Assembly: GCA_022841745.1 (NCBI GenBank)
Contig: JALHQW010000001.1
Location: 15,166-79,165 of the forward strand
Origin: Saprospiraceae bacterium
Lineage (GTDB): Bacteria > Bacteroidota > Bacteroidia > Chitinophagales > Saprospiraceae
Direction of reading: 5' to 3'
Length of the DNA: 64,000 nt
Shown here: positions 1 through 64,000 of the stretch, in pieces
Layout: every line of letters begins with the position of its first letter
How positions within the stretch are numbered: position 1 is the stretch's first letter
Notes under the pieces: generated by a model
What the model was told of the DNA's origin: nothing
Seen by the model: only the letters and a program-made list of their open reading frames with translations
The model's database searches: none
Program-made: the position numbers and the translations under genes

Positions 1-411
1 AATGTGATTACGCCGGAACTGGGGTTCCGGCCTACGCTGGGGCCAAACGTACACCGAAACCCCAGTTTCGGTGTGATGGCGCCGGAACAGGGATACTGGC
101 CAACATAAGGCCAAACGTATAACGAAACCTCAGCTTCAATGTGATTACGCCGGAACTGGGGTTCCGGCCTACGCTGGGGCCAAACGTACACCGAAACCCC
201 AGTTTCGGTGTGATGGCGCCGGAACAGGGATACTGGCCAACATAAGGCCAAACGTACACCGAAACCCCAGTTTCAATGTGATTACGCCGGAACTGGGGTT
301 CCGGCCTACGCTGGGGCCAAACGTACACCGAAACCCCAGTTTCGGTGTGATTACGCCGGAACAGGGATACTGGCCAACATAAGGCCAAACGTATAACGAA
401 ACCTCAGTTTC
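1..411. repeat. 137-bp tandem repeat, three copies
   Basis: Copies begin at 1, 138 and 275 with an exact period of 137 bp, and a decayed fourth start is visible from 412 to about 436. Each copy consists of two related sub-units of about 68 bp. Sub-units contain inverted repeats (GGAAC/GTTCC around TGGG, and CCGAAAC/GTTTCGG around CCCA), and the CTGGGGTT segment near one end can pair with AACCCCAG near the other, so each sub-unit can fold into a long hairpin. Copies differ at a few bases in a mosaic way (for example TATAACGAAACCTC versus TACACCGAAACCCC), as expected from unequal exchange. Open frames across it are products of periodicity. The array may extend beyond the left edge. Confidence 0.9.
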
Positions 412-460
412 GGTGTGGTTGTGGGGAACTGGGGCAACGTAAGAGTTGGAATTTTGCATT

Positions 461-490
461 GGCTACAAAGATTTCGTTGCGCTGCACCTG
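461..490. repeat. Dispersed hairpin element, remote copy
   Basis: GGCTACAAAGATTTCG followed by TTGCGCTGCACCTG resembles the second unit of the array at 5103-5263 (GGGCTACAAATATTGCG then ATGCGCTGCATCTT). The stem has one mismatch here, so it looks like a decayed copy. It lies between the 137-bp array and the terminator of the prolyl oligopeptidase gene. Confidence 0.5.
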
Positions 491-519
491 TTTCAACCAC
501 TAACCCGAATAATTGACCC

Positions 520-558
520 AAAAACACAACGGCGGCGGCATTCTTCATGCCACCGCCG
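520..558 (-). terminator. Rho-independent terminator of the prolyl oligopeptidase gene
   Basis: On the minus strand CGGCGGTGGCAT (547-558) pairs with ATGCCGCCGCCG (530-541), 11 pairs with one internal mismatch and a 5-base loop, followed by the T-rich TTGTGTTTTT. It lies about 100 bases past the stop codon at 657. Confidence 0.7.
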
Positions 559-656
559 CTGTTATTTGTTGGCTCTCTTCTGAAAACCACGCATTCTTTT
601 TGGTGAAAACGCTTCTGCCATTCAAGCTAACGAAGCAGCCCATCCAGCATCCAGCC

Positions 657-2819
657 TCACCCCTTCACATTGTACTTCACTGCCGTCTTCGTGTTGTAGA
701 AGAAGAACGAATAGATGTCGGCTACCTCGTCAATCACCTTGGAAGTGGGCTTGCCAGCACCGTGCCCGGCGTCCGTTTCGATGCGGATGAGCACAGGGTT
801 GTCGCCTTTGTGAGCAGCTTGCAGGGCTGCTGCGAACTTAAAGGAGTGGGCAGGCACCACCCGGTCGTCGTGGTCGGCAGTGGTGATCATGGTAGCGGGA
901 TAGGCCGTTCCAGGCTTTAGGTTATGGAGAGGGGAGTAGCCCTTAAGGTAGTTGAACATTTCGGCGCTTTCCTCGCTGCTGCCATACTCAGGTATCCAGC
1001 CCTTACCGACCGTGAACTTGTGGTAGCGCAGCATGTCCATCACGCCCACAGCGGGCAAGGCTACTTGGAAGAGGTCGGGGCGTTGGGTCATGCAAGCGCC
1101 CACTAGGAGGCCGCCATTGGAGCCGCCACCGATGCCGAGTTTTTCTTTCGAGGTGTATTGCTGGGCAATCAGGTATTCTGCTGCCGCAATGAAATCGTCG
1201 AACACGTTCTGCTTTTTCATCAACATACCGCCCTTGTGCCATTCCTCGCCGTACTCGCCGCCACCACGTAGGTTGGGCATGGCGAACACACCGCCGTTTT
1301 CCAATAACAAAATGCGGGAAGTGCTGAACGAGGGCGTCAAGCTGATGTTGAAGCCCCCATAGGAATAGAGGTAGCAAGGGTTGTTGCCGTCCATTTTCAG
1401 GCCTTTTTTATGCACCACAAACATGGTCACGGGTGTGCCATCCTTGCTGTTGTAGGTCACCTGCTTCTCCTCGTAATCGGCTGGGTTGAACTTTAGCTTC
1501 GTCTCCTGAAAAATGGAGGATTGGCCCGTTGCCACCTCGTATTTGAAGATGGTAGGCGGGTAAAGGAAGGAGGTGAAATTGTAGAACAGCGTCTTGTGGC
1601 TTTCCTTGCCACCGGGGGCACCAGCCGTTCCAACACCGGGCAGGGAAAGTGGCTTTTTGCCAGAGCCGTCGTAGTTCATTTCGTAGATTCGGTTCGTGGC
1701 CTTTTCCAGGTAGCTGGCATAGAGCTTGCCGCCGCCCGTGGAGCAGCCTTCAAGCAGGTTCTCTGAGGTGGGGATGATTTCCTTCCAGCCCGCTTTGTCC
1801 GGCTTCGCCAAATCCACTTCCACGAGGCGGTAGTTTGGTGCATCAATATCGGTGAGGGCAAGCGCCTTGTTGCCGATGGTGTGCACGACTGAGGTCTTGT
1901 TATCGTACCCTGCAAAAAGCGTCTTGATTGGGCCATCCGTGCTCAGGTCCTTGTGCAGTACGGCATAGCCATTGGTGCCAGGGGCCGCATAGATAAAAAG
2001 CTGCTTTTCGTCTTCGCTCACTTGTGCGTTGTGGTAATAGCTGGGGTTCTTTTCATCCTTGTAAATGAGCTTGTCGGCGCTTTGCGGCGTGCCCAATTTG
2101 TGGTAATAGACCCAGTGGTTCATGTTGTTGCCGCTGAGTTCGGTGCCCTTGGCTGGTTCGGGATAGCGGGAGTAGAAGAAACCGTCCTTGAACCATGCGC
2201 CACCGCTGAACTTGACCCATTTCAGCACGTCTGGCATTTGTTTCATCGTAGCCACTTCATAGACTTGGATCTCGCTCCAATCGGAGCCAGCATCCGAGCG
2301 GGCAATGGTCATGTACTTGTCGTCGCCAGAAACGCCGACGATGCTGATGGCCGCCGTGCCTTTCTCGGAGAGTTTGTTGGGGTCAATGAAGACCTCAGGC
2401 GCTCCGTCCAAGCCTTTCTGGCGGTACAGCACCGATTGGTTTTGCAGGCCGTCGTTTTTCGAGAAAAAATAGTATTCCCCTACTTGGTAGGGGGCACCGT
2501 ATTTTGGGTAGTTGAACAACTCCTCGAAGCGGTCTCGCACGGACTTGCGGAACGGGATTTTGTCCAAATAGCCCTGCGTCACCACGTTTTGCTCCTTGAC
2601 CCAAGCCTCCGTGTTGGCGGCGGTGTCGTTTTCGAGCCAGCGGTAAGGGTCGGCGACGGAGGTGCCGAAGTAGTCGTCCTTTACGTCTTCAGTAGCGGTC
2701 TTGGGGTAGGTAACAGGGATGTTCGGGTAGTCCATATTGGTGGTTGCGGATTGGTCGCCCGCTTTGTTGCAGCCGATGAGTGCTGCGGCGGACAAGGCGA
2801 AGAGCCAGGATTTTTTCAT
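657..2819 (-). CDS. Prolyl oligopeptidase family lipoprotein (S9A)
   Basis: Serine peptidase expected to cleave short peptides after proline on the periplasmic or outer face of a membrane. The 720 residues are close to the family length of about 710. The N-terminus MKKSWLFALSAAALIGC is a lipoprotein signal with Cys17 as lipidation site, unlike the cytosolic eukaryotic enzyme. The propeller domain covers about residues 50-440 and the alpha/beta-hydrolase about 450-715. The triad is Ser567 in GGGSNGG, Asp651 in ADHDDRVVP and His686 in DAGHGAG, with spacing almost as in pig prolyl oligopeptidase. The ATG at 2819 opens the signal peptide directly. It is followed by its own terminator and is not in an obvious operon with the serine hydrolase upstream (93-bp gap). 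The family assignment is firm; specificity is inferred. Confidence 0.95.
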   Translation of the reverse strand: MKKSWLFALSAAALIGCNKAGDQSATTNMDYPNIPVTYPKTATEDVKDDYFGTSVADPYRWLENDTAANTEAWVKEQNVVTQGYLDKIPFRKSVRDRFEELFNYPKYGAPYQVGEYYFFSKNDGLQNQSVLYRQKGLDGAPEVFIDPNKLSEKGTAAISIVGVSGDDKYMTIARSDAGSDWSEIQVYEVATMKQMPDVLKWVKFSGGAWFKDGFFYSRYPEPAKGTELSGNNMNHWVYYHKLGTPQSADKLIYKDEKNPSYYHNAQVSEDEKQLFIYAAPGTNGYAVLHKDLSTDGPIKTLFAGYDNKTSVVHTIGNKALALTDIDAPNYRLVEVDLAKPDKAGWKEIIPTSENLLEGCSTGGGKLYASYLEKATNRIYEMNYDGSGKKPLSLPGVGTAGAPGGKESHKTLFYNFTSFLYPPTIFKYEVATGQSSIFQETKLKFNPADYEEKQVTYNSKDGTPVTMFVVHKKGLKMDGNNPCYLYSYGGFNISLTPSFSTSRILLLENGGVFAMPNLRGGGEYGEEWHKGGMLMKKQNVFDDFIAAAEYLIAQQYTSKEKLGIGGGSNGGLLVGACMTQRPDLFQVALPAVGVMDMLRYHKFTVGKGWIPEYGSSEESAEMFNYLKGYSPLHNLKPGTAYPATMITTADHDDRVVPAHSFKFAAALQAAHKGDNPVLIRIETDAGHGAGKPTSKVIDEVADIYSFFFYNTKTAVKYNVKG

Positions 2820-2912
2820 GATTTGTCTATTGTTTTGATGGATTTGCAGTACGCAAAATTGCGCCGCAAGATAGACAAAATGGAGGATGTGTAGTTGCAG
2901 GGTTGATGCTGC

Positions 2913-3935
2913 TCAGCTGAATTTCATGGCGGAACTGTAAACCCTATTCGACAGCATGGCAAGTACCTTGGTCAGGTTGTCGAACCCCTTTCCACGGGTC
3001 ATAATGGTGAGGATATAAGGCTCGTTGCCAATGATGACCACGCCGGATTGGTGCAGCTCTTCTGGGCTGCCTATTGCACTCCATTCGCCGAACTTGTGCC
3101 AAATTTTCGTCCCTGCGGGGAAGCCTTTGGCAAAGCCTTCTTTGAAGCTGGAATTTTCCATCATTTCGCTGGCATATTGGGAGTACTCCGGGCTGTTGAA
3201 GGTGGAATTGTAGATGGCTTTGATGAACATGGAATATTCGCTGGCAGTGAGCATGTAGCTGCTGGCCCCGGCTTGCACTGGTGGTAGTCCCAATTGGTTC
3301 AATAACATGGTGGCATACCTTGCATCTGAATTTTGTTCCAAGACCGAGGTAGCTCGGTTGTCAGAGTGAGCAATCATGTGATAGATAAGGTCGTGAACGG
3401 AGTACTGCTTGCCATCTTCGATGCTCGGTGCTTTGAAATATGGTTTTGAGGGCAGTTTTGCGTCGTCTGTTTTTGCAGTTAGCTTTTTCTCCAAGGTGCC
3501 AGGAACAGCCTCTGCTGATTTCAACCATGCCAGCATCAGGGCGACTTTCATCAAGGAGGCTGGGTGATACCTGATCGTGTCGTTGATGGAAACCCACTCG
3601 CTGGTGCTTGTTTTTCTGAAATAGATGGAGGCATCTTTTAAGATTCCCTCTTTTTTGAGGCTGTCAATCAAGGAAACCAAGGCAGCCTTTGTGTTTTTTA
3701 GGTTTGGTGACTCATCTTTTGGCTCTACTGAGATGATAGGCCGTATGTTTTTGTAGGTGCTGAGGCGCTTAATTTCATAAGGAGGAGTTTGCTTTGTTGC
3801 TGATTCAATGCTTTTACCATAGTAGAAGTACGCTGAAATAGTGGTGATTAGGATGCCAATTGCGAAAGAAATTATTGCAACGTTCCGTCTTCTAAAGAAT
3901 GAGCTTTGGCTTGGCTTGGATGTTCTGTTTTGCAT
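2913..3935 (-). CDS. Serine hydrolase, class A beta-lactamase fold
   Basis: A 340-residue membrane-anchored protein with the penicilloyl-serine transferase fold. Numbered from this start, motifs are Ser127-Leu-Met-Lys130 (SxxK), Ser191-Asp192-Asn193 (SDN) and Lys281-Phe282-Gly283 in place of KTG. A basic N-terminus (RRRN) precedes one membrane segment at about residues 18-36, so the catalytic domain should face the periplasm. The frame is open to an ATG at 4001, adding 22 hydrophilic residues; the ATG at 3935 gives a more usual N-terminus, but neither has a Shine-Dalgarno sequence. The Phe in KFG and no obvious Glu166-type loop argue against a typical beta-lactamase. It may act on cell-wall peptides; substrate unknown. 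Confidence 0.85.
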   Translation of the reverse strand: MQNRTSKPSQSSFFRRRNVAIISFAIGILITTISAYFYYGKSIESATKQTPPYEIKRLSTYKNIRPIISVEPKDESPNLKNTKAALVSLIDSLKKEGILKDASIYFRKTSTSEWVSINDTIRYHPASLMKVALMLAWLKSAEAVPGTLEKKLTAKTDDAKLPSKPYFKAPSIEDGKQYSVHDLIYHMIAHSDNRATSVLEQNSDARYATMLLNQLGLPPVQAGASSYMLTASEYSMFIKAIYNSTFNSPEYSQYASEMMENSSFKEGFAKGFPAGTKIWHKFGEWSAIGSPEELHQSGVVIIGNEPYILTIMTRGKGFDNLTKVLAMLSNRVYSSAMKFS

Positions 3936-4131
3936 GATGTACTGAATTTCAAGGTGTGTTATTTTTACACTCAACGGTTCCTTTTTCAAAAGCCACATCA
4001 TTCATTTTGCTAATTTGATTTTTGTCATTTGCTTGACTTAGTTACAGATAGCCAATCATTTTTCTTCCTAAAAACAGGTTTTTAGAAGACAAACTTGAAT
4101 AGGTGAACAAAAGCAGGGGGGTGGAACAAAG

Positions 4132-4194
4132 TTGAAATCAAAAACAAAAAGTTTTGAAAATGTTTTGAAATCAAAAACAAATACGTTTACTTTG
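4132..4194 (+). promoter_or_regulatory. Promoter of the glucosaminidase gene, with 17-bp direct repeat
   Basis: TTTG at 4164-4167, 19 bases, then TTACTTTG at 4187-4194 (seven of eight to TAnnTTTG), giving a leader of about 35 bases before the ATG at 4234. A 17-bp direct repeat, TTGAAATCAAAAACAAA, occurs at 4132-4148 and 4165-4181; the second copy covers the upstream promoter box and could be a regulator site (inference). Confidence 0.6.
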
Positions 4195-4233
4195 CTGTCG
4201 CAATTGAGTTGATAACCAAAAAAATGTTTTAAC

Positions 4234-5043
4234 ATGGCAGCATATCACCTTTCCCAAGCGCCCCAACCAACCAGCATCGCAAAGGAACTGCTTCAGTGGT
4301 TCGGCAAATATTGGTTTCAGATGGTCATTGCCTTCTTTGTTTGGCAACTGTACACGAACCGGCAGGTGGAGTCTTCGGTCAGTTTGATGCCCCCGACGGC
4401 CATGCAAACAGGCATGAAGGCCGAAAAACTCAATGCTGCGTTCGTGGATGAGCCATCTTTCCCGAAGATTTTCAACGAAGACAGTCCTGGAAAGTCCACC
4501 AAAAAAGCTTGGAAATCCAAGGATTTCAAGAACCTAAGCTTTGTTTTCGACCCAGAAATGGCCAATCGAAAAGGCGTGGACGAGGCCATTGTCAAGGAGA
4601 AAAACACTGCTTGCCGTAAGTACGTGGAGCGTTTCGCTGCTACCGCAATGGCTGAGATGAAACAATTCGGCATACCTGCCAGCATCACCCTGGCCCAGGG
4701 CCTGCTCGAAACTGATGCAGGGGGCAGCAAGTTGGCCACCGATTCCAACAACCATTTCGGCATCAAGTGCCGCAGCAAATGCCGTCATTGCACCTGCCGC
4801 AACTATTCCGACGACGATGTCTATGACATGTTCCGGGTATTCGACTCCGCATGGGAGAGTTTCCGGGAGCACTCAAAACTGCTTCAGTTGGATCGCTATA
4901 AGCACCTTAGGAAATTGGGAACCACCGACTATGAGGGCTGGGCAAGGGGCTTGAAAAAAGCGGGCTATGCCACAGATAAGAACTACGACAAGAAGTTGAT
5001 TCAAATCATTGAGGAAATGGATTTGCAGCAGTTTGATAAGTAA
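4234..5043 (+). CDS. Glucosaminidase domain protein (GH73, FlgJ-like)
   Basis: Predicted peptidoglycan N-acetylglucosaminidase of 269 residues. A cytoplasmic N-terminus leads to a membrane segment at about residues 27-41 and a linker to about 125. The glucosaminidase domain follows at about 130-265 with likely catalytic Glu159 in AQGLLETDAGGS and the fold motif NNHFGIKC. Right after that motif sit Cys179, Cys183, Cys186 and Cys188, four cysteines in ten residues, unusual for this family and possibly a metal site or disulfide loop. A promoter lies just upstream. The stop codon is followed at once by four copies of GGATTGAA. It is convergent with pepD. Role in wall remodelling is inferred from the family. 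Confidence 0.9.
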   Translation: MAAYHLSQAPQPTSIAKELLQWFGKYWFQMVIAFFVWQLYTNRQVESSVSLMPPTAMQTGMKAEKLNAAFVDEPSFPKIFNEDSPGKSTKKAWKSKDFKNLSFVFDPEMANRKGVDEAIVKEKNTACRKYVERFAATAMAEMKQFGIPASITLAQGLLETDAGGSKLATDSNNHFGIKCRSKCRHCTCRNYSDDDVYDMFRVFDSAWESFREHSKLLQLDRYKHLRKLGTTDYEGWARGLKKAGYATDKNYDKKLIQIIEEMDLQQFDK

Positions 5044-5075
5044 GGATTGAAGGATTGAGGGATTGAAGGATTGAA
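5044..5075 (+). repeat. GGATTGAA x4, abutting a stop codon
   Basis: Four tandem 8-bp units (the second has one change) begin at the base after the TAA of the glucosaminidase gene. They are the inverted partner of six TTCAATCC units at 5260-5307. Confidence 0.9.
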
Positions 5076-5102
5076 TTTGGGCTTCCCGTAAAAAAATGTT
5101 GC

Positions 5103-5263
5103 GGTGCGCTGCACCTTGGGGGCCCGCTTCTGCCGGGCTACAAATATTGCGATGCGCTGCATCTTTGAATTTGGGCATCATGGATTCGAAAGTATTGAGG
5201 TGTGCTGCACCTTGGAACCCTCGCTTCCGTCGGGCAAAGAATGTTGAAGTTTGCTGCACTTCA
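5103..5263 (+). repeat. Four tandem copies of a small hairpin element (about 48-bp period)
   Basis: Cores: GGTGC-GCT-GCACC (5103-5115), GATGC-GCT-GCATC (5151-5163), AGGTG-TGCTG-CACCT (5198-5212) and TGAAGT-TTGCTGC-ACTTCA (5245-5263). Stem bases change in compensating pairs (G-C to A-T) while the GCT loop region stays constant, so the hairpin itself seems to be kept. Each core is preceded by a related AT-rich stretch (such as AAATATTGCG) and units are separated by related sequence (GGGCTACAAA, CGGGCAAAGA). It lies between two convergent genes. A fifth, decayed copy is at 461-490. Confidence 0.75.
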
Positions 5264-5307
5264 ATCCTTCAATCCTTCAATCCTTCAATCCTTCAATCCT
5301 TCAATCC
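5260..5307 (-). repeat. TTCAATCC x6, abutting the pepD stop codon
   Basis: Six perfect 8-bp units followed by TTCC up to the base before the pepD stop (5312). Read with pepD on the minus strand, the units are GGATTGAA, the same sense word that follows the glucosaminidase stop at 5044. Confidence 0.95.
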
Positions 5308-5311
5308 TTCC

Positions 5312-6763
5312 TTATATCTCTTCCAAAGCCCTTAGCAAGAAGCCCCAATACTTTTGCACAGAACTTATCTGCACTTTTTCATCCGGCGAGTGGGCGCCCC
5401 GGATATTAGGCCCAAACGAAATCATCTGCATATCGGGATAATGCTGTCCGACGATGCCGCATTCGAGGCCAGCGTGGCAGGCATAGACATGAGGCTTGGA
5501 TCGGAACATGTCCTCGAAAATGCCGCTCATCACCTTCACGATATGCGAGGATGGATTGGGTGCCCAGCCGGGGTATTCGTTGCCGAATTTTACCTTGGCA
5601 CCAGCCAACTGCATGGTTGCTCGGATGGCATGGGCATGGTCTAATTTTTCAGAATTCACGGAACCACGGGTAAGGCATTGGATGGTAAACTGGCCATCCT
5701 TCACCAAGACCCGGCTTAGGTTGTTGCTGGTCTGTACGAGGTCTTCCACATCGGGACTCATGCGGTGGATGCCATTGGGGCAGGCATAAACCACGGCCGT
5801 GAATTTTTTCTGGAATGGTAAAGCCAATACCGTTGAAGGCATTTCGGATGCTTCGCAAACGACTGCCAAATCTGGGTCGGTGGTGGCGTATTCCGCCTTC
5901 AGTGCGGCGGTTTCGTTTTTTATAAATGTTTGAAAATCAGCTGCTTTTGCCGAAGGCACCACAGCCGTGGCGAAGCATTCACGGGGTATGGCATTGCGCA
6001 AGCTGCCCCCGTCCATGCTGGAAACCCGCAGACCAAATTGCGCAGCAGCCGAGGATAAAATTCGGTTGCACAGCTTGTTGGCATTCCCCCTGCCGAGGTG
6101 GATGTCGGTGCCGGAATGGCCACCCGTCAAGCCTTTGATTCCGATTTTATAGGCCGTCATTCCAGCTGGCACAGGCTCTTGGCGGTACTTGCCTTCACCA
6201 GTAACGTCAATGCCACCGGCGCAGCCGATGGTGAGTTCCCGGTCGTCTTCGGTGTCGAGGTTGAGCATGTATTTGGCGGAGAGGAGGCCGCCTTTCAGGC
6301 CCTTGGCGCCAGTGAGGCCCGTTTCCTCGTCTATGGTGAACAATGCCTCAATGGGAGGGTGGGGGATGGAATCGGAAGCAAGGATGGTCATAATACTGGC
6401 CACGCCGATGCCGTTGTCAGCGCCGAGGGTTGTGCCATCGGCACGCACCCAGTCGCCCTCTACGAGCATCTTGATACCCTCCTTGTCGAAGTCGAACTTG
6501 GTGTCGGCGTTCTTCTGGTGAACCATGTCGAGGTGGCTTTGAAGCAGTAGGGTCGCCTTGCCTTCCATGCCCTTGGTGGCGGGCTTGGTGATGATGACGT
6601 TGCCTACTTTGTCCACCTTTACAGGTAGGCCAAGCTTTTTACCGAAGTTTTTGATAAATTCAATGACCCGTTCTTCTTTTTTTGAAGGACGTGGCACGGC
6701 GTTCAGGTCGGCGAAGTAGTTCCAAAGTTCTCGGGGTTCGAGGTTGCGGATGGCTTGTGACAT
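5312..6763 (-). CDS. pepD: Aminoacyl-histidine dipeptidase PepD (M20)
   Basis: Cytosolic di-zinc exopeptidase hydrolysing Xaa-His dipeptides such as carnosine. At 483 residues it matches the family length. Metal ligands by comparison with Vibrio PepD are His77, Asp116, Glu147, Asp170 and His458; catalytic Asp79 and Glu146 are present in SHLDMVH and TIDEETGL. There is no signal peptide. The ATG at 6763 begins a conserved N-terminus (LEPRELWNYFADLNAVPRPS). Both ends carry short tandem repeats: TTCAATCC units right after the stop, and a degenerate TTTACGA-type block right before the start. Confidence 0.95.
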   Translation of the reverse strand: MSQAIRNLEPRELWNYFADLNAVPRPSKKEERVIEFIKNFGKKLGLPVKVDKVGNVIITKPATKGMEGKATLLLQSHLDMVHQKNADTKFDFDKEGIKMLVEGDWVRADGTTLGADNGIGVASIMTILASDSIPHPPIEALFTIDEETGLTGAKGLKGGLLSAKYMLNLDTEDDRELTIGCAGGIDVTGEGKYRQEPVPAGMTAYKIGIKGLTGGHSGTDIHLGRGNANKLCNRILSSAAAQFGLRVSSMDGGSLRNAIPRECFATAVVPSAKAADFQTFIKNETAALKAEYATTDPDLAVVCEASEMPSTVLALPFQKKFTAVVYACPNGIHRMSPDVEDLVQTSNNLSRVLVKDGQFTIQCLTRGSVNSEKLDHAHAIRATMQLAGAKVKFGNEYPGWAPNPSSHIVKVMSGIFEDMFRSKPHVYACHAGLECGIVGQHYPDMQMISFGPNIRGAHSPDEKVQISSVQKYWGFLLRALEEI

Positions 6764-6803
6764 GGTATGATTTACGATTTACGAATGACGATTGATGATT
6801 GGG
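6764..6803 (-). repeat. Start-abutting repeat block of pepD
   Basis: On the minus strand the 40 bases before the pepD ATG are built from related words (CAATCAT, CAATCGT, CATTCGT, AAATCGT, AAATCAT). G is scarce on this strand. No Shine-Dalgarno sequence is present. Confidence 0.7.
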
Positions 6804-6823
6804 TGCGAAGATAAAAGGGTTTC

Positions 6824-8041
6824 CTAAAAAGCTTCTGCCAAGAAGAAGTATAATCCTCGCTGCCGTTTACCTGGCCCATCTGAATCCTTCTGCAATCCGA
6901 AGGCATAATCCACCCGGATGTTCACCCTTGAGTTTTGATTGAACAAGATGCGGAGGCCACCCCCAGCGGCGAGATTGAAGCGGTCGAAGGCGAATTCGTC
7001 GGCGCTATGGAATGCCTGGGCACCACTGATGAAAGCGACCAGACCGAGGCGTTTCCAAACCTGCCATAGCTTGGAGTCCGAGCCTTCTGCCCAAAATGGC
7101 AATCGGTACTCTGCCTCGAATCCCGCCAAATCGAAGTCTTGGTAGGTTCCCCTGAAATAGCCTCGAATGAACTTATGGCCATTGGTGCGGGACAGCGCAC
7201 GGAAGGGGATGTCTCCATCGCTGGTTTGGATGCTCAAAAAGCCCCGCAGCGCCAGCGTTTGGTTGGATAACGTGTTGACATAGTGCCGGGCATCGAGCAT
7301 GAAACGGGCGTAGTTGTAATCGGCCCCGAACCATTTATGGTAGTGCAGTGCATTGAATTCCACGAGGCTGCCATGCAAGGGATTGGCCACAAAATCACGG
7401 GTATCGTAGAGTAATTGGATGCCTGCCCCTGAGCGCCAACCTGTTACGGGCAATTCAGTCCAGCGAGTTGAATCGGCGTTCAAAAAATGATAAGCATCTG
7501 GAACCGGCTCGTAGTTGAACATGCTTTCCATGTCGTATTGGAGGCCGAGGTAAAGCCCCTTGCCTATTTTGCGCAGCACTACTGGCGAAAACTTGATGCG
7601 GTCTGCCTTGAACAGTAGGTAGTTTAGGGTGTCTTTTGTGTCGTCGGTTTGAGAGGCAATTAGCATTCCCGCATCATTGCCGATGCCGTAGTTGCGGTCG
7701 GTGTAGTGGTTGTAGATGGCCTCGCCCCGTGTGCGCCAGCGGTTTTCCGAGGTAAAGAACTCCCAACGACCCTCGACAAGCAGTTGCTTTGCAGTGGTAT
7801 AAACCGTGAAGAATTCCAATTGAGAAAGCGGGGTTGCAGGGTCGCCTTTTCTAAAGTCAAAATACTTGATGCCAATGACACCTAGCGTCAGTTTTGTTTC
7901 TGGGGAGTAACTGATGGCTGGGAAGACATCGAGTTTTCGGGGCTTTTTTTGCTGCCCAAGGCTGTCCTGTGAGAATGCGGCGAACGAAGCCAAGATTGCA
8001 GCGAGCAAGCAAAGGTTCCGATGGTGTGTTAAAGATTTCAT
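6824..8041 (-). CDS. Outer-membrane surface-antigen barrel (BamA/Omp85 superfamily)
   Basis: A 405-residue protein with a signal peptide ending near residue 25 (ASFAAFSQ) followed by a beta-barrel of the bacterial surface antigen type. Evidence is the alternating aromatic/polar strands, the conserved segment RGYFRGTYQD at about residue 290, the turn LAAGGGLRILFNQNSRVNIR near the end, and the terminal Phe typical of outer-membrane barrels. No POTRA repeats are present and the length is that of a barrel alone, so it is not BamA itself. Bacteroidota carry many such proteins with unknown cargo. It is 61 bp upstream of pepD on the same strand but separated from it by the repeat block. Confidence 0.85.
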   Translation of the reverse strand: MKSLTHHRNLCLLAAILASFAAFSQDSLGQQKKPRKLDVFPAISYSPETKLTLGVIGIKYFDFRKGDPATPLSQLEFFTVYTTAKQLLVEGRWEFFTSENRWRTRGEAIYNHYTDRNYGIGNDAGMLIASQTDDTKDTLNYLLFKADRIKFSPVVLRKIGKGLYLGLQYDMESMFNYEPVPDAYHFLNADSTRWTELPVTGWRSGAGIQLLYDTRDFVANPLHGSLVEFNALHYHKWFGADYNYARFMLDARHYVNTLSNQTLALRGFLSIQTSDGDIPFRALSRTNGHKFIRGYFRGTYQDFDLAGFEAEYRLPFWAEGSDSKLWQVWKRLGLVAFISGAQAFHSADEFAFDRFNLAAGGGLRILFNQNSRVNIRVDYAFGLQKDSDGPGKRQRGLYFFLAEAF

Positions 8042-8155
8042 GAAGGAGAGTTTTGGGGTAAGGTAAGCTGGTTATTTGAGATGGTCAATGAATTTAGTCA
8101 TTAGCCTGGCATTTCAAAACTCGTTTACCTTGCATCATCGCAAAGTGGATGGAAT

Positions 8156-8217
8156 ACGGATTGGGCGGATTGGGCGGGTTTGGACGGATAAAATCCGTGA
8201 TAATCCGTCCAATCCGT
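8156..8217. repeat. Inverted short tandem repeat between divergent genes
   Basis: ACGGATTGGGCGGATT (8156-8171) faces AATCCGTCCAATCCGT (8202-8217), 16 bases with one wobble, around a 30-bp centre that itself holds GGACGGAT/ATCCGT. The words GGATTGGGC and AATCCGTCC repeat inside each arm. It lies between the divergent surface-antigen and AsmA genes; the rest of 8042-8371 shows no gene. Confidence 0.85.
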
Positions 8218-8371
8218 GTGCCATCCTCCTCGCGGCGAACAATAACTATCCCAACCAACCTTACTATAATTTTACGCACCCTTTAAAACAAAATTCGGTT
8301 TGCTGCGATTAAAATCAGGTAGCGTGTGCAAATTCGCCGCTTAAAAGCATCTACCGACAAAAATTCAGAAA

Positions 8372-11300
8372 ATGACCAAAGGCAAATTGTTCAAAAGGAT
8401 ATTCATCGGAGTAGGCGTGTTCTTGCTGCTATTCATTGCAGCGCTCATTGCTATCCCGTTCTTTTTCAAGGACGAAATATTGGAAGAAGTAAAAAAGACC
8501 GCCAACGAGCAGCTCAATGCCAAGGTGGATTTTTCAGGTGTGGACATCTCACTCCTGCGCAGCTTCCCAAGTGTCAGCATTGGGCTGAACGACTATTCCA
8601 TCACAGGCATCGAACCATTTGAAGGGGTGAAACTGGCGGCTGGCGAATCGGCCCGAATTACTGTTGACTTCTGGTCGGCCTGGAACTTCGGGAAGGTGCC
8701 ACTCAATATCCAATCCGTGACATTGGACAAACCCGAAATCAACGTTATCGTACTCTCTGACGGGCGAGCCAATTACGATATTGCGAAACCGAGCACGGAC
8801 ACGACCACAACAGAGATGAAGTTTGAAATTCAGCTTCAGGAATACGCCATCAACGGAGGGAACATTATTTATGACGACCGACAAGGTGGCACCTACGTTA
8901 AGTTGACAGGCCTCGACCACAGTGGCGAGGGCGATTTCACCCAGGATATTTTCGACTTGGACACAAAGACCGAAATCGCTGAAATGACCGCTGAATCCGG
9001 CGGCATCGGCTACCTGAAAAAGGCAAAGGTGAAGCTCGACGCTGGCTTCAATATTGACATGCCAAACTCAAAATACACCCTGCGGGAAAACGACCTACGT
9101 ATCAACGACCTGCAAATAAAGGCCGATGGCTGGGTGGCTATGCCTACGGAAGACATTGACATGGACTTGAAATTCAGCGCTCCGCAAAGCGAGTTCAAGT
9201 CGTTGCTGTCCATGATTCCCAACGCTTACACGGCTGGCTACGACAATGTGAAGGCTGACGGCACCTTCAAGCTTGACGGCACGGTGAAGGGCAAACTGAC
9301 GGAGACCGCTTATCCGGCCTTCAACATCCTCCTTGATATTGCCGGAGGCAACGTGAAATACCCCGATTTGCCGCTCGGCATCTCTGGTATCAATACCAAT
9401 ATCAAGGTGAACAGCCCCGGTAGTGACCTCGACCAGATGTTGGTGGACATTGCGAAGTTTAGCTTGAAAATCGGAAGCAACCCGCTGGAAGGTTATTTCA
9501 AGTTGCGCACCCCCATGAGCGACCCCGATGTGGACACCAAAATCAAGGGCGTGCTGAACCTCGAAGAACTGAGCAAGGCGTTCCCAATGGAAGGCGTAAA
9601 ATCACTGAGCGGCATCATCAACTCGGACGTGGCGGTGAAAACCAGTATGAGCACCATTGACAAGGGCGACTATGCCAACGTGGACATGAGCGGCACGGCT
9701 TCCATCAAAAACATGAACTACGCCGCCGACGGCATGCCCGCCATCAATATCGGTGCCATGCAAATGGACTTCACGCCACAGCATGTGAACGTACCGAGTT
9801 TCAGCATGAAAATGGGCAAGAGCGACCTCAGCGGCAGTGGCAAGATTGACAATATCCTCGCCTATTTCTCACCTGACAAGACCATGAAGGGCAGTTTTAC
9901 TTTGCGCAGCAATTACTTTAATGCCAACGAGTGGATGACGGAAGAAGAAGCTCTTGCCACGACCGCTCCGGCCCCTTCACCGGCGGCGAGTGAGAAGGTT
10001 TTCAACCGATTTGATTTTACCTTGGATGCTTCAGTAGGGAAGGTGGACTACGATGTTTACAAGATAGAAGACATGGTTGCCAAAGGCAATTTTACACCGA
10101 ATGCCTTGACGGTCAGCCAGTTGAGCGGAAAGTTGGGCCAGAGCGACTTCAACGCCAGCGGCACGATGACCAATATATGGAATTACCTCTTCGAAAACGA
10201 GACCTTGGGCGGTAACCTCTCCATTCGCTCCAGCTATATGAACCTCAACCAGTTCATGACCGAAGAGGGTGCTGCGCAAACGGCCACTCCGCCCGCTGAG
10301 GCTGCTGAACCCATTCTAGTGCCTGACAATATTGACATGAAAGTGTCGGCTGATATCGCCACGGTTATTTACGACGACATGGAATTGAAGAACATGAAGG
10401 GTACCCTCTCCGTGAAAAACGAGGAGGTGCGTTTCGATAACCTAACCGCCAATTCACTTGGCGGTTCGATGAACATTGCCGGGGGCTACAATACCAAAAA
10501 TCACGAAAAGCCCAAGTTCGATTTCTTGATGAAGCTCAAGAATATTGATTTCCAGCAGGCTTTTGCCAAATTCAATACTTTCCAAATCCTGGCACCGATC
10601 GGCAAATACCTACAAGGCAATTTCAATACCGACCTGACCATGAGCAGTGATTTGAAAAAAGACCTGATGCCGGATATTGCTACCATCACCGCCAAGGGTC
10701 TGCTGGAAACGCTGAATGGTAAAATCACGCTCGCAAAGCCCCTTCAAGAAGTGGGCAATAAACTAAATGTGGACGCTTTCAAAAAGCTTGACCTTAAGAA
10801 CTCCAAGAACTGGTTCAAGGTGGAAAACGGTGCTGTACTTATTGACCCGTTTTCACATGTCGTGGACGGCATCAAAATGGATTTCAGTGGATCCCATAAG
10901 ATCGTGGGCGATATGGATTACAAGATTCTGGCGAAAATTCCACGCTCAAAAATCGGCAAGAACGCCATCGGTGCCGCTGCCAATACAGGCGTTGATTTCC
11001 TTGCTGGCGAAGCTTCCAAGCTGGGCCTGAACGTAAACGCTGGTGAGTTTTACAATGTGCAAATCAACCTTGGCGGTACGATGGATAACCCAAAGGTTAG
11101 CTTCAAAGTATTGGGAACAGAAGGCGTTGCAGAAACGGTGAAAGACGCCGTGGTGAGCAAGGTCAAGGAAGAAGCCCAAAAGGAATTGGACAAAGCAAAG
11201 GCTGAAGCTGAGGCCCGATTAGAAGCCGAGAAAAAGAAACTAGAAGAAGCCGCCAAGAAAGAGGCAGACCGATTAGCTGCAGAGGCCAAGCGAAAACTTG

Positions 11301-11467
11301 AAGAAGAGGCAAAGAAGAAGTTGGATGAAAAGACTCGTAAAGCTGCAGAGGAGGCTGCCAAAAAAGCTGAGGAAAAGTTAGGCAAAGAGGCTAAAGACAA
11401 AGCCAAGGAGGCTTTGGATAAACTTAAGAACCCTATTAAGAAGGATAAAAAAGGTGGGGGAGGGTAG
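8372..11467 (+). CDS. AsmA family membrane protein with coiled-coil tail
   Basis: A 1031-residue AsmA-like protein; the family resembles bridge-like lipid carriers between membranes. The N-terminus has a basic start, a membrane segment at about residues 10-32 and then the family pattern FSGVDISLLRSFPSVSIGL. The long middle is beta-rich and ends in the AsmA C-terminal module (about 800-915, with DYKILAKIPRSKIG). Residues 925-1020 are almost only Lys, Glu, Ala, Leu and Asp and should form a long alpha-helix or coiled coil, ending in KKDKKGGGG. Two Pro/Ala-rich linkers (about 530 and 640) separate repeated beta modules that each start near NEWMTEEEA or NQFMTEEGA. A strong terminator follows at once. 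Membrane lipid traffic is a family-based inference. Confidence 0.9.
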   Translation: MTKGKLFKRIFIGVGVFLLLFIAALIAIPFFFKDEILEEVKKTANEQLNAKVDFSGVDISLLRSFPSVSIGLNDYSITGIEPFEGVKLAAGESARITVDFWSAWNFGKVPLNIQSVTLDKPEINVIVLSDGRANYDIAKPSTDTTTTEMKFEIQLQEYAINGGNIIYDDRQGGTYVKLTGLDHSGEGDFTQDIFDLDTKTEIAEMTAESGGIGYLKKAKVKLDAGFNIDMPNSKYTLRENDLRINDLQIKADGWVAMPTEDIDMDLKFSAPQSEFKSLLSMIPNAYTAGYDNVKADGTFKLDGTVKGKLTETAYPAFNILLDIAGGNVKYPDLPLGISGINTNIKVNSPGSDLDQMLVDIAKFSLKIGSNPLEGYFKLRTPMSDPDVDTKIKGVLNLEELSKAFPMEGVKSLSGIINSDVAVKTSMSTIDKGDYANVDMSGTASIKNMNYAADGMPAINIGAMQMDFTPQHVNVPSFSMKMGKSDLSGSGKIDNILAYFSPDKTMKGSFTLRSNYFNANEWMTEEEALATTAPAPSPAASEKVFNRFDFTLDASVGKVDYDVYKIEDMVAKGNFTPNALTVSQLSGKLGQSDFNASGTMTNIWNYLFENETLGGNLSIRSSYMNLNQFMTEEGAAQTATPPAEAAEPILVPDNIDMKVSADIATVIYDDMELKNMKGTLSVKNEEVRFDNLTANSLGGSMNIAGGYNTKNHEKPKFDFLMKLKNIDFQQAFAKFNTFQILAPIGKYLQGNFNTDLTMSSDLKKDLMPDIATITAKGLLETLNGKITLAKPLQEVGNKLNVDAFKKLDLKNSKNWFKVENGAVLIDPFSHVVDGIKMDFSGSHKIVGDMDYKILAKIPRSKIGKNAIGAAANTGVDFLAGEASKLGLNVNAGEFYNVQINLGGTMDNPKVSFKVLGTEGVAETVKDAVVSKVKEEAQKELDKAKAEAEARLEAEKKKLEEAAKKEADRLAAEAKRKLEEEAKKKLDEKTRKAAEEAAKKAEEKLGKEAKDKAKEALDKLKNPIKKDKKGGGG

Positions 11468-11488
11468 AGAGTTACCGCTTTACCTAAG

Positions 11489-11535
11489 ACAAACCCCGTC
11501 AGTGCATTGATTGCTGACGGGGTTTGTTGTTTTGA
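11489..11535 (+). terminator. Terminator after the AsmA gene
   Basis: ACAAACCCCGTCAG (11489-11502) pairs perfectly with CTGACGGGGTTTGT (11514-11527) around an 11-base loop, followed by TGTTTTG. It is 21 bases past the stop. Confidence 0.9.
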
Positions 11536-11576
11536 TAGAATGATTGGAATCTTTTAAACGAAATTTCAAATTGCTT

Positions 11577-11584
11577 TAGTTTTG
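11577..11584 (+). promoter_or_regulatory. -7 promoter element of fabD
   Basis: TAGTTTTG matches TAnnTTTG in all fixed positions. No clear TTTG sits 19 bases upstream. The implied leader of about 60 bases contains the AATCCG repeat block. Confidence 0.4.
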
Positions 11585-11616
11585 CCCGCTGAATTGGAGG
11601 CGTTGCAGGCAACCCC

Positions 11617-11651
11617 CAATCCGAAATCCGCAATCCAAAATCCGCATTCTT
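11617..11651 (+). repeat. Start-abutting AATCCG repeat block of fabD
   Basis: CAATCCG, AAATCCG, CAATCC, AAAATCCG and CATTCTT run directly into the fabD ATG at 11652. The sense strand is poor in G. Confidence 0.85.
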
Positions 11652-12530
11652 ATGAGGGCTTATATTTTTCCCGGCCAGGGTTCGCAGTTTGAAGGCATGG
11701 GCAAGGACATGTACGAGAACAATGGCTACGCCAAGGAGCTATTCGAGCAGGCCAATGATATACTGGGTTATCGCATCACGGATGTGATGTTCGAGGGTGA
11801 TGCAGAAGCGTTAAAGCTCACCAAAATCACGCAGCCCGCTGTATTTCTTCACTCCATTGTAAAAGCAAAAATTGCTGGTGCTGATTTTCAACCCGGGGCT
11901 GTTGCTGGGCATTCGTTGGGTGAGTTCTCGGCGTTGGTGGCGGCTGGCGGCTTGACTTTCGAGGATGGCTTGCGATTGGTACAGCAGCGGGCGATGGCCA
12001 TGCAGCGGGCTTGCGAAATGACAGAGGGCACCATGGCTGCCGTACTAGGCCTATCCGATGAGCAGGTGGAAGAGATTTGCGCCAGTATTGAAGATGTCGT
12101 CGTTCCCGCCAACTACAATTGTCCCGGTCAATTGGTGATTTCTGGCTCAGTGCCTGGCATTGAAGCGGCTGTGGCTAAGTGTACCGAGGCTGGAGCCAGC
12201 AAGGCCATTGTGTTACAAGTGGGAGGGGCGTTCCACTCGCCATTGATGCAGCCTGCAAAGGAGGAACTGACAGCGGCATTGGAAGCGACTAATTTCACAA
12301 AACCGGTTTGCCCTATTTACCAGAATGTGAATGCTCTGCCAGAGACTGACCCTGATAAAATACGCCAAAACCTCGTTGACCAATTGACGGCACCAGTGCG
12401 GTGGACACAGACCATGCAAAACATGATTGCAGATGGCGTAACGGAGTTCATTGAGGTGGGTGGAACTGGCAAGGTGCTTCGTGGTTTTGTGGCAAGGGTT
12501 GATAGACGATTCCCGACTGCTGCATTATAA
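11652..12530 (+). CDS. fabD: Malonyl CoA-acyl carrier protein transacylase FabD
   Basis: Transfers malonyl from CoA to acyl carrier protein, supplying the extender for fatty acid synthesis in the cytosol. The 292 residues are a normal length. Visible motifs are FPGQGSQ (residues 6-12), the nucleophile Ser88 in GHSLGEFSALVAAG, Arg113 in QQRAMAMQ and His195 in GGAFHSPLM. The ATG lies directly after a tandem repeat block instead of a Shine-Dalgarno sequence. No other fatty acid gene is adjacent, so it appears to be a single-gene unit. Confidence 0.97.
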   Translation: MRAYIFPGQGSQFEGMGKDMYENNGYAKELFEQANDILGYRITDVMFEGDAEALKLTKITQPAVFLHSIVKAKIAGADFQPGAVAGHSLGEFSALVAAGGLTFEDGLRLVQQRAMAMQRACEMTEGTMAAVLGLSDEQVEEICASIEDVVVPANYNCPGQLVISGSVPGIEAAVAKCTEAGASKAIVLQVGGAFHSPLMQPAKEELTAALEATNFTKPVCPIYQNVNALPETDPDKIRQNLVDQLTAPVRWTQTMQNMIADGVTEFIEVGGTGKVLRGFVARVDRRFPTAAL

Positions 12531-12837
12531 CCAAATTTGATGAAAATCCTTGCTGGTGATGAAAATCATCTATTTGTTTTGCCAAAATGGAAATTCAAAG
12601 CATGGACTAAACAACCAAAGGCCGGGGGTTCAATTTTATGTGTTTTTTTCATCCATCGTAGGCCATAATCTGTTCTTTACTGGCCGACTACTTTTTTTAT
12701 TTGTATTTTTTCAAATCTTGCTGCAATTTGGCGCTTGAATTATTGAAGATATTGGCGATTATGGATATTAAACCATTGTCATTTTTACTTGTTTTGACAA
12801 TGTTTTTCCGATTTTCAAAAATCCAGCAACGTTAAAA
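12531..12837. other. Intergenic stretch, no gene recognised
   Basis: AT-rich spacer between fabD and the YqgE gene. A 62-codon frame at 12550-12738 has no family resemblance. TTGTTTTG at 12789-12796 is a seven-of-eight match to the -7 box at a sensible distance from 12838, but has no partner upstream. Confidence 0.5.
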
Positions 12838-13395
12838 ATGGCAGGAACCATCATCAATACCGGGAGCATACTTTTGGCTGAGCCATTTATGCTCGACCCA
12901 AATTTCAAGCGGACGGCAGTATTGCTTTGCGAGCACTCCGAAGAGGGCAGTATTGGGTTCATCCTGAACAAGAAGCTGGACATGCGGGTGGACGATTTAG
13001 TGAACGGATTCCCTGAATTTGATTCAAAAGTGTTCTTTGGAGGCCCAGTTCAGACGGACACTATCCACTATATCCACAATGTTGGCGACCTATTGGAAGA
13101 GAGTCGGAAAATAGCCGATGGCGTGTGGTGGGGCGGTAGTTTTGAACAGTTGAAGTTTTTGATTTCTTCTGAACTTATAACACCAGACAATATCCGATTT
13201 TTTGTGGGCTATTCTGGTTGGTCGGAAAACCAATTGGTGGAGGAGATGGAAACAGGTTCGTGGGTCACTGCGAACATGCACCCAAATTACGTTTTCAAGT
13301 CAAAGCCAGATTCGCTTTGGTCCCAAATCATGTCCAACAAAGGTGACCACTATGCCGTGATTGCAAGCATGCCAGACGCTGTGACCTATAATTGA
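12838..13395 (+). CDS. YqgE/AlgH family protein
   Basis: A 185-residue cytosolic protein of the YqgE/AlgH (UPF0301) family. The signature is clear: GSILLAEPFMLDPNFKRTAV near residues 9-28, EEGSIGFILNK (about 40-50) and FFGGPVQTD (about 66-74), plus the later GYSGWSENQLVEE (about 125). The biochemical role of the family is unsettled; AlgH was linked to alginate regulation in Pseudomonas. It stands alone between spacers of about 300 and 180 bases. Confidence 0.93.
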   Translation: MAGTIINTGSILLAEPFMLDPNFKRTAVLLCEHSEEGSIGFILNKKLDMRVDDLVNGFPEFDSKVFFGGPVQTDTIHYIHNVGDLLEESRKIADGVWWGGSFEQLKFLISSELITPDNIRFFVGYSGWSENQLVEEMETGSWVTANMHPNYVFKSKPDSLWSQIMSNKGDHYAVIASMPDAVTYN

Positions 13396-13509
13396 TTGCA
13401 TGACCAGCATTGCTTTTTGAGCCAGATCTTTTTTTCAAGTTTTACCCAACCTCTCGCCTAATGTCAGCTGTCTGTCGGACTGTTAAGGAATTGGATTTTT
13501 GCAGTTGGA

Positions 13510-13540
13510 TTTGCACAGATGCGTTACGGGTGATACCTTG
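13510..13540 (+). promoter_or_regulatory. Promoter of the 13574-18099 gene run
   Basis: TTTG at 13510-13513, 20 bases, then TACCTTG at 13534-13540 (one T short of TAnnTTTG). The start codon follows about 33 bases later. The next five genes are close together with no terminator between them. Confidence 0.5.
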
Positions 13541-13573
13541 TCATAAATTTTTCACCTAAATCATATTTACCTT

Positions 13574-14350
13574 ATGAAAGAAAATACGCTAACCGTGCTG
13601 TTCCTATTCGTATTGGCAGTTGCACCTTTTTCGGCCTTTGCCCAGACTGCCAGCATTGACATCGTGACCATGAAAGATGGGCGAGTATTGAAGGGCCAAC
13701 TCCAGCAATACAAGCCGGGCCAGACTTTGCTGCTCCAAACTGAGGACGGCCAAAAGCTGGAAATTATGGATATCGATGTCTCAAAAATCCAACAGGGCGT
13801 TGAACTGGGCACACAAGAAGCAAATCGCAAAACGAACGAGCTTCCAACGGCGAGGACACGTGGACTCTACGCCAATTCGATGCTCTCCTTTGCCGTCGGC
13901 AACAGTGACGACGAGGGCGTTTCTTTGGGCGCAGGTTTCTCTCAAGTCTTTGGAAAGCAGCTTGGAGACGTGCTTGGCTTGGGCATTGGGGTTGGAATAG
14001 ACAATTATTCCAGAAGAGGAGAAACCGTTTATCCGCTTTTTGGGGAACTTAGGGCCATGTTCCCTTCAAAAAAAGAATCAGGTGGTTTTTATGCATTGAC
14101 TGGCGGCGGTTTTTCACTCGGGTTCCCCCGCAAATCGCTTGATATAAGCAAAGCAGAAGGTGGCCCAATGGGGTACATGGCGATTGGCTACAGGGCCGCT
14201 ACCACGGAGGGCGTTGACATCTACATGGACTTGGGCGCAAAATTTCAGAGCGCCCATTTTGAACGAAAGCTTTACAATGGCGATTTGGAAGTCCGGGACA
14301 TTGATTTTAGGAGAGTCGTGGTGCGGGTTGGCATCGGCCTATGGAAGTGA
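13574..14350 (+). CDS. Secreted envelope protein, probable beta-barrel, unknown function
   Basis: A 258-residue protein with a clear signal peptide ending near residue 23 (FSAFAQ). Residues 27-75 form a small module beginning with ASIDIVTMKDGRVLKGQL, a type seen before barrels in Bacteroidota that may sense or bind a ligand (inference). From about 95 to the end the sequence shows alternating strands and Gly/aromatic turns expected of an eight-stranded outer-membrane barrel, ending VVRVGIGLWK. I do not recognise a named family. It is the first gene of a probable operon with an ECF sigma factor 34 bp downstream. Confidence 0.8.
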   Translation: MKENTLTVLFLFVLAVAPFSAFAQTASIDIVTMKDGRVLKGQLQQYKPGQTLLLQTEDGQKLEIMDIDVSKIQQGVELGTQEANRKTNELPTARTRGLYANSMLSFAVGNSDDEGVSLGAGFSQVFGKQLGDVLGLGIGVGIDNYSRRGETVYPLFGELRAMFPSKKESGGFYALTGGGFSLGFPRKSLDISKAEGGPMGYMAIGYRAATTEGVDIYMDLGAKFQSAHFERKLYNGDLEVRDIDFRRVVVRVGIGLWK

Positions 14351-14384
14351 TCTAAACAATTAGCACAAGCGAAAACCACAGCAT

Positions 14385-14942
14385 TTGCTTAAAAAAAGGA
14401 CATATACCGACGAGGAACTGGTCAAAGGCTGTGTTGCCAACGACCGTTTCTGGCAGGAGCAGTTTTACCGCCGCTTCTTTCCTGTCATGATGGAGATGTG
14501 CCTTCGCCGAACCGATGACCGTGACGAGGCCATGTCCATCGTCAACAATGGGTTCATGCGGGTTTTCAAAAAAATACACCTCTATTCCTTCAAAGGTTCT
14601 TTGGAGGGCTGGGTACGAAGGTTGGTTTGGCATAGTCTTGCCGACTACTTCCGTGACCAGCAGAAATACATCCATTTCCTTGTTTTTGAAGACCGGGATG
14701 AACCTGTCCAAGCCAGCCCAACGAGCCAACTTTATGCGGAGGACATCCTTCGGATGGTGGATACCTTGCCACCAGCCAGCGCTGAAGTTTTCAAGCTTTA
14801 TGCAATAGAAGGGTATTCCCATGCTGAAATTGGCGAGAAATTGGGTATCAGCGATGGAACCTCTAAATGGCATTTAGCCACAGCCCGACAAAAACTTAAG
14901 CAATTGATTCATCAACACGATTTACGGAGCTATGCAGGATAG
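14385..14942 (+). CDS. ECF-type RNA polymerase sigma factor
   Basis: A 185-residue alternative sigma factor. Region 2 (about residues 20-90) includes DRDEAMSIVNNGFMRVFKKI and WVRRLVWHSLADYFR; region 4 (about 125-175) includes LPPASAEVFKLYAIEGYSHA and the helix-turn-helix EIGEKLGISDGTSKWHL. The start must be TTG at 14385: the only other in-frame codons back to a stop at 14361 are not starts, and the next ATG would delete region 2. It overlaps the next gene, its probable anti-sigma partner, by 11 bp. Target genes cannot be read from the sequence. Confidence 0.93.
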   Translation: MLKKRTYTDEELVKGCVANDRFWQEQFYRRFFPVMMEMCLRRTDDRDEAMSIVNNGFMRVFKKIHLYSFKGSLEGWVRRLVWHSLADYFRDQQKYIHFLVFEDRDEPVQASPTSQLYAEDILRMVDTLPPASAEVFKLYAIEGYSHAEIGEKLGISDGTSKWHLATARQKLKQLIHQHDLRSYAG

Positions 14943-16251
14943 ACGACTACATACTGACGAAGCATTCCTCAATCACGCATGGAATGAGATGCGTAAGCAA
15001 CTCGATGCGGAGATGCCAACTATGGGGGACCAGCGACGCCACAGGTTTGGATGGTATTGGTGGCTTGCAATGATGGGCTTTCTTGTCCTGTCAGTTGGGA
15101 CGGGTTATGCTATTTGGAACAAAAAACCGGTAAAGCCAACCACTGAGGCTACCAAGCCAATTGCTGTAGAATTTACCCCCATGGGGAATTCCAACCAAAC
15201 ACCCTTGTCATCGGAGCATGATATTCAATCAGATTTGAATGAAAAAGCAGGTAACGCCATTGCACCAAACAACTTAGGGAAGGAAGGACAAAAGGTATTA
15301 AGGCAAAGCAACCATATTGTGAAGCAACAACCGTCAGAAGTAAACAATAGCGGCAAATTGATGGATCTGACTGCGAGCCAATCACCTTTAACTACGCAAG
15401 GAACGATAAAACCACTTGAAACGAACATTGGAAAAACAGTTGAAAAAACGGAAATAGTCATTCCGTTGGCAGTATTGGCCGGCGAACCGCTTGAGCAGTT
15501 AGGGATAGCTGATTTTCCCATAGCCAACACAACGCCCAGCATTGCATTCATAGAGCCAGTTAAAAAGAACAGCCGAAGAATTGCCATCGAGGCTGGTTAC
15601 ATGCGCTCTATTGACAATCCTGCATCGGGAGTAGGCTTGGGACTCATGGTTTGTAAGTCCTTGAAGAGCACCAAGTTCAACCTACAATTTGGGTTGGGTT
15701 ATAATTTTGTCCAACAGCCACTTGGCGTTGAGCTTGCGAGTTCTTCGCTTGATGGAAGTGGCGATTTGGCGGAGCAAGTCGTTTTTTATGGTACAGAAAT
15801 CGGCAAAGCCGATGAAGCATTGATACCCTCCAATACAGCCGTACGCACCAGCCGACAAACAGGACTTAATCTTCATTACCTGTCGGCGCCTATGCGTATA
15901 ACATGCTCTATTACCAACAGGCTCACCTTGAAGATGGGCATTGATGCAGCAATCTTGTTGCGGGCGAAATCTGAATATGTGAAAGGAGGCGTTTTTGAAA
16001 GGTCGGCATTGTCATTTGCTGGTTTAGATTACGACTCTGAAGCCTCAGGTTCTGAGGCTTCAAACAAAAATGTCGTTGCTCCCTTTGATTTGGTATCAAC
16101 TGTGGGCATCGAATACCGAATCAGCAACCGACTTAGCTTAGCCTCGCAATTCAGGTATGGTTTGATTGATGTGTTGCCCAAAAACACTATAGCCGATTAC
16201 AACCGTCTGTTACAACTAAGCCTTTTCTACCATTTGCCCAATAGGAAGTAA
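14932..16251 (+). CDS. Probable sigma-factor partner: inner-membrane anchor plus barrel-like periplasmic domain
   Basis: A 439-residue protein overlapping the sigma gene by 11 bp. The cytoplasmic N-terminus (about 1-40) is short and charged and could bind the sigma factor. One membrane segment lies at about 43-63 (WWLAMMGFLVLSVGTGYAIW). It is followed by a low-complexity Thr/Asn/Pro-rich linker (about 65-200) and a C-terminal domain (about 215-439) with alternating strands like the PorT/outer-membrane barrel family, ending in LFYHLPNRK. This layout recurs beside Bacteroidota ECF sigma factors. Anti-sigma function is inferred from position and topology; no zinc-binding ZAS motif is seen. Confidence 0.75.
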   Translation: MQDRRLHTDEAFLNHAWNEMRKQLDAEMPTMGDQRRHRFGWYWWLAMMGFLVLSVGTGYAIWNKKPVKPTTEATKPIAVEFTPMGNSNQTPLSSEHDIQSDLNEKAGNAIAPNNLGKEGQKVLRQSNHIVKQQPSEVNNSGKLMDLTASQSPLTTQGTIKPLETNIGKTVEKTEIVIPLAVLAGEPLEQLGIADFPIANTTPSIAFIEPVKKNSRRIAIEAGYMRSIDNPASGVGLGLMVCKSLKSTKFNLQFGLGYNFVQQPLGVELASSSLDGSGDLAEQVVFYGTEIGKADEALIPSNTAVRTSRQTGLNLHYLSAPMRITCSITNRLTLKMGIDAAILLRAKSEYVKGGVFERSALSFAGLDYDSEASGSEASNKNVVAPFDLVSTVGIEYRISNRLSLASQFRYGLIDVLPKNTIADYNRLLQLSLFYHLPNRK

Positions 16252-16291
16252 ATTGCGGTCAAATTCATTGGCGATATGGCCATGATTAAAA

Positions 16292-17458
16292 ATGACCGAT
16301 ATGCTTACTTGCAAAAAGCACCTGTTTTCTATACCTGATGGGATTACTTACCTGAACTGTTCCTACATGTCGCCCTTGTCGAAGCCAGTTGAGCAGGCTG
16401 GCATCAATGGTCTGCTTCGAAAGTCTCGCCCATGGGAGATCACCATTCCCGATTTTTTTGAGCCTGTGGAAATGCTCAAACAGTTGTTTTCAAGGCTGGT
16501 AAATGTGCCAGATGCCCAGCGCATAGCACTTGTTCCCTCTGTTTCTTTTGGCATTGCCGCCGCTGCAAAAAACTTGGTGGTTCATCAGGGGCAAAACATC
16601 GTTGTAGTGGATGAGATTTTTCCAAGCAACTACTACTCGTGGCAACGGCTCGTAGAAGAAAACGGGGCAACGCTCAAAGTCGTAAAACGTCCGGCTGAAG
16701 CCGTGGGCCGTGGTAAATTATGGAATGAATGGTTGCTGGACGCAATAGACAGCAAAACAGCGGTCGTAGCCTTGCCCCATGCACATTGGACCGATGGCAC
16801 CCTTTTCGACCTTAAGGCTGTTCGCAACAGAACGAAGGATGTCGGTGCAGCGCTCATCATTGACGGCACGCAATCGGTGGGTGCCCTGCCATTTGATGTG
16901 GCTGAAATCCAACCTGATGCCTTGGTATGCGGTGGCTATAAATGGTTGATGGGTGCCTACGGACTCGGCTTGGCTTATTTCGGTGAGCGGTTCGACAATG
17001 GTAAGCCGATTGAGGAAAATTGGATAAACAGGCTTGGCAGCGAAAACTTTGAAAACTTGACCAATTTTCAGCCTGCCTACAAACCTGCAGCCAATCGCTA
17101 CTGCATGGGTGAAAATAGCCAGTTCATTGCAGTGCCGATGCTTTCCAAAGCACTGGAATTATTGTTGGAATGGGGTGTATCGAATATCCAGGATTATGTC
17201 CATCACCTATCATCGCCTTATCTGCTTGAGTTGGAAAACTTAGGTTTTGGAATTGAAGCGACTAAGTGGCGGGGCAGCCATTTGGTAGGGGTAAGATTGC
17301 CACAAGGGCTTGATTTCTTGGCGGTAAAAAAAGCAACTTCTGAACGTGGGGTGTTTGTTTCTTATCGAGGTGGAGCCATGAGGATTTCACCGCATTTATA
17401 CAATGATGATAACGATTTTGAGCGTTTGATGGAAGCTGTAAAATCAGTTTGCTTATGA
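16292..17458 (+). CDS. Class V aminotransferase-fold PLP enzyme
   Basis: A 388-residue PLP enzyme of aminotransferase class V (cysteine desulfurase/kynureninase-like fold). Lys217 in CGGYKWLMGAYG is the Schiff-base lysine, Asp191 in IDGTQSVGALP pairs with the pyridine nitrogen, and His163/His165 in LPHAHWTDG lie over the ring. The desulfurase Cys loop is not apparent, so an aminotransferase or amino-acid lyase role is more likely; substrate unknown. It starts 40 bp after the sigma partner and overlaps the next gene by 4 bp (ATGA), so it is probably co-transcribed. Confidence 0.88.
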   Translation: MTDMLTCKKHLFSIPDGITYLNCSYMSPLSKPVEQAGINGLLRKSRPWEITIPDFFEPVEMLKQLFSRLVNVPDAQRIALVPSVSFGIAAAAKNLVVHQGQNIVVVDEIFPSNYYSWQRLVEENGATLKVVKRPAEAVGRGKLWNEWLLDAIDSKTAVVALPHAHWTDGTLFDLKAVRNRTKDVGAALIIDGTQSVGALPFDVAEIQPDALVCGGYKWLMGAYGLGLAYFGERFDNGKPIEENWINRLGSENFENLTNFQPAYKPAANRYCMGENSQFIAVPMLSKALELLLEWGVSNIQDYVHHLSSPYLLELENLGFGIEATKWRGSHLVGVRLPQGLDFLAVKKATSERGVFVSYRGGAMRISPHLYNDDNDFERLMEAVKSVCL

Positions 17459-18099
17459 GCGTTCTACGAACAATTTTTTTGCTTTTTTTGGCTACGCTTC
17501 CCATGTTTGGTTTTGGCCAAACAAGAATATCCACCAAGCTCTATGGTCATCTGGCCATCAATGGAGCCCGTGGAGTTCCAGTTATTGACCAATCCTCAAC
17601 GGACTTAATCAAGTTTAGGTGGGTCACACCTGCCATCCAAATTTGCCTTGAAAATGGCAAGTACCGTGAATTCGAATTTACGAATCTCTTATTGCAGACA
17701 GCCCCAGACGAAGGTACCGATACCCGATTGTCCTTTGGGATAAAATATGAACTTGGCAAAAACTTTACTAAGAATCCAGAAAGTTCATTTCGTTTTCTGG
17801 CAGGTGTCTCTGCAAGGGGATATTTTGGCTACGAACAGTTGAATGCACTAAATCCAAATGGGTGGCCAACTGAGAATAGGGTTTTGGGACTTGGCTTGGC
17901 CATAAACCCGCATTTTGAGTATCATCTATTCAAGAACTTTTATTTTGATTTTTCGCCCTATTGCGAAGTGCTGAATTTTGCAGGCAGGGATGAATACGTT
18001 TACAATGAGTTCATCCTAGAAGAGTTGAGCGGTGCACAAGACTTTTATTTGCTCAAGTTGCAGTTATTCCTCCGGTTTGGGCTTGCTTGGCGTCTTTGA
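17455..18099 (+). CDS. Secreted protein, probable outer-membrane barrel, unknown function
   Basis: A 214-residue protein with a signal peptide ending near residue 22 (LPMFGFGQ). The mature part has alternating strands and ends in a cluster of hydrophobic and aromatic residues (LQLFLRFGLAWRL), as in small outer-membrane barrels. I chose the ATG at 17455, which overlaps the aminotransferase stop as ATGA; an in-frame TTG six bases earlier is less likely. No family recognised. Confidence 0.75.
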   Translation: MSVLRTIFLLFLATLPMFGFGQTRISTKLYGHLAINGARGVPVIDQSSTDLIKFRWVTPAIQICLENGKYREFEFTNLLLQTAPDEGTDTRLSFGIKYELGKNFTKNPESSFRFLAGVSARGYFGYEQLNALNPNGWPTENRVLGLGLAINPHFEYHLFKNFYFDFSPYCEVLNFAGRDEYVYNEFILEELSGAQDFYLLKLQLFLRFGLAWRL

Positions 18100-18111
18100 A
18101 TTGACACCATA

Positions 18112-18139
18112 AAAAAAGCCGCCCCAAGAGGGAGCGGCA
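18112..18139 (-). terminator. Terminator of the T9SS type A gene
   Basis: On the minus strand GCCGCTCCC pairs with GGGGCGGC (one bulge) and is followed by seven T. It lies about 75-100 bases past the minus-strand stop at 18213, in the gap between convergent genes. Confidence 0.7.
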
Positions 18140-18212
18140 ACATGGAATTTTATCACTGAGAAGGAAAAAAAATGAGTGTTTATCTACAGATTGGCTTTTG
18201 GTATGGATAAGA

Positions 18213-19361
18213 CTAAAAATTGGAAACCATCACTTGCGAGGACTGTGCAATCCGGCCATTTTCAAGAATGGCCACGATATAAAGCCCGCTTGCAAGTTGG
18301 CTAACGTCAAGGTCAGTATGTTTTTCACCTGTTGGTAATGACAACTTCAGCACCTGCTGACCAAGGTTGTTGAGCAACAAAATCTGGCCATCCTCCGATG
18401 TCAAAAATGGAATATCAATATGAAGGTTGTCAGAAGTTGGATTTGGCGAAAGCCTGAGTTGTTGTGTATCGTGTTCGTTCGAGTGCCCATCTATGGACGC
18501 TTCATCCTCCCTAAGCAAATAGCAGGAGGTGAACAAATCACAAGCACCATCTTCATTTGAAATAGCGGTAGCCACCTCACTGGCCCGGCATTCCCCCTCT
18601 TCGTTGCCACATGCAATGCACCTGAAAACCTGGTCAGATTCCAATACAATCTCCCTGCAAGCAACGCCATCCATGCCATGAGCGCCAAAGCCGTCCAATA
18701 GGCTAAAAACGATTTTGGGAGTGTAGCATCCTCGCTTGTAGGGAGCAGACAAGTTTTGGAAAATCTGGATGGAATCAGAATTGGCGTTGAAATCCACGGC
18801 TATGTAGTCGTACTCAAGGTCATAAGGTTGAACTCCACCCAAAAGTTCTTGTGGTGTGGGATTGTAGGAGAATATGATTTTTGCAGTTGGTTTAAGTCCT
18901 ACCACATTTTCAGCGTGTATTTTGCTGATGACATTGATATCGCAGCCACCACCATAAGGACAGTTGACGTACTCAATGCCAATGCGGTCTTCTGTACAGA
19001 TTTGACAGGTCGTGTAGGTGACACAATCCACCACGTCAGGCGCATTGAAGGGGTTATCGTCCCTGTCAATTTCAAGGCAAAACTTATAACCCCCGAATTT
19101 CTTAAAAGTATGCTGGAAAGAAAAGCCTTCGTATAGGGCTACGAAATCTCCGTTATCGGCAGTTGTTATCCACCATTTGTATTTGTAGTTGGCATTTTGG
19201 CTTGCATCAAAACATTCTGGGTTTTCATAGTCAATCATGCCAATGAAAAAGCAGGGTTTAGGCATTTCAATAAGGTTCTGAATGTCTTTGATGCATTGGG
19301 TTTGTGCCTGCACTGAAGTAAGCAATAGGAGGGCGAATGAGCATAGAATTACATTTTTCAT
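18213..19361 (-). CDS. Secreted protein with T9SS type A sorting domain
   Basis: A 382-residue secreted protein. The N-terminus MKNVILCSFALLLLTSVQAQ is a signal peptide; I start at 19361 because the open frame to 19433 would put 24 polar residues before it. The last ~80 residues are a type A sorting domain: LRLSPNPTSDNLHIDI, GQQVLKLSL, then DVSQLASGLYIV and a basic end. The middle (about 25-290) is rich in paired cysteines and has a PKD-like stretch (KWWITTADNGDF), but I do not recognise a catalytic domain. Expected location is the cell surface or medium via T9SS. Confidence 0.85.
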   Translation of the reverse strand: MKNVILCSFALLLLTSVQAQTQCIKDIQNLIEMPKPCFFIGMIDYENPECFDASQNANYKYKWWITTADNGDFVALYEGFSFQHTFKKFGGYKFCLEIDRDDNPFNAPDVVDCVTYTTCQICTEDRIGIEYVNCPYGGGCDINVISKIHAENVVGLKPTAKIIFSYNPTPQELLGGVQPYDLEYDYIAVDFNANSDSIQIFQNLSAPYKRGCYTPKIVFSLLDGFGAHGMDGVACREIVLESDQVFRCIACGNEEGECRASEVATAISNEDGACDLFTSCYLLREDEASIDGHSNEHDTQQLRLSPNPTSDNLHIDIPFLTSEDGQILLLNNLGQQVLKLSLPTGEKHTDLDVSQLASGLYIVAILENGRIAQSSQVMVSNF

Positions 19362-19517
19362 AGTACAAAAATCAGTTGAACCGGTGTCCGGGTTGGCATG
19401 CTGATAAAATGAATTACCAACAGAGCCTTCCACTCGTGCGTAGTCGGTTGGTTAAAAGAATAGCAATGAATGTTGTCATTTCGCCCTTGAGTTACCAAGT
19501 GCGGAATAGGGTAAGTG

Positions 19518-19570
19518 ATTGCACGGTGTTGTTCAACGCCGGTGAAGGCAGGTTCAATCCTGTCAGCAAT
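19518..19570. ncRNA. Candidate three-way-junction RNA or DNA element
   Basis: ATTGC (19518-19522) pairs with GCAAT (19566-19570) and encloses two hairpins: CGGTGTT-GTTC-AACGCCG (19524-19541) and GGCAGG-TTCAAT-CCTGTC (19547-19564). The second arm looks like a tRNA T-arm, but there is no D-arm or 7-bp acceptor stem, so it is not an intact tRNA. It lies 157-209 bases upstream of the minus-strand start at 19361 and could be in its leader. The strand is unknown. Confidence 0.25.
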
Positions 19571-19849
19571 AGCATAAACAGGCTTGAGGGCGGCTTGCGC
19601 CGTCAGCGGATATGTACATGGGAAAATTCAGTGTGCAAGATTTGCACAATTGTGGGCTATAGGATGCTAAAAAGCAAAAGGTAGGTGCCTAAAAAGTTGG
19701 CTCCTTTTTTTCGTTTTGGATTAGTTCGATGCACAAATAAAGAGAGTATTCATATTATTTTCAAATATTCGTTGACTTTTTTTGCCGCTTAAAAAATACG
19801 TGTGATGAAAACCCCAGTAAAATCAAATCTTATTAAAAAAATAAAAATT
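19571..19849. other. Intergenic stretch, no gene recognised
   Basis: The rest of the 527-bp gap 19362-19888. It is AT-rich toward the right, with no convincing coding frame and no clear promoter for the minus-strand gene at 19361. Confidence 0.5.
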
Positions 19850-19878
19850 CAAAAAATTTTCATCTGATTGTTTGATGA
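19850..19878 (-). terminator. Possible terminator of the giant adhesin gene
   Basis: On the minus strand TCATC and GATGA form a 5-bp stem around a 9-base loop, followed by AAATTTTTTG, about 11-25 bases after the stop at 19889. The stem is short, so this is tentative. Confidence 0.35.
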
Positions 19879-19888
19879 GCCTCAAATC

Positions 19889-22800
19889 CTACTTTACTAA
19901 GGTGACTCCCCCCTTCAAAAGTTCGGTGCTGCCATCAATAAATTCTACTTCTGCGTACCAGACAAAAACAGCTGGGTCCATCGCCTCGCCTTTGAAATAG
20001 CCATCCCAGCCATAGTTCAAATCGTTCGCCATGAAATCAAATGCCTCATACACCGACTCGCCCCAGCGGCTAAAAACCATGAATTTTTTGACTTTCACTG
20101 GCAAGTCAATATTGGAGAAAACCGTGAACTTGTCATTGATGCCGTCATCGTTTGGCGAAAAAGCATTGGGCACATAGACATCATTTGATTTCTTGACGAG
20201 TATCGTAATTGGTGCAGTGTCCTCACAACCGTTCTTGTCAATGACCGTCACCGTGAAGCTGGTGGTCTGTAATGGCAAAGCCATGGGATTCAAGCAATCG
20301 GAGCAAGAAAGGAATTCGGCGGGCGTCCATATTATGGTCTCCACTTCACTCAGGGGGATGTTCAATCCAACGTTCAGTTGGATGCTGTCTCCGAGGTCTA
20401 TCAGCTGGATTGGCTCGATATCCAAATCCAATTGAACGGCAGGCTCAATGAGGATGCTGGTTGTTTGGCTACACCCATTGGCATCCTGAACTGCCAAATC
20501 ATATGCACCAGGCAAAAGGTTGCTGAATAGTGGTTGAGCGCTGTAATTGCCCCCACCATTGATGGAATAGGAATAAGGCGGCAACCCGCCCGAAACATCC
20601 GTGAATGCCACACTTCCAAGCGTGCCCGTGCAAAGGGGTTGGGTGACCAATGGCGTGGCAATTGGGAAGTCGGAATTGATAGTCACTTCGTCCAAAGCAG
20701 TGCAGCCGTTGCCGATTTGGGTAACCATGAGCTGGTAAGTACCGGGTGTTGCGATAGTCGGATTGGCAGTATTGGCACCAGTTGTTATCGAGCCATCAGA
20801 GCTGCTCCATGCAAAACCCAATGGGCCGACGCCTGCAGAACCATTGCCGTTAAGGGTATTGTTCTGTCCGTTGCAGCCAAGCAAAAATGGCAGTCCTGCA
20901 TCAGCCGTTGGTTCAAGCGTGTCCACTGTTACAACGGCTTGCAGTACCGTTGTGCAGCCATTCACCGTGTTTGTCAATTCTAACTGATAGGTTCCAGCTT
21001 CGTCAACGACTGGGGTCAAGCTATTGGTGCCGGACAAAATATTTCCGTCCACAGAGGCCCATTGGATGCCGAGGTTTGAGCCTTGTATCACGGTAGCCTG
21101 CAAGCTGACCTGATTGGTGGCGCAAGTCAGTTTTGCCGGGGGCGCAATGGCGGCTTGCGGTTCTGCCATATCTGCCACAACCTGAACTGCATCGCTCGTC
21201 GAGCAGCCATTTTGCTGGTTGGTGATGGTAAGTGTATAGTTCCCTGGCTCATCCACTATTGGGCTTGGAGAATTTGCACCGCTAAAGATATTCCCATTGG
21301 TAGTGGTCCATTGATAAATGAAGTTACTGCCCATGCTGCTCCCAGTACTGTTCAACCCAACCATGTTGGCGGAACAGGTTATTTGCCCATTCGCATTTGC
21401 CACAGCAACTGGGTAGCTTATTTGCTGGACAACTTCTATTTGAGCAATCTCGCTGCATGAATTAGCGGTGTTGGTGACAGTCAGGAGGTAAGTGCCAGGT
21501 TCGTTTACTTGTGGGGTGGGTGTATTGTCTCCACTTAGTATATTCCCATTTGGCGTTGACCAACTAAAAAGGAACATTGACCCATTGGAGCTTCCTGAGC
21601 CATTCAAGGTCACATGGTTGGTTAGGCAGTCCAAGCTGTCTGGCATTGCGATAACAGCTGTTGGCAAGGCGATGTCTTCCTCAATCACGACAAAATCAGT
21701 GCTTGTGCAACCTGTGCTGGTGTTGGTCACCAACAATTGGTAAGTACCCGGCTCGTCAACGGTTGGGGTTAACGTATTTGCGCCAGCACTGATGTTTCCA
21801 TCCGAACTGCTCCAATAATAGGTGATGCCCATGCCCGTTTCGGAGCCTGCTCCGTTCAATTGCAGGAAGGTTTGCAAACAGTTCAGTTCATCGTCTTGGC
21901 CTGCTACGGCATCAGGCAGATCATTCTCCAAAACCACGACTACATTGGCTGAGCTGCTGCAATTGTTGAGGGTATTGGTAATGGTGAGCTGGTAAGTACC
22001 CGGCTGGTTGACCGTTGGTTGCAGTCCATTATCACCTGCGACGATAAATCCGTCTTGGGTTGTCCAATTATATACGAAGCCAAGGCCTGTTTCGGAGCCG
22101 CTTGCATCTAAATTTACTTCATCCACGCTGCAAGTAAGGCTGGGTGCTTGCGCAATGGCGACAGCTGGGATGTCTTCATCAGGAATTACTTGCACGAAGT
22201 CTGTGGCCGTGCAGCCGTTTGTTGTGTCGGTCACCACCAATTCATAGGTGCCCAAACTGCCAACGGTCGGCTGTAGGGTCGTTGCCCCATTGACGATGGT
22301 GCCTCCAGTTAAGCTGTTCCATAGGTAGCTAAAGTTTTGGCCAATACTTGAGCCGGTACCGTTTAGGCTGACGGTGTTCGTTTGGCAAGCGAGTTCGGCA
22401 TTCAAGCCGGCTTCCGCTATTGGCACAGTTACGTTTTCAATCAATACAGTCCCAACCGTTGCGGAGCAACCATTTTGTAGGTTGGTGACGGTCAATTGGT
22501 AGTTGCCAGGCTCATTGACCAATGGGGTCAAACTGTTTCCACCATTCACGATGCCAGGGCCATCCCAATCGTACCCAAAGGCAGTTCCAATGCTGCTTCC
22601 AAAGCCGCTAAGGTTCAGTTCCGCCACCATGCAATTCAATTCGCCATTTGCCTGTGCAACGGCATTGGGCTGGGTCAAGTTTTCATAGACCGTTACTTGA
22701 CCGATGGTGGAGCATTGGTTGGTATTGTTGGTTACGACCAGGTTGTAGGTGCCAGCCGAATCAACGGTCGGGCTGAGCACCGTTGTGCTACCAACGATAC

Positions 22801-25800
22801 TGCCATTCGAGGTTGTCCATGAATAGCTATAGTTTGCGCCCTGGCTCGAAGCCGAGGCATCCAGGGCGACCGTGGCAGTTATGCAATTGATGGTGTCGGC
22901 AGGCTGAATATTGGCCATGGGGAAAGCCAAATCTTCCGCCACTTGAACCATTGCCTCGGCTGTGCAACCATTTGCCTCGTTTGTGACCGTCAAAATATAT
23001 TCACCCGCTTCTCCAGCTGTGATGGTCGTCCCGTCGTTTGGCCCTATTATTTCTCCATCAACAGTTGCCCATGAAAAGCTTAAGTTGGCATTTGGCGGAA
23101 CGTTACCAATGCTCGCCTCAATACTGACTTCAGTGTTACTACAGTCAATCATTGGCTGAGAGGGTAGGGCGATGGTTGGGGTGTCATCTTCCAATATCAC
23201 CGTGGCGCTGCCTTGGTTTTGACAATTGTTGTTTTCATCTATCAAGGTTAGGATGTAGGTGCCTGCTGCTCCAACCGTTGGGGCCAAGCTGTTTTGATCA
23301 GAAATGAAGCTGCCATCTGTGGTTGACCAAACAAAGCTAATTCCGGTGCCTTGGGAAGAAGCGGTTGCATCCAATACCAAGGTTGCATTGTTACAGTCAA
23401 GGTTGCCGTTTGGAGCGATGGAAACTATGGGCATATCCGTACTTTGCAAAACCTGAACCGCTACTGTATCGGCACAGCCATTGCCCAAGTCGGTCACAAT
23501 CAGCTGATATTGACCCGGTGCGGTTGCCGTTGCATTTTGTGAAGTCTGTCCACCGCTAATTACGCCATTGGAAGTTAGCCATTGAAAGCTGAAATCAATG
23601 GGATTGCCTTGGATGTTTCCAATGAGGGCCACCGAATCTTGAAGGCAATCCAACAGGCCATTAACCGATGCGGTGGCCTGCGGCTGTTCAGTATCTTGCG
23701 ACACAGCTACTTGTGCTTCAGATGCACATCCGTTGGCTGAGTTCACTACTTCCAGTAAGTATGTCCCAGCGTTTGAAACCTGTAAACTTGTCGAATTTGC
23801 ATTTGGAATGGCGTTTCCGTTCAAGTACCATTGGTAACTAACTCCATTTCCTGATGACGATCCAGCGCCATTCAAAGTAACAACTGCTGTTGTACAATCA
23901 AGATTTTGGGGCGCTTCAACAGCGGCGGTTGGGGCGGTTGTATTTAGGCCAACCGAAACAATTGTTGTCGCTTCGCAATGGTTGGTTTCATTGGTCACTA
24001 TGAGAGTGTAACTGCCCTGCGAGTTGACGCTAGGATTAAGGGTATTGCCTCCGGCAACAATGCCTGTGCCTGTCCATGAATAGGTGAAATTGGCCCCAAG
24101 GCTGGAACCGTTTCCGTTCAGTACCAATATACTGTCCGAGCAAGTTATCGTGCCGCCAGCGGCTTCCGCAATTGGCATTTCTTGATTGGCCCCCACCAAG
24201 ACTTGGGCAGTGTTGGTGCAGCCGTTTGCGGTATTTGTTACCAATAAGGTATAAACTCCGCCTTCTTCCACCGTGATGTCAAGGCCATTGTCTGCCCCGA
24301 CGATGCCCGGCCCTGTCCACAAGTAGCTGATATCGTTCCCTGGTTGCGAACCTTGCCCAGTGACAGCGATGGTTGTTGCTTCGCAATCAAGGCTGTCGGT
24401 TGCTTGGGCAAATGCATCTGGGGTAGTGCTTACAGCCGTGACCGTAGCCGAGGCTACTTCCGTGCAATCACCGCCGTCGGTGATGGTAACGGTGTAAGTT
24501 CCAGCACCCAGCCCAGTTTGGTTTTGGGTGCTCGGAAGGCCATTAGACCAGGCAAAGCTGAAGGGAGGGGCACCGCCATTTACCACCAATCCAATGGTTC
24601 CTGCATTGGGTGCATTGCAGTCCACTTGTGAGCCAGTTGCTACTGCGGAAATTGGAGGAACGGAAGCCACTGTGCCGTTGGCCAAAGCGGTACAGCCATT
24701 GCCATCGGTAACCGTGACCTGGTAATTGCCTGCTGGCAAGCCAGAAGCACTTGGGGCGTTAGGAGATCCGTTGCTCCAGCCATAGCTATAAGGTGTACTC
24801 CCGCCAGAAGTGATCAGGGTCATCGAGCCAGTTGTGTTGCAGTCTATCGGGGTTGTTGTAACCGTGTTTTGAATATCACCGAGAAATATATTGGCCATAC
24901 CAGCGGCTGCTCCTTGGCAATTGGCCGTTACGGTTGAGACGGCGGTAAAAGTATAAGCCCCCGGTGTACTTGTACTGAACTGAAAAGGTGAAGTTGTGGC
25001 AAGAAGGGGACTTTGAGCGATGCCATTAATGGTATAACTCAAAAGCCAATTTGGCTCGCCACTTATTCCTATGGTAAAAACATGTTCATCGTTTGCATTT
25101 TCGAGGCAGCTATTGGTTCCGCTTGCCAATAGGCTGGCAGATGGAATCTCAACCACGGTTGCGGTGGTATTCGCTACGACCTGTGTTCCGCAATGGTCGG
25201 TAATGGTAACCGAAATTAATTCGTCATCAGTTGGTGTGATATTGATAGTGGGAGTGCTCAAGCCATTGCTCCAAAGATAAGTGTAGCTGCCGCCTGCTAT
25301 ACCATTGGTGATAGATGGTGAAAGGCCCACCGAACTGCCTTCGCAAATTTCAATGCTTGGGAGAGTTGCATTGAAAATAGGCGGGTCGGTGAGGGTAAGC
25401 GTGTATTCGAGCTGGTTGCATTCGCACCCATTTTCTACAGAAACCTGAATGCTTTCTATCCCTTCGGAAATATTGTCGGCAATCACTGAAATAGGGAATA
25501 CGATGCTGTCTTGTCCAGCAGGTATGACAACCGTTGCAGGCAAAGTCAAAAAGTCAACACCTTCGGTAGCAGTGCTGGAAGGAAGCAGGGTCAAGTTGAT
25601 TGGAACCTCCTTGGTAATGTCGCTATCCGCATCCCGGTAAAAAACGAATTGTGCTGGTTCGCATCCCTCTATGAAGTTTTGAATTCCAGTGGATGGCTCG
25701 ATATTGCCAGTCTCAGGGTCGCCGCCAGCATCGAAGCTACCTGCCCCCAAGAATACGGCCGAATCGAAAATGCCGTCTCCTACATCGGCAATGACCAGCC

Positions 25801-26848
25801 GGATATGGTATTGTTCGCAGGGAATCACATTGGCGGTGGCGGTCAGTACGGTTGTCCAGCCATCGTATTGGATGTCGGTCATGTTGGTGGTTGCTCCGCA
25901 ATTGGCCCTATTTGGCACAAAAAAGGCCGAGTTGTCTATCTGGTTGACGTTGTCAATGGTTACGTACAGGCTGGTAGAAGGCACGATGGCAAGGTTCTCC
26001 CCATTGAACGAAAAACTCCCATTGATGCCTGGTCCGCTGATGAAGAACCCGAACAGGTCGTTCATGCCTGTGTTGACGAACTCACAGTATTCCTCTGATG
26101 CAAATACATAGTCAAAAGATACGGTTGTCCCTGTTGGAACAAAGTCGAACTCAATGCCCTGCACATCCTGGATACTAGAGGTAGCGAAAATCTCCAAATC
26201 AGGGTCAGTAGTGGGGCCGCCAATGTTCATGCCAGCTTGGTCGTCATTGTTAGGCCCAGCGGCATCTGCGATGTCTCCTGTGCAGAGGATGACTCCATTT
26301 GGGATGCCAATGGTCGAATTGCCATCTGAAAAACTGCCCCGACCAACGCCGACCCCAATGGCATTGAGGTTGGAAACTTCATAACAACTACCACCCAAGA
26401 AAATATCGTTGAGCAATGTTTGGGGGCTTATCAAACCCTGTGTGGCTATTTTATTTTGAGCTAGGATGTTTTCTTTTTTACCGCAATCCTTACAACCTAT
26501 TGATAACCAAATATTTGAATTTACTTTTTGGGAAGCCTGTGAATCTCTTTTAGCTAAAAATTGATGGCAGTTTTGCGAAGCCGTAAAGCTGAAACTCGGC
26601 TTGAATAGCTGGCTGCTTTCCAATTGTTTTATGGTAACGTTGTTACCAGGTTCATTTATCCATACTTGATAGGTCTTTCCTGGTTGCAATCCGCAGACTT
26701 CGATGCGTTGCTCTGTGAAAGGGAAAGAGATGGCTTCACGAAGCTGATTGCCAATCAAATTGACATGAGCTGTACTTTGTGAGACAGCTGAGCTGACCAC
26801 CAGCAGCATCAGTCCAATAAATACATAGGTCTGTAGTATCGGTCTCAT
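19889..26848 (-). CDS. Giant T9SS type B adhesin-like protein with choice-of-anchor L and 15 Ig-like repeats
   Basis: About 2319 residues. After a signal peptide (MRPILQTYVFIGLMLL to about residue 25) comes a small Cys-containing module, then a choice-of-anchor L domain (about 140-375, with FDYVFASEEYCEF and FGFFISGPG). A Calx-beta-like stretch (about 385-485), an Ig-like region and two SprB-type repeats (about 665-810, GGSTPYSYGWSNG) follow. Residues about 815-2055 hold 15 repeats of about 83 residues, each with Cys near its start (LxC) and Cys in NGC, so one disulfide per unit is likely. Another SprB-like unit and the gliding-motility C-terminal domain (VPNAFSPNDDGINDKF, FSRWGESVYE) close it. 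I start at 26848, since the promoter at 26892 leaves only about 14 bases to the ATG at 26872. Confidence 0.93.
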   Translation of the reverse strand: MRPILQTYVFIGLMLLVVSSAVSQSTAHVNLIGNQLREAISFPFTEQRIEVCGLQPGKTYQVWINEPGNNVTIKQLESSQLFKPSFSFTASQNCHQFLAKRDSQASQKVNSNIWLSIGCKDCGKKENILAQNKIATQGLISPQTLLNDIFLGGSCYEVSNLNAIGVGVGRGSFSDGNSTIGIPNGVILCTGDIADAAGPNNDDQAGMNIGGPTTDPDLEIFATSSIQDVQGIEFDFVPTGTTVSFDYVFASEEYCEFVNTGMNDLFGFFISGPGINGSFSFNGENLAIVPSTSLYVTIDNVNQIDNSAFFVPNRANCGATTNMTDIQYDGWTTVLTATANVIPCEQYHIRLVIADVGDGIFDSAVFLGAGSFDAGGDPETGNIEPSTGIQNFIEGCEPAQFVFYRDADSDITKEVPINLTLLPSSTATEGVDFLTLPATVVIPAGQDSIVFPISVIADNISEGIESIQVSVENGCECNQLEYTLTLTDPPIFNATLPSIEICEGSSVGLSPSITNGIAGGSYTYLWSNGLSTPTINITPTDDELISVTITDHCGTQVVANTTATVVEIPSASLLASGTNSCLENANDEHVFTIGISGEPNWLLSYTINGIAQSPLLATTSPFQFSTSTPGAYTFTAVSTVTANCQGAAAGMANIFLGDIQNTVTTTPIDCNTTGSMTLITSGGSTPYSYGWSNGSPNAPSASGLPAGNYQVTVTDGNGCTALANGTVASVPPISAVATGSQVDCNAPNAGTIGLVVNGGAPPFSFAWSNGLPSTQNQTGLGAGTYTVTITDGGDCTEVASATVTAVSTTPDAFAQATDSLDCEATTIAVTGQGSQPGNDISYLWTGPGIVGADNGLDITVEEGGVYTLLVTNTANGCTNTAQVLVGANQEMPIAEAAGGTITCSDSILVLNGNGSSLGANFTYSWTGTGIVAGGNTLNPSVNSQGSYTLIVTNETNHCEATTIVSVGLNTTAPTAAVEAPQNLDCTTAVVTLNGAGSSSGNGVSYQWYLNGNAIPNANSTSLQVSNAGTYLLEVVNSANGCASEAQVAVSQDTEQPQATASVNGLLDCLQDSVALIGNIQGNPIDFSFQWLTSNGVISGGQTSQNATATAPGQYQLIVTDLGNGCADTVAVQVLQSTDMPIVSIAPNGNLDCNNATLVLDATASSQGTGISFVWSTTDGSFISDQNSLAPTVGAAGTYILTLIDENNNCQNQGSATVILEDDTPTIALPSQPMIDCSNTEVSIEASIGNVPPNANLSFSWATVDGEIIGPNDGTTITAGEAGEYILTVTNEANGCTAEAMVQVAEDLAFPMANIQPADTINCITATVALDASASSQGANYSYSWTTSNGSIVGSTTVLSPTVDSAGTYNLVVTNNTNQCSTIGQVTVYENLTQPNAVAQANGELNCMVAELNLSGFGSSIGTAFGYDWDGPGIVNGGNSLTPLVNEPGNYQLTVTNLQNGCSATVGTVLIENVTVPIAEAGLNAELACQTNTVSLNGTGSSIGQNFSYLWNSLTGGTIVNGATTLQPTVGSLGTYELVVTDTTNGCTATDFVQVIPDEDIPAVAIAQAPSLTCSVDEVNLDASGSETGLGFVYNWTTQDGFIVAGDNGLQPTVNQPGTYQLTITNTLNNCSSSANVVVVLENDLPDAVAGQDDELNCLQTFLQLNGAGSETGMGITYYWSSSDGNISAGANTLTPTVDEPGTYQLLVTNTSTGCTSTDFVVIEEDIALPTAVIAMPDSLDCLTNHVTLNGSGSSNGSMFLFSWSTPNGNILSGDNTPTPQVNEPGTYLLTVTNTANSCSEIAQIEVVQQISYPVAVANANGQITCSANMVGLNSTGSSMGSNFIYQWTTTNGNIFSGANSPSPIVDEPGNYTLTITNQQNGCSTSDAVQVVADMAEPQAAIAPPAKLTCATNQVSLQATVIQGSNLGIQWASVDGNILSGTNSLTPVVDEAGTYQLELTNTVNGCTTVLQAVVTVDTLEPTADAGLPFLLGCNGQNNTLNGNGSAGVGPLGFAWSSSDGSITTGANTANPTIATPGTYQLMVTQIGNGCTALDEVTINSDFPIATPLVTQPLCTGTLGSVAFTDVSGGLPPYSYSINGGGNYSAQPLFSNLLPGAYDLAVQDANGCSQTTSILIEPAVQLDLDIEPIQLIDLGDSIQLNVGLNIPLSEVETIIWTPAEFLSCSDCLNPMALPLQTTSFTVTVIDKNGCEDTAPITILVKKSNDVYVPNAFSPNDDGINDKFTVFSNIDLPVKVKKFMVFSRWGESVYEAFDFMANDLNYGWDGYFKGEAMDPAVFVWYAEVEFIDGSTELLKGGVTLVK
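20680..24420 (-). repeat. DNA encoding 15 tandem Ig-like repeats
   Basis: Period about 250 bases. Unit starts are marked by LDC, ITC, LNC or LTC and later by GTYQL.VTN..NGC. Codon use has drifted between units, so the array is old rather than a recent expansion. Confidence 0.85.
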
Positions 26849-26891
26849 TCTCTTCGTGTTGAATCTTATCATTGTCTTTTTGAAAGCAAGC

Positions 26892-26922
26892 CAAACTGAT
26901 AATGTTTGAATCCAACTACAAA
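26892..26922 (-). promoter_or_regulatory. Promoter of the giant adhesin gene
   Basis: On the minus strand TTTG (26919-26922), 19 bases, then TCAGTTTG (26892-26899), seven of eight to TAnnTTTG. Confidence 0.55.
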
Positions 26923-27291
26923 CAAAGGCACAATGGAAACATTAGACAGCTTGCTGTCATTCAATTGCATGCACTAAAATTCATAGGGCGAGTCATCCTG
27001 CAGGTTGCAGATGCTTGTTCAAAAAAACTTAGTTTGTTCAAAGTGTTCGTAAGGAAAAAGGGCAAGATGTGCTTGGCCGAAATTCAAAAATCGTGAGGGC
27101 CAACTGAGATAGGGTAGAATGTTTGAAGCGTCGAGCTAAGGAATAAGGAACTACAAATGTAGTGAATACTCTTACAACTGCAATAATTTATTTGTCAACT
27201 TGGAAAAATGTTTACTCAACTGGAAAAATTGTTCTGTTGAACTGGCAGGTGAAGATAAGGTTTCGTGGCTTTGAACTTTTAAGCACTTCGT
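26923..27291. other. Intergenic stretch, no gene recognised
   Basis: Spacer between the adhesin promoter and the 3' end of the aspartyl protease gene. A 64-codon plus-strand frame at 26902-27096 overlaps the promoter and resembles nothing. No terminator hairpin was found for the gene ending at 27292. Confidence 0.5.
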
Positions 27292-28518
27292 CTAAATTAG
27301 CTTCTTTAAAGTGAATTCAAACTTGAGTCGTTTGCCATCTCTTTCCACCACCACTTTGGTAACTTTTCCTTCTTTTTTCCTAAATATTTGGCCCATTCGT
27401 TCCAAAGTCAGCAGGCTGGCTGGCGAGCTGTTGATTCGCTTGATGACATCCCCAACCATGATGCCGGCTGCCTCAGCTGGAGAGCCTTCAATTACGGAGT
27501 GAACCACATATTTGTTCATTCCTTGTTCCGTTGCTATAATTACCAATCCACTTTTGTCAAATTCGAACTCGGTCTTGTATCGCCGATTGGGTTGCAGGTA
27601 AAGTTTTTGCCCTGGGTAATCAATGATAACCAAGAAACGGCTCAGCACTTCGTTTCCGATAATGCCATTTCGGCCCCTCATTTTGACACTGTCCATTCCT
27701 TCAGTAAAGGTTTGGAAATTGGTAATGACTTCGTTGCATTCGAATTCGCCAAGTTGTAGGGAAGTTACCCGACCAAGATGGCCAGTAATGAAGCCACCAA
27801 GCCCAGCACCGATATTTCCCTGGACAGTATTGTCCGGAGGCTTGAGGCCGGGGTGCGTGTCCGTGTTCAGAAGGAGGGAAAGCATGGCACCTGTATCGAG
27901 CAACAATTTTACGTTCACCAAGGAGTCGTTTTGCGTACGGATGACTGTTTGAAGGTAAGGTTTGTTCTTTTCGATGATGATTGGCACTGGCACTGCTTCT
28001 CCAAATGTATGTTTCGTTGACTTGCTTTTCATCAACGTGATCACCTTTCTTTCATAATTGATCTTTACGACCAAACCTTTGAATAGGTCTGCCCCAATAA
28101 TCCCATCCACTTGGATGCCAATCATTTCCTCAAAATTGAAATAATCCTCTTTGAGCACCAACATGCTATGGTTGGGCGCCACCATGTTCTCTATGTTCAG
28201 ATGGATGCCCCTGATAAGGTAGGCGGTCAATTCCGTTTTTAGGTCAGCGCCAATGATTTTGAACTCCCGCTCATATGGGATTCCCAGAATATCGGTTACA
28301 CTTTTTTTTGAAAGGATGGAGTTTTCTGCGCCAGTGTCAAAGATGAACTGTAAGGGGAACACCCTTGAGAAGGTTACTTTGACTAAAATTAAGTTGTTCC
28401 TGAACTCGAAAGGGATGTCAATCTTGTTTACGTCTTTCAACAACTCATAGCCAGGTTGGGCATTGGTGGGTGGACCAATTAGTAGGAAAATGCCAAATAT
28501 GAGCAAAAAGGACTTCAT
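27292..28518 (-). CDS. Secreted retropepsin-like aspartyl protease with PDZ domain
   Basis: A 408-residue protein with signal peptide MKSFLLIFGIFLLIGPPTNA. Two aspartyl protease lobes are fused: Asp61 in FIFDTGAENS and Asp208 in LLLDTGAMLS supply the two catalytic aspartates, with flap-type hydrophobic segments (ILGIPY, GIIGADLF, GIIGNEVLS). A PDZ domain (about 320-405, SPAEAAGIMVGDVIKRIN) ends the protein. Such fusions occur widely in Bacteroidota; substrates are not known. It begins 9 bp after the LacI-type regulator gene on the same strand, so the two are probably one transcript. Confidence 0.9.
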   Translation of the reverse strand: MKSFLLIFGIFLLIGPPTNAQPGYELLKDVNKIDIPFEFRNNLILVKVTFSRVFPLQFIFDTGAENSILSKKSVTDILGIPYEREFKIIGADLKTELTAYLIRGIHLNIENMVAPNHSMLVLKEDYFNFEEMIGIQVDGIIGADLFKGLVVKINYERKVITLMKSKSTKHTFGEAVPVPIIIEKNKPYLQTVIRTQNDSLVNVKLLLDTGAMLSLLLNTDTHPGLKPPDNTVQGNIGAGLGGFITGHLGRVTSLQLGEFECNEVITNFQTFTEGMDSVKMRGRNGIIGNEVLSRFLVIIDYPGQKLYLQPNRRYKTEFEFDKSGLVIIATEQGMNKYVVHSVIEGSPAEAAGIMVGDVIKRINSSPASLLTLERMGQIFRKKEGKVTKVVVERDGKRLKFEFTLKKLI

Positions 28519-28527
28519 TTTTATTTT

Positions 28528-29526
28528 TCAAACCGACCCAAGTTCGACCAATGTGGTTTCGACCTCATGAAAAGGCCCATCTATCGCTTCACCTGACAAA
28601 ATTTTGAACAATAAGGTTGCAGCTGCGCTTCCAACTTCTTCGCCCGAATGCCGAATATGGGTGATACCCGGGAACAAATAATGAGGTGCCTTCCCATCGC
28701 TGATGGAGATAAGGGCAACGTCATCAGGCACTTTCAAATTGAGCCGTTGTATGACGTGGTACGCACGAACCAATAGCTTGTCGGACATGGTGAACAGTGC
28801 GGTTATGGAAGGGTTTTCGTCTAACCGCTTGGCGAGTACCTCCTCCACATCATCCCCTTCCCTTACCACCAAAATTGAATCATTTTCCAATGGGATTTGG
28901 TGTTGGTCGAAAACGTTTTTGAAACCAGTTGCCCGCAGGTTGGTCATGCCAAGTCTGTCGTCATCGAAGATGCCAATGATATGCTTGTGTCCCTTTTTTA
29001 TTAAGTATTCAACAGCTTTGTAGCTCGCCGCTGCATCGTCTATGGTAAGATAAGGTATTAGATCATTGCTCAAGACTCGGTCAATCTGGATCACACTCGT
29101 ACCCATTTCTTGCAACTTCAACAAATGCTCAAGGTCGGTAGTCTCTGAACTAACAGAAATCAACACGCCGTCCACGAACATTTGGATGCAGTAATCAATC
29201 AGTTCCTTTTCCCTCGAAAATCGGTTGTCAGATTGAAGGAAAATGAGGAAATACCCGTGTCGTTCCACCACACTGCTAATGCCCTGTAACACTTCGGGGA
29301 AGAAGAAGGTGTTCACCTCTGGGAGGATTACCGCGATTATTTTGGACTGCTTCGAGTGCAGGAACTGTGCATTGGGGTTGGGGTGGTAGTTGAGTGCGTT
29401 GGCCACCTCCTTCACTTTTTCCTTGGTTTCAAGCGCAATATCTGGATGGTCTTTCAAAGCCCTTGAAACGCCTGAAATGGAAAGCCCGGTCAGTTTTGCG
29501 ATGTCTTTCAGCGTAGAACGCCTCAT
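28528..29526 (-). CDS. LacI family transcriptional regulator
   Basis: A 332-residue DNA-binding regulator. The helix-turn-helix with hinge helix is at residues 1-55 (TLKDIAKLTGLSISGVSRAL then YHPNPNAQFL), followed by a periplasmic-binding-protein-like sensor domain (about 60-330) that should bind a small effector, often a sugar. I start at 29526 (MRRSTLKDIA), the canonical family N-terminus; the frame open to 29643 would add 39 atypical residues and cover likely operator DNA. It is divergent from the SusC/SusD pair and heads a two-gene unit with the aspartyl protease, so it probably controls one or both (inference). There is no receiver or kinase domain. Confidence 0.93.
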   Translation of the reverse strand: MRRSTLKDIAKLTGLSISGVSRALKDHPDIALETKEKVKEVANALNYHPNPNAQFLHSKQSKIIAVILPEVNTFFFPEVLQGISSVVERHGYFLIFLQSDNRFSREKELIDYCIQMFVDGVLISVSSETTDLEHLLKLQEMGTSVIQIDRVLSNDLIPYLTIDDAAASYKAVEYLIKKGHKHIIGIFDDDRLGMTNLRATGFKNVFDQHQIPLENDSILVVREGDDVEEVLAKRLDENPSITALFTMSDKLLVRAYHVIQRLNLKVPDDVALISISDGKAPHYLFPGITHIRHSGEEVGSAAATLLFKILSGEAIDGPFHEVETTLVELGSV

Positions 29527-29611
29527 GATTGGATTGTGAAATGAATGGAAATGAAAAAATGGGTTATTTCCGTAAATGTAAACCTTTGCAAGAATAGAAG
29601 GTCGGGGCGAC

Positions 29612-29639
29612 GGAAAAGTTTTCCACATCAATCGTTTGA
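29612..29639. promoter_or_regulatory. Candidate LacI-type operators
   Basis: Two adjacent palindromes in the divergent gap: GGAAAAGTTTTCC (29612-29624) and TCAATCGTTTGA (29628-29639). The second has the central CG and 12-bp dyad typical of LacI-family sites, with one mismatch pair. Confidence 0.4.
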
Positions 29640-29883
29640 GCAAAGCTTGTAGTCAGAAAACAATTCGCAATATAAAGGATTCACAGGCGCTGATGCACCA
29701 CAGATTTGTTTATTTTTAGAGATTTACGAAGTTTTTTCAGAAACAGGTTCACAAAACCCAATATTTGGTCGTTTAGAACTTATTTCGCAGCTTTGCCCCG
29801 TTGATGTTGTTTTTACACAATGCCCCAAACTTTTTTTCATTGAATTTCCCATATCCATATCCTCAATAAAAGGCTTTACAACT

Positions 29884-29891
29884 AACTTTTG
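29884..29891 (+). promoter_or_regulatory. Possible -7 element of the SusC gene
   Basis: AACTTTTG (seven of eight to TAnnTTTG) 22 bases before the ATG at 29914. No TTTG is present at the usual upstream distance, so activation by a regulator may be required (inference). Confidence 0.35.
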
Positions 29892-29913
29892 TCTAACTAA
29901 ATCAAAATTTTGT

Positions 29914-32900
29914 ATGAAACTTAAGTTTGACTTTCTAGCGAAATGTCTGCTGCTGCTATTCGTGGCATTGGGCATAAGCAGCCTGGCATTGGCCCAGCGC
30001 ACCATCAAAGGTACGGTGACTGATGCGCAGACAGGAGAAGCGCTGATTGGTGCTAACGTGCTCGTACTTGGGACTAGCAGTGGTACCATTACGGACATTG
30101 ACGGCACTTATGAAATCAGGGTACCCGATGGCGCTACCCAACTGGAGTTTACCTTTACGGGCTATGCCTCACAAAAAGTAGCTCTAACTGCATCCAACGT
30201 TTATGACGTGAAAATGGACGCAGGTACCGTACTTGATGAAGTCGTAGTTATTGGCTACGGTTCTGTTAAGAAATCTGATGCTACGGGTGCTGTATCCTCT
30301 GTTACTTCTGAGGATTTCAACCAAGGCGTGATTACTTCGCCTGAGCAGTTGATTCAGGGCCGGGCCGCTGGTGTGCAAGTGACCAACAACTCGGGTGAGC
30401 CGGGCGGTGGTGTCAATGTACGTATCCGTGGTACATCTTCTGTACGTGCAGGCAACAACCCACTCTATGTGGTTGACGGCGTGCCACTTGCAGGTGATGA
30501 CATCAGTGGTGGTGGTTTTGATGTGGGTCTTGGCCGTCAGACGGCAAGGAACCCGCTTAGCTTTTTGAATCCAAATGATATTGCGAGCATAGACATTTTG
30601 AAAGATGCTTCCGCAACTGCCATTTACGGTTCACGGGGCGCCAATGGTGTGGTTATCATTACGACCAAAAGTGGTGCATCCGGCAAAGGCTCTTTGAGCT
30701 ATGACTACAATCTTGGCTTTAGCAATATCACCAAAAAAGTGGATGTACTCAGCAAGGATGATTTCCTTGATGCTTATGAGTCATTCAATGGTGCCGCTGC
30801 ACGTGCCACTTTGGACAAAGGTGGTGAGACTGATTGGCAAGATGAAATCCTTAGAACGGGCATAACCCACAACCACAACCTTTCATTTGGAGGTGGTGAT
30901 AAGTCAAGCAATTACCGTTTCTCTTTGGGTGTTCAAGACCAAGAGGGTATTGTAAAGAATGCTGCACAACAACGGACGAGTGCAACGTTCAATGGATCAA
31001 AGAAATTCCTTGATGATCGCCTGAAAATTGGTACGCAGATATCTGTTTCCCGAGTTCATGACGATGCAGTGCCCATTTCTGAGAACGTAGGTTTTGAGGG
31101 TGACCTTTGGTCAAATGCCTTGAAGGCAAACCCATCGCTTCCAGTTCGTGATGCAGATGGTAACCTCAATCAGCCTGGTGCTACTGAACCAAACCCAGTT
31201 GCATTGCTTGAATACGTGAAGGACTTTACCAACACCATTAGGGCTTTGGGTAACATCAATGCTGAGATTCAGCTTGCCGACGGATTGACCTTCAAAACAG
31301 TACTTGGTGCTGACAATTCTACTTCAAGCCGCAAGTCAGCTTGGTCGAAGGATCTGATTGCCGGTACAGGCGGCCCAGCTGGTAAAGGTTTTCTTTACAT
31401 TGGCGATATTGAAGTTGACAATAAGTTGTGGGAAAACTATTTTTCTTATAACAAGAAATTTGGCAGTACCAGCTTTTCTGGTACACTGGGATACTCTTAC
31501 CAACAGTTCAACAGGTATTCTAAATTCACCGAGTTGACCAACTTCCGTACCAATGATCTTGACATTATGATCAACAACTATGCTTCTGCTGACCAAGCTG
31601 GCGGCAAAGGAATAGTTGGTACAAACTCGTTTGGTACTACTGATGAGTTGCAGTCCTACTTCGGTCGTGTCAACTTCGGCATTATGGATAAGTACTTGTT
31701 GACCGCCACACTCCGTGCCGATGGTTCAACAAGATTTGGCGGTGACAACAAATATGGCTACTTCCCTGCATTCGCCTTCAAGTGGAGGTTGATTGAAGAA
31801 GAGTTCGTGCCAGAATTTTTCTCTGATTTGGGTCTTCGCTTGGGCTATGGTGTTACTGGTAACCAAGAGATTCCTCACAATCTTTACCAAGAGCGTCAGC
31901 GTTATGGCAATTGGGACGTAAACAACAATGGTGACGTAAATGGTGGTGGCATTAGTTCTGTTGCTTTTGCAAACCCAGGTTTGAAGTGGGAAACTTCAAC
32001 GCAAACGAACATTGGTATTGATTTCGGCTTCTCAAGCAATAAGGTGAGCGGTAGCATTGATTTGTACAACAAGAATACTAACGACCTTTTGATTCAAGTG
32101 ACTTCTGCCCAGCCTGCTGTTACTCCGTTCGTTTGGAAAAACTTGGATGCAGACGTAATCAATCAGGGCGTAGAATTGAATTTGAGTGTTGTTGCTGTTG
32201 ACAAGTCTGGCTTTGACTGGAACATCATGGGTAACGTTGCCTACAACAAGAATGAGGTAAAGAATTTCTCAGGCCTTATCAATACTGGTGAAATCAACGG
32301 CCAAGGTTTGACAGGAGCATTTGCACAAAGGATTGCTGAAGGGCAACCTTTATTTGCATTCTTTGTTCGTGAATTTGGCGGGTTTGACGACAATGGAATT
32401 ACCATTTACACAGGTGGCGATGTTCAGAAATTCACTGGCGCAAGCCCAATTCCAAAATGGACAGGTGGTATCACCAATAATTTCCGCTTTGGTGCCCTTG
32501 ATTTCAGCTTTTTCTTCAACGGTGCTTTTGGTCACTACATTTATGACAACAACCAAAATGCATTGTTTACAGCTGGTTCTTTGGCCAATGGTCGTAACGT
32601 TCGCAGCGATGTAGTAGGGAATGGCGAAGGTTCTCTTAATGCACCAGACGTTTCTAGCCGCTTCTTGCACAAAGGAAATTTTGTTAGGCTGCAGAACGTA
32701 AACTTGGGGTATAACCTGAAGACGAACATCAAGAACATCTCTGGTATTAGGCTGTCACTGACTGGTCAAAACCTTTTTGTAATGACAAAATACCCAGGCC
32801 AAGACCCTGAGGTAAATACGAACAAAGCTTTGAACGGTGTACCTTCGCTTGGCATTGATTACAGCGCATTCCCTCGTGCCCGCACGATCATGCTTGGCGC

Positions 32901-32916
32901 AAACATTACATTCTAA
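29914..32916 (+). CDS. SusC/RagA family TonB-linked outer-membrane transporter
   Basis: A 1000-residue TonB-dependent transporter. Signal peptide to about residue 28 (SSLALAQ), CarboxypepD_reg-like domain (about 30-110, IKGTVTDAQTGEALIGANV), a TonB-box-like region (VLDEVVVIGYG), the plug (about 120-235, with GVQVTNNSGEPGGG and LYVVDGVPL) and a 22-strand barrel to the end (ARTIMLGANITF). It imports a ligand captured by the SusD partner encoded 18 bp downstream, using proton motive force via TonB. The gene context lacks a glycoside hydrolase, polysaccharide lyase or sulfatase, so the ligand cannot be guessed from neighbours. Control by the divergent LacI regulator is likely. Confidence 0.96.
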   Translation: MKLKFDFLAKCLLLLFVALGISSLALAQRTIKGTVTDAQTGEALIGANVLVLGTSSGTITDIDGTYEIRVPDGATQLEFTFTGYASQKVALTASNVYDVKMDAGTVLDEVVVIGYGSVKKSDATGAVSSVTSEDFNQGVITSPEQLIQGRAAGVQVTNNSGEPGGGVNVRIRGTSSVRAGNNPLYVVDGVPLAGDDISGGGFDVGLGRQTARNPLSFLNPNDIASIDILKDASATAIYGSRGANGVVIITTKSGASGKGSLSYDYNLGFSNITKKVDVLSKDDFLDAYESFNGAAARATLDKGGETDWQDEILRTGITHNHNLSFGGGDKSSNYRFSLGVQDQEGIVKNAAQQRTSATFNGSKKFLDDRLKIGTQISVSRVHDDAVPISENVGFEGDLWSNALKANPSLPVRDADGNLNQPGATEPNPVALLEYVKDFTNTIRALGNINAEIQLADGLTFKTVLGADNSTSSRKSAWSKDLIAGTGGPAGKGFLYIGDIEVDNKLWENYFSYNKKFGSTSFSGTLGYSYQQFNRYSKFTELTNFRTNDLDIMINNYASADQAGGKGIVGTNSFGTTDELQSYFGRVNFGIMDKYLLTATLRADGSTRFGGDNKYGYFPAFAFKWRLIEEEFVPEFFSDLGLRLGYGVTGNQEIPHNLYQERQRYGNWDVNNNGDVNGGGISSVAFANPGLKWETSTQTNIGIDFGFSSNKVSGSIDLYNKNTNDLLIQVTSAQPAVTPFVWKNLDADVINQGVELNLSVVAVDKSGFDWNIMGNVAYNKNEVKNFSGLINTGEINGQGLTGAFAQRIAEGQPLFAFFVREFGGFDDNGITIYTGGDVQKFTGASPIPKWTGGITNNFRFGALDFSFFFNGAFGHYIYDNNQNALFTAGSLANGRNVRSDVVGNGEGSLNAPDVSSRFLHKGNFVRLQNVNLGYNLKTNIKNISGIRLSLTGQNLFVMTKYPGQDPEVNTNKALNGVPSLGIDYSAFPRARTIMLGANITF

Positions 32917-32934
32917 TCAAAAAAATCATTAATC

Positions 32935-34446
32935 ATGAATCGCAACAAATTTTTATTCTTTCTTTTGGTAAGTTTGACTGGGGTGTTCTCATTCTCAGCA
33001 TGTACCGACTTGGAAGTGGATGAAAGGGATTCCATTGTAGTTGAAAGCACTGACGAAGGATTCAAAGGTGATGGCCCTGCCCTTTTAGCTTCAGCCTACA
33101 ACGACCTTGGCGCATTCAACGACCAAGCCAATATATACTCGCTTTATGAGCATGTAACCGATGAAATGATACCTCCCACCCGTGGTGTTGACTGGGGTGA
33201 CAACGGTGTTTGGCGTACCCTGCACCAACATACTTGGGATCCAACACATTCATGGATTTTGAACAGCTGGAACCAGTTGAACTCTTTTGCATTCAAATGC
33301 AACCAGATTTTGGCCTCTACCGATCCTGCACCTAATGCACAACAAGCAGCTGAGGCAAAATTCCTGCGTGCATTTTACCGCTTCCACGTTATGGATCTTT
33401 GGGGTCAAGTGCCTGACAGGGGCGTTGACGAAGGAGTAGATGTAAACCCTCGTGTTTACAGCCGTGCAGAAGCTTTTGATCTCATCCTAAACGATGTTAA
33501 TGAAGCACTTCCAAACCTACCTTCACAAGGCCCAAGTGCTGATCCAGCCGTTTCTGGTAAAGCTTCCAAAGCTGCTGCCTATGGTCTATTGGCTCGCCTT
33601 TACCTGAACAAAGGTGTTTACACCAATGCCGATCCTACTGGCAATTACAAATTTGAAAGTGCTGACATGGATAAGGTCATTGAGTACGTTGATGCCATTG
33701 AAGCTGAAGGTTATTCCTTGGAAGATGAGTACTTCACCAACTTTTCGGTGAATGCAACTAAAGAGATAATTTTTGAAGTTCCAGTTGGTTCTCCACAGAA
33801 TCGCTACTTCATGACGCTGCACTACAATCAGAATCCTTCTGGCTGGAACGGCTTTACCACGTTGGCTGAATTCTATGACAAATTTGATGACAACGATCAG
33901 CGTATAGGTAACTATCCTACTCCCGATGGCTCTGAATTTTCTGGCATTGGCCGCGGTTTCTTAGTTGGGCAACAATACAAGGACGACGGTTCAGTACTCG
34001 TTGATACTCGTTCGCAAAAGCCACTTGAATTTACGAGGGACGTACCGCTTGCAGGTGCCGCCACCGAGAAAGGTATCCGTGCCATCAAGTATCACCCTTC
34101 CAATAAAGGTCAAATTATTCTCATGCGTTGGGCTGAAATGTTGCTAAACAAGGCCGAAGCCATGATGCGCAAGGGTGACTCCGCTGGTGCCTTGGCGCTG
34201 GTTAACCAACTTCGTGCTAAGCGTGGTGCTGATGCGCTCGGCAGCTTGGATGAGACTGCTATGCTCGATGAGCGTGGCCGTGAACTTTACTGGGAAGGTC
34301 ACCGTAGAATAGATCAAGTTCGCTTCGGTACTTTTGCTGGTACTTGGCATGAAAAAACTGTTACTGAACCGTTCAGGGTACTTTATCCTGTTCCACAACA
34401 GGCTTTGGATTCAAATCCGAACTTGAAGCAGAACGATGGCTATTAA
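32935..34446 (+). CDS. SusD/RagB family ligand-binding lipoprotein
   Basis: A 503-residue surface lipoprotein; Cys23 in FSFSACTDLE is the lipidation site. The TPR-rich SusD fold is indicated by AKFLRAFYRFHVMDLWGQVP (about 140), KASKAAAYGLLARLYLNKG (about 210) and the C-terminal RWAEMLLNKAEAMM ... ERGRELYWEGHRRIDQVRF. It caps the SusC transporter and binds the substrate. It is in the same transcript as SusC (18-bp gap) and is followed by a strong terminator, which separates the pair from the next operon. Confidence 0.96.
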   Translation: MNRNKFLFFLLVSLTGVFSFSACTDLEVDERDSIVVESTDEGFKGDGPALLASAYNDLGAFNDQANIYSLYEHVTDEMIPPTRGVDWGDNGVWRTLHQHTWDPTHSWILNSWNQLNSFAFKCNQILASTDPAPNAQQAAEAKFLRAFYRFHVMDLWGQVPDRGVDEGVDVNPRVYSRAEAFDLILNDVNEALPNLPSQGPSADPAVSGKASKAAAYGLLARLYLNKGVYTNADPTGNYKFESADMDKVIEYVDAIEAEGYSLEDEYFTNFSVNATKEIIFEVPVGSPQNRYFMTLHYNQNPSGWNGFTTLAEFYDKFDDNDQRIGNYPTPDGSEFSGIGRGFLVGQQYKDDGSVLVDTRSQKPLEFTRDVPLAGAATEKGIRAIKYHPSNKGQIILMRWAEMLLNKAEAMMRKGDSAGALALVNQLRAKRGADALGSLDETAMLDERGRELYWEGHRRIDQVRFGTFAGTWHEKTVTEPFRVLYPVPQQALDSNPNLKQNDGY

Positions 34447-34491
34447 TTATCTAGCCGTTTGCTGTAAAAAACAACTATTCCTTTAGACAGT

Positions 34492-34528
34492 CGAAAGGCC
34501 GCCGAATTCGGCGGCCTTTCGTTGTTTA
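34492..34528 (+). terminator. Terminator after the SusD gene
   Basis: A 30-base perfect palindrome (34492-34521) starting CGAAAGGCCGCCGAA and centred on GAATTC, followed by TTGTTT. Confidence 0.9.
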
Positions 34529-34578
34529 CTGGCCAATCTATTCAGAACACCTTGGGAATCGTTTTGGCCAATGCTTTT

Positions 34579-34586
34579 TAACTTTG
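34579..34586 (+). promoter_or_regulatory. -7 promoter element of the surface-protein operon
   Basis: TAACTTTG is a full match to TAnnTTTG, 34 bases before the ATG at 34621. The upstream box is less clear: TTG at 34552-34554 is 24 bases away. Confidence 0.5.
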
Positions 34587-34620
34587 AGCAAAATTCGAAA
34601 TGCCGATGTTTTCAACTTCA

Positions 34621-37600
34621 ATGAGATGGACCGTTGCCTTTTTGGTAGCGCTGCTTTTATTACAGGTTTCTTGTGCTGACAACAAGTATGATAATCTGAT
34701 ATTTGAGCAACTACCGTCTTCTAGCACGGGTATTTCATTCATTAACAAGGTTGAGAACAACGAACGGATGAACATCTTCAGCTACCGCAATTTCTACAAT
34801 GGCGGTGGTGTGGCCCTTGGCGATATTAACAATGATGGCCTGCCTGATGCCTACCTAACGGCCAATATGGGAGACAACAAGCTCTACCTCAACAAAGGAG
34901 GTTTGCACTTTGAAGACATAACTGAGAAGGCAGGGGTAAAAGGAACAAAAGCATGGAGCACGGGTGTGGTAATGGTGGACATTAATGCAGATGGATGGCT
35001 GGATATCTACGTTTGCAATGCTGGCTATTTTGAAGGAGATGACCAACAGAATGAGCTTTTCATCAACAACCAAGATGGGACTTTCACTGAAAAAGCAGCA
35101 GAATTCGGACTAAACGAAAACGGCTACACAACCCACGCAGCTTTTTTCGATTATGACCTTGACGGAGATCTAGACTGTTACATCCTGAACAACAGCTTCA
35201 TGCCAGTAAATACGCTCAATTATTCCAACAATCGTGAATTGTATGCCGAAGATTGGCCGGTTGAAGATTTCCTCAAAGGTGGAGGTGATAAACTGCTTCG
35301 CAATGACAATGGAAAATTCACGGACGTTTCAAAAGAAGCTGGTATTTATGGTTCCCTTATCGGCTTTGGCTTGGGCGTAACCGTTGGCGATGTAAATGGA
35401 GACCACTGGCCCGACCTCTACATTTCAAATGATTTTTATGAACGTGATTACCTCTACATTAACCAACAGAATGGCAGCTTCAAGGATGAAATTGAAAGCT
35501 GGACAGAACACCTAAGCCTTGCTTCTATGGGGGCTGATATGGCGGACATCAACAACGATGGCTTCCCTGAGATATTCACTACCGAAATGCTCCCTGGGGA
35601 CGAAACAAGGCTGAAAACCCTAACCCTTTTTGAAAATTACAGCCTCTACCAGATGAAGCTCGACCGAGGATTTTACCATCAATACATGCAAAACTGCCTG
35701 CATCTCAACAACCGGGACAAAACCTTCAGTGAGATAGCACATTTCGCTGGGGTATCTGCTACAGATTGGAGCTGGGGTGCCCTGATGTTCGACATGGATA
35801 ACGATGGTTATAGGGATATTTACGTCTGCAACGGCATTTTCCAAGATGTGATAGATCAAGATTTCATGGACTTTTTTGCGGATGATGTAATGCAAAAAAT
35901 GGCATTGACTGGCAAAAAAGAAGAACTTGGCAAAGTGACGGAAAAAATGCCTTCAGTCCCTATTGCAAACAAGGCATTCAGGAACCGTGGTGACCTTAGT
36001 TTCGAAGACGTTGGCGAGAAATGGGGCTTTTCTAAGCCGACATTTTCCAATGGGGCGGCATACGCTGACTTGGACAATGACGGCGACCTCGACCTTATGG
36101 TAAACAATGTCAACCAAGAGGCACTTGTCTATCGAAACCATTCTACCGAAAAACTGAAAAATCATCATTTATCCATCAACTTAAAAGGGAAAGGGCAGAA
36201 TACATATGCTATTGGCGCTATGGTAAACTTGTACCGTGGTGACGAACAACTAAACTTTCAATTAGTGCCGAGCCGTGGGTTTCAGTCCTCGGTTGACTAT
36301 AAAATGGTATTTGGCTTAGGTCATAACAAGGTTATTGACTCACTGGTGGTTATCTGGCCTGACCTTTCCAAATCTGTGCTGTTGGGACCGTCTGCCGATT
36401 CAACCCTATTGCTCAACTGGTCGGATGCCAATTCGAAAACTACTGGCAATCTCTATGACCTTGCAACGCAACCAGACAAACTGCTAGCGGAGGTATCGAA
36501 CATTTTTGATAAACACGCAGAAAATACTGGCTTCGTGGATTTTTACAACGAAGGCCTGAGTTTTCGGATGTTGTCCCGTGAAGGGCCAAAAGGTGCTGTG
36601 GCTGATGTGAACGGTGATGGCCTAGATGATCTTTTTATAGGCGGTGCCAAAGGCCAACCTGGTCAACTTTATGTACAATCCTCAAATGGAAGCTTTATCC
36701 CAATAGAAAAAAATACATTTGAGCGAGACTCTAGCCATGAAGATACGGCTGTCATCTTTTTGGATGTAGATGGCGACGGTGACCCAGATCTGTTTGTGGG
36801 AAGCGGAGGAAATGAGTTGCCTACCAACCATCGCCTGTTAAAGGACCGAATTTACTTCAACGATGGCAAGGGGAATTTCACGTTGAACGAAAAAGCGCTT
36901 CCGCCAAATGGAATGAATACCGCAGTTGCCGTTTCTCTGGATTTTGACGGTGATGGCGATCAAGACCTATTCGTAGGTAGCCGAAGTGTGTCTCAGATTT
37001 ACGGAACACCCCCTAGGCATTATTTGTACGAGAATGATGGCAAAGGACAATTCAAGGATGTGGTAAAGACCGTTTGTCCTGATTTGTTAAGGCTTGGCAT
37101 GGTGACAGACGCAACCCTTGCGAATATAGTTGGCGATGAGTCTCCAGAATTGGTGATCGTGGGCGAATGGCGCAACCCAATGGTTTTTGAGGTAAAAAAA
37201 GGGTTGAAACTTACAAAAAACAACCTTTCGGATTACAGTGGGTGGTGGTATGCTGTAAAATCTGCTGACCTTGACGGTGATGGCGACCAAGACCTCGTGC
37301 TTGGGAATCGGGGAGAAAACTTCTACTTCACAGGCTCCAAAGATGCTCCATGCAAGCTTTGGGTAGGTGATTTTGATTCCAATGGCATGCTGGAGAAAAT
37401 AATGACGAGGAGTATCGGTGGTAAGGACATGCCCATTCCCATGAAAAAGGAATTGACGAGCCAGCTACCGGGCTTGAAAAAGGAAAATCTGCGGCATACC
37501 GAATACGCAACAAAGAGTATTCAAGAACTAATACCCGAAAGCAATTTGAAAAAGGCAGCAATTATGGAAGCCAATTTCTTCCAGTCGGCGGTGGCACTCA

Positions 37601-37974
37601 ACGAAGGCAATGGTAATTTTAAAGTTGTGCCGCTTCCTAGAGAGGTACAATTCTCCTCCGTGAACTGCATCCAAATCACTGACCTGAATGGAGACAATAA
37701 ACCAGACTTGCTTCTCGGTGGAAATGATGCTGGCTTCATGCCCCAGTTCTCTAAATTGGATGCAAGTTTTGGGAGTGTTTTGTTGAACAAGGGCAGCGGC
37801 CAATTTGAAAGAATAGAGAACAGATTGTCTGGATTTTTTGTGAAGGGTGACATGAAGTATTTGTTGGCCCTGAAAACCAAAGGAGAGGAGCGAATCGTAG
37901 CTTTGATAAACAACAAGCAACCAAAAGTATTCGCAAAGTTATTATCGGTCAAAAAAGTAGAATCGCCCCAATGA
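34621..37974 (+). CDS. CRTAC1-like FG-GAP/ASPIC lipoprotein (first copy)
   Basis: About 1117 residues with a lipoprotein signal (VALLLLQVSC). It is built from FG-GAP/VCBS propeller blades, each with a calcium-binding Dx[DN]xDG loop such as DINNDGLPD, DYDLDGDLD, DMDNDGYRD, DLDNDGDLD, DVDGDGDPD and DFDGDGDQD. An ASPIC/UnbV module lies at about 515-600 (SRGFQSSVDYKMVFGLG, VIWPDLSKS). The combination matches animal cartilage acidic protein 1 and its bacterial relatives. Likely a surface binding protein. I chose the ATG at 34621 over 34600 and 34606, which would lie within about 15 bases of the predicted transcription start. It overlaps the next gene by 4 bp. Confidence 0.93.
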   Translation: MRWTVAFLVALLLLQVSCADNKYDNLIFEQLPSSSTGISFINKVENNERMNIFSYRNFYNGGGVALGDINNDGLPDAYLTANMGDNKLYLNKGGLHFEDITEKAGVKGTKAWSTGVVMVDINADGWLDIYVCNAGYFEGDDQQNELFINNQDGTFTEKAAEFGLNENGYTTHAAFFDYDLDGDLDCYILNNSFMPVNTLNYSNNRELYAEDWPVEDFLKGGGDKLLRNDNGKFTDVSKEAGIYGSLIGFGLGVTVGDVNGDHWPDLYISNDFYERDYLYINQQNGSFKDEIESWTEHLSLASMGADMADINNDGFPEIFTTEMLPGDETRLKTLTLFENYSLYQMKLDRGFYHQYMQNCLHLNNRDKTFSEIAHFAGVSATDWSWGALMFDMDNDGYRDIYVCNGIFQDVIDQDFMDFFADDVMQKMALTGKKEELGKVTEKMPSVPIANKAFRNRGDLSFEDVGEKWGFSKPTFSNGAAYADLDNDGDLDLMVNNVNQEALVYRNHSTEKLKNHHLSINLKGKGQNTYAIGAMVNLYRGDEQLNFQLVPSRGFQSSVDYKMVFGLGHNKVIDSLVVIWPDLSKSVLLGPSADSTLLLNWSDANSKTTGNLYDLATQPDKLLAEVSNIFDKHAENTGFVDFYNEGLSFRMLSREGPKGAVADVNGDGLDDLFIGGAKGQPGQLYVQSSNGSFIPIEKNTFERDSSHEDTAVIFLDVDGDGDPDLFVGSGGNELPTNHRLLKDRIYFNDGKGNFTLNEKALPPNGMNTAVAVSLDFDGDGDQDLFVGSRSVSQIYGTPPRHYLYENDGKGQFKDVVKTVCPDLLRLGMVTDATLANIVGDESPELVIVGEWRNPMVFEVKKGLKLTKNNLSDYSGWWYAVKSADLDGDGDQDLVLGNRGENFYFTGSKDAPCKLWVGDFDSNGMLEKIMTRSIGGKDMPIPMKKELTSQLPGLKKENLRHTEYATKSIQELIPESNLKKAAIMEANFFQSAVALNEGNGNFKVVPLPREVQFSSVNCIQITDLNGDNKPDLLLGGNDAGFMPQFSKLDASFGSVLLNKGSGQFERIENRLSGFFVKGDMKYLLALKTKGEERIVALINNKQPKVFAKLLSVKKVESPQ

Positions 37975-39350
37975 AAAATAGCCTTAAAATATTGATTACC
38001 AATATATTGGTCTGTGTTACATTGCTTGCTGCTTATGTTATGAAGGCGCAAAACCTCATACCCAATCCAAGCTTCGAAATTTTGAAAGCATGCCCAACTG
38101 GTTCGGGGCAGCTAGATTTAGCCGAACCTTGGGAGGCAATACTAACTCCTGATTTATTCAATGTTTGTTCCGAATCAGTCACTTACGGAGTGCCCCAAAA
38201 TCAAACTTGTAATTACCTTCTACCACAGGAGGGTGATGGTTACACGGGCATGTTTGTTTACAATTCCCATGAGTTCATCCGAGTTACCTTGACAGATACG
38301 CTTGAGACAGGCAGGCGATATTATGTTAGGTTCTTTGTTGCTGCTGAAGATAATTGTGGTGCCACGAACATACCCTATGCCACTACCGACGCCATAGGTT
38401 TAGCAGTCAAAGGAACTGGCCCAATTGACAATTTCAGGGTAGTGGCACAAAACAGGGGGACAGTGATTTCAGATGCCTTGAAATGGACAAAAGTTAGCGG
38501 CTGTTTCGTTGCTGAGGGCAATGAGTTGATAGTTCAAATTGGCAATTTTCTCGATGATGACTCAACTTTGATAGCGACAAATATGCCACAAGTGCCCAAT
38601 ACACAACAGTTCAATTATATGTTTGTTGATGATGTATTACTAACGCCTTTTGACCCATTTCCTGATACTTTGTTGTTGTGCGACGGGCAACCATTAAACT
38701 TAAATGCCAGCTTTTATGACGCCAATCTTCAATGGCTGACTGGAGAAACCTCACCCGTTCTGTTGGCATTGGACACAGGCAATTTTGTTGTGACGGCCAC
38801 TATTGACGGGTGTGTAATGAGGGAGGAAGTTACAGTCGTAAATTTTAGCTACAAGGATTTGATGCCTCCAGACACATCCATTTGCAAAGGGGACGAAATT
38901 CGGCTTTCGCCGGGCATCCCTGGGCGCTATCGTTGGCAAAATGGAGATGAGGCAAAAACCATTACCATCTCAAAACCAGATACATACAAGGCGGTTGTAA
39001 GTAATATGTGCGGAGACTTCAATTTCGAGCAAAAATTGACCAACGAAGATTGTAGGTGTAGTGTCTTTGTACCCAATATCTTCACTCCGAATGGTGATGG
39101 CATCAATGACCTTTTGGAAATTGGATTAGGCTGCGATTATGAATACATCCCAAAGCAATTCAGGATTTTCAATCGCTGGGGAGGACTTGCTTTCTCTGCA
39201 GATAATTTTTTAGCGATAAAATGGGACGGAAACCAACAAGGCAAGCCAGCACAAAATGGCGAGTTTACTTGGTATTTGAGCTATGAATTAATCTATGATG
39301 GAAGATCTAGGCTGATTATTGAAGATGGAAGCGTAACAGTGGTTTATTGA
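37971..39350 (+). CDS. T9SS type B secreted protein (gliding-motility C-terminal domain)
   Basis: A 459-residue secreted protein. Signal peptide to about residue 26 (AAYVMKAQ). Residues about 27-210 form a carbohydrate-binding-like jelly-roll region opening with NLIPNPSFE; two short Ig-like modules follow (about 215-355, TLLLCDGQPLNL and TSICKGDEIRLSPG). The C-terminal sorting domain is clear: VFVPNIFTPNGDGINDLLEI and FRIFNRWGGLAF. The start ATG overlaps the stop of the FG-GAP gene (ATGA), so translation is probably coupled. No catalytic motif seen; likely a surface adhesin or binding protein. Confidence 0.9.
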   Translation: MKNSLKILITNILVCVTLLAAYVMKAQNLIPNPSFEILKACPTGSGQLDLAEPWEAILTPDLFNVCSESVTYGVPQNQTCNYLLPQEGDGYTGMFVYNSHEFIRVTLTDTLETGRRYYVRFFVAAEDNCGATNIPYATTDAIGLAVKGTGPIDNFRVVAQNRGTVISDALKWTKVSGCFVAEGNELIVQIGNFLDDDSTLIATNMPQVPNTQQFNYMFVDDVLLTPFDPFPDTLLLCDGQPLNLNASFYDANLQWLTGETSPVLLALDTGNFVVTATIDGCVMREEVTVVNFSYKDLMPPDTSICKGDEIRLSPGIPGRYRWQNGDEAKTITISKPDTYKAVVSNMCGDFNFEQKLTNEDCRCSVFVPNIFTPNGDGINDLLEIGLGCDYEYIPKQFRIFNRWGGLAFSADNFLAIKWDGNQQGKPAQNGEFTWYLSYELIYDGRSRLIIEDGSVTVVY

Positions 39351-39375
39351 TTAAGTGTTTGAAAAACAATTGGTT

Positions 39376-40461
39376 ATGAAAAAAATGCTGTGGTTTGTAT
39401 TGCTACCGGTTTGGGCGTTTTCGCAATCCCAGATTTTCTTCGTCAATGCGGGTGTAGGCATTGAACGTATCAACAGGGATGGCACTGGCCGTCAGGTCAT
39501 TGTGCCTTGGGCAAATAGTGCCTCACATGGTCTAGCCTTAGACAAACAACAGCAGAAGCTCTATTGGTCAGACTGGGTCGAGGACAAGATATTCAGGGCT
39601 AATTTTGACGGTACAGAAGTGGAAATCGTTATTGGCAATGGGCTCGACTTGCCAGAGGGCTTGAAGGTTGATGAAATCAACCACAAACTTTATTGGGTTG
39701 ATAGCGGCACCAAGAAAATACAACGAGCAAACCTTGATGGCTCACAAGTTGAGGACCTTATTACTTACCCTTTGGTAAACCTAGATGCCATAGCATTGGA
39801 TGTTGACGGAGGCAAAATGTATTGGACAGAGTGGGGGGCGGGTGCAGCAATTGGAAAGGTAAGCAGGGCGAACCTCAATGGGACAAACGAGGAAGAACTC
39901 ATTGCTATTCCAAACGGATTGCTCAAAGGGCTGGCATTGGACTTGGAGCATGGCAAAATGTACTGGACGGACTGTACTTTCAGTAAAGTGCAAAGGGCCA
40001 ATTTGGACGGAACCAATCTGGAAGACGTGTCGGCCCAAGGCTTTGGAGCGCCAAACGCCCTTGATATAGACCTCCTAAATGGCTGGGTTTATTGGACTGA
40101 TTTCAGTTTGCAAAAAATCAGACGCATTTCTTTCGATGGATACTATAGCCAAGATATTTTGACGGTTGGTCTTGATTCCCCACAAGATATCGCATTGAAC
40201 ATCAATGAAGTGGAAACTCCATTGGCTGCGAAAGTGGTGTTTTGGCACCAAGGCTTCAGCCCTAACCCAGCCACTGACTGGCTAAAAATTAGGGGTTTGT
40301 TACCATCCGATTTGGTGTTGATTTTTGACATAAATGGCAAAATGGCTGGTCGCCAACAAGGAGGTGAAGTCAATTTAGCTGGGTACGTTGCAGGAAGCTA
40401 TTTTGCAAAAATTATTCGGCATTCAAACAAAATCTATCACTTGCGATTTGAAAAAATCTGA
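39376..40461 (+). CDS. YWTD (LDL-receptor class B) propeller protein with T9SS type A tail
   Basis: A 361-residue secreted protein. Signal peptide MKKMLWFVLLPVWAFSQS; the GTG at 39355 would add seven residues and is less likely. Residues about 20-275 form a six-bladed YWTD propeller like that of LDL receptors: KLYWSDWVEDKIFRANFDGT, KLYWVDSGTKKIQRANLDG, KMYWTEWG, KMYWTDCTFSKVQRANLDG and WVYWTDFSLQKI. The tail (about 290-361) is a type A sorting domain beginning FSPNPATDWLKI. It lies 25 bp after the T9SS type B gene and 13 bp before the second FG-GAP gene. Ligand unknown. Confidence 0.9.
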   Translation: MKKMLWFVLLPVWAFSQSQIFFVNAGVGIERINRDGTGRQVIVPWANSASHGLALDKQQQKLYWSDWVEDKIFRANFDGTEVEIVIGNGLDLPEGLKVDEINHKLYWVDSGTKKIQRANLDGSQVEDLITYPLVNLDAIALDVDGGKMYWTEWGAGAAIGKVSRANLNGTNEEELIAIPNGLLKGLALDLEHGKMYWTDCTFSKVQRANLDGTNLEDVSAQGFGAPNALDIDLLNGWVYWTDFSLQKIRRISFDGYYSQDILTVGLDSPQDIALNINEVETPLAAKVVFWHQGFSPNPATDWLKIRGLLPSDLVLIFDINGKMAGRQQGGEVNLAGYVAGSYFAKIIRHSNKIYHLRFEKI

Positions 40462-40474
40462 GCAAAGAACGAAC

Positions 40475-43400
40475 ATGACGAAGACGATTATATGGACAGC
40501 CATAGTGCTTTTAATGCTTGGCGGCTGTCAAAATAAACCAGCTGGTGAGGCACAGTTCAAGCTTTTAAGGAAGGATGAAACAGGTCTAGATTTCACAAAC
40601 AATCCTAAACAAACGGGCGGCTTCAATGTCCTGAAGTACATGTACTTCTTTAACGGTGGTGGCATAGCTGCGGGCGATTTCAACAACGACGGGATGGTTG
40701 ACCTATTCTTTACCGCCAACCAAACCCAGAACAAGCTATTCCTTAACCAAGGGAACCTCAAATTCACAGAAGTAACGGACAAGACAGGCCTAACCGAGAA
40801 AATAGAGGGCTTGAAGTGGAGCACTGGGGCATCAGTCGTGGACATTAACAATGACGGCATGCTCGACATTTACGTGAATGGGGTGGGGGACTACCAAGGT
40901 GTAAAGGGAAGGAACCAGCTCTGGGTTTGCCAAAAAATAGAAAACGGAATTCCTGTTTTCAAGGATATGGCCACAGCGTATGGCCTTGATTTTCAAGTAT
41001 TTGGCACGCAAGCTACCTTCTTCGACTACGACCTTGATGGCGACCTTGATGTGTTCCAACTCAACCACTCACTGCATCAAAATGGCACTTTTGGCCAGCG
41101 GCGGCAGTTCGCTGGGAAGCAGCACCCGCAGTCAGGTGATAAGCTGCTCCGCAATGACTCCCACCTCTTAGATGAGGGTGTGAATGGTGGCAAATTCACG
41201 GATGTTACGTTGGAGGCTGGGATCAACAGCACGGTCATTGGCTACGGCCTCGGCGTGGTGACGGGAGACGTGAACAACGATGGTTGGCCGGACATCTACA
41301 TCGGCAACGATTTCCATGAAAACGATTACCTCTACATCAACCAGCGAAATGGTAATTTCAAGGAGGTGCTGACCGAGTCAATGCAACACACCAGCCGTTT
41401 CTCAATGGGTGTTGACATCGGCGACGTGAACAACGATGGTTGGGGCGACATTGTCTCGCTTGATATGCAACCGGAAGACCCTGAAATCCTGCGAAGCTCG
41501 CTCGGCGAGGATGGCTTTTCGCAATTCCAATTCAAGCTTGGCTATGGTTACAACGAGCAGTTTGCGCATAATGCCCTTCAAATGAACCTGGGGCTTTATT
41601 CAGCCTACTTGCCTGGGAGTCCTTTTTCGGCCCTTAGTTCATTTGGCCCGCCAATCTCCAGCCCAAAATTCTCCGAAATATCAAGGTTTGCTGGCGTTTT
41701 CGCCACCGATTGGTCATGGGCGGCGCTGTTCTGCGACTTCGACCACGATGGGCAAAAAGACTTGTTTATCAGCAATGGTATCCCCCGACGCATGAATGAT
41801 ATTGATTATGCCAATTTCATGGCCAGCGACGAAAAGAACGACAAATGGCAGTACGTGGACAGCCTCGATAACCCCGACCTTAAAGTGGTGGAACGGATGC
41901 CTAAAATCAAGTTGCCCAATAAATTTTACCGAAACACGGCTTCGCACGGTGGTGGGTTAGGTGTGAAATTCGATGACCTTGCCGACCAGATTTCAGGCAG
42001 CCAGCCCAGCTACTCCAACGGCTCCATCTATGCCGACCTCGACAGCGACGGCGACCTCGACATCGTGACAAACAATATCCAAGACGAACCCTTCGTCTAT
42101 CAGAACTTAACCGTTGAGAACAAGCAACCTAATCATAACTTCTTAAAAATCAACTTAAAAGGAACCGACAAAAACCTGAACGCCATCGGAGCGAGGGTAG
42201 TTGTTTTCAAAAAAGGCAGCGAAAAAATAGTGTATGAAAATTACCCCGTGCGTGGCTACCAATCCAGCATGCTAGGGCCACTGCACATCGGGCTTGGCGA
42301 CACGACGACATTGGATTCTGTTGTGGTCATTTGGCCAAACCGCCAGTCCCAACGACTTGCCAATCTCAAATATAACAGTACCATAGAGGTGGTGTTCGAC
42401 TCAGAAAATGCCCTGATTTTTGATTTCAAATTATTGGCTGAAAAAGCACCACCACCATATTTGTTTTCCTCATCAGAGCTTGAGGATAAGCGACTTAAGA
42501 TATTTAAGCACTTTAATGTACTTGATTTTATCCACGAAGAAAACCCCTTTGTTGAGTTCAACCGGGAGGGGCTAATACCGCACATGGTTTCAGCCGAGGG
42601 GCCTGCGTTGGCTGTTGGCGATGTGAACGGTGACGGGCTTGATGATGTGTTTTTCGGCTCCGCAAAAAGGGAAAAATCCGCCCTCTACCTCCAAAAAATG
42701 AGTGGCATTTTTGAATTAAAAACGCCTACCGCTATACTTACCGACAGCATATTCGAGGACGTGGACGCTACCTTCGCAGACCTCGACAGCGATGGCGACC
42801 AAGACCTCGTCGTTGCCGCTGGCGGCAACGAGTATCGGGGGAAAGAGGAGGCCATGAAGCAGCGCTGGTACCGCAATGACGGCAACTACAACTTCCAACG
42901 CATTGATTTTCAGGGCGTTTACATGACCGCTGGCACTGTGGCCGTCGCTGATTTTGATGGCGACAAATTGCCAGATGTATTCCTCGGTGCAAGGGCATTG
43001 CCTTGGAACTATGGCATCGTGCCGACCTCCGTTTTGCTCCGCAACAAAGGCAATGGACAGTTTGAGAATGTGACCGAAATGGTCGCTAAAGGGCTTTCAA
43101 AGGTTGGCTTCGTAAAGGATGCTTCTTGGGCGGATATGGACGCCAACGGCTCGCCTGATTTGGTGCTCGCTATGGAATGGGGGCCAATCACTGTTTTTTA
43201 CAATGATGCCAAGTCGCTCGTTCAATCCGCAATCCACAATCCACAATCCGAAATCGCAACTGGATGGTGGAACTTTGCCCTTCCCTACGACTTCGACGGT
43301 GATGGCGACTTGGACATTTTGGCGGGCAATACAGGGATCAACAGCCGATTAAAGCCAACGCCTGAACAGCCGGTGCGGATGTATGTGGCAGATTTTGACG

Positions 43401-43972
43401 GAAACGAGCAGGTGGAACAACTACTGACGTTTTGGCTAGGAGGAAAAGAGATTCCTTTTGCCACACATGCCGAAATCATCAAGCAATTACCATCGCTCAA
43501 AAAGAATTTCCTTTATGCCAAGGACTTCGCCAAGGCCAGTGCCGCCGACCTAGTGGGGCAGGCTGCGTTGAAAAAAGCAGTGAAATGGGAGGCGAATGAA
43601 TTCACCAGTATGTATTTTGAAAATATTGGTAAAGGTGAATTTGCATCCCACCCCTTGTCCGAAGAGTTGCAGTTTTCTACCCTCAACGCCGCCGAACTAG
43701 CCGACCTCGACGGCGATGGTAAAATGGAGGTGTTGCTCCACGGCAACTTCTCGCAGTGCAACATCGAAATGGGGCGCTACGATGCGCTATATGGAAACGT
43801 CCTTCGCATAGGCAAGGGCGGTAAGATGGAGGTTTTCCCCCTCGGCAATGTGCGGATTGATGGCGAGGTTCGCCGGATTGGGCGAGTGAAATTGGGCAAT
43901 GGGAACGGGTTCGTTTTTGCGAGAAACAATGGGGCGGCAGTGCTTCTGAAGCCTGAAAACCCATTGGAATAG
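40475..43972 (+). CDS. CRTAC1-like FG-GAP/ASPIC lipoprotein (second copy)
   Basis: About 1165 residues; lipobox Cys in LLMLGGC. It is a paralogue of the protein at 34621 with the same order: FG-GAP blades (DFNNDGMVD, DINNDGMLD, DYDLDGDLD, DVNNDGWPD, DLDSDGDLD), ASPIC/UnbV module at about 555-640 (VRGYQSSMLGPLHIGLG, VIWPNRQSQ), and a second propeller (DVNGDGLDD, DLDSDGDQD, DFDGDGDLD). I start at ATG 40475; the frame open to 40388 would overlap the YWTD gene. The stretch 43221-43257 is a short tandem repeat read in frame as QSAIHNPQSE, giving a loop a few residues longer than in the paralogue. Last gene of the operon. Confidence 0.93.
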   Translation: MTKTIIWTAIVLLMLGGCQNKPAGEAQFKLLRKDETGLDFTNNPKQTGGFNVLKYMYFFNGGGIAAGDFNNDGMVDLFFTANQTQNKLFLNQGNLKFTEVTDKTGLTEKIEGLKWSTGASVVDINNDGMLDIYVNGVGDYQGVKGRNQLWVCQKIENGIPVFKDMATAYGLDFQVFGTQATFFDYDLDGDLDVFQLNHSLHQNGTFGQRRQFAGKQHPQSGDKLLRNDSHLLDEGVNGGKFTDVTLEAGINSTVIGYGLGVVTGDVNNDGWPDIYIGNDFHENDYLYINQRNGNFKEVLTESMQHTSRFSMGVDIGDVNNDGWGDIVSLDMQPEDPEILRSSLGEDGFSQFQFKLGYGYNEQFAHNALQMNLGLYSAYLPGSPFSALSSFGPPISSPKFSEISRFAGVFATDWSWAALFCDFDHDGQKDLFISNGIPRRMNDIDYANFMASDEKNDKWQYVDSLDNPDLKVVERMPKIKLPNKFYRNTASHGGGLGVKFDDLADQISGSQPSYSNGSIYADLDSDGDLDIVTNNIQDEPFVYQNLTVENKQPNHNFLKINLKGTDKNLNAIGARVVVFKKGSEKIVYENYPVRGYQSSMLGPLHIGLGDTTTLDSVVVIWPNRQSQRLANLKYNSTIEVVFDSENALIFDFKLLAEKAPPPYLFSSSELEDKRLKIFKHFNVLDFIHEENPFVEFNREGLIPHMVSAEGPALAVGDVNGDGLDDVFFGSAKREKSALYLQKMSGIFELKTPTAILTDSIFEDVDATFADLDSDGDQDLVVAAGGNEYRGKEEAMKQRWYRNDGNYNFQRIDFQGVYMTAGTVAVADFDGDKLPDVFLGARALPWNYGIVPTSVLLRNKGNGQFENVTEMVAKGLSKVGFVKDASWADMDANGSPDLVLAMEWGPITVFYNDAKSLVQSAIHNPQSEIATGWWNFALPYDFDGDGDLDILAGNTGINSRLKPTPEQPVRMYVADFDGNEQVEQLLTFWLGGKEIPFATHAEIIKQLPSLKKNFLYAKDFAKASAADLVGQAALKKAVKWEANEFTSMYFENIGKGEFASHPLSEELQFSTLNAAELADLDGDGKMEVLLHGNFSQCNIEMGRYDALYGNVLRIGKGGKMEVFPLGNVRIDGEVRRIGRVKLGNGNGFVFARNNGAAVLLKPENPLE
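43221..43257 (+). repeat. In-frame AATCC-type repeat block inside a coding sequence
   Basis: TTCAATCCGC, AATCCAC, AATCCAC and AATCCG words, the same type as the block before fabD, lie within the second FG-GAP gene and preserve its frame. Confidence 0.85.
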
Positions 43973-43987
43973 AACATAGGTTTTGAA

Positions 43988-44018
43988 TTTGACTAATTGC
44001 TCGATTCGTTTATCTTTG
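43988..44018 (+). promoter_or_regulatory. Promoter of the Uma2 gene
   Basis: TTTG (43988-43991), 19 bases, then TATCTTTG (44011-44018), a full match to the Bacteroidota consensus. Confidence 0.75.
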
Positions 44019-44034
44019 TATAAAAATGAAAGTC

Positions 44035-44619
44035 ATGTCAGCAGCAATAGCACAAGCCGAACCTAAGAAAAAGACACCTGCTCGCCAGCCAAAGCGAATA
44101 AGTTTGCAGGAGTTTCTACGTGATTATTCTGATATAGAAGATGGGTTTAAGTATGAGTTAAGTCATGGTTTAATTGAAAAAACTTTAAAGATGAACCAGT
44201 TTCAGTCAAAGCTATTTTTTATACTCAATAGGTTGTTTATTAATACCGTAGCTTTTAAAAATGGAGGAGGTTTAATTTCTGAAATTGACATGGTAACTGT
44301 AGGCTCACAACTTAGGCGGCCTGATATTGCATTTTATTCAGGAGAACAAATCAAAATAATGACCCCATCCAGCAACCAAGTTGCCCCATGGCTCGCAGAG
44401 GTTATTTCACCGACTGATAACGCCGACAAAATCAACGAAAAACTCAAAGAATACTTCGATGCCGGGGTTCAGGTCGTTTGGCATATTTATCCAGCATCCG
44501 CTCAAGTTTACGTCTATACAGCACTCGACGAAGTAACAATTTGCATTGGCAACAAGATTTGCAGCGGTGCACCTGCATTGCCTGATTTGGAAATTACTGC
44601 GGCAAAATTGTTTGCCTAA
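44035..44619 (+). CDS. Uma2-family PD-(D/E)XK nuclease-fold protein (DUF820)
   Basis: About 194 residues with the Uma2/DUF820 pattern: a Tyr/Glu start of the fold (YELSHGLIEKTL), Asp in RRPDIAFYSGE, then Glu in WLAEVISPTDNADKINEKL and the strand GVQVVWHIYP. These give the D...ExS residues of a restriction-endonuclease-like site. The family is common in cyanobacteria and some Bacteroidota; targets are unknown. With the promoter ending at 44018, the ATG at 44026 would be almost leaderless, so I prefer ATG 44035; both are possible. The stop codon overlaps that of the convergent M28 peptidase gene. Confidence 0.88.
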   Translation: MSAAIAQAEPKKKTPARQPKRISLQEFLRDYSDIEDGFKYELSHGLIEKTLKMNQFQSKLFFILNRLFINTVAFKNGGGLISEIDMVTVGSQLRRPDIAFYSGEQIKIMTPSSNQVAPWLAEVISPTDNADKINEKLKEYFDAGVQVVWHIYPASAQVYVYTALDEVTICIGNKICSGAPALPDLEITAAKLFA

Positions 44620-46112
44620 TCTTGTTCTTCCCCACGCTCTTTAACATACTTGCTTCCCTTATTCGTCCATTCAATCTTCCCTTCCTTATTGGCAATCAGC
44701 TTGGCAGCTGCCGTGTAGGCTTGGCAAAACTTCAATAGGTAGTCATAATCTATGGAGTCGGCATTGTCGGCAGCTTGGTGGTAGTATTTGAAAACCGATT
44801 CGTCCATGGCGGTGATGCCTGGCGCAAAATCAACTGCGGGTATCCCTTTGGCAGCGAAAGAAATATTATCCGACCTTTCATAAAGATTTTGTTCTGGAGC
44901 AGGGTCGCCGAGCATAGAAAGTCCAACCATACTCCCTGCTTTTTCAAGGTCTTCATCCACGTTGGTCAAGCCCTTGCCAATGACGTTGAAATGGGCAGTT
45001 GAATTATAGCCCGCACCATCCGTGTTCAAGTTGAAAACAACCTGGTTCAAAGGCACAGGTGGGTTGTCAGCAAACCACTGACTGCCCAACATGCCCATCT
45101 CTTCGGCGGTACAGGCCAAGAGAAGCACCGAACGCTTTGGAGGATTTGCGGCTAATTCCTTGGCCGCAGCCATGAGCGCCACGACGCCAATGCCATTGTC
45201 ACGGGTGCCATTAAAGATGCTGTCCTGCGGAGAATAGGCTGCCCCTCCTTGCTTCCCAGTTCCAACATGGTCGTAATGGGCACTGAGCAGTACAAACTCA
45301 TTGCGAAGCACCTCGTCCTTCCCTTCGATATAGCCAACGATATTGGAGGCATGCACTTTTTCCTCAGCACCGGGCTCCAGCTTTATGGCGGATGCTTGGG
45401 GCGTTTGGTTGAGTTTTGTGGAAATAATGCCATCGCCTTGTTCCTTCGCCCAGCCATAGACAATGTTCGACTTTCCGTCAGCATCGTGATCTAAGTCCAT
45501 GCGCTCTTTCTTGAAAAAGCTTTGGGCAAACTGCCAAGGCAAGCCCATTCGGTAGGCTTCAATCAAAGCAATAGCACCCCGCTCGGCGGCCAGCTCCTGT
45601 TTTCTTTTCATGGAAGCAAAGACATCGTTGGGCGAGTTGCCTGTGGGCAGGCCCGTTATGGTCACCACGATTTTGCCTTTTACGTCCAAGCCTTTGTAGT
45701 CATCAGAGCCATCGGCTTCGTCCACCCAGCCATACCCAGCGAAAACGATGGGTGCTTGCTGGTCTATTTTCGAGCCATTGATAATCAAGAGATTGTCCGC
45801 TAAGCTGAAAGTTTTTTCGCCGATCTTAAGCAATGCTTCTTTCGGCGGCTGCACAATTTTGAAGGGGACTTTCTGGAAGCTGCCGTTCAAGGACGACAGG
45901 TTTTTTACGCCATAGTCCTTCCATGCCTTGGCAATGAAATCGGCGGCCATTTGCTCGCCCTTGGATGCTGTCCTACGGCCTTGGAGTTCAACGGAGGCAA
46001 TGTATTTCAGGTTGGATTCAACTTCGGCTTTTGTGAAATTGAAAGCTGGTGATTGGGCATTCAAGCAAAAAATGAAGAGCGTTTTGAACGCAAAAAGCAA
46101 AAAAGACTTCAT
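44616..46112 (-). CDS. Secreted M28 family zinc aminopeptidase
   Basis: A 498-residue exported peptidase. Signal peptide to about residue 20 (IFCLNAQS), a PA-like insert at about 100-240 (PIVFAGYGWVDE, KGKIVVTI), then the M28 catalytic domain. Zinc ligands and catalytic residues are visible: His279 and Asp281 in SAHYDHVGTG, Asp305 in TRDNGIG, Glu337-Glu338 in CTAEEMGMLGS, Asp364 in NLNTDGAG and His445 in YYHQAADN. Expected to release N-terminal amino acids from peptides in the periplasm or outside. Its last 4 bases overlap the convergent Uma2 gene. Confidence 0.94.
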   Translation of the reverse strand: MKSFLLFAFKTLFIFCLNAQSPAFNFTKAEVESNLKYIASVELQGRRTASKGEQMAADFIAKAWKDYGVKNLSSLNGSFQKVPFKIVQPPKEALLKIGEKTFSLADNLLIINGSKIDQQAPIVFAGYGWVDEADGSDDYKGLDVKGKIVVTITGLPTGNSPNDVFASMKRKQELAAERGAIALIEAYRMGLPWQFAQSFFKKERMDLDHDADGKSNIVYGWAKEQGDGIISTKLNQTPQASAIKLEPGAEEKVHASNIVGYIEGKDEVLRNEFVLLSAHYDHVGTGKQGGAAYSPQDSIFNGTRDNGIGVVALMAAAKELAANPPKRSVLLLACTAEEMGMLGSQWFADNPPVPLNQVVFNLNTDGAGYNSTAHFNVIGKGLTNVDEDLEKAGSMVGLSMLGDPAPEQNLYERSDNISFAAKGIPAVDFAPGITAMDESVFKYYHQAADNADSIDYDYLLKFCQAYTAAAKLIANKEGKIEWTNKGSKYVKERGEEQD

Positions 46113-46215
46113 GGTATTTTTAATTGAAGCGCAATGTTAAGCAAAAAGGCACGTTTTAGCGGCTGTTTGCCTGTAAACGTGGAGGTTCGGCCTTTTCAAG
46201 CATGGCCAACTTTGT

Positions 46216-46223
46216 TAGCTTTG
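46216..46223 (+). promoter_or_regulatory. -7 promoter element of the FKBP gene
   Basis: TAGCTTTG is a full TAnnTTTG match, 32 bases before the ATG at 46255. A TTTG box is not seen at the usual distance. Confidence 0.5.
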
Positions 46224-46254
46224 CAGGCGAATTCACTAAAATGCTTATAATTCA

Positions 46255-46920
46255 ATGAAAAAATTATTCCTCATTTGCCTTGGGCTGATTTTTCTTCAAA
46301 ACATCCGAGCCCAAGAACTAAAAAATCAGAAAGATTCACTCAGCTATGCGATGGGCGTTTTGATGGCCCAAAACCTGAAAAAGCAGGGAATGACCAATAT
46401 TGACCCCACAATTTTGGCAAAGGCCATGCAGGACCAATTTGCGAACAACACTTCGTTGATGGATTTCAATGCCTGCAATAAATATGTCATGGAAGTCCAG
46501 GGCAAGGAAAAAGAAGTGCAAAAGAAGCAGAACGCTTTAGCAGGCCAAGCCTACTTGACTTCAAACGGCCAACGAAAGGGCGTGGTCACGTTACCGAGTG
46601 GGCTTCAATATGAAGTTTTAACAGAAGGAACCGGAGCCATCCCAACTACAGCGAATAAAGTGAAGGTGCATTACACAGGTACTTTGATAGACGGTACCAT
46701 TTTCGATAGCTCCGTCCAAAGAGGCGAACCTATTGTTTTCCCTGTCACGGGCGTCATCAAAGGTTGGACCGAGGCCCTTCAATTGATGAAGGTAGGCTCA
46801 AAATGGAAATTGTTCATTCCCTCAGCCCTTGCTTATGGCGAACAAGGTGCAGCTGGCGGTAAAATCGGCCCGGGTGCCACCTTGATTTTTGAGGTGGAGT
46901 TACTTGGCATAGAGCCATAG
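46255..46920 (+). CDS. FKBP-type peptidyl-prolyl cis-trans isomerase, exported
   Basis: A 221-residue exported folding catalyst of the FkpA/Mip type. Signal peptide to about residue 19 (NIRAQ), an alpha-helical N-terminal dimer domain (about 20-105, DSLSYAMGVLMAQNLKKQG), then the FKBP domain (about 120-221) with VKVHYTGTLIDGTIFDSS, VIKGWTEALQLMKVGSKWKL and the terminal strand ATLIFEVELLGIE. It helps folding of exported proteins in the periplasm. A perfect terminator follows within 20 bases, so it is monocistronic. Confidence 0.95.
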   Translation: MKKLFLICLGLIFLQNIRAQELKNQKDSLSYAMGVLMAQNLKKQGMTNIDPTILAKAMQDQFANNTSLMDFNACNKYVMEVQGKEKEVQKKQNALAGQAYLTSNGQRKGVVTLPSGLQYEVLTEGTGAIPTTANKVKVHYTGTLIDGTIFDSSVQRGEPIVFPVTGVIKGWTEALQLMKVGSKWKLFIPSALAYGEQGAAGGKIGPGATLIFEVELLGIEP

Positions 46921-46939
46921 TAGCTCTCCCTAACCCAAT

Positions 46940-46985
46940 ACAAAAAGGTGGCACATCAACCGAGGTGCCACCTTTTTGTATTTTT
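46940..46985 (+). terminator. Terminator after the FKBP gene
   Basis: ACAAAAAGGTGGCAC (46940-46954) pairs perfectly with GTGCCACCTTTTTGT (46965-46979) around 10 bases, followed by ATTTTTG. Confidence 0.95.
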
Positions 46986-47022
46986 GCCCAAACAATTTTG
47001 ACGCCCCGAATTCAACTTTATC

Positions 47023-47712
47023 ATGCACATAGACATCATCACCGTCCATCCTGAATTGTTGGCAAGCCCATTTGAGCACAGCATCATGAAGCGTGCGCAA
47101 GAAAAGGGCTTGCTCAAGGTCGAAGTCCACGACCTGAGGGATTTTGGTTTCGGCAAACACCAGCAGGTGGACGACTACCAGTTCGGCGGCGGGGCAGGCA
47201 TGGTGATGATGGCAGAGCCCTTGGTGAACTGCATCGAAAAATTGCAGGCAGAGCGGCATTTTGATGAAATCATCTATTTGACTCCCGATGGAAAACGGCT
47301 GACCCAAGGCACCACCAACCAGCTTTCCTTGAAGCAAAACCTGCTGCTCATCTGTGGTCATTATAAAGGCATTGACGAGCGGGTGAGGGAGCATTTTGTT
47401 ACCCTCGAAATCTCCATCGGCGACTATGTGCTTTCGGGCGGTGAACTTCCGGCAGCCGTGCTGGTGGATGCCATCGGGCGTTTGATTCCGGGGGTATTGG
47501 GCGATGAAACGTCTGCCCTTTTCGATTCTTTTCAGGACAACCTATTGGCACCCCCGGTCTATACCCGGCCAGCCGAGTTCAGGGGATGGAAGGTACCGGA
47601 TATCTTGATGTCGGGGCACTTCGCCAAAATTGAAGAATGGCGCATGGAACAGGCGTTGCGCCGCACCGAAGAACGCAGGCCTGATTTATTGCAAAACCTT
47701 GACAAGCTTTGA
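47023..47712 (+). CDS. trmD: tRNA (guanine37-N1)-methyltransferase TrmD
   Basis: Methylates G37 next to the anticodon of tRNAs reading CNN codons, using S-adenosylmethionine, and so prevents frameshifting. At 229 residues it is a normal length. Family motifs of the SPOUT knot are present: [45 protein letters not shown] and the catalytic-region DSFQDNLL. The usual neighbours rpsP, rimM and rplS are absent; instead it overlaps a YjbR gene by 4 bp. Confidence 0.97.
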
Positions 47713-48068
47713 ACATCGAAGAATTCCGCAATTATTGCATAGCAAAAAAAGGGGTAGAGGAAACCTTTCCTTTTGGCGAACAAACACTTGTTTTCAAGGT
47801 ATTGGGAAAAATGTATGCCCTCACTGGCCTTGATGAAATCGAGTGCAGTGCCAACCTGAAATGCGACCCAGAATGGGCCATCGAATTGCGGGAGCAGCAC
47901 CCTGACGATATTGCGCCAGGCTACCACATGAGCAAAAAGCACTGGAACACCGTACGCTGCGAGGCTGGTTTGGACGATGGTTTTATTAAAAAACTCATTG
48001 ACCACTCCTACAACCTTGTTGTTTCCAGCCTGCCCAAAAAAATACAGGAAGAACTAAAGACCCTTTAA
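47709..48068 (+). CDS. MmcQ/YjbR family protein
   Basis: A 119-residue protein of the MmcQ/YjbR family (double-wing DNA-binding-like fold). Seen are the N-terminal helix ([20 protein letters not shown]), the sheet segment [13 protein letters not shown] and the conserved [10 protein letters not shown]. The start is TTG at 47709, overlapping the trmD stop as TTGA; no ATG is available near the conserved N-terminus. DNA binding is a structural guess for the family rather than a proven role. Co-transcribed with trmD and probably with the FAD oxidoreductase 11 bp downstream. Confidence 0.88.
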
Positions 48069-48079
48069 CTCCCCTTGAT

Positions 48080-49180
48080 TTGTCAAGACCCACCGAATTT
48101 GATTTCATCATCGTTGGCCAAGGGCTGGCCGGCACCTTGCTTTCCCACTTCCTGTTGCTTGAAAACCAACGGGTCGCAGTAATTGACTACCCACATGAAG
48201 GTAGAACCTCGAACATCGCAGCTGGCCTTATCAACCCCGTCACGGGCCGCCGAATTGCCAAGAGCTGGCGTTTTGAAGAACAATGCTCGTTTGCCAAGCA
48301 GACCTACCGTGATTTTGAATTGCTGCTTGGGGCTAAGCTTTGGACTGAGCGACCGATTGCGAGGGCCTTGCACAGTAATTTTGAGGTAAATGAATGGCTA
48401 AGGCGCAGCAGCTTTCCCGAGTTCGAGGATTATCTGTTTGACGAGCCTGATATGACGCATTTTGAAGGGAAATTGCAAGCTCCTCATGCTTGGGGCGAGC
48501 TTCGGGGTGTTGCCCAGGTTGCGCTTCCTATTTTGATAGAAAAATGGCAGGAATACCTTTCGGCGAAAGGTATTTTCTTTTTGGATGATGTTGATTATCA
48601 ACAAATTGAGTTGATGGATAGCGATGTACGATACAAAGACTTCACAGCTAGGAACCTGGTTTTTTGCGAAGGCGCCAAGGCCGTTTCCAACCCATTTTTC
48701 AGCCACCTTCCATTTTTACCCACTAAAGGCGAATTGATGCTCATACGGATTCCAGGACTGGAATTCGAACGCATATTGAAACACAATATCTTTATCATAC
48801 CGCTTGGAGAGGGTTTGTACTGGGCAGGTGCGACGAGCAGGTATGAGTTCGATGGGCCATCCCCCAGCGAATATGGCCGTGATTTTCTAGTAGAAGAATT
48901 GGAGAAAACATTAGCCTTGCCCTTCGAGATAATCCAACATTTAGCTGGAATCCGGCCAACGGTGGCTGATGTTAGGCCATTCTTGGGTCGGCATCCTGAC
49001 TACCCCAGCCTAAGCATTTTCAATGGTTTGGGCACAAAGGGGGCTTTGATGGGGCCTTTCTTTGCGAGGCAAATGGCAAGTTACTTGCTTGGCAAGGGAC
49101 AGTTGGACGAAGAAGTGGACATAATTCGAGTGGGCAATGCAGCCCGGAAGGGGCATGATTTCAAGAAACCCTCCCTTTGA
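48080..49180 (+). CDS. FAD-dependent oxidoreductase (DAO family)
   Basis: A 366-residue cytosolic flavoenzyme. The Rossmann motif VGQGLAGTLLSHFLL sits at about residues 12-26 and the DAO signature continues with GLINPVTGRRIAKSW. The C-terminal nucleotide motif GTKGALMGPFFARQMA closes the fold. The overall pattern is close to glycine oxidase and the oxidase half of MnmC, but there is no methyltransferase domain. The start is TTG at 48080, the second TTG in succession. Substrate is not identifiable; a D-amino acid or N-substituted glycine is possible. Confidence 0.87.
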   Translation: MSRPTEFDFIIVGQGLAGTLLSHFLLLENQRVAVIDYPHEGRTSNIAAGLINPVTGRRIAKSWRFEEQCSFAKQTYRDFELLLGAKLWTERPIARALHSNFEVNEWLRRSSFPEFEDYLFDEPDMTHFEGKLQAPHAWGELRGVAQVALPILIEKWQEYLSAKGIFFLDDVDYQQIELMDSDVRYKDFTARNLVFCEGAKAVSNPFFSHLPFLPTKGELMLIRIPGLEFERILKHNIFIIPLGEGLYWAGATSRYEFDGPSPSEYGRDFLVEELEKTLALPFEIIQHLAGIRPTVADVRPFLGRHPDYPSLSIFNGLGTKGALMGPFFARQMASYLLGKGQLDEEVDIIRVGNAARKGHDFKKPSL

Positions 49181-49249
49181 AATTTTAAATTTCGGGCAAT
49201 TGGCACATCCCCATTTGTTGGGATTTTTTGTGATTGGTCATGCCTGCCG

Positions 49250-49279
49250 TTGAAGTCCACCTGAATTGCCGTAACTTTG
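49250..49279 (+). promoter_or_regulatory. Promoter of the amine oxidase gene
   Basis: TTG (49250-49252), 19 bases, then TAACTTTG (49272-49279), a full -7 match; about 18-23 bases to the ATG at 49303. Confidence 0.65.
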
Positions 49280-49302
49280 GACACCATAACAAATTCATAA
49301 CC

Positions 49303-50754
49303 ATGAAGCGAAGGAAGTTCCTGCAACAATTGGGCTATTCTGTGCCCAGTGCCATCCTCCTGCAATCCTTGTTCGCAGCTTGCGGCAACAAGTCAACCGA
49401 TGATGAAGCCCCCCCTGAAATTGTCAAGGATAAAAAATTTGAAGACTACACAGTAGTTATAGTAGGTGCAGGCGCAGCTGGACTGTATGCTGGCTGGTAC
49501 TTACAAGAGCGTGGTTTCAATGTAAAAATCTTGGAAGCATCCAATAGGGTAGGCGGAAGGGTGAAAAGCCTAAAAGGTTTTGCCGATTTTGACATTGAAC
49601 TGGGGGCTGAGGAAATCCACGGTGACAAGACAAGGTTGTATGAAATTGCAGTGAACCAAGTAGGAGCCAAGTTGAATGATACTACCACCAAAGATTATTA
49701 CTTTTTCAAAGAAAACCTTGGCAGCATGACCGAACCCCCGCTCAAGACCGAGTCGGAAGCTGGTAACTATGCTGAATTTGTAAAAACCATGCAGTTCGTT
49801 GAAAATGCACCGCTTTACACGGGCCCAGACAAAACCGTGGAACAGGTGTTTTCGACTTCCGGAATTTCCTGGAACATGTTCGGTGTGGCGAATGGGATTT
49901 TGGGAAATGAATACGGCACCTCAAACAACCGTTTGAGCATAAAAGGAATGGCAGAAGAAGACAGCCTTTGGGCGGCTGGGGACGAAAGCTATACCTTGAA
50001 GGACATGTCCCTGCTTTCTGTCATGGAAACCAAGTTTGCCCCAGTGCTGGACAAAGTGGTGAAGAACGCTCAGGTAAAGAAGATAGACTATTCTGGCGAC
50101 AAGGTCATATTGACCGACCAACTCAACAAAACCTACGAGGCAGACAGGGTCATCATTACCGTTCCCTTGACCGTTTTGAAGGACGATGACATCAACTTTG
50201 TACCAGCATTGCCCTCTACCAAATTGGACGCCTATTCAAATATCGGAATGGGAGGTGGCATAAAAGCTATTTTCAAATTCAGCCAACCTTTCTGGGAGAC
50301 CCTTACCGACAGTAAGCTCGGCTCCATAATTGGATACAATGAAGTGCCTGAGCTTTGGGCAACTGCAGTTGGCAGAGGGACTACCCCGGTGTTAACTGCT
50401 TTTGTGATGGGTGAAAAAGGAGAACAGTTTGGTTCCATGTCGCCCAATGATGCCAAAGGTATTTTGTTAGGCCATTTTGATAATATTTTCGGAAACAACA
50501 CAGCGTCTCAATCCATTTTGCAAGATGGGTTTCATCTTCAGGATTGGGGCAAAGAACCTTTCATTAGGGGTGCCTATTCGTATCCAATCGTCGGAGGCGG
50601 TTTGATATTCAGGAAGGAACTTGCAGCGAGCGTGGGCGACAGGTTGTTCTTTGCTGGTGAAGCCACTCATTTTGAAGGGCACAGCGGAACGGTACATGGC
50701 GCCATTGAGACAGCCATAAGGGCAAAGGATGAAGTTGAAGCAAGTGTTTCTTGA
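49303..50754 (+). CDS. Flavin amine oxidase, Tat-exported lipoprotein
   Basis: About 483 residues. The N-terminus MKRRKFLQQLGYSV has a twin-arginine motif (RRKFL) and is followed by a lipobox with Cys27 (LFAAC), so the folded flavoprotein is probably exported by Tat and lipid-anchored. FAD binding is shown by VGAGAAGLYAGWYLQERGF and the RVGGRVKS loop (about 50-85), and by the C-terminal LFFAGEATHFEGHSGTVHGA motif (about 445-465) of monoamine oxidases. I start at 49303 since the promoter at 49250-49279 lies inside the longer frame from 49234. It should oxidise a primary or secondary amine; substrate unknown. Confidence 0.93.
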   Translation: MKRRKFLQQLGYSVPSAILLQSLFAACGNKSTDDEAPPEIVKDKKFEDYTVVIVGAGAAGLYAGWYLQERGFNVKILEASNRVGGRVKSLKGFADFDIELGAEEIHGDKTRLYEIAVNQVGAKLNDTTTKDYYFFKENLGSMTEPPLKTESEAGNYAEFVKTMQFVENAPLYTGPDKTVEQVFSTSGISWNMFGVANGILGNEYGTSNNRLSIKGMAEEDSLWAAGDESYTLKDMSLLSVMETKFAPVLDKVVKNAQVKKIDYSGDKVILTDQLNKTYEADRVIITVPLTVLKDDDINFVPALPSTKLDAYSNIGMGGGIKAIFKFSQPFWETLTDSKLGSIIGYNEVPELWATAVGRGTTPVLTAFVMGEKGEQFGSMSPNDAKGILLGHFDNIFGNNTASQSILQDGFHLQDWGKEPFIRGAYSYPIVGGGLIFRKELAASVGDRLFFAGEATHFEGHSGTVHGAIETAIRAKDEVEASVS

Positions 50755-50854
50755 AAAACTTAGCAAAAGTTTGGAGTGAACGTATTTTTTTGTCATATAC
50801 GAGAGGTTGTTTTGCGAATTATTCAATAATGAAATAATTGACGGTTTTGTGACT

Positions 50855-50884
50855 AAAAGCCTAGTTTTACCTTCTGGCTTTTTA
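50855..50884 (+). terminator. Terminator after the amine oxidase gene
   Basis: AAAAGCC (50855-50861) and GGCTTTT (50876-50882) form a 7-bp stem with a 14-base loop and a short T tract, about 100 bases past the stop. Confidence 0.45.
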
Positions 50885-50930
50885 TTAATAAAGGGAAATA
50901 TTTTTTTAGAAAAAAATACAATTTAATTTT

Positions 50931-50957
50931 TTTGGTATGAATCTTTCTATACCTTTG
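50931..50957 (+). promoter_or_regulatory. Promoter of the beta-helix gene
   Basis: TACCTTTG (50950-50957) is a full -7 match. The nearest TTTG (50931-50934) is 15 bases upstream, shorter than usual. The implied leader is about 135 bases, much longer than those of other genes here. Confidence 0.5.
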
Positions 50958-51097
50958 CCCAAGAGAAAGAAAGAAAGAAGATTTATTTGGCCCTCATTAT
51001 CCAACCTACGCTGTAACAAGCATTTCTATCCAATTTAGCGTTACCGAGGCAATCCATGCCTTATCTGCATTAGAATTTCTTCCCATGGCATCCTTGA

Positions 51098-52126
51098 ATG
51101 CCCAAAATTTTTATTCAGAAATATTTTCGTAACCGACTAAATTCAAAGCGATTGAAACCGACTTTGCTTGTAACATTGTTTTTGGCGCTTTGCTGCCAAG
51201 CACAATCACAAATCACATACGTAAGTCAGGGTGCCAAAGGGAACGGCACTTCTTGGTCAGACGCCACTGGTGACTTGGCATCAGCCTTGGCAAATGCCAC
51301 TTCTGGTGCACAGGTTTGGGTTGCCCAAGGCACCTACAAACCGACCGCTGACACTGATCGCAAAGCCTCCTTTATTGTAAAGGACGGTGTGAAGTTGTAT
51401 GGCAACTTCAATGGCACGGAGACATCTATTGACCAACGTACAAGTGCTCCAAGTGCAACCATACTTAGTGGTGAAATGGGCCAAGCTGGCCAGACTGACA
51501 ATGCCTACAATGTGGTTTTGATGAAAAATGTCGGTGCATCTACCATTTTGGATGGGTTCGTCATCACCGCAGGCAATGCAAATGGTCAACCAAAAGACGC
51601 CATGAATACTCGTTGTGGTGGTGCTATCTATATTGATGGTGAAAATGGAAGCAGCAAGCCAACTATCAGCAACTGCGAATTCATCAAGAACCTTGGCCGT
51701 GACGGCGCTGCCGTTTACAACAACGGACGCAGCGGCGAAAGCAGCCCAGTATTTATAAATTGCATTTTCAAAGGAAACGAAGCTGGTTTGGATGGTGGTG
51801 CAATCTACAATGACGGTAGGCTTAGGGGCAAGAGCAACCCAACGTTCACCAACTGCAAATTTGAAAGGAACATGGGTACTTATGGTGGTGCAATCTGCAA
51901 TTCAACGGAAGACGGCACCTGCAACCTGACCCTCGAAAATTGCGTTTTCAACGAAAATGCAGCCTATCTTCGTGGTGGTGCTATATTTAGCCTCAATGGC
52001 GATGAAAAATGCTATACTGAACTACTCAACTGCAAGTTCACTGCAAACTTCCCGGATGACCAGAACATGATTTTCACAACCACTGCCTCCCGTGATGGAG
52101 CTTACAAAATTGCGGGACAGGACTAA
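51098..52126 (+). CDS. Secreted right-handed beta-helix protein
   Basis: A 342-residue protein with a signal peptide preceded by a long basic stretch (KYFRNRLNSKRLKP), cleaved near residue 38 (CCQAQS). After an opening region typical of DUF1565/pectate-lyase-like proteins (GNGTSWSDATGDLASALANA and WVAQGTYKPT), repeats of the polymorphic outer-membrane type follow: NCEFIKNLGRDGAAVYNNG, NCIFKGNEAGLDGGAIYNDG, NCKFERNMGTYGGAICNS and NCVFNENAAYLRGGAIFS, about 35-40 residues each. These form rungs of a parallel beta-helix. Unlike many relatives it has no T9SS tail; it ends KIAGQD. Catalytic residues were not identified. Confidence 0.85.
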   Translation: MPKIFIQKYFRNRLNSKRLKPTLLVTLFLALCCQAQSQITYVSQGAKGNGTSWSDATGDLASALANATSGAQVWVAQGTYKPTADTDRKASFIVKDGVKLYGNFNGTETSIDQRTSAPSATILSGEMGQAGQTDNAYNVVLMKNVGASTILDGFVITAGNANGQPKDAMNTRCGGAIYIDGENGSSKPTISNCEFIKNLGRDGAAVYNNGRSGESSPVFINCIFKGNEAGLDGGAIYNDGRLRGKSNPTFTNCKFERNMGTYGGAICNSTEDGTCNLTLENCVFNENAAYLRGGAIFSLNGDEKCYTELLNCKFTANFPDDQNMIFTTTASRDGAYKIAGQD

Positions 52127-52238
52127 AATACAAACCAATTGGAATTAACTGAGGCATCTTAAAACAGCAGACAAAACCAACTTTTTTCGTGATTCACTGG
52201 CAATGTTAGTTCCACAAAAATTGTCTCAAAACTGATGG

Positions 52239-52272
52239 AGGTGTTCAAGTACAGACTTGAACACCTTTTTTA
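52239..52272 (+). terminator. Terminator after the beta-helix gene
   Basis: AGGTGTTCAAGT (52239-52250) pairs perfectly with ACTTGAACACCT (52255-52266) around ACAG, followed by TTTTTATTT. Confidence 0.92.
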
Positions 52273-52325
52273 TTTCGGCCACTGCCGTATCTTGCCCGTT
52301 GGGAAAACCTTCCCATTCCGCAGCA

Positions 52326-54230
52326 ATGCCGACTCCGCACGAAATACTCAAGCAATACTGGGGTTTTGACCAGTTCAGGCCACTTCAGGAAGACATTATC
52401 CGCTCCACACTGGAAGGAAATGATGGCTTGGCTTTGTTGCCAACTGGCGGCGGCAAGTCCATCTGCTTTCAAGTACCCGCTCTTTGCATGGATGGGGTTT
52501 GCATCGTTGTCTCTCCACTCATTGCCCTAATGAAAGACCAGGTGGCCAACCTGAAAAAGCATGAAATTGCGGCAGCCGCCATTTTCTCGGGTATGGCCGC
52601 AAGGGAAATTGACCGAATCCTTGACAATGCGGCCTACGGAGGCCTCAAATTCCTCTACCTCTCGCCAGAACGCTTGACTACGGAACTCGTTCGTGAACGC
52701 ATCAAAAAAATGAAGGTCTGCCTGCTGGCCGTTGACGAGGCACATTGCATTTCCCAATGGGGATACGACTTCAGGCCACCTTATCTTCAAATTGCCGAAA
52801 TTAGGGATTTGATACCCCAAATTCCAGTCCTCGCCTTGACAGCTACCGCCACACCAGAAGTCGTGATTGATATTCAAGAAAAACTGTTGTTCAAGCGCAA
52901 AAACGTTTTTCAGAAGAGCTTTTCAAGGCCCAACCTTTCCTATGTCGTGCTGAACGAAGAGAACAAGAGTGCCAAGCTGCTCGACATTCTTAGAAAAGTG
53001 AAAGGTTCGGGTGTTGTCTATGCCCGAAACCGAAAAATGACAAAGGATATCGCTCGATTCTTGGTGGAAAACAAGATTTCGGCCGATTTTTACCATGCTG
53101 GCCTGCCACCCGATGAGCGTTCGAGCAAACAGGAGGCATGGATTTCGGGGCGTACTGCCATCATGGCCTGTACCAATGCCTTCGGGATGGGGATTGACAA
53201 ACCCGATGTCCGAACAGTTGTCCACCTGGATTTGCCAGATAGCTTGGAAGCCTATTTCCAGGAAGCTGGCCGGGCTGGGCGGGATGGTAAAAAATCCTTT
53301 GCTGTGCTATTGTATGCTGAAGAAGACAAGCGCAGCTTGGAGCGCAACCTTGAGGTGGCATTTCCGCCCATGCAAGACATTCGACAGGTGTATCGGGCCT
53401 TGGGGAGTTATTTCCAGTTGGCGGTAGGTGCTGGTGAGTTCCAGACTTTCGATTTCGATATCGGCGATTTCTGCAAGAATTTCCAGTTGGATGTTATCAA
53501 AGTCCATTCCTGCCTACGCATTCTGGAACAGGAAGGCTGGCTGGTGTTGACCGAGTCTGTTTGGATGCCAGCGAGCTTCATGGTACTGGTGACGAGGGAA
53601 CAGCTTTATGATTATCAATTGAAAAACCCTGGACTAGACCCCGTCATAAAATCACTGCTCCGACTGTCGGAGGGTGGGTTCCAGCATTTTGTGCAGGTGA
53701 ACGAGGCCGCAGTAGCAAGGCTGCTAAAAACGACCCCGGACAAGGTGCTGCCGGCCATTCAACGCCTCCACAATGAGCGAATCATTGAATACCGCCCATT
53801 GAAAGACAAGCCACAGTTGACTTTCACGAAAGAGAGGGTGGACAGTAATAACTTGACTATTGACCTCGACAGTTATAACCTGCGCAAGGAACGCCAGCGA
53901 AAGCGCATTGCCAAGGCCATCGCCTATGCGACGACGGCCCGATGCCGCAGCCAAATGCTCTTGGAATACTTCGGGGAAGAAGGCCCAACTTGCGGTGTTT
54001 GCGATGTTTGCCTTGGTCGTACAAAATCCGAATTGTCAGCCGAAGATTTTGAACGTTATAAGTTGAAAATCAAGCAGTTGATAGTAGCTGAACGTATCAC
54101 CGAACAGCAATTGAAGGAGGCTTTTTCATCCAATCGGCAACAGGCGGTCATCCAAGCATTGTCCTATCTGATGGATGAAGGCTTGGTCAACGTCGAGTCG
54201 GGAATCTTAACATGGAAAACCAAGCCATGA
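52326..54230 (+). CDS. recQ: RecQ-family ATP-dependent DNA helicase
   Basis: A 634-residue 3'-5' DNA helicase. Motif 0 (YWGFDQFRPLQ), Walker A with Lys44 (LLPTGGGKS), DEAH at 137-140, motif III (ALTATATPEV), FGMGIDKPDVR (motif V) and QEAGRAGRDG (motif VI) are all present. The zinc-binding RQC part has four cysteines (ARCRSQML ... CGVCDVC). A classic HRDC domain is not evident at the C-terminus. I start at 52326: the open frame from 52257 begins inside the terminator of the previous gene, and MPTPHEILKQYWGF is the usual RecQ beginning. It overlaps the glycosyltransferase gene by 4 bp. Confidence 0.95.
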   Translation: MPTPHEILKQYWGFDQFRPLQEDIIRSTLEGNDGLALLPTGGGKSICFQVPALCMDGVCIVVSPLIALMKDQVANLKKHEIAAAAIFSGMAAREIDRILDNAAYGGLKFLYLSPERLTTELVRERIKKMKVCLLAVDEAHCISQWGYDFRPPYLQIAEIRDLIPQIPVLALTATATPEVVIDIQEKLLFKRKNVFQKSFSRPNLSYVVLNEENKSAKLLDILRKVKGSGVVYARNRKMTKDIARFLVENKISADFYHAGLPPDERSSKQEAWISGRTAIMACTNAFGMGIDKPDVRTVVHLDLPDSLEAYFQEAGRAGRDGKKSFAVLLYAEEDKRSLERNLEVAFPPMQDIRQVYRALGSYFQLAVGAGEFQTFDFDIGDFCKNFQLDVIKVHSCLRILEQEGWLVLTESVWMPASFMVLVTREQLYDYQLKNPGLDPVIKSLLRLSEGGFQHFVQVNEAAVARLLKTTPDKVLPAIQRLHNERIIEYRPLKDKPQLTFTKERVDSNNLTIDLDSYNLRKERQRKRIAKAIAYATTARCRSQMLLEYFGEEGPTCGVCDVCLGRTKSELSAEDFERYKLKIKQLIVAERITEQQLKEAFSSNRQQAVIQALSYLMDEGLVNVESGILTWKTKP

Positions 54231-55321
54231 AACGAATCCTATGCACCGTAAGCAACGACCTCACCTACGACCAGCGGATGATTCGTGTCTGCTCGACCTT
54301 GGCGAAGGCAGGGCATTCGGTCACCCTTTATGGCAGGGAACTCCCCGAATCAAGGCCATTGACCAACCAGCCATTTGCGCAGCGAAGGATGAAGCTGTTT
54401 TTCAACGAGGGCAAGCTGTTTTACTTGGAACTGAACCTCCGGCTGCTTGGCGTTTTGCTTTTTTGCAAGTTCGATGTGGTCTATGCGGTGGACTTGGACA
54501 CTTTGCTCCCAGCGAGGTTGGTTGCTTTTTTTAGAAGGAAAAAACTTGTTTTTGATGCCCACGAATACTTCACGGAAGTGCCAGAATTGGTGGGAAGGCC
54601 CTTTTCCAAAAAAGCCTGGGAGCTTGCTGCAAGATGGGCGATTCCCGGGGTGAAACATGCCATAACAGTGGGCCAGTGCCTCGCCGAGGTCATGGGAGAA
54701 AGGTATGGCCTGTCCTTTACTGTTGTTCGGAACCTGCCCTTCAAGAGCGCCGCATCCGCAACGAAAGAGAATAGCCAATCCTTTGTCCTGATTTACCAGG
54801 GTGTACTGAACGACGGCAGGGGGTTGGAGGAGTCAATTCTTGCCATGAGACAACTGGATGGCGCAGAATTATGGTTATGTGGAGAGGGCGACCTGTCCCA
54901 ATTTTTGCGTGATTTAGTGGTAAGGCATGGCTTGGGCGACAAGGTCAAGTTCATGGGGAAACTCCCTCCAGACAAACTCGCTGAACTGACCAATAAGGCT
55001 GATTTAGGACTCAACTTATTGAAAAAAAAAGGTTTGAACTACTACTATTCGTTGGCGAACAAAGCTGCTGACTATATTCAGGCAGGCTTGCCGTCGTTGG
55101 CCATGCGGTTCCCTGAGTATGTCAAATTGAACGAGCAGTACGGTGTTTTTGAGCTTTTGGACGACTTGGAACCCGAACAGATAGCAGCTGCGGTAAAGGC
55201 ATTGCGGAGCAACAAAAACCGCTACGACGAGCTGGCCGCCAATTGCCGCAAGGCAGCAACAGAACTGAATTGGGAGCAAGAATCCAAGCGGCTGCTTGAG
55301 CTTTTCGACCGCCTCGATTGA
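54227..55321 (+). CDS. Glycosyltransferase, GT-B fold (GT4-like)
   Basis: A 364-residue sugar transferase. The N-terminal half resembles GT-B acceptor domains (DLTYDQRMIRVCSTLAKAGH, LVFDAHEYFTEVPELV); the C-terminal donor domain shows YQGVLNDGRGLEESILAM, LCGEGDL, VKFMGKLPPDKL and the carboxy-rich loop around LANKAADYIQAGLPSL. Donor and acceptor are unknown. I start at ATG 54227, overlapping the recQ stop as ATGA; an upstream ATG at 54212 is possible. Translational coupling with recQ is likely, though a functional link is not obvious. Confidence 0.88.
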   Translation: MKRILCTVSNDLTYDQRMIRVCSTLAKAGHSVTLYGRELPESRPLTNQPFAQRRMKLFFNEGKLFYLELNLRLLGVLLFCKFDVVYAVDLDTLLPARLVAFFRRKKLVFDAHEYFTEVPELVGRPFSKKAWELAARWAIPGVKHAITVGQCLAEVMGERYGLSFTVVRNLPFKSAASATKENSQSFVLIYQGVLNDGRGLEESILAMRQLDGAELWLCGEGDLSQFLRDLVVRHGLGDKVKFMGKLPPDKLAELTNKADLGLNLLKKKGLNYYYSLANKAADYIQAGLPSLAMRFPEYVKLNEQYGVFELLDDLEPEQIAAAVKALRSNKNRYDELAANCRKAATELNWEQESKRLLELFDRLD

Positions 55322-55325
55322 GCCT

Positions 55326-56555
55326 TCATTCTTCTACGTAGTTCAAGTCCTTGCCATAGGTCTCTGGCAAGAAATAAAGTACGACCAACGCAATCACCAC
55401 GCAGACCGAACCTACAATATAGGCTCCGTTAATAATCCCGTAGGCATCTTTCATTTCCTTGAAAAAAAACGTGATAGGAACCAAGGCGCCCCGTGCAAAA
55501 TTGGGCACGGTGGTAGTGACGGTTGCTCGCAGGTTGGTGCCGAAATTCTCGCTCGCAATGGTCACGAACACCGCCCAGTAGCCCACACCAAAACCGATAA
55601 GCAGTATTTTGAAATAGAAAAAGTCTTGGCTGACATCGCCTGTGGAGAGATACCAAACGATGGTGGCGGCAGAGAACAGGTGGAAGAAAAGCAGTGCTTT
55701 TTTTCGACTTTTAACCAATTGGCTCATGATGCCGCTGGCAAAATCGCCGATGGTCAGGCCCGTATAGCACCACATAATGGCCGCTCCACCCGTTGCAACT
55801 GCATCGGTCATGCCAAATGATTTGCTGAATTCAGGGGCCAACGTGACCAAAATCCCTACCACGAACCAAGTTGGAAGCCCTACCAAAATGCATTTCATGT
55901 ACCTGTAAAATCGCTCTTTAGTCTGGAAAATCTGCAGGAAATTGCCCCGCTGCACCATGGCGCTTTTCACACTGTGGAACATGGTGGACTCGAATACGGA
56001 GATGCGCAATACCAACAAAGCAAGACCAAGCCCACCCCCCACGAAATAGGCTGTGCGCCAGTCCCAAACTTGGCTGACGAAATAGGCTACCACTGCGCCC
56101 AGTATCCCGATGCTCGCAACGACCGTGGTGCCATATCCTCGTTTTTCCTTGGACATGATTTCGCTGACGAGCGTGATGCCGGCGCCCAATTCGCCCGCCA
56201 ACCCAATACCAGCTATGAACCGAAGGATTTTGTACTGCTCCACCGTCTGTACGAATCCGTTGGCAATATTGGCCAAAGAGTAGAGAATGATAGAGCCGAA
56301 AAGCACGGAAAGTCGCCCCTTCTTGTCGCCAAGTATGCCCCAACCAAGCCCGCCAATCAACATGCCAACCATTTGCCAGTTGAGCAGGGAAAGGCCAATG
56401 TCCTGGATGGACGCAGGGTCGGTTACACCAATGGATTTAAGGCTTTCCACCCGAATGATGCTGAACAGGAGCAGGTCATAGATGTCAACAAAATAGCCGA
56501 GCGCTGCTACTGTCACAGTGGAATAAATAACAAGGTTGGATTTCTCTTTGGTCAT
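55326..56555 (-). CDS. Major facilitator superfamily transporter
   Basis: A 409-residue inner-membrane secondary transporter with about 12 membrane segments. The loop 2-3 motif A is WGILGDKKGRLSVLFGS, followed by ILRFIAGIGLAGELGAG and EIMSKEKRGYG in the loop 4-5 region, a pattern of the metabolite:H+ symporter group that moves organic acids or sugars. Substrate is uncertain. I start at 56555 (MTKEKSNLVIY), which puts the first membrane segment near the N-terminus; the frame open to 56639 adds 28 atypical residues. It is convergent with the glycosyltransferase gene (4-bp gap). Confidence 0.9.
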   Translation of the reverse strand: MTKEKSNLVIYSTVTVAALGYFVDIYDLLLFSIIRVESLKSIGVTDPASIQDIGLSLLNWQMVGMLIGGLGWGILGDKKGRLSVLFGSIILYSLANIANGFVQTVEQYKILRFIAGIGLAGELGAGITLVSEIMSKEKRGYGTTVVASIGILGAVVAYFVSQVWDWRTAYFVGGGLGLALLVLRISVFESTMFHSVKSAMVQRGNFLQIFQTKERFYRYMKCILVGLPTWFVVGILVTLAPEFSKSFGMTDAVATGGAAIMWCYTGLTIGDFASGIMSQLVKSRKKALLFFHLFSAATIVWYLSTGDVSQDFFYFKILLIGFGVGYWAVFVTIASENFGTNLRATVTTTVPNFARGALVPITFFFKEMKDAYGIINGAYIVGSVCVVIALVVLYFLPETYGKDLNYVEE

Positions 56556-56650
56556 ACAAGTCAATTTTACCGTGCGAAGTAGCGAAAAAATAAGCACATC
56601 AAAGATTATCTCATGAAAAGAAATAGGTAAGTTGAACAAGGCAGGCGCTT

Positions 56651-56686
56651 CTTGAGAGGGCGGGTTTGATAACCCGCCCTCTCAAG
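56651..56686. other. Perfect 16-bp hairpin without a T tract
   Basis: CTTGAGAGGGCGGGTT (56651-56666) pairs with AACCCGCCCTCTCAAG (56671-56686) around TGAT. Neither strand has a U-run after it. It lies between the divergent MFS and ychF genes, about 96-131 bases upstream of the MFS start. Confidence 0.8.
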
Positions 56687-56781
56687 AGGTACCGAGGTTT
56701 TGCATAAAACCCTGCTACAACCATTTTTATGAGAAAGACCTTCATGCACATCTACTTGTTTTTTCAGTTGAGGTTAAATCC

Positions 56782-56789
56782 TATCTTTG
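56782..56789 (+). promoter_or_regulatory. -7 promoter element of ychF
   Basis: TATCTTTG is a full TAnnTTTG match; TTG at 56756-56758 is 23 bases upstream. The leader of about 97 bases contains the TTCATCA repeat block. Confidence 0.5.
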
Positions 56790-56804
56790 CGCCCGTTTTT
56801 GAAA

Positions 56805-56885
56805 ATGATGAATAATGAATGGTGGGTTACTGAAGCCAGGCATTTAATTCATCATTCTACCTTTCATCATTCATCATTCATCATT
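56805..56885 (+). repeat. ATGATGAAT...TTCATCATTCATCATT repeat block in the ychF leader
   Basis: GATGAATAATGAATGG (56808 on) faces an array of TTCATCA words (56850-56885) that ends 7 bases before the ychF start. The two halves can pair. Confidence 0.8.
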
Positions 56886-56891
56886 TATAAA

Positions 56892-57989
56892 ATGCCCTTA
56901 CAAGCAGGTATCGTAGGACTTCCCAATGTTGGCAAATCTACCCTCTTCAATGCTTTGACCTCTGCCAAGGCACTTGCTGCCAACTATCCTTTTGCCACCA
57001 AAGACCCCAACGTGGGCATCATCACTGTTCCCGACGCACGTTTGGACAAACTGAATGAACTGGTGAACCCCAAGTCATTGGTGCCTACGACCATAGAAAT
57101 CGTGGACATTGCTGGTTTGATAAAAGGTGCCAGCAAGGGCGAGGGTTTGGGCAATCAATTCTTGGCAAATATCCGGGAAGTGGACGCTATTATCCACGTT
57201 GTCCGCTGTTTCAGGGATGATAATGTGGTACACGTGGACGGCGGCGTTGACCCCGTGCGTGACAAGGAAGTAATTGATACCGAGTTGATTCTCAAGGATA
57301 TAGATTCGGTAGAGAAACGCATAGACCGTTTGCGGAAGCAAGCCAAGACGGGCAAAAAAGAAGACGCTCATGCCGTTACAGTTGCGGAGGGTATCATGGA
57401 GCATTTGAACCAAGGCAACCCCGCCCGTTCGCTGCAACTGGAGGGCGACGATGCCGAACTGCTCCGTGATATGATGTTGCTGACGGCAAAACCTGTGCTC
57501 TATGTTTGCAATGTAGATGAAGCCAGCGTCAACGATGGCAATCAATACACAGAGAGGTTCAAGGAAGCTGTTAAATCAGAACCGGCTGAGGTCATTTACA
57601 TCAGTGCGGCCATTGAAGCCGAAATTGCCCAGATGGAGACAATCGAGGAGCGTAATGAATACCTTGAAATGATTGGCCTTCACGAACCCGGTGTGAACCG
57701 CCTGATTCGTGCCACATATAAATTACTCGACCTGATTACCTACTTCACGGTTGGTGAAAAAGAAGTCCGTGCATGGACCATCCGCCGGGGCTGGAAAGCA
57801 CCAAAAGCAGCGAGCGTCATCCACACCGATTTCGAAAAAGGCTTCATTCGTGCCGAGGTCATCAAGTTCGATGACTGGGTGAAGTATGGCTCAGAAGCTG
57901 CCATAAAAGAAGTCGGTAAAATGGGTGTGGAAGGCAAAGAGTACGTCGTTCACGATGGCGATTGCATGCACTTCCGCTTCAATGTTTGA
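56892..57989 (+). CDS. ychF: Redox-regulated ATPase YchF (Obg-family OLA1)
   Basis: A 365-residue ribosome-associated P-loop protein of the Obg group, which prefers ATP over GTP. Walker A GLPNVGKST with Lys15, the switch segment DIAGLIKGASKGEGLGNQFL, NVDE in place of NKxD (YVCNVDEAS), and a C-terminal TGS domain (about 280-365, LITYFTVGEKEVRAWTIRRG, HTDFEKGFIRAEVI) are all visible. The start at 56892 (MPLQAGIVGLPN) matches the family; the open frame to 56787 lies in the repeat-containing leader. Confidence 0.97.
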   Translation: MPLQAGIVGLPNVGKSTLFNALTSAKALAANYPFATKDPNVGIITVPDARLDKLNELVNPKSLVPTTIEIVDIAGLIKGASKGEGLGNQFLANIREVDAIIHVVRCFRDDNVVHVDGGVDPVRDKEVIDTELILKDIDSVEKRIDRLRKQAKTGKKEDAHAVTVAEGIMEHLNQGNPARSLQLEGDDAELLRDMMLLTAKPVLYVCNVDEASVNDGNQYTERFKEAVKSEPAEVIYISAAIEAEIAQMETIEERNEYLEMIGLHEPGVNRLIRATYKLLDLITYFTVGEKEVRAWTIRRGWKAPKAASVIHTDFEKGFIRAEVIKFDDWVKYGSEAAIKEVGKMGVEGKEYVVHDGDCMHFRFNV

Positions 57990-58054
57990 TGGAAAATCGG
58001 TGGCAGGTTTTATTGCCTAAAGCCGGCTACCCATCATCCCCCACAAACTATTCG

Positions 58055-58088
58055 CCGTCCACCGTAGGCCGTCCACCGTTTACCGTAT
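58055..58088 (-). repeat. ACGGTGG-type repeat abutting a stop codon
   Basis: On the minus strand the block starts in the last codon and stop of the T9SS type B gene and continues as ACGGTGGACGG, CCTACGGTGGACGG. Sense strand is G-rich. Confidence 0.75.
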
Positions 58089-60227
58089 TAAGGTAACATT
58101 GCCCTTCTTGGCAAATGATTGCCCATCCTCACATTTGACGATGGCGTAAAACCCATACACATCAGGAGGCAGTTGCTTGCCATTATAAGTTCCGTCCCAA
58201 CCAATGGAAGGGTCGTTTGACTCAAAAACCTGCTCGCCCCAGCGGTCATAAACGATGATGTTTGCTTCCGTTAGGTCATTTCCAAAGACCTTGAACACAT
58301 CGTTTTTCCCATCACCATTTGGCGTGAACCCTGTAGGGATGAAGATGAATGGCTCCTCGCACAGCGTCAGTACCACTATTAATAGTTGCCGCTCGATAAT
58401 ACAGCCATTGCCATCCACGACTTGTAAAGTATATCCCGTTGTTTTTTCTGGGCTTGCAATTGGGTCGTGCCCAGTTGGATTGTCCAAGGAATTGGATGGA
58501 TTCCAGTTATAGCTAAAGTTGGGGCCGAAAGTAGCAGTCAATTGCACCGAGTCGCCCCTTAGAATAGTGTCAATTGGTGGAGCAACCTCAATCTCGGCGG
58601 GTACAAAAACAAAGACCCTTCTTTCAACCTCACAAAAACCTGTAGCATCTGTCAAAATGACCTGATAAACGATGGATGTGTCGGGAGAGGCCGTAGGGTT
58701 GATACCGTTTGAATTATCGAGCCAATCGGGGGGGGACCAACTGAAAGTGGCGGCTTGGTATGCACTATCAGGGTTGAGTTGGACTGCACCATTTTCAAGG
58801 CAAAGTTTTAATGAATCTGCCAAGGACTCGTTGTTGAAAATCACAACAGGTATCTCCTGTTGGAATGTATCCAAACAGCCATTTTCAGCAGTAACAATCA
58901 GGCTTAATAAAGCAGGGCCAGGGCTGTCCAAACTGAATATGGGGTTTTGAACCGTATCAGTCCAAGTATTGCTGCCTTGTTCCAGTGCCCAGTTCCAATC
59001 AACGATGTCCACCAAGGTATCAATAGATGAATTGGTGATAGTTAGGACAAACTCCTCCTCGCATTCAACATTGGAAATTTCAAAATCGGCAAACAAAGAG
59101 TTGATATTGAGCTGTACGGGTGCCGAAAAAGTATCCGCACAAACGGTGCCTGGTTCTGAAATCAGTGTGATATTGTACAGCCCTGTATCAGGATAAGTAT
59201 AGGTTGGGTTCTCTAAATTGGAAGTGGCATTTGGGTTGGTGGGGTCATTGAAGAACCAAGCGTAGTCATTGGCATTGATGCTTTGGTTGTCCAGGTTCAC
59301 CGTCAGGCCTTTGCAAATGACTTCAGGTGCAAAAAACGAGGCTGTCGTGACCGCACATTGGCCGATGTTCACTTGGTAATCACGCCGTTTTGAGCCTATG
59401 AAAACGCCGTTTCGGTATTCCTCCACGCAGATGCCAATGACAAACTGACCAATGATTTGGGGCGTCCCGGTCAACAGGCCAGTACTTGGGTCTATGGTCA
59501 TAAAAGGTGGCCCTCCGATTTGGTTGTTGGCATTGTAAGTTGGAAACCAAGGCACGGGAAAATAAGGTGGAGGGTTGGGTGGTTGGGGCCTCGGATTCGA
59601 GGGAGTTGCCCCAGTGAGCGGGTCGCAAAGCCTATAAACCAAGGAATCCCCATCAGGGTCAATTGCCGATTGGTCAATCTCAAAAGGCTCATTTACACAC
59701 AAGTATAGCGGTGGCCAGTTATTGAAAACGGGACTGCTATTGCAGGTTGCCAAAGCAAAACTGTCCAAAATAATGCTATAGGTTGCGCCGACGCTATCGG
59801 GCAATACGAGGTTGGAAATTGTCCGATTCCTGCAACAGCGTTGGTAGGACAGGTAGTATCCTCCCACGATATACGGCAGCGTATCAATATGCGTGTAAGT
59901 GGTGGTATGGACGCATACATTTGGCGGTACAGCCAAGCATGGGTTGTTCAACACGGGGTCGAGCGTGTCGTTCAACATGGAATCCAAGGGGATATAGAAG
60001 GTTTTGATAAGCTGGTTGGTCAGGTTCGAGAAGACACCGATGGCAGCTGGAGCATCAAACCAAGGCTCGCCATTGTAGCAGTCCCTAAAAATCGTCAGCT
60101 TTATTTTATAAACGTTGTTGCCAATGCATTCATAATTCATTTCACCGCCGACAATATGCGTTGCCTTGGCTCCGAAAGGATCTAAGCTCAACAGTACAAT
60201 AGCCAACAGTTGAAGTCGCTTGGACAT
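58080..60227 (-). CDS. T9SS type B secreted protein with PKD-like domains
   Basis: A 715-residue secreted protein. Signal peptide to about residue 22 (DPFGAKA). The N-terminal region opens with THIVGGEMNYECIGNNVYKI, a pattern of large Bacteroidota surface proteins, with a cadherin-like stretch (IDPDGDSLVYRLCDPL, DPSTGLLTGTPQIIGQF at about 185-275). PKD-like modules follow (about 300-400, YTYPDTGLYNITLISEPG) and Ig-like units to about 620. The gliding-motility C-terminal domain is complete: FIPTGFTPNGDGKNDVFKV, VYDRWGEQVFES, KKGNVTLIR. Likely a surface adhesin. The stop codon sits in a short tandem repeat. Confidence 0.92.
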   Translation of the reverse strand: MSKRLQLLAIVLLSLDPFGAKATHIVGGEMNYECIGNNVYKIKLTIFRDCYNGEPWFDAPAAIGVFSNLTNQLIKTFYIPLDSMLNDTLDPVLNNPCLAVPPNVCVHTTTYTHIDTLPYIVGGYYLSYQRCCRNRTISNLVLPDSVGATYSIILDSFALATCNSSPVFNNWPPLYLCVNEPFEIDQSAIDPDGDSLVYRLCDPLTGATPSNPRPQPPNPPPYFPVPWFPTYNANNQIGGPPFMTIDPSTGLLTGTPQIIGQFVIGICVEEYRNGVFIGSKRRDYQVNIGQCAVTTASFFAPEVICKGLTVNLDNQSINANDYAWFFNDPTNPNATSNLENPTYTYPDTGLYNITLISEPGTVCADTFSAPVQLNINSLFADFEISNVECEEEFVLTITNSSIDTLVDIVDWNWALEQGSNTWTDTVQNPIFSLDSPGPALLSLIVTAENGCLDTFQQEIPVVIFNNESLADSLKLCLENGAVQLNPDSAYQAATFSWSPPDWLDNSNGINPTASPDTSIVYQVILTDATGFCEVERRVFVFVPAEIEVAPPIDTILRGDSVQLTATFGPNFSYNWNPSNSLDNPTGHDPIASPEKTTGYTLQVVDGNGCIIERQLLIVVLTLCEEPFIFIPTGFTPNGDGKNDVFKVFGNDLTEANIIVYDRWGEQVFESNDPSIGWDGTYNGKQLPPDVYGFYAIVKCEDGQSFAKKGNVTLIR

Positions 60228-60379
60228 AAGGTTTCGATTGACAAATTTTCTAAAGGCAAATTAGGCAACCCACTTCGTTACCTGCCACTAAAGTCCAATT
60301 TTTGTTTGTTTGTAGCCAAAAAAAATGAAAACATGCCAATGGTCAGCCACCTAACCGCTACATTAGTGCCTCAATTTTT

Positions 60380-61900
60380 ATGAAAATCTTCCATATAGAA
60401 CAGATACGCCGCTTGGATGCCCTCACCATCGAGCGGGAACCCGTCTCATCCATCAACCTGATGGAACGGGCTTCTCGGTCATTTTGCCAGTGGTTTGCCC
60501 GGCAGTTCCCGAACCGCAACCAAAAAATCTTCATTTTTTGCGGAACGGGCAACAATGGCGGCGATGGACTCGCCATTGCACGGTTACTATCCAAGGATTT
60601 TTACGATGTAACGGCCCATGTGCTTTACCTGACGCCAGAACTCAGCAAGGACGCCGCCGAAAACCTGCGAAACCTCAGAAGGGTAGGGGGCAGCGTGATT
60701 GGAAAAGAATATAGGGAGGGTGAAACCAAATTGCCCAATTTGCCTGCAGGCTCCATCCTAATTGATGCCATACTTGGGAGCGGTTTGAACAAACCAGTGC
60801 TTGGTTATTGGGCCAATTTCATGGAGCACCTTAACACCCAACCCGTAACTAAAGTCGCTGTGGACATTCCTTCCGGCATGTTTGCCGATAAGCCCACATC
60901 GGGGGTTTCCATCTTGGCTGATTGGACGTTCAGTTTCGAGTTCGCCAAACTTGGTTTCCTTTTCCCAGAAAACCAGCACCGCATCGGCAAATGGATGTGC
61001 GGGAACATCGGGCTGCACCCACAAGCGGTTCAAAATGAGCCGACACCTAATTTTATTTTGGATGAAAAAATGGTGAAGCCATTGCTGCGCACCCGCCACC
61101 GCCACGACCACAAGGGCACCTTTGGCCATGCGCTCCTGGTTGCAGGCAGTTATGGGAAAATGGGCGCTGCCATCCTCGCATCAAGGGCTTGCCTAAGGAG
61201 TGGGGCTGGATTAGTGAGCATCCATTCCCCCAAATGTGGTTATGAAATCCTCCAAATCTCCGTGCCAGAGGCAATGGTCAGCGTGGACGAGCACCAATAT
61301 GCCGTTACGCATGTTCACGAGGATTTGTTGAAATACAAGGCTATCGGCATCGGTTGCGGCATTGGCACCAACGAACTGGCTGCCCAGGGCTTGGCGGATG
61401 TATTGCAACGCACCAAATGCCCTGTGGTACTAGACGCCGACGCCTTGAACCTCTTGGCAGGCCACCCCGATTTTTTCAAATTGGTTCCAAAAGACAGTAT
61501 CCTGACGCCGCATGTCAAGGAGTTCGAGCGGATGTTCGGCACTACGGCCAATGATTTTGAACGGAATGCGCTTCAAATCCAGAAGGCCAAGGAATTGGGC
61601 ATTTACCTGATTCTGAAAGGTGCAAACACTGCCATTGCCTGCCCCGATGGCCACTGTTTTTTCAACAACAATGGCAATCCCGGCATGGCCACGGGTGGCA
61701 GCGGCGATGTGCTGACGGGTATCCTGACGGGGCTTTTGGCACAGGGCTACCCGCCATTGGAAGCCTGTCAGTTGGGCGTCTATTTGCACGGCATGGCTGG
61801 CGACCTCGCCATGCTCGACCAACAGCAGGAGGCCCTGCTGGCCAGCGACATCATCGCCCAAATTGGCCGTGCCTTCAAACACCTTCGCCCAGTCGAATGA
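60380..61900 (+). CDS. nnr: Bifunctional NAD(P)H-hydrate epimerase / ADP-dependent dehydratase
   Basis: A 506-residue metabolite-repair enzyme. The N-terminal epimerase domain (about 1-215, YjeF_N) has LMERASRSF and CGTGNNGGDGLAIARLL; the C-terminal ribokinase-like dehydratase domain (about 225-500) has the nucleotide and catalytic motif NPGMATGGSGDVLTGIL near residue 440. Together they convert the damaged hydrates NADHX and NADPHX back to NADH and NADPH. It overlaps rlmH by 4 bp. Confidence 0.96.
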   Translation: MKIFHIEQIRRLDALTIEREPVSSINLMERASRSFCQWFARQFPNRNQKIFIFCGTGNNGGDGLAIARLLSKDFYDVTAHVLYLTPELSKDAAENLRNLRRVGGSVIGKEYREGETKLPNLPAGSILIDAILGSGLNKPVLGYWANFMEHLNTQPVTKVAVDIPSGMFADKPTSGVSILADWTFSFEFAKLGFLFPENQHRIGKWMCGNIGLHPQAVQNEPTPNFILDEKMVKPLLRTRHRHDHKGTFGHALLVAGSYGKMGAAILASRACLRSGAGLVSIHSPKCGYEILQISVPEAMVSVDEHQYAVTHVHEDLLKYKAIGIGCGIGTNELAAQGLADVLQRTKCPVVLDADALNLLAGHPDFFKLVPKDSILTPHVKEFERMFGTTANDFERNALQIQKAKELGIYLILKGANTAIACPDGHCFFNNNGNPGMATGGSGDVLTGILTGLLAQGYPPLEACQLGVYLHGMAGDLAMLDQQQEALLASDIIAQIGRAFKHLRPVE

Positions 61901-62370
61901 AAGCAGAACTTTGGTATATCGGCAAAACGGCATTCGGCTACTTGGACGAAGGGATGGCCATTTATGAAAAACGCTTGGGCCATTACCTCAGCTTTTCTAC
62001 CACCTTGATTCCCGATATAAAAAATGCGGGCAGCCTCAACCCCGAGCAACTCAAGCAAAAAGAAGGAGAAGCTGTATTTTCCAAATTGAAGAAGGATGAT
62101 TTTATAGTTTTGCTGGACGAAAAGGGCAAGCAATTGACCTCAGTCGAGTTTTCTACCTTTATGGAGCAACGGCTTCAAATGGGTTCCAGGCGATTGGTGT
62201 TCCTGATTGGAGGCGCCTGGGGCTTCTCCGAGGAACTTTACCAGCGTGCCGATTTCAAGCTTTCTTTGTCAAAAATGACTTTCTCCCATCAAATGGTCAG
62301 GCTGTTCTTTTTGGAACAACTTTACCGTGCCATGACCATTTTGCGGGGAGAGAATTACCATAATGAATGA
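61897..62370 (+). CDS. rlmH: 23S rRNA pseudouridine1915 N3-methyltransferase RlmH
   Basis: A 157-residue SPOUT methyltransferase acting on pseudouridine 1915 of 23S rRNA in the assembled ribosome. The length is normal. Diagnostic motifs are LLDEKGKQLTSVEFS (about 70-85), FLIGGAWGFSEELY (about 102-115, SAM knot) and the C-terminal HQMVRLFFLEQLYRA. The usual end YHR reads YHNE here. The ATG overlaps the nnr stop. Confidence 0.96.
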   Translation: MKAELWYIGKTAFGYLDEGMAIYEKRLGHYLSFSTTLIPDIKNAGSLNPEQLKQKEGEAVFSKLKKDDFIVLLDEKGKQLTSVEFSTFMEQRLQMGSRRLVFLIGGAWGFSEELYQRADFKLSLSKMTFSHQMVRLFFLEQLYRAMTILRGENYHNE

Positions 62371-62456
62371 GTTGGCAGTTTGACAGGTCTTGTAACGGTT
62401 CTTCGGGATGGCAGTGGGCAGTCTGGGGCTGCTAAGCCTTCTAGGCAGCATCTAGT

Positions 62457-62523
62457 ATATAGTAACCAGTAACATGAACCAGTAACCACCATCCAGTAAC
62501 CAGTAACCAGCATCCAGTAAATT
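62457..62523 (+). repeat. Start-abutting CCAGTAA repeat block of the rhomboid gene
   Basis: AGTAACCAGTAAC, ACCAGTAACCA, CATCCAGTAACCAGTAACC and CATCCAGTAAATT run into the ATG at 62524. The sense strand is C/A-rich. Upstream, 62401-62450 holds G-rich GGCAGTGGGCAGT words after the rlmH stop. Confidence 0.85.
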
Positions 62524-63156
62524 ATGACCATCACCGTTACCCTTATCATCATCGGCATCACTGTCCTCATTTCATGGCAGGCATTCAACAACCGTGACTT
62601 ATTTTTAAAATTCATGCATTATCCCTACGAAGAGCATAGGGATAAGGAGTACTACCGCTGGGTGACTTCTGTTTTTTTACATGGCAGTTGGATGCACTTG
62701 GCCATTAATATGTTTGTGCTGTATAGTTTCGGCACATTCATAGAATCAGTTTTTGTCGAACTTTTTGATGGGGTAATGGGGAGAATCAATTTCCTTGCGC
62801 TTTACCTTCTTTCCGGTGTTTTTGCCGATATTCCTACCTATTTCAAGCATAAAAACGACCAATCATTCAGCTCGGTAGGTGCGTCAGGCGCCACTTCGGG
62901 TATTATGTTTGCCTTTGCGCTGCTCCTGCCATGGGAGATGATTTACTTGTTTGGGATAATTCCTATTCCAGCTATAGTTGCAGCTGTACTCTATTTAGTC
63001 TATTCTTCCTATGCCTCCAAACAGGAGGCTGGCAGCCGCATAGACCACGAAGCACACTTCTGGGGTGCTGTATTTGGCTTCGTCTTCACGATTGCATTGA
63101 AACCGGAACTGTTTTCAGCATTCTTGAGGAAAGTGGTGAATGGGCTACCGTTCTAA
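62524..63156 (+). CDS. Rhomboid family intramembrane serine protease
   Basis: A 210-residue six-helix membrane protease. The catalytic dyad is Ser121 in VGASGATSG and His178 in DHEAHFWGAVFG; the oxyanion region HGSWMHLAINM (His53, His57, Asn62) precedes. It should cut membrane-spanning segments in the inner membrane. The start codon follows the CCAGTAA repeat, and a terminator lies about 50 bases past the stop. Confidence 0.93.
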   Translation: MTITVTLIIIGITVLISWQAFNNRDLFLKFMHYPYEEHRDKEYYRWVTSVFLHGSWMHLAINMFVLYSFGTFIESVFVELFDGVMGRINFLALYLLSGVFADIPTYFKHKNDQSFSSVGASGATSGIMFAFALLLPWEMIYLFGIIPIPAIVAAVLYLVYSSYASKQEAGSRIDHEAHFWGAVFGFVFTIALKPELFSAFLRKVVNGLPF

Positions 63157-63205
63157 TTTTACTTGAAATATTAGTGGTTTTGCGGAGCAAAAATTCAGCA
63201 ATATC

Positions 63206-63242
63206 AAAAAAAACGGGGTAAGGCCACGCCTTACCCCGTTTT
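63206..63242. terminator. Bidirectional terminator between rhomboid and pepC genes
   Basis: AAAACGGGGTAAGGC (63210-63224) and GCCTTACCCCGTTTT (63228-63242) pair perfectly around CAC, with an A-run before and a T-run after, so it can serve both convergent genes. Confidence 0.92.
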
Positions 63243-63262
63243 GCATTTGGGAATTGACTTAG

Positions 63263-64000
63263 TTATATCCCCAACCGCTTCCGAATATCCGTCGGCACAG
63301 CATCCTTGTGTACCATAATGCCCACCGTTTTCAGCCTGAAATAAGGCTCCGACATATAGACATAGCCAGAATAAGGGCTGATTTCGCCCCAAGAGTTTTT
63401 TACATAAAAATAGGTCGTGCCTTGTTGGTCCTTGGCCGTGCCAGTGACATGCATGAGGTGGTCATCGGTTGTGGAGAAATTCGTAAAGGTTTCTTGCCGA
63501 AGTGCCTGCGTCACAGCCACCTCTTCATCGGGTTTCGTGAAAATATCTTCCCGTTTTTCATTCACCGGCAACACGGCGATGCCCTTGCTGCCAGAGAATC
63601 CTTTTTCGCTCACGTCACCGTCCCAGGCCACACTATAACCCTTTGAGATAGCGTGTTTCGTGATAGTCACGAGTTCGGTAAACGGCACATTGTAGTAGCT
63701 GCCATTCGACCAGTTGTCGGGTATTTCCAAGATCATTTGCTGGTCGAAAGGGTGGTGGGTGTAGGAGGTAAAGCTGATATAATCTGATGGATTGATGCCC
63801 AAGGTGGCTGCATAGGATTTAGGGGTGAACTCCTTGCCGTTGACGGTGAACTTCTCAGGTGCATCGCCCATATAGGCATCCAAAATGCCATCAACGCCAG
63901 CAACCCATTTGCTGCTGGGCTTTTTTTGCTGGGTGATAACATCCAGCATTCCTTTCAAGCCAACTTCCATTTCCGAATGGTCGTGCATGAAGTCGCCTGG
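63263..64000 (-). CDS. pepC: Aminopeptidase C / bleomycin hydrolase-like (C1B), partial
   Basis: The last 245 codons of a papain-fold aminopeptidase. The frame remains open through the right edge (PGDF before the first Met in view), so the true start and the catalytic Cys lie outside. The catalytic His is in DDHLMHVTGTAKD and the catalytic Asn in FYVKNSWGE; ITKHAISKGYSVAWDGDVSE also fits the bleomycin hydrolase family. It trims N-terminal amino acids from peptides. Whether this copy has a signal peptide cannot be seen. Confidence 0.93.
   Translation of the reverse strand, partial: PGDFMHDHSEMEVGLKGMLDVITQQKKPSSKWVAGVDGILDAYMGDAPEKFTVNGKEFTPKSYAATLGINPSDYISFTSYTHHPFDQQMILEIPDNWSNGSYYNVPFTELVTITKHAISKGYSVAWDGDVSEKGFSGSKGIAVLPVNEKREDIFTKPDEEVAVTQALRQETFTNFSTTDDHLMHVTGTAKDQQGTTYFYVKNSWGEISPYSGYVYMSEPYFRLKTVGIMVHKDAVPTDIRKRLGI

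Follow-up and report, generated by a model that had tools for sequence, protein, structure and literature searches.

The window, the whole stretch of 64,000 nucleotides that was analysed, carries short tandem arrays directly at the edges of genes whose names were backed by Pfam (glucosaminidase, M20 peptidase, acyl transferase of the FabD type, YchF, CHU_C type IX signal and rhomboid). All seven gene-edge blocks described in an earlier sequence-only reading were present, with positions matching exactly or within a few bases. Their features were as follows.

5042 to 5075, plus strand: G-arm of the 8-base word AAGGATTG repeated 4.2 times, left arm of an inverted pair; starts inside the stop codon of the glucosaminidase gene (4234 to 5043, plus strand)
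5076 to 5258, no strand: loop separating both arms, with four small GGTGCGCTGCACC-like palindromes
5259 to 5310, plus strand: C-arm of CTTCAATC repeated 6.5 times with zero mismatches, right arm of the pair; ends 1 nt short of the stop codon of pepD (5312 to 6763, minus strand)
6769 to 6801, minus strand: lone array with GATTTAC and GATTGAC forms, separated by 5 nt from the start of pepD and C-rich on the pepD sense strand
11617 to 11646, plus strand: AATCCGA/C array preceding fabD (ATG at 11652)
56804 to 56824, plus strand: G-arm of the ychF leader pair
56847 to 56885, plus strand: C-arm of the ychF leader pair, ATTCATC repeated 5.4 times, 6 nt upstream of the ATG at 56892
58055 to 58088, minus strand: array of the ACGGTGG kind, overlapping the stop codon (58080 to 58082) of the type IX signal gene (58080 to 60227, minus strand)
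62461 to 62520, plus strand: C-rich AGTAACC array with a 21-base higher-order unit, 3 nt upstream of the rhomboid start at 62524

The words differed by locus (AAGGATTG, GATTTAC, AATCCGA, ATTCATC, ACGGTGG and AGTAACC), in agreement with the many-word family that had been proposed, and all seven blocks were G-rich when read outward from the abutting gene, as the strand rule of the first reading holds. Two descriptions had to be amended: the ychF block (56805 to 56885) does contain repeats but consists of two arms instead of one continuous array, and the block at the 3' edge of the T9SS type B gene overlaps the stop codon rather than directly following it. In two gaps, accounting for three of the seven arrays, a clear inverted partner was found (5042-5075 with 5259-5310, and 56847-56885 with 56804-56824; 0 of 500 shuffles reached the score). 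The partner of the T9SS block was weak (26 of 500 shuffles), and the pepD-start, fabD and rhomboid blocks had no inverted partner in their gap (401, 343 and 369 of 500 shuffles reached the score).

Abundance was measured in 864 kb of the window's genome (G000; ∼10% of the 8.43-Mb assembly), with genes called by our own script, by which some N termini were seemingly shortened. This sequence contained 159 intergenic arrays with periods up to 12, where five shuffles averaged 12.8; period 7 accounted for 67 (none in shuffled sequence) and period 8 for 61 (0.4 in shuffled sequence). As the sequence-only reading had expected, gene edges and random intergenic positions were not equally populated: 77 of 135 arrays with periods of 7 to 9 lay within 8 nt of a gene edge, versus 23.3 (standard deviation, 3.7) upon random placement in the same gaps. 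Unit numbers of edge arrays peaked at four (38/76 for period 7 and 28/65 for period 8), and a member mostly measures about 32 bp, with four copies of a word of 7 or 8 bases.

Orientation was scored in five genomes of a single Saprospiraceae genus (2.17 Mb sampled). On the sense strand, 50 of the 51 arrays no more than 10 nt from a start were C-rich, and 91 of the 94 at this distance from a stop were G-rich, so that the lack of orientation bias that would have counted against the first reading did not occur. In convergent stop-stop gaps alone, with the same 10-nt limit, the rule was also kept (45 of 46 arrays). That reading had overlooked that the two arrays at the sides of a gap frequently are each other's inverted partners, by which the start/stop rule becomes a single geometric one: outward from any gene, the sequence is G-rich, and the G-arm comes first and the C-arm second on either strand. 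A genome of another genus (G014) kept the rule at 1/1 starts and 2/2 stops, and 80 ychF loci, which include siblings of the window's genome and whose genes were called with one pooled model, kept it at 7/7 starts and 10/12 stops. We rejected ascertainment, i.e., C-rich arrays hidden in the 3' ends of open reading frames, as only 1 of 44 coding arrays had a 3' end no more than 60 nt away, and this one was G-rich. A metagenome artefact is unlikely, since pairs or arrays adjacent to ychF were also present in records titled as isolates (L130, L128 and L143).

The sequence-only reading had offered unstructured ribosome landing sites as one account. Several results are consistent with G-poor, unstructured leaders that receive ribosomes or a regulator: the C-richness of 50/51 start-side arrays, a predicted lack of structure in the pepD leader (-0.6 kcal/mol), and retention of the fabD array in three genomes (the window's, G001 and G013). 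Moreover, a -7-like motif occurred within the last 60 nt before the ATG at 1 of 37 array starts, compared to 15% of 989 others; at 10 of 37 it lay upstream of the array, no more than 60 nt away. Arrays thus tend to lie in the leader. However, this account explains neither the larger number of stop-side arrays nor the rule in convergent gaps, and leaves aside the G-arms by which a leader is paired and closed, as in ychF, where the leader with both arms was predicted to form a strong hairpin beside the AUG. Start-specific ribosome sites were rejected as the general cause, convergent stop-stop gaps following the rule equally without any start, and we consider translation leaders unlikely to account for the class. 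Bacteroidota generally make little use of the Shine-Dalgarno signal, and the further claim that the arrays replace this region is hence weakly evidenced. An insulator role, which had also been suggested, is possible.

The sections of MacGregor 2015 (PMC4679880) covered here describe sets of the heptamer TAACTGA that lie shortly before starts, share one orientation and mostly lack a ribosome binding site; a role as ribosome or regulator landing sites was proposed for them. In Flexibacter litoralis (Bacteroidetes), 12 of 14 sets point to a start, and one reversed set follows a stop. Heptamer sets in one orientation directly before starts are common to both. In contrast to that one-word family, the window words differ from TAACTGA and lack its unit, and inverted pairing within a gap and a stop rule, both found here, are not reported in those sections. 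TAACTGA-like units were present in one Saprospirales locus (L121) among the 80 ychF loci.

Pairing within gaps was frequent. Edge arrays had a complementary partner in the same gap in 40 of 74 cases in G000, 21 of 27 in G008, 15 of 17 in G004 and 12 of 14 in G007, whereas complementary matches in other gaps amounted to 1.1, 2.2, 1.2 and 0.0%, respectively. The arrays are a dispersed class of short gene-edge arrays, often arranged as inverted pairs (5'-G-arm, loop, C-arm-3') in one gap. The G-arm led in 65 of 70 array hairpins, of which 8 lay in divergent gaps, while nonarray inverted repeats had no polarity (G first in 47 and C first in 36 of 98). Pairing across a gene rather than a gap was rejected (10/29 for neighbouring gaps, compared to 32% when gaps were paired at random). 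That pairs arise solely by direct inverted copying was unsupported, same-word arms being no more alike within a gap (median similarity, 0.81; n = 28) than between different gaps (0.825; n = 251). An earlier comparison (0.72 versus 0.21) was dropped because different words had been mixed in loose clusters, the largest holding 66 of 135 arrays. By such loose clusters, 5 of 31 gaps had unlike words on their two sides; unlike sides were also seen at C10 28863-29022 of G000.

Gaps with arrays also differed in their terminators, defined as the hairpin-plus-T pattern of our own script. In convergent gaps shorter than 300 bp, terminator-like hairpins were seen in 0 of 28 gaps with edge arrays versus 47 of 124 without, and over all lengths, convergent gaps with arrays had 3 terminators where 12.1 were expected (z, -3.56). 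In convergent gaps of at least 300 bp there was no scarcity (3/7 with arrays versus 19/48 without). With 0 of 28 shorter and 3 of 7 longer convergent array gaps matching this pattern, the arrays do not behave as a class like intrinsic terminators, i.e., hairpins with a following T-run.

This scarcity would fit RNA hairpins under selection, acting as terminators, insulators or blocks of read-through translation, with base-pairing selection maintaining the complementarity of the arms. Pairing was gap specific and not common to the gap across the neighbouring gene, and inverted repeats of all kinds were commonest in convergent (36/145), then codirectional (67/620), then divergent gaps (11/225). 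The ychF leader was predicted to be strongly folded in both G000 (z, -3.4) and G008 (z, -8.8) despite different words; G012, G007 and G010 were left out of the ychF comparison. The earlier proposal of unstructured leaders fits pepD but not ychF. RNA selection should, however, tolerate G·U more than A·C, yet sense-strand mismatches in array hairpins of codirectional gaps numbered 28 G·U and 31 A·C, which gives no direct indication that an RNA hairpin is selected. Furthermore, pairs occurred in divergent gaps too, the ychF fold was lost in G011 (z, 0.08), and the array-free leader of G005 (-2.45) was about as low as the array-bearing one of G004 (-2.6). RNA hairpins maintained by base-pairing selection appear somewhat unlikely.

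Exact copies the size of one arm were dispersed over unlinked gaps. Fifty-seven pairs of arrays from different gaps shared an exact irregular stretch of at least 22 bp, and an irregular 35-mer at window array 5042-5075 recurred exactly, as an inverted copy, at 70116-70149 of contig C7; a dispersed component, as expected of a family replicating at gene edges, was thereby found. The shared unit was a single arm, which could be the left arm in one gap and the right arm in another. Matches to three copies of AATCCGN ranged from 0 to 206 per genome, with at least one in 9 of 13 siblings, while three copies of TTCAATCC were confined to 1 of 148 in a phylum-wide search, the window's genome; words therefore seem local to lineages, as judged from the one word searched phylum-wide.

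Orthologous flanks in siblings, to which the sequence-only reading had pointed, gave a divided result: the fabD array was kept, but in the gap 3' of pepD both arms had changed words among G000, G013, G001, G008 and G012 (compared by eye). The comparison left out fabD of G004 and G011 and the rhomboid gene of G001, G012 and G013. An array similar to that at the pepD start lay upstream of pepD in G011, the longest open frame at that locus not being pepD. Between G001 and G013 (88% flank identity; 14 gaps compared), words had changed on both arms in two of three array-bearing orthologous gaps, and word and place were kept in the third; a divergent gap likewise kept both between G004 and G008. Arrays of G001 were called at a TRF score of 30, looser than 36, in this comparison and in the partner/terminator and -7-motif analyses. 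A separate comparison covered 143 gap pairs, of which 33 had an array on one or both sides and 8 on both; since loci were reused across genome pairs, these pairs are nonindependent. The range of 0 to 206 matches among siblings and the word swaps on both arms make origin and role directly testable.

REP/REPIN elements are short intergenic inverted doublets present in many copies, and similar mobile doublets could be moved here by a REP-associated transposase (RAYT, Y1 family) of the same genome. Inverted doublets, dispersed copies and strong copy number differences between siblings for AATCCGN point in this direction, and 12 of the 14 genomes examined in the genus had Y1 transposase matches, the window's genome 9 of them. 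In contrast to REPINs, there was no conserved REP sequence carrying an imperfect palindrome of its own: words vary by gap, the arms are tandem arrays and not themselves palindromic, and the shared unit is a single arm, left or right depending on the gap. AATCCGN and Y1 counts also disagree, G013 (78% complete) having 62 word matches and no Y1, and G009 having 8 Y1 matches and no such word. We regard REPIN-like mobility as improbable.

The closest known elements are heptamers of Xanthomonas (GGGAATC) and Nostoc 7120 [GGGGA(C/T)T], which the sections of Rehm et al. 2015 (PMC4692102) covered here describe as mostly intergenic, preferentially of four units and essentially of one, G-quadruplex-capable word per organism. 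According to these sections, they are G-rich on the antisense strand up to 50 bp before open reading frames and on the sense strand up to 50 bp after stops, stop overlap included, and are underrepresented between divergent frames; two Xanthomonas genomes have 70 and 75 inverted pairs, the pair or single type usually being preserved between them, and Nostoc has few. Our arrays resemble them in the four-unit preference (38/76 and 28/65), the strand rule (50/51 and 91/94), inverted pairs (partners for 40/74, 21/27, 15/17 and 12/14 edge arrays) and underrepresentation in divergent gaps (8/70 array hairpins; inverted repeats in 11/225 versus 36/145 convergent gaps). They differ in that a GGGNATC or GGGGA(C/T)T word with G-quadruplex capacity is not the rule, most arrays being unable to form quadruplexes, in their many words, also of 8 bases and different at orthologous gaps, and in the scarcity of terminators in short convergent array gaps. 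Prior art is thus close, a similar strand rule being already known in Xanthomonas and Nostoc.

Four-unit length and gene-outward polarity of bacterial heptamer repeats were previously linked to G-quadruplexes, four units giving four G-tracts, and both properties recur here. Yet 80 of 141 edge arrays had fewer than four GG tracts, and 77 of these 80 still followed the strand rule; 35 of 141 lacked any GG (33 followed the rule; median length, 32 nt), and four GGG tracts were present in only 8 of 141. Since both properties are also seen in arrays without GG, another cause is needed. The G-quadruplex account, which could hold for a few G-tract-rich words, does not fit here as a general cause, and we consider it highly improbable.

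The explanation we favour, at somewhat less than an even chance, is DNA-level copying of about 32-bp arrays that are kept as gene-boundary hairpins. Arrays would spread and be renewed via copying of arm-sized pieces. Polarity would chiefly belong to the pair as such, as convergent gaps keep it, and may be reinforced at starts by start-codon content, since in 137 edge arrays the G-strand was full of start codons (609) and the C-strand nearly free of them (49). At convergent gene ends, the pair may act as a two-way 3'-end hairpin, which would render ordinary terminators dispensable and leave the word free to change.

Some observations run against DNA-level copying with hairpin retention. In G000, 34 of 74 edge arrays were partnerless, as were, by the clear-partner measure, four of seven window blocks. 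Terminators were not scarce in gaps of at least 300 bp, and pairs existed in some divergent gaps, whose two arms should not share a transcript. Some gaps held unlike words, some arrays kept word and place between siblings, G·U mismatches did not exceed A·C, and no copying enzyme was pinpointed.

A word-blind boundary system, in which an activity writes or copies one short word outward from both flanks of a gap, is conceivable but quite improbable. It might work, for example, by extending DNA ends repeatedly and then joining them, or by template switching between the two ends of the gap, and would yield a matched four-unit inverted pair of fixed polarity per gap, later rewritten with another word. 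Formally, this would be like two telomere-like arrays joined head to head, and what marks gene boundaries would then be pairing and polarity instead of sequence. By description, the arrays are also similar to cyanobacterial short tandemly repeated repetitive (STRR) sequences and tRNA-Leu intron heptanucleotide repeats, which are heptamer tandem arrays with variable words.

The window, positions 15166 to 79165 of contig C1 in an 8.43-Mb assembly, contained all seven tandem blocks reported by the sequence-only reading next to the glucosaminidase, pepD (both ends), fabD, ychF, T9SS type B, and rhomboid genes: six were found by Tandem Repeats Finder, and the seventh, at the T9SS gene, was plain in the sequence. 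The gene names were supported by Pfam, and the genome was of Saprospiraceae type, its closest YchF relatives belonging to Saprospiraceae metagenome bins. In a sample comprising the window and 40 stretches of 20 kb (864 kb, ∼10% of the genome; genes called with a purpose-written hexamer script), 157 kb of intergenic DNA held 159 arrays with periods up to 12, compared to a mean of 12.8 in five shuffles, and 707 kb of coding DNA held 82. Periods 7 and 8 dominated between genes (67 and 61 arrays, versus 0 and 0.4 in shuffles). Arrays at gene edges peaked at ∼32 bp for both periods, most commonly with four units (38/76 edge arrays of period 7 and 28/65 of period 8). Genome-wide, the word AATCCGA had 266 matches, and its pattern reversed end to end had none.

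The proposed strand rule, C-rich sense strands before starts and G-rich ones after stops, held within 10 nt of gene edges in 25/25 and 51/54 arrays of the window's genome (G000), respectively, and likewise in the sibling genomes G008 (11/11 and 16/16), G004 (4/4 and 12/12), and G007 (5/6 and 8/8). Pooling these four with sibling G001 gave 50/51 and 91/94. A genome of another genus yielded 1/1 and 2/2, and 80 ychF neighborhoods from Saprospirales and relatives yielded 7/7 and 10/12. The rule is one of geometry: whichever strand is read, left-edge arrays of gaps (intergenic stretches) are G-rich and right-edge arrays are C-rich. Convergent gaps of the five pooled genomes alone obeyed it in 45/46 arrays. 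The G-strands of 137 edge arrays contained 609 start codons and the C-strands 49, a simple reason for keeping the G-strand out of leaders which leaves the convergent gaps unexplained; that the arrays serve as translation leaders is improbable.

The same strand rule is found in the heptamers of Xanthomonas and Nostoc, for which Rehm et al. (2015, PMC4692102) describe a preference for four units, scarcity between divergent ORFs, 70 and 75 inverted pairs in Xanthomonas, and a tie of four-unit heptamers to quadruplexes. Together with the report by MacGregor (2015, PMC4679880) of TAACTGA sets that precede starts in Beggiatoaceae and in certain Bacteroidetes, this indicates that the rule had already been published for other phyla. 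The quadruplex link was not transferable: of 141 edge arrays, 80 contained at most three GG tracts, yet the rule held in 77 of them, as it did in 33 of the 35 lacking GG (median length, 32 nt). Searches of an open-licence library yielded no entry on the present array family or on replacement of words at paired arms, which does not prove that none exists.

In many gaps, the two edge arrays were reverse complements of each other. When all inverted repeats were counted, including non-array ones, they joined gap halves with a score of at least 32 in 54/393 gaps, versus 0.4 expected from shuffled partners. Among arrays proper, 40/74 edge arrays in the window's genome had a partner in their own gap, versus 1.1% in other gaps; the corresponding counts were 21/27 (G008), 15/17 (G004), and 12/14 (G007). 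The G-rich arm came first in 65/70 array hairpins; the 98 non-array inverted repeats included 47 G-first and 36 C-first cases. Neighboring gaps across a gene showed no excess of word sharing (10/29 versus 32%). Same-word arrays were 0.81 alike as arms of one gap and 0.825 alike in different gaps (P = 0.67), indicating that the arms have a common word without one being a plain mirror copy of the other.

At the pepD 3′ gap, matched words, read by eye, differed among siblings:

Window's genome (G000): GGATTGAA
G013: GGATTTGA
G001: GTGAGAGG
G008: TTTGAGG, the right-hand units being of the GGATTGAA type
G012: GGATTGGA

Between G001 and G013, with gene flanks ∼88% identical, 3 of 14 orthologous gaps had arrays, of which two had changed words on both sides and one was unchanged. 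In the ychF leader, a -7-like motif was kept, and G000, G008, and G004 carried different pairs; G005 and G009 had no array pair there. A pure swap model is opposed by three observations: the fabD array was kept in G000, G001, and G013, G004 and G008 had the same words in one divergent gap, and the arms of the gap at 28863-29022 of contig C10 were unlike in G000 and matched in G008.

Exact irregular arm-sized sequences were common to unlinked gaps (57 pairs with at least 22 bp), the longest match (35 bp) linking a right arm of contig C7 to the left arm at window position 5042. We tentatively favor a combined process in which arm-sized pieces would be copied at the DNA level, arrays would be retained at gene boundaries, and the pair in convergent gaps would act as a two-way 3′-end hairpin. 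A REPIN-like mobile element has little likelihood as the source of the arrays.

In convergent gaps shorter than 300 bp, hairpin-plus-T terminators occurred in 0/28 with edge arrays versus 47/124 without; in longer ones, the counts were 3/7 and 19/48 (z = -3.56, stratified by length). This association suggests that arrays stand in for terminators in short convergent gaps. Selection for RNA hairpins seems less likely. G·U mismatches did not exceed A·C mismatches on the sense strand (28 versus 31), so that selection on RNA pairing was not visible. With leader 5′ ends inferred, the predicted ychF leader fold was strong in G000 (z = -3.4) and G008 (z = -8.8) and moderate in G004 (z = -2.6), the last not being decisive, since the array-free G005 leader reached -2.45; none was predicted for sibling G011 (z = 0.08). 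The pepD leader was predicted to be unstructured.

Other repeats were also seen; contig numbers are those of G000. The loop between paired arms at window positions 5076-5258 contains four short palindromes of the GGTGCGCTGCACC type. Contig C10 has a related stretch at 46474-46545, and TGCGCTGCACC is found again at window position 478. Upstream of ychF (56640-56720) lies the palindrome GAGAGGGCGGGTTTGATAACCCGCCCTCTC. In the 864-kb sample, GGTTTGATAACCC occurred nine times, chiefly in closely spaced inverted pairs. AGTTTAGTAAACG palindromes had 44 matches in the sample and clustered in long repetitive gaps at C2 53660-58069, where the first ten of the matches listed all fell. A non-array inverted repeat at C11 20933-21207 has arms of ∼100 bp and a 29-bp loop. 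Window positions 1-434 form a three-copy tandem repeat (137-bp unit), each copy consisting of two related halves of ∼68 bp. Within the divergent gap preceding 8372, a CGGATTGGG array (8157-8220) lies opposite units of AATCCG, distant from both gene edges. A CAATCCG array (43223-43259) lies within a long open frame on the plus strand (40514-43972). The called genes of four genomes contained 44 arrays of period 7 or 8, 29 with a C-rich and 13 with a G-rich sense strand.
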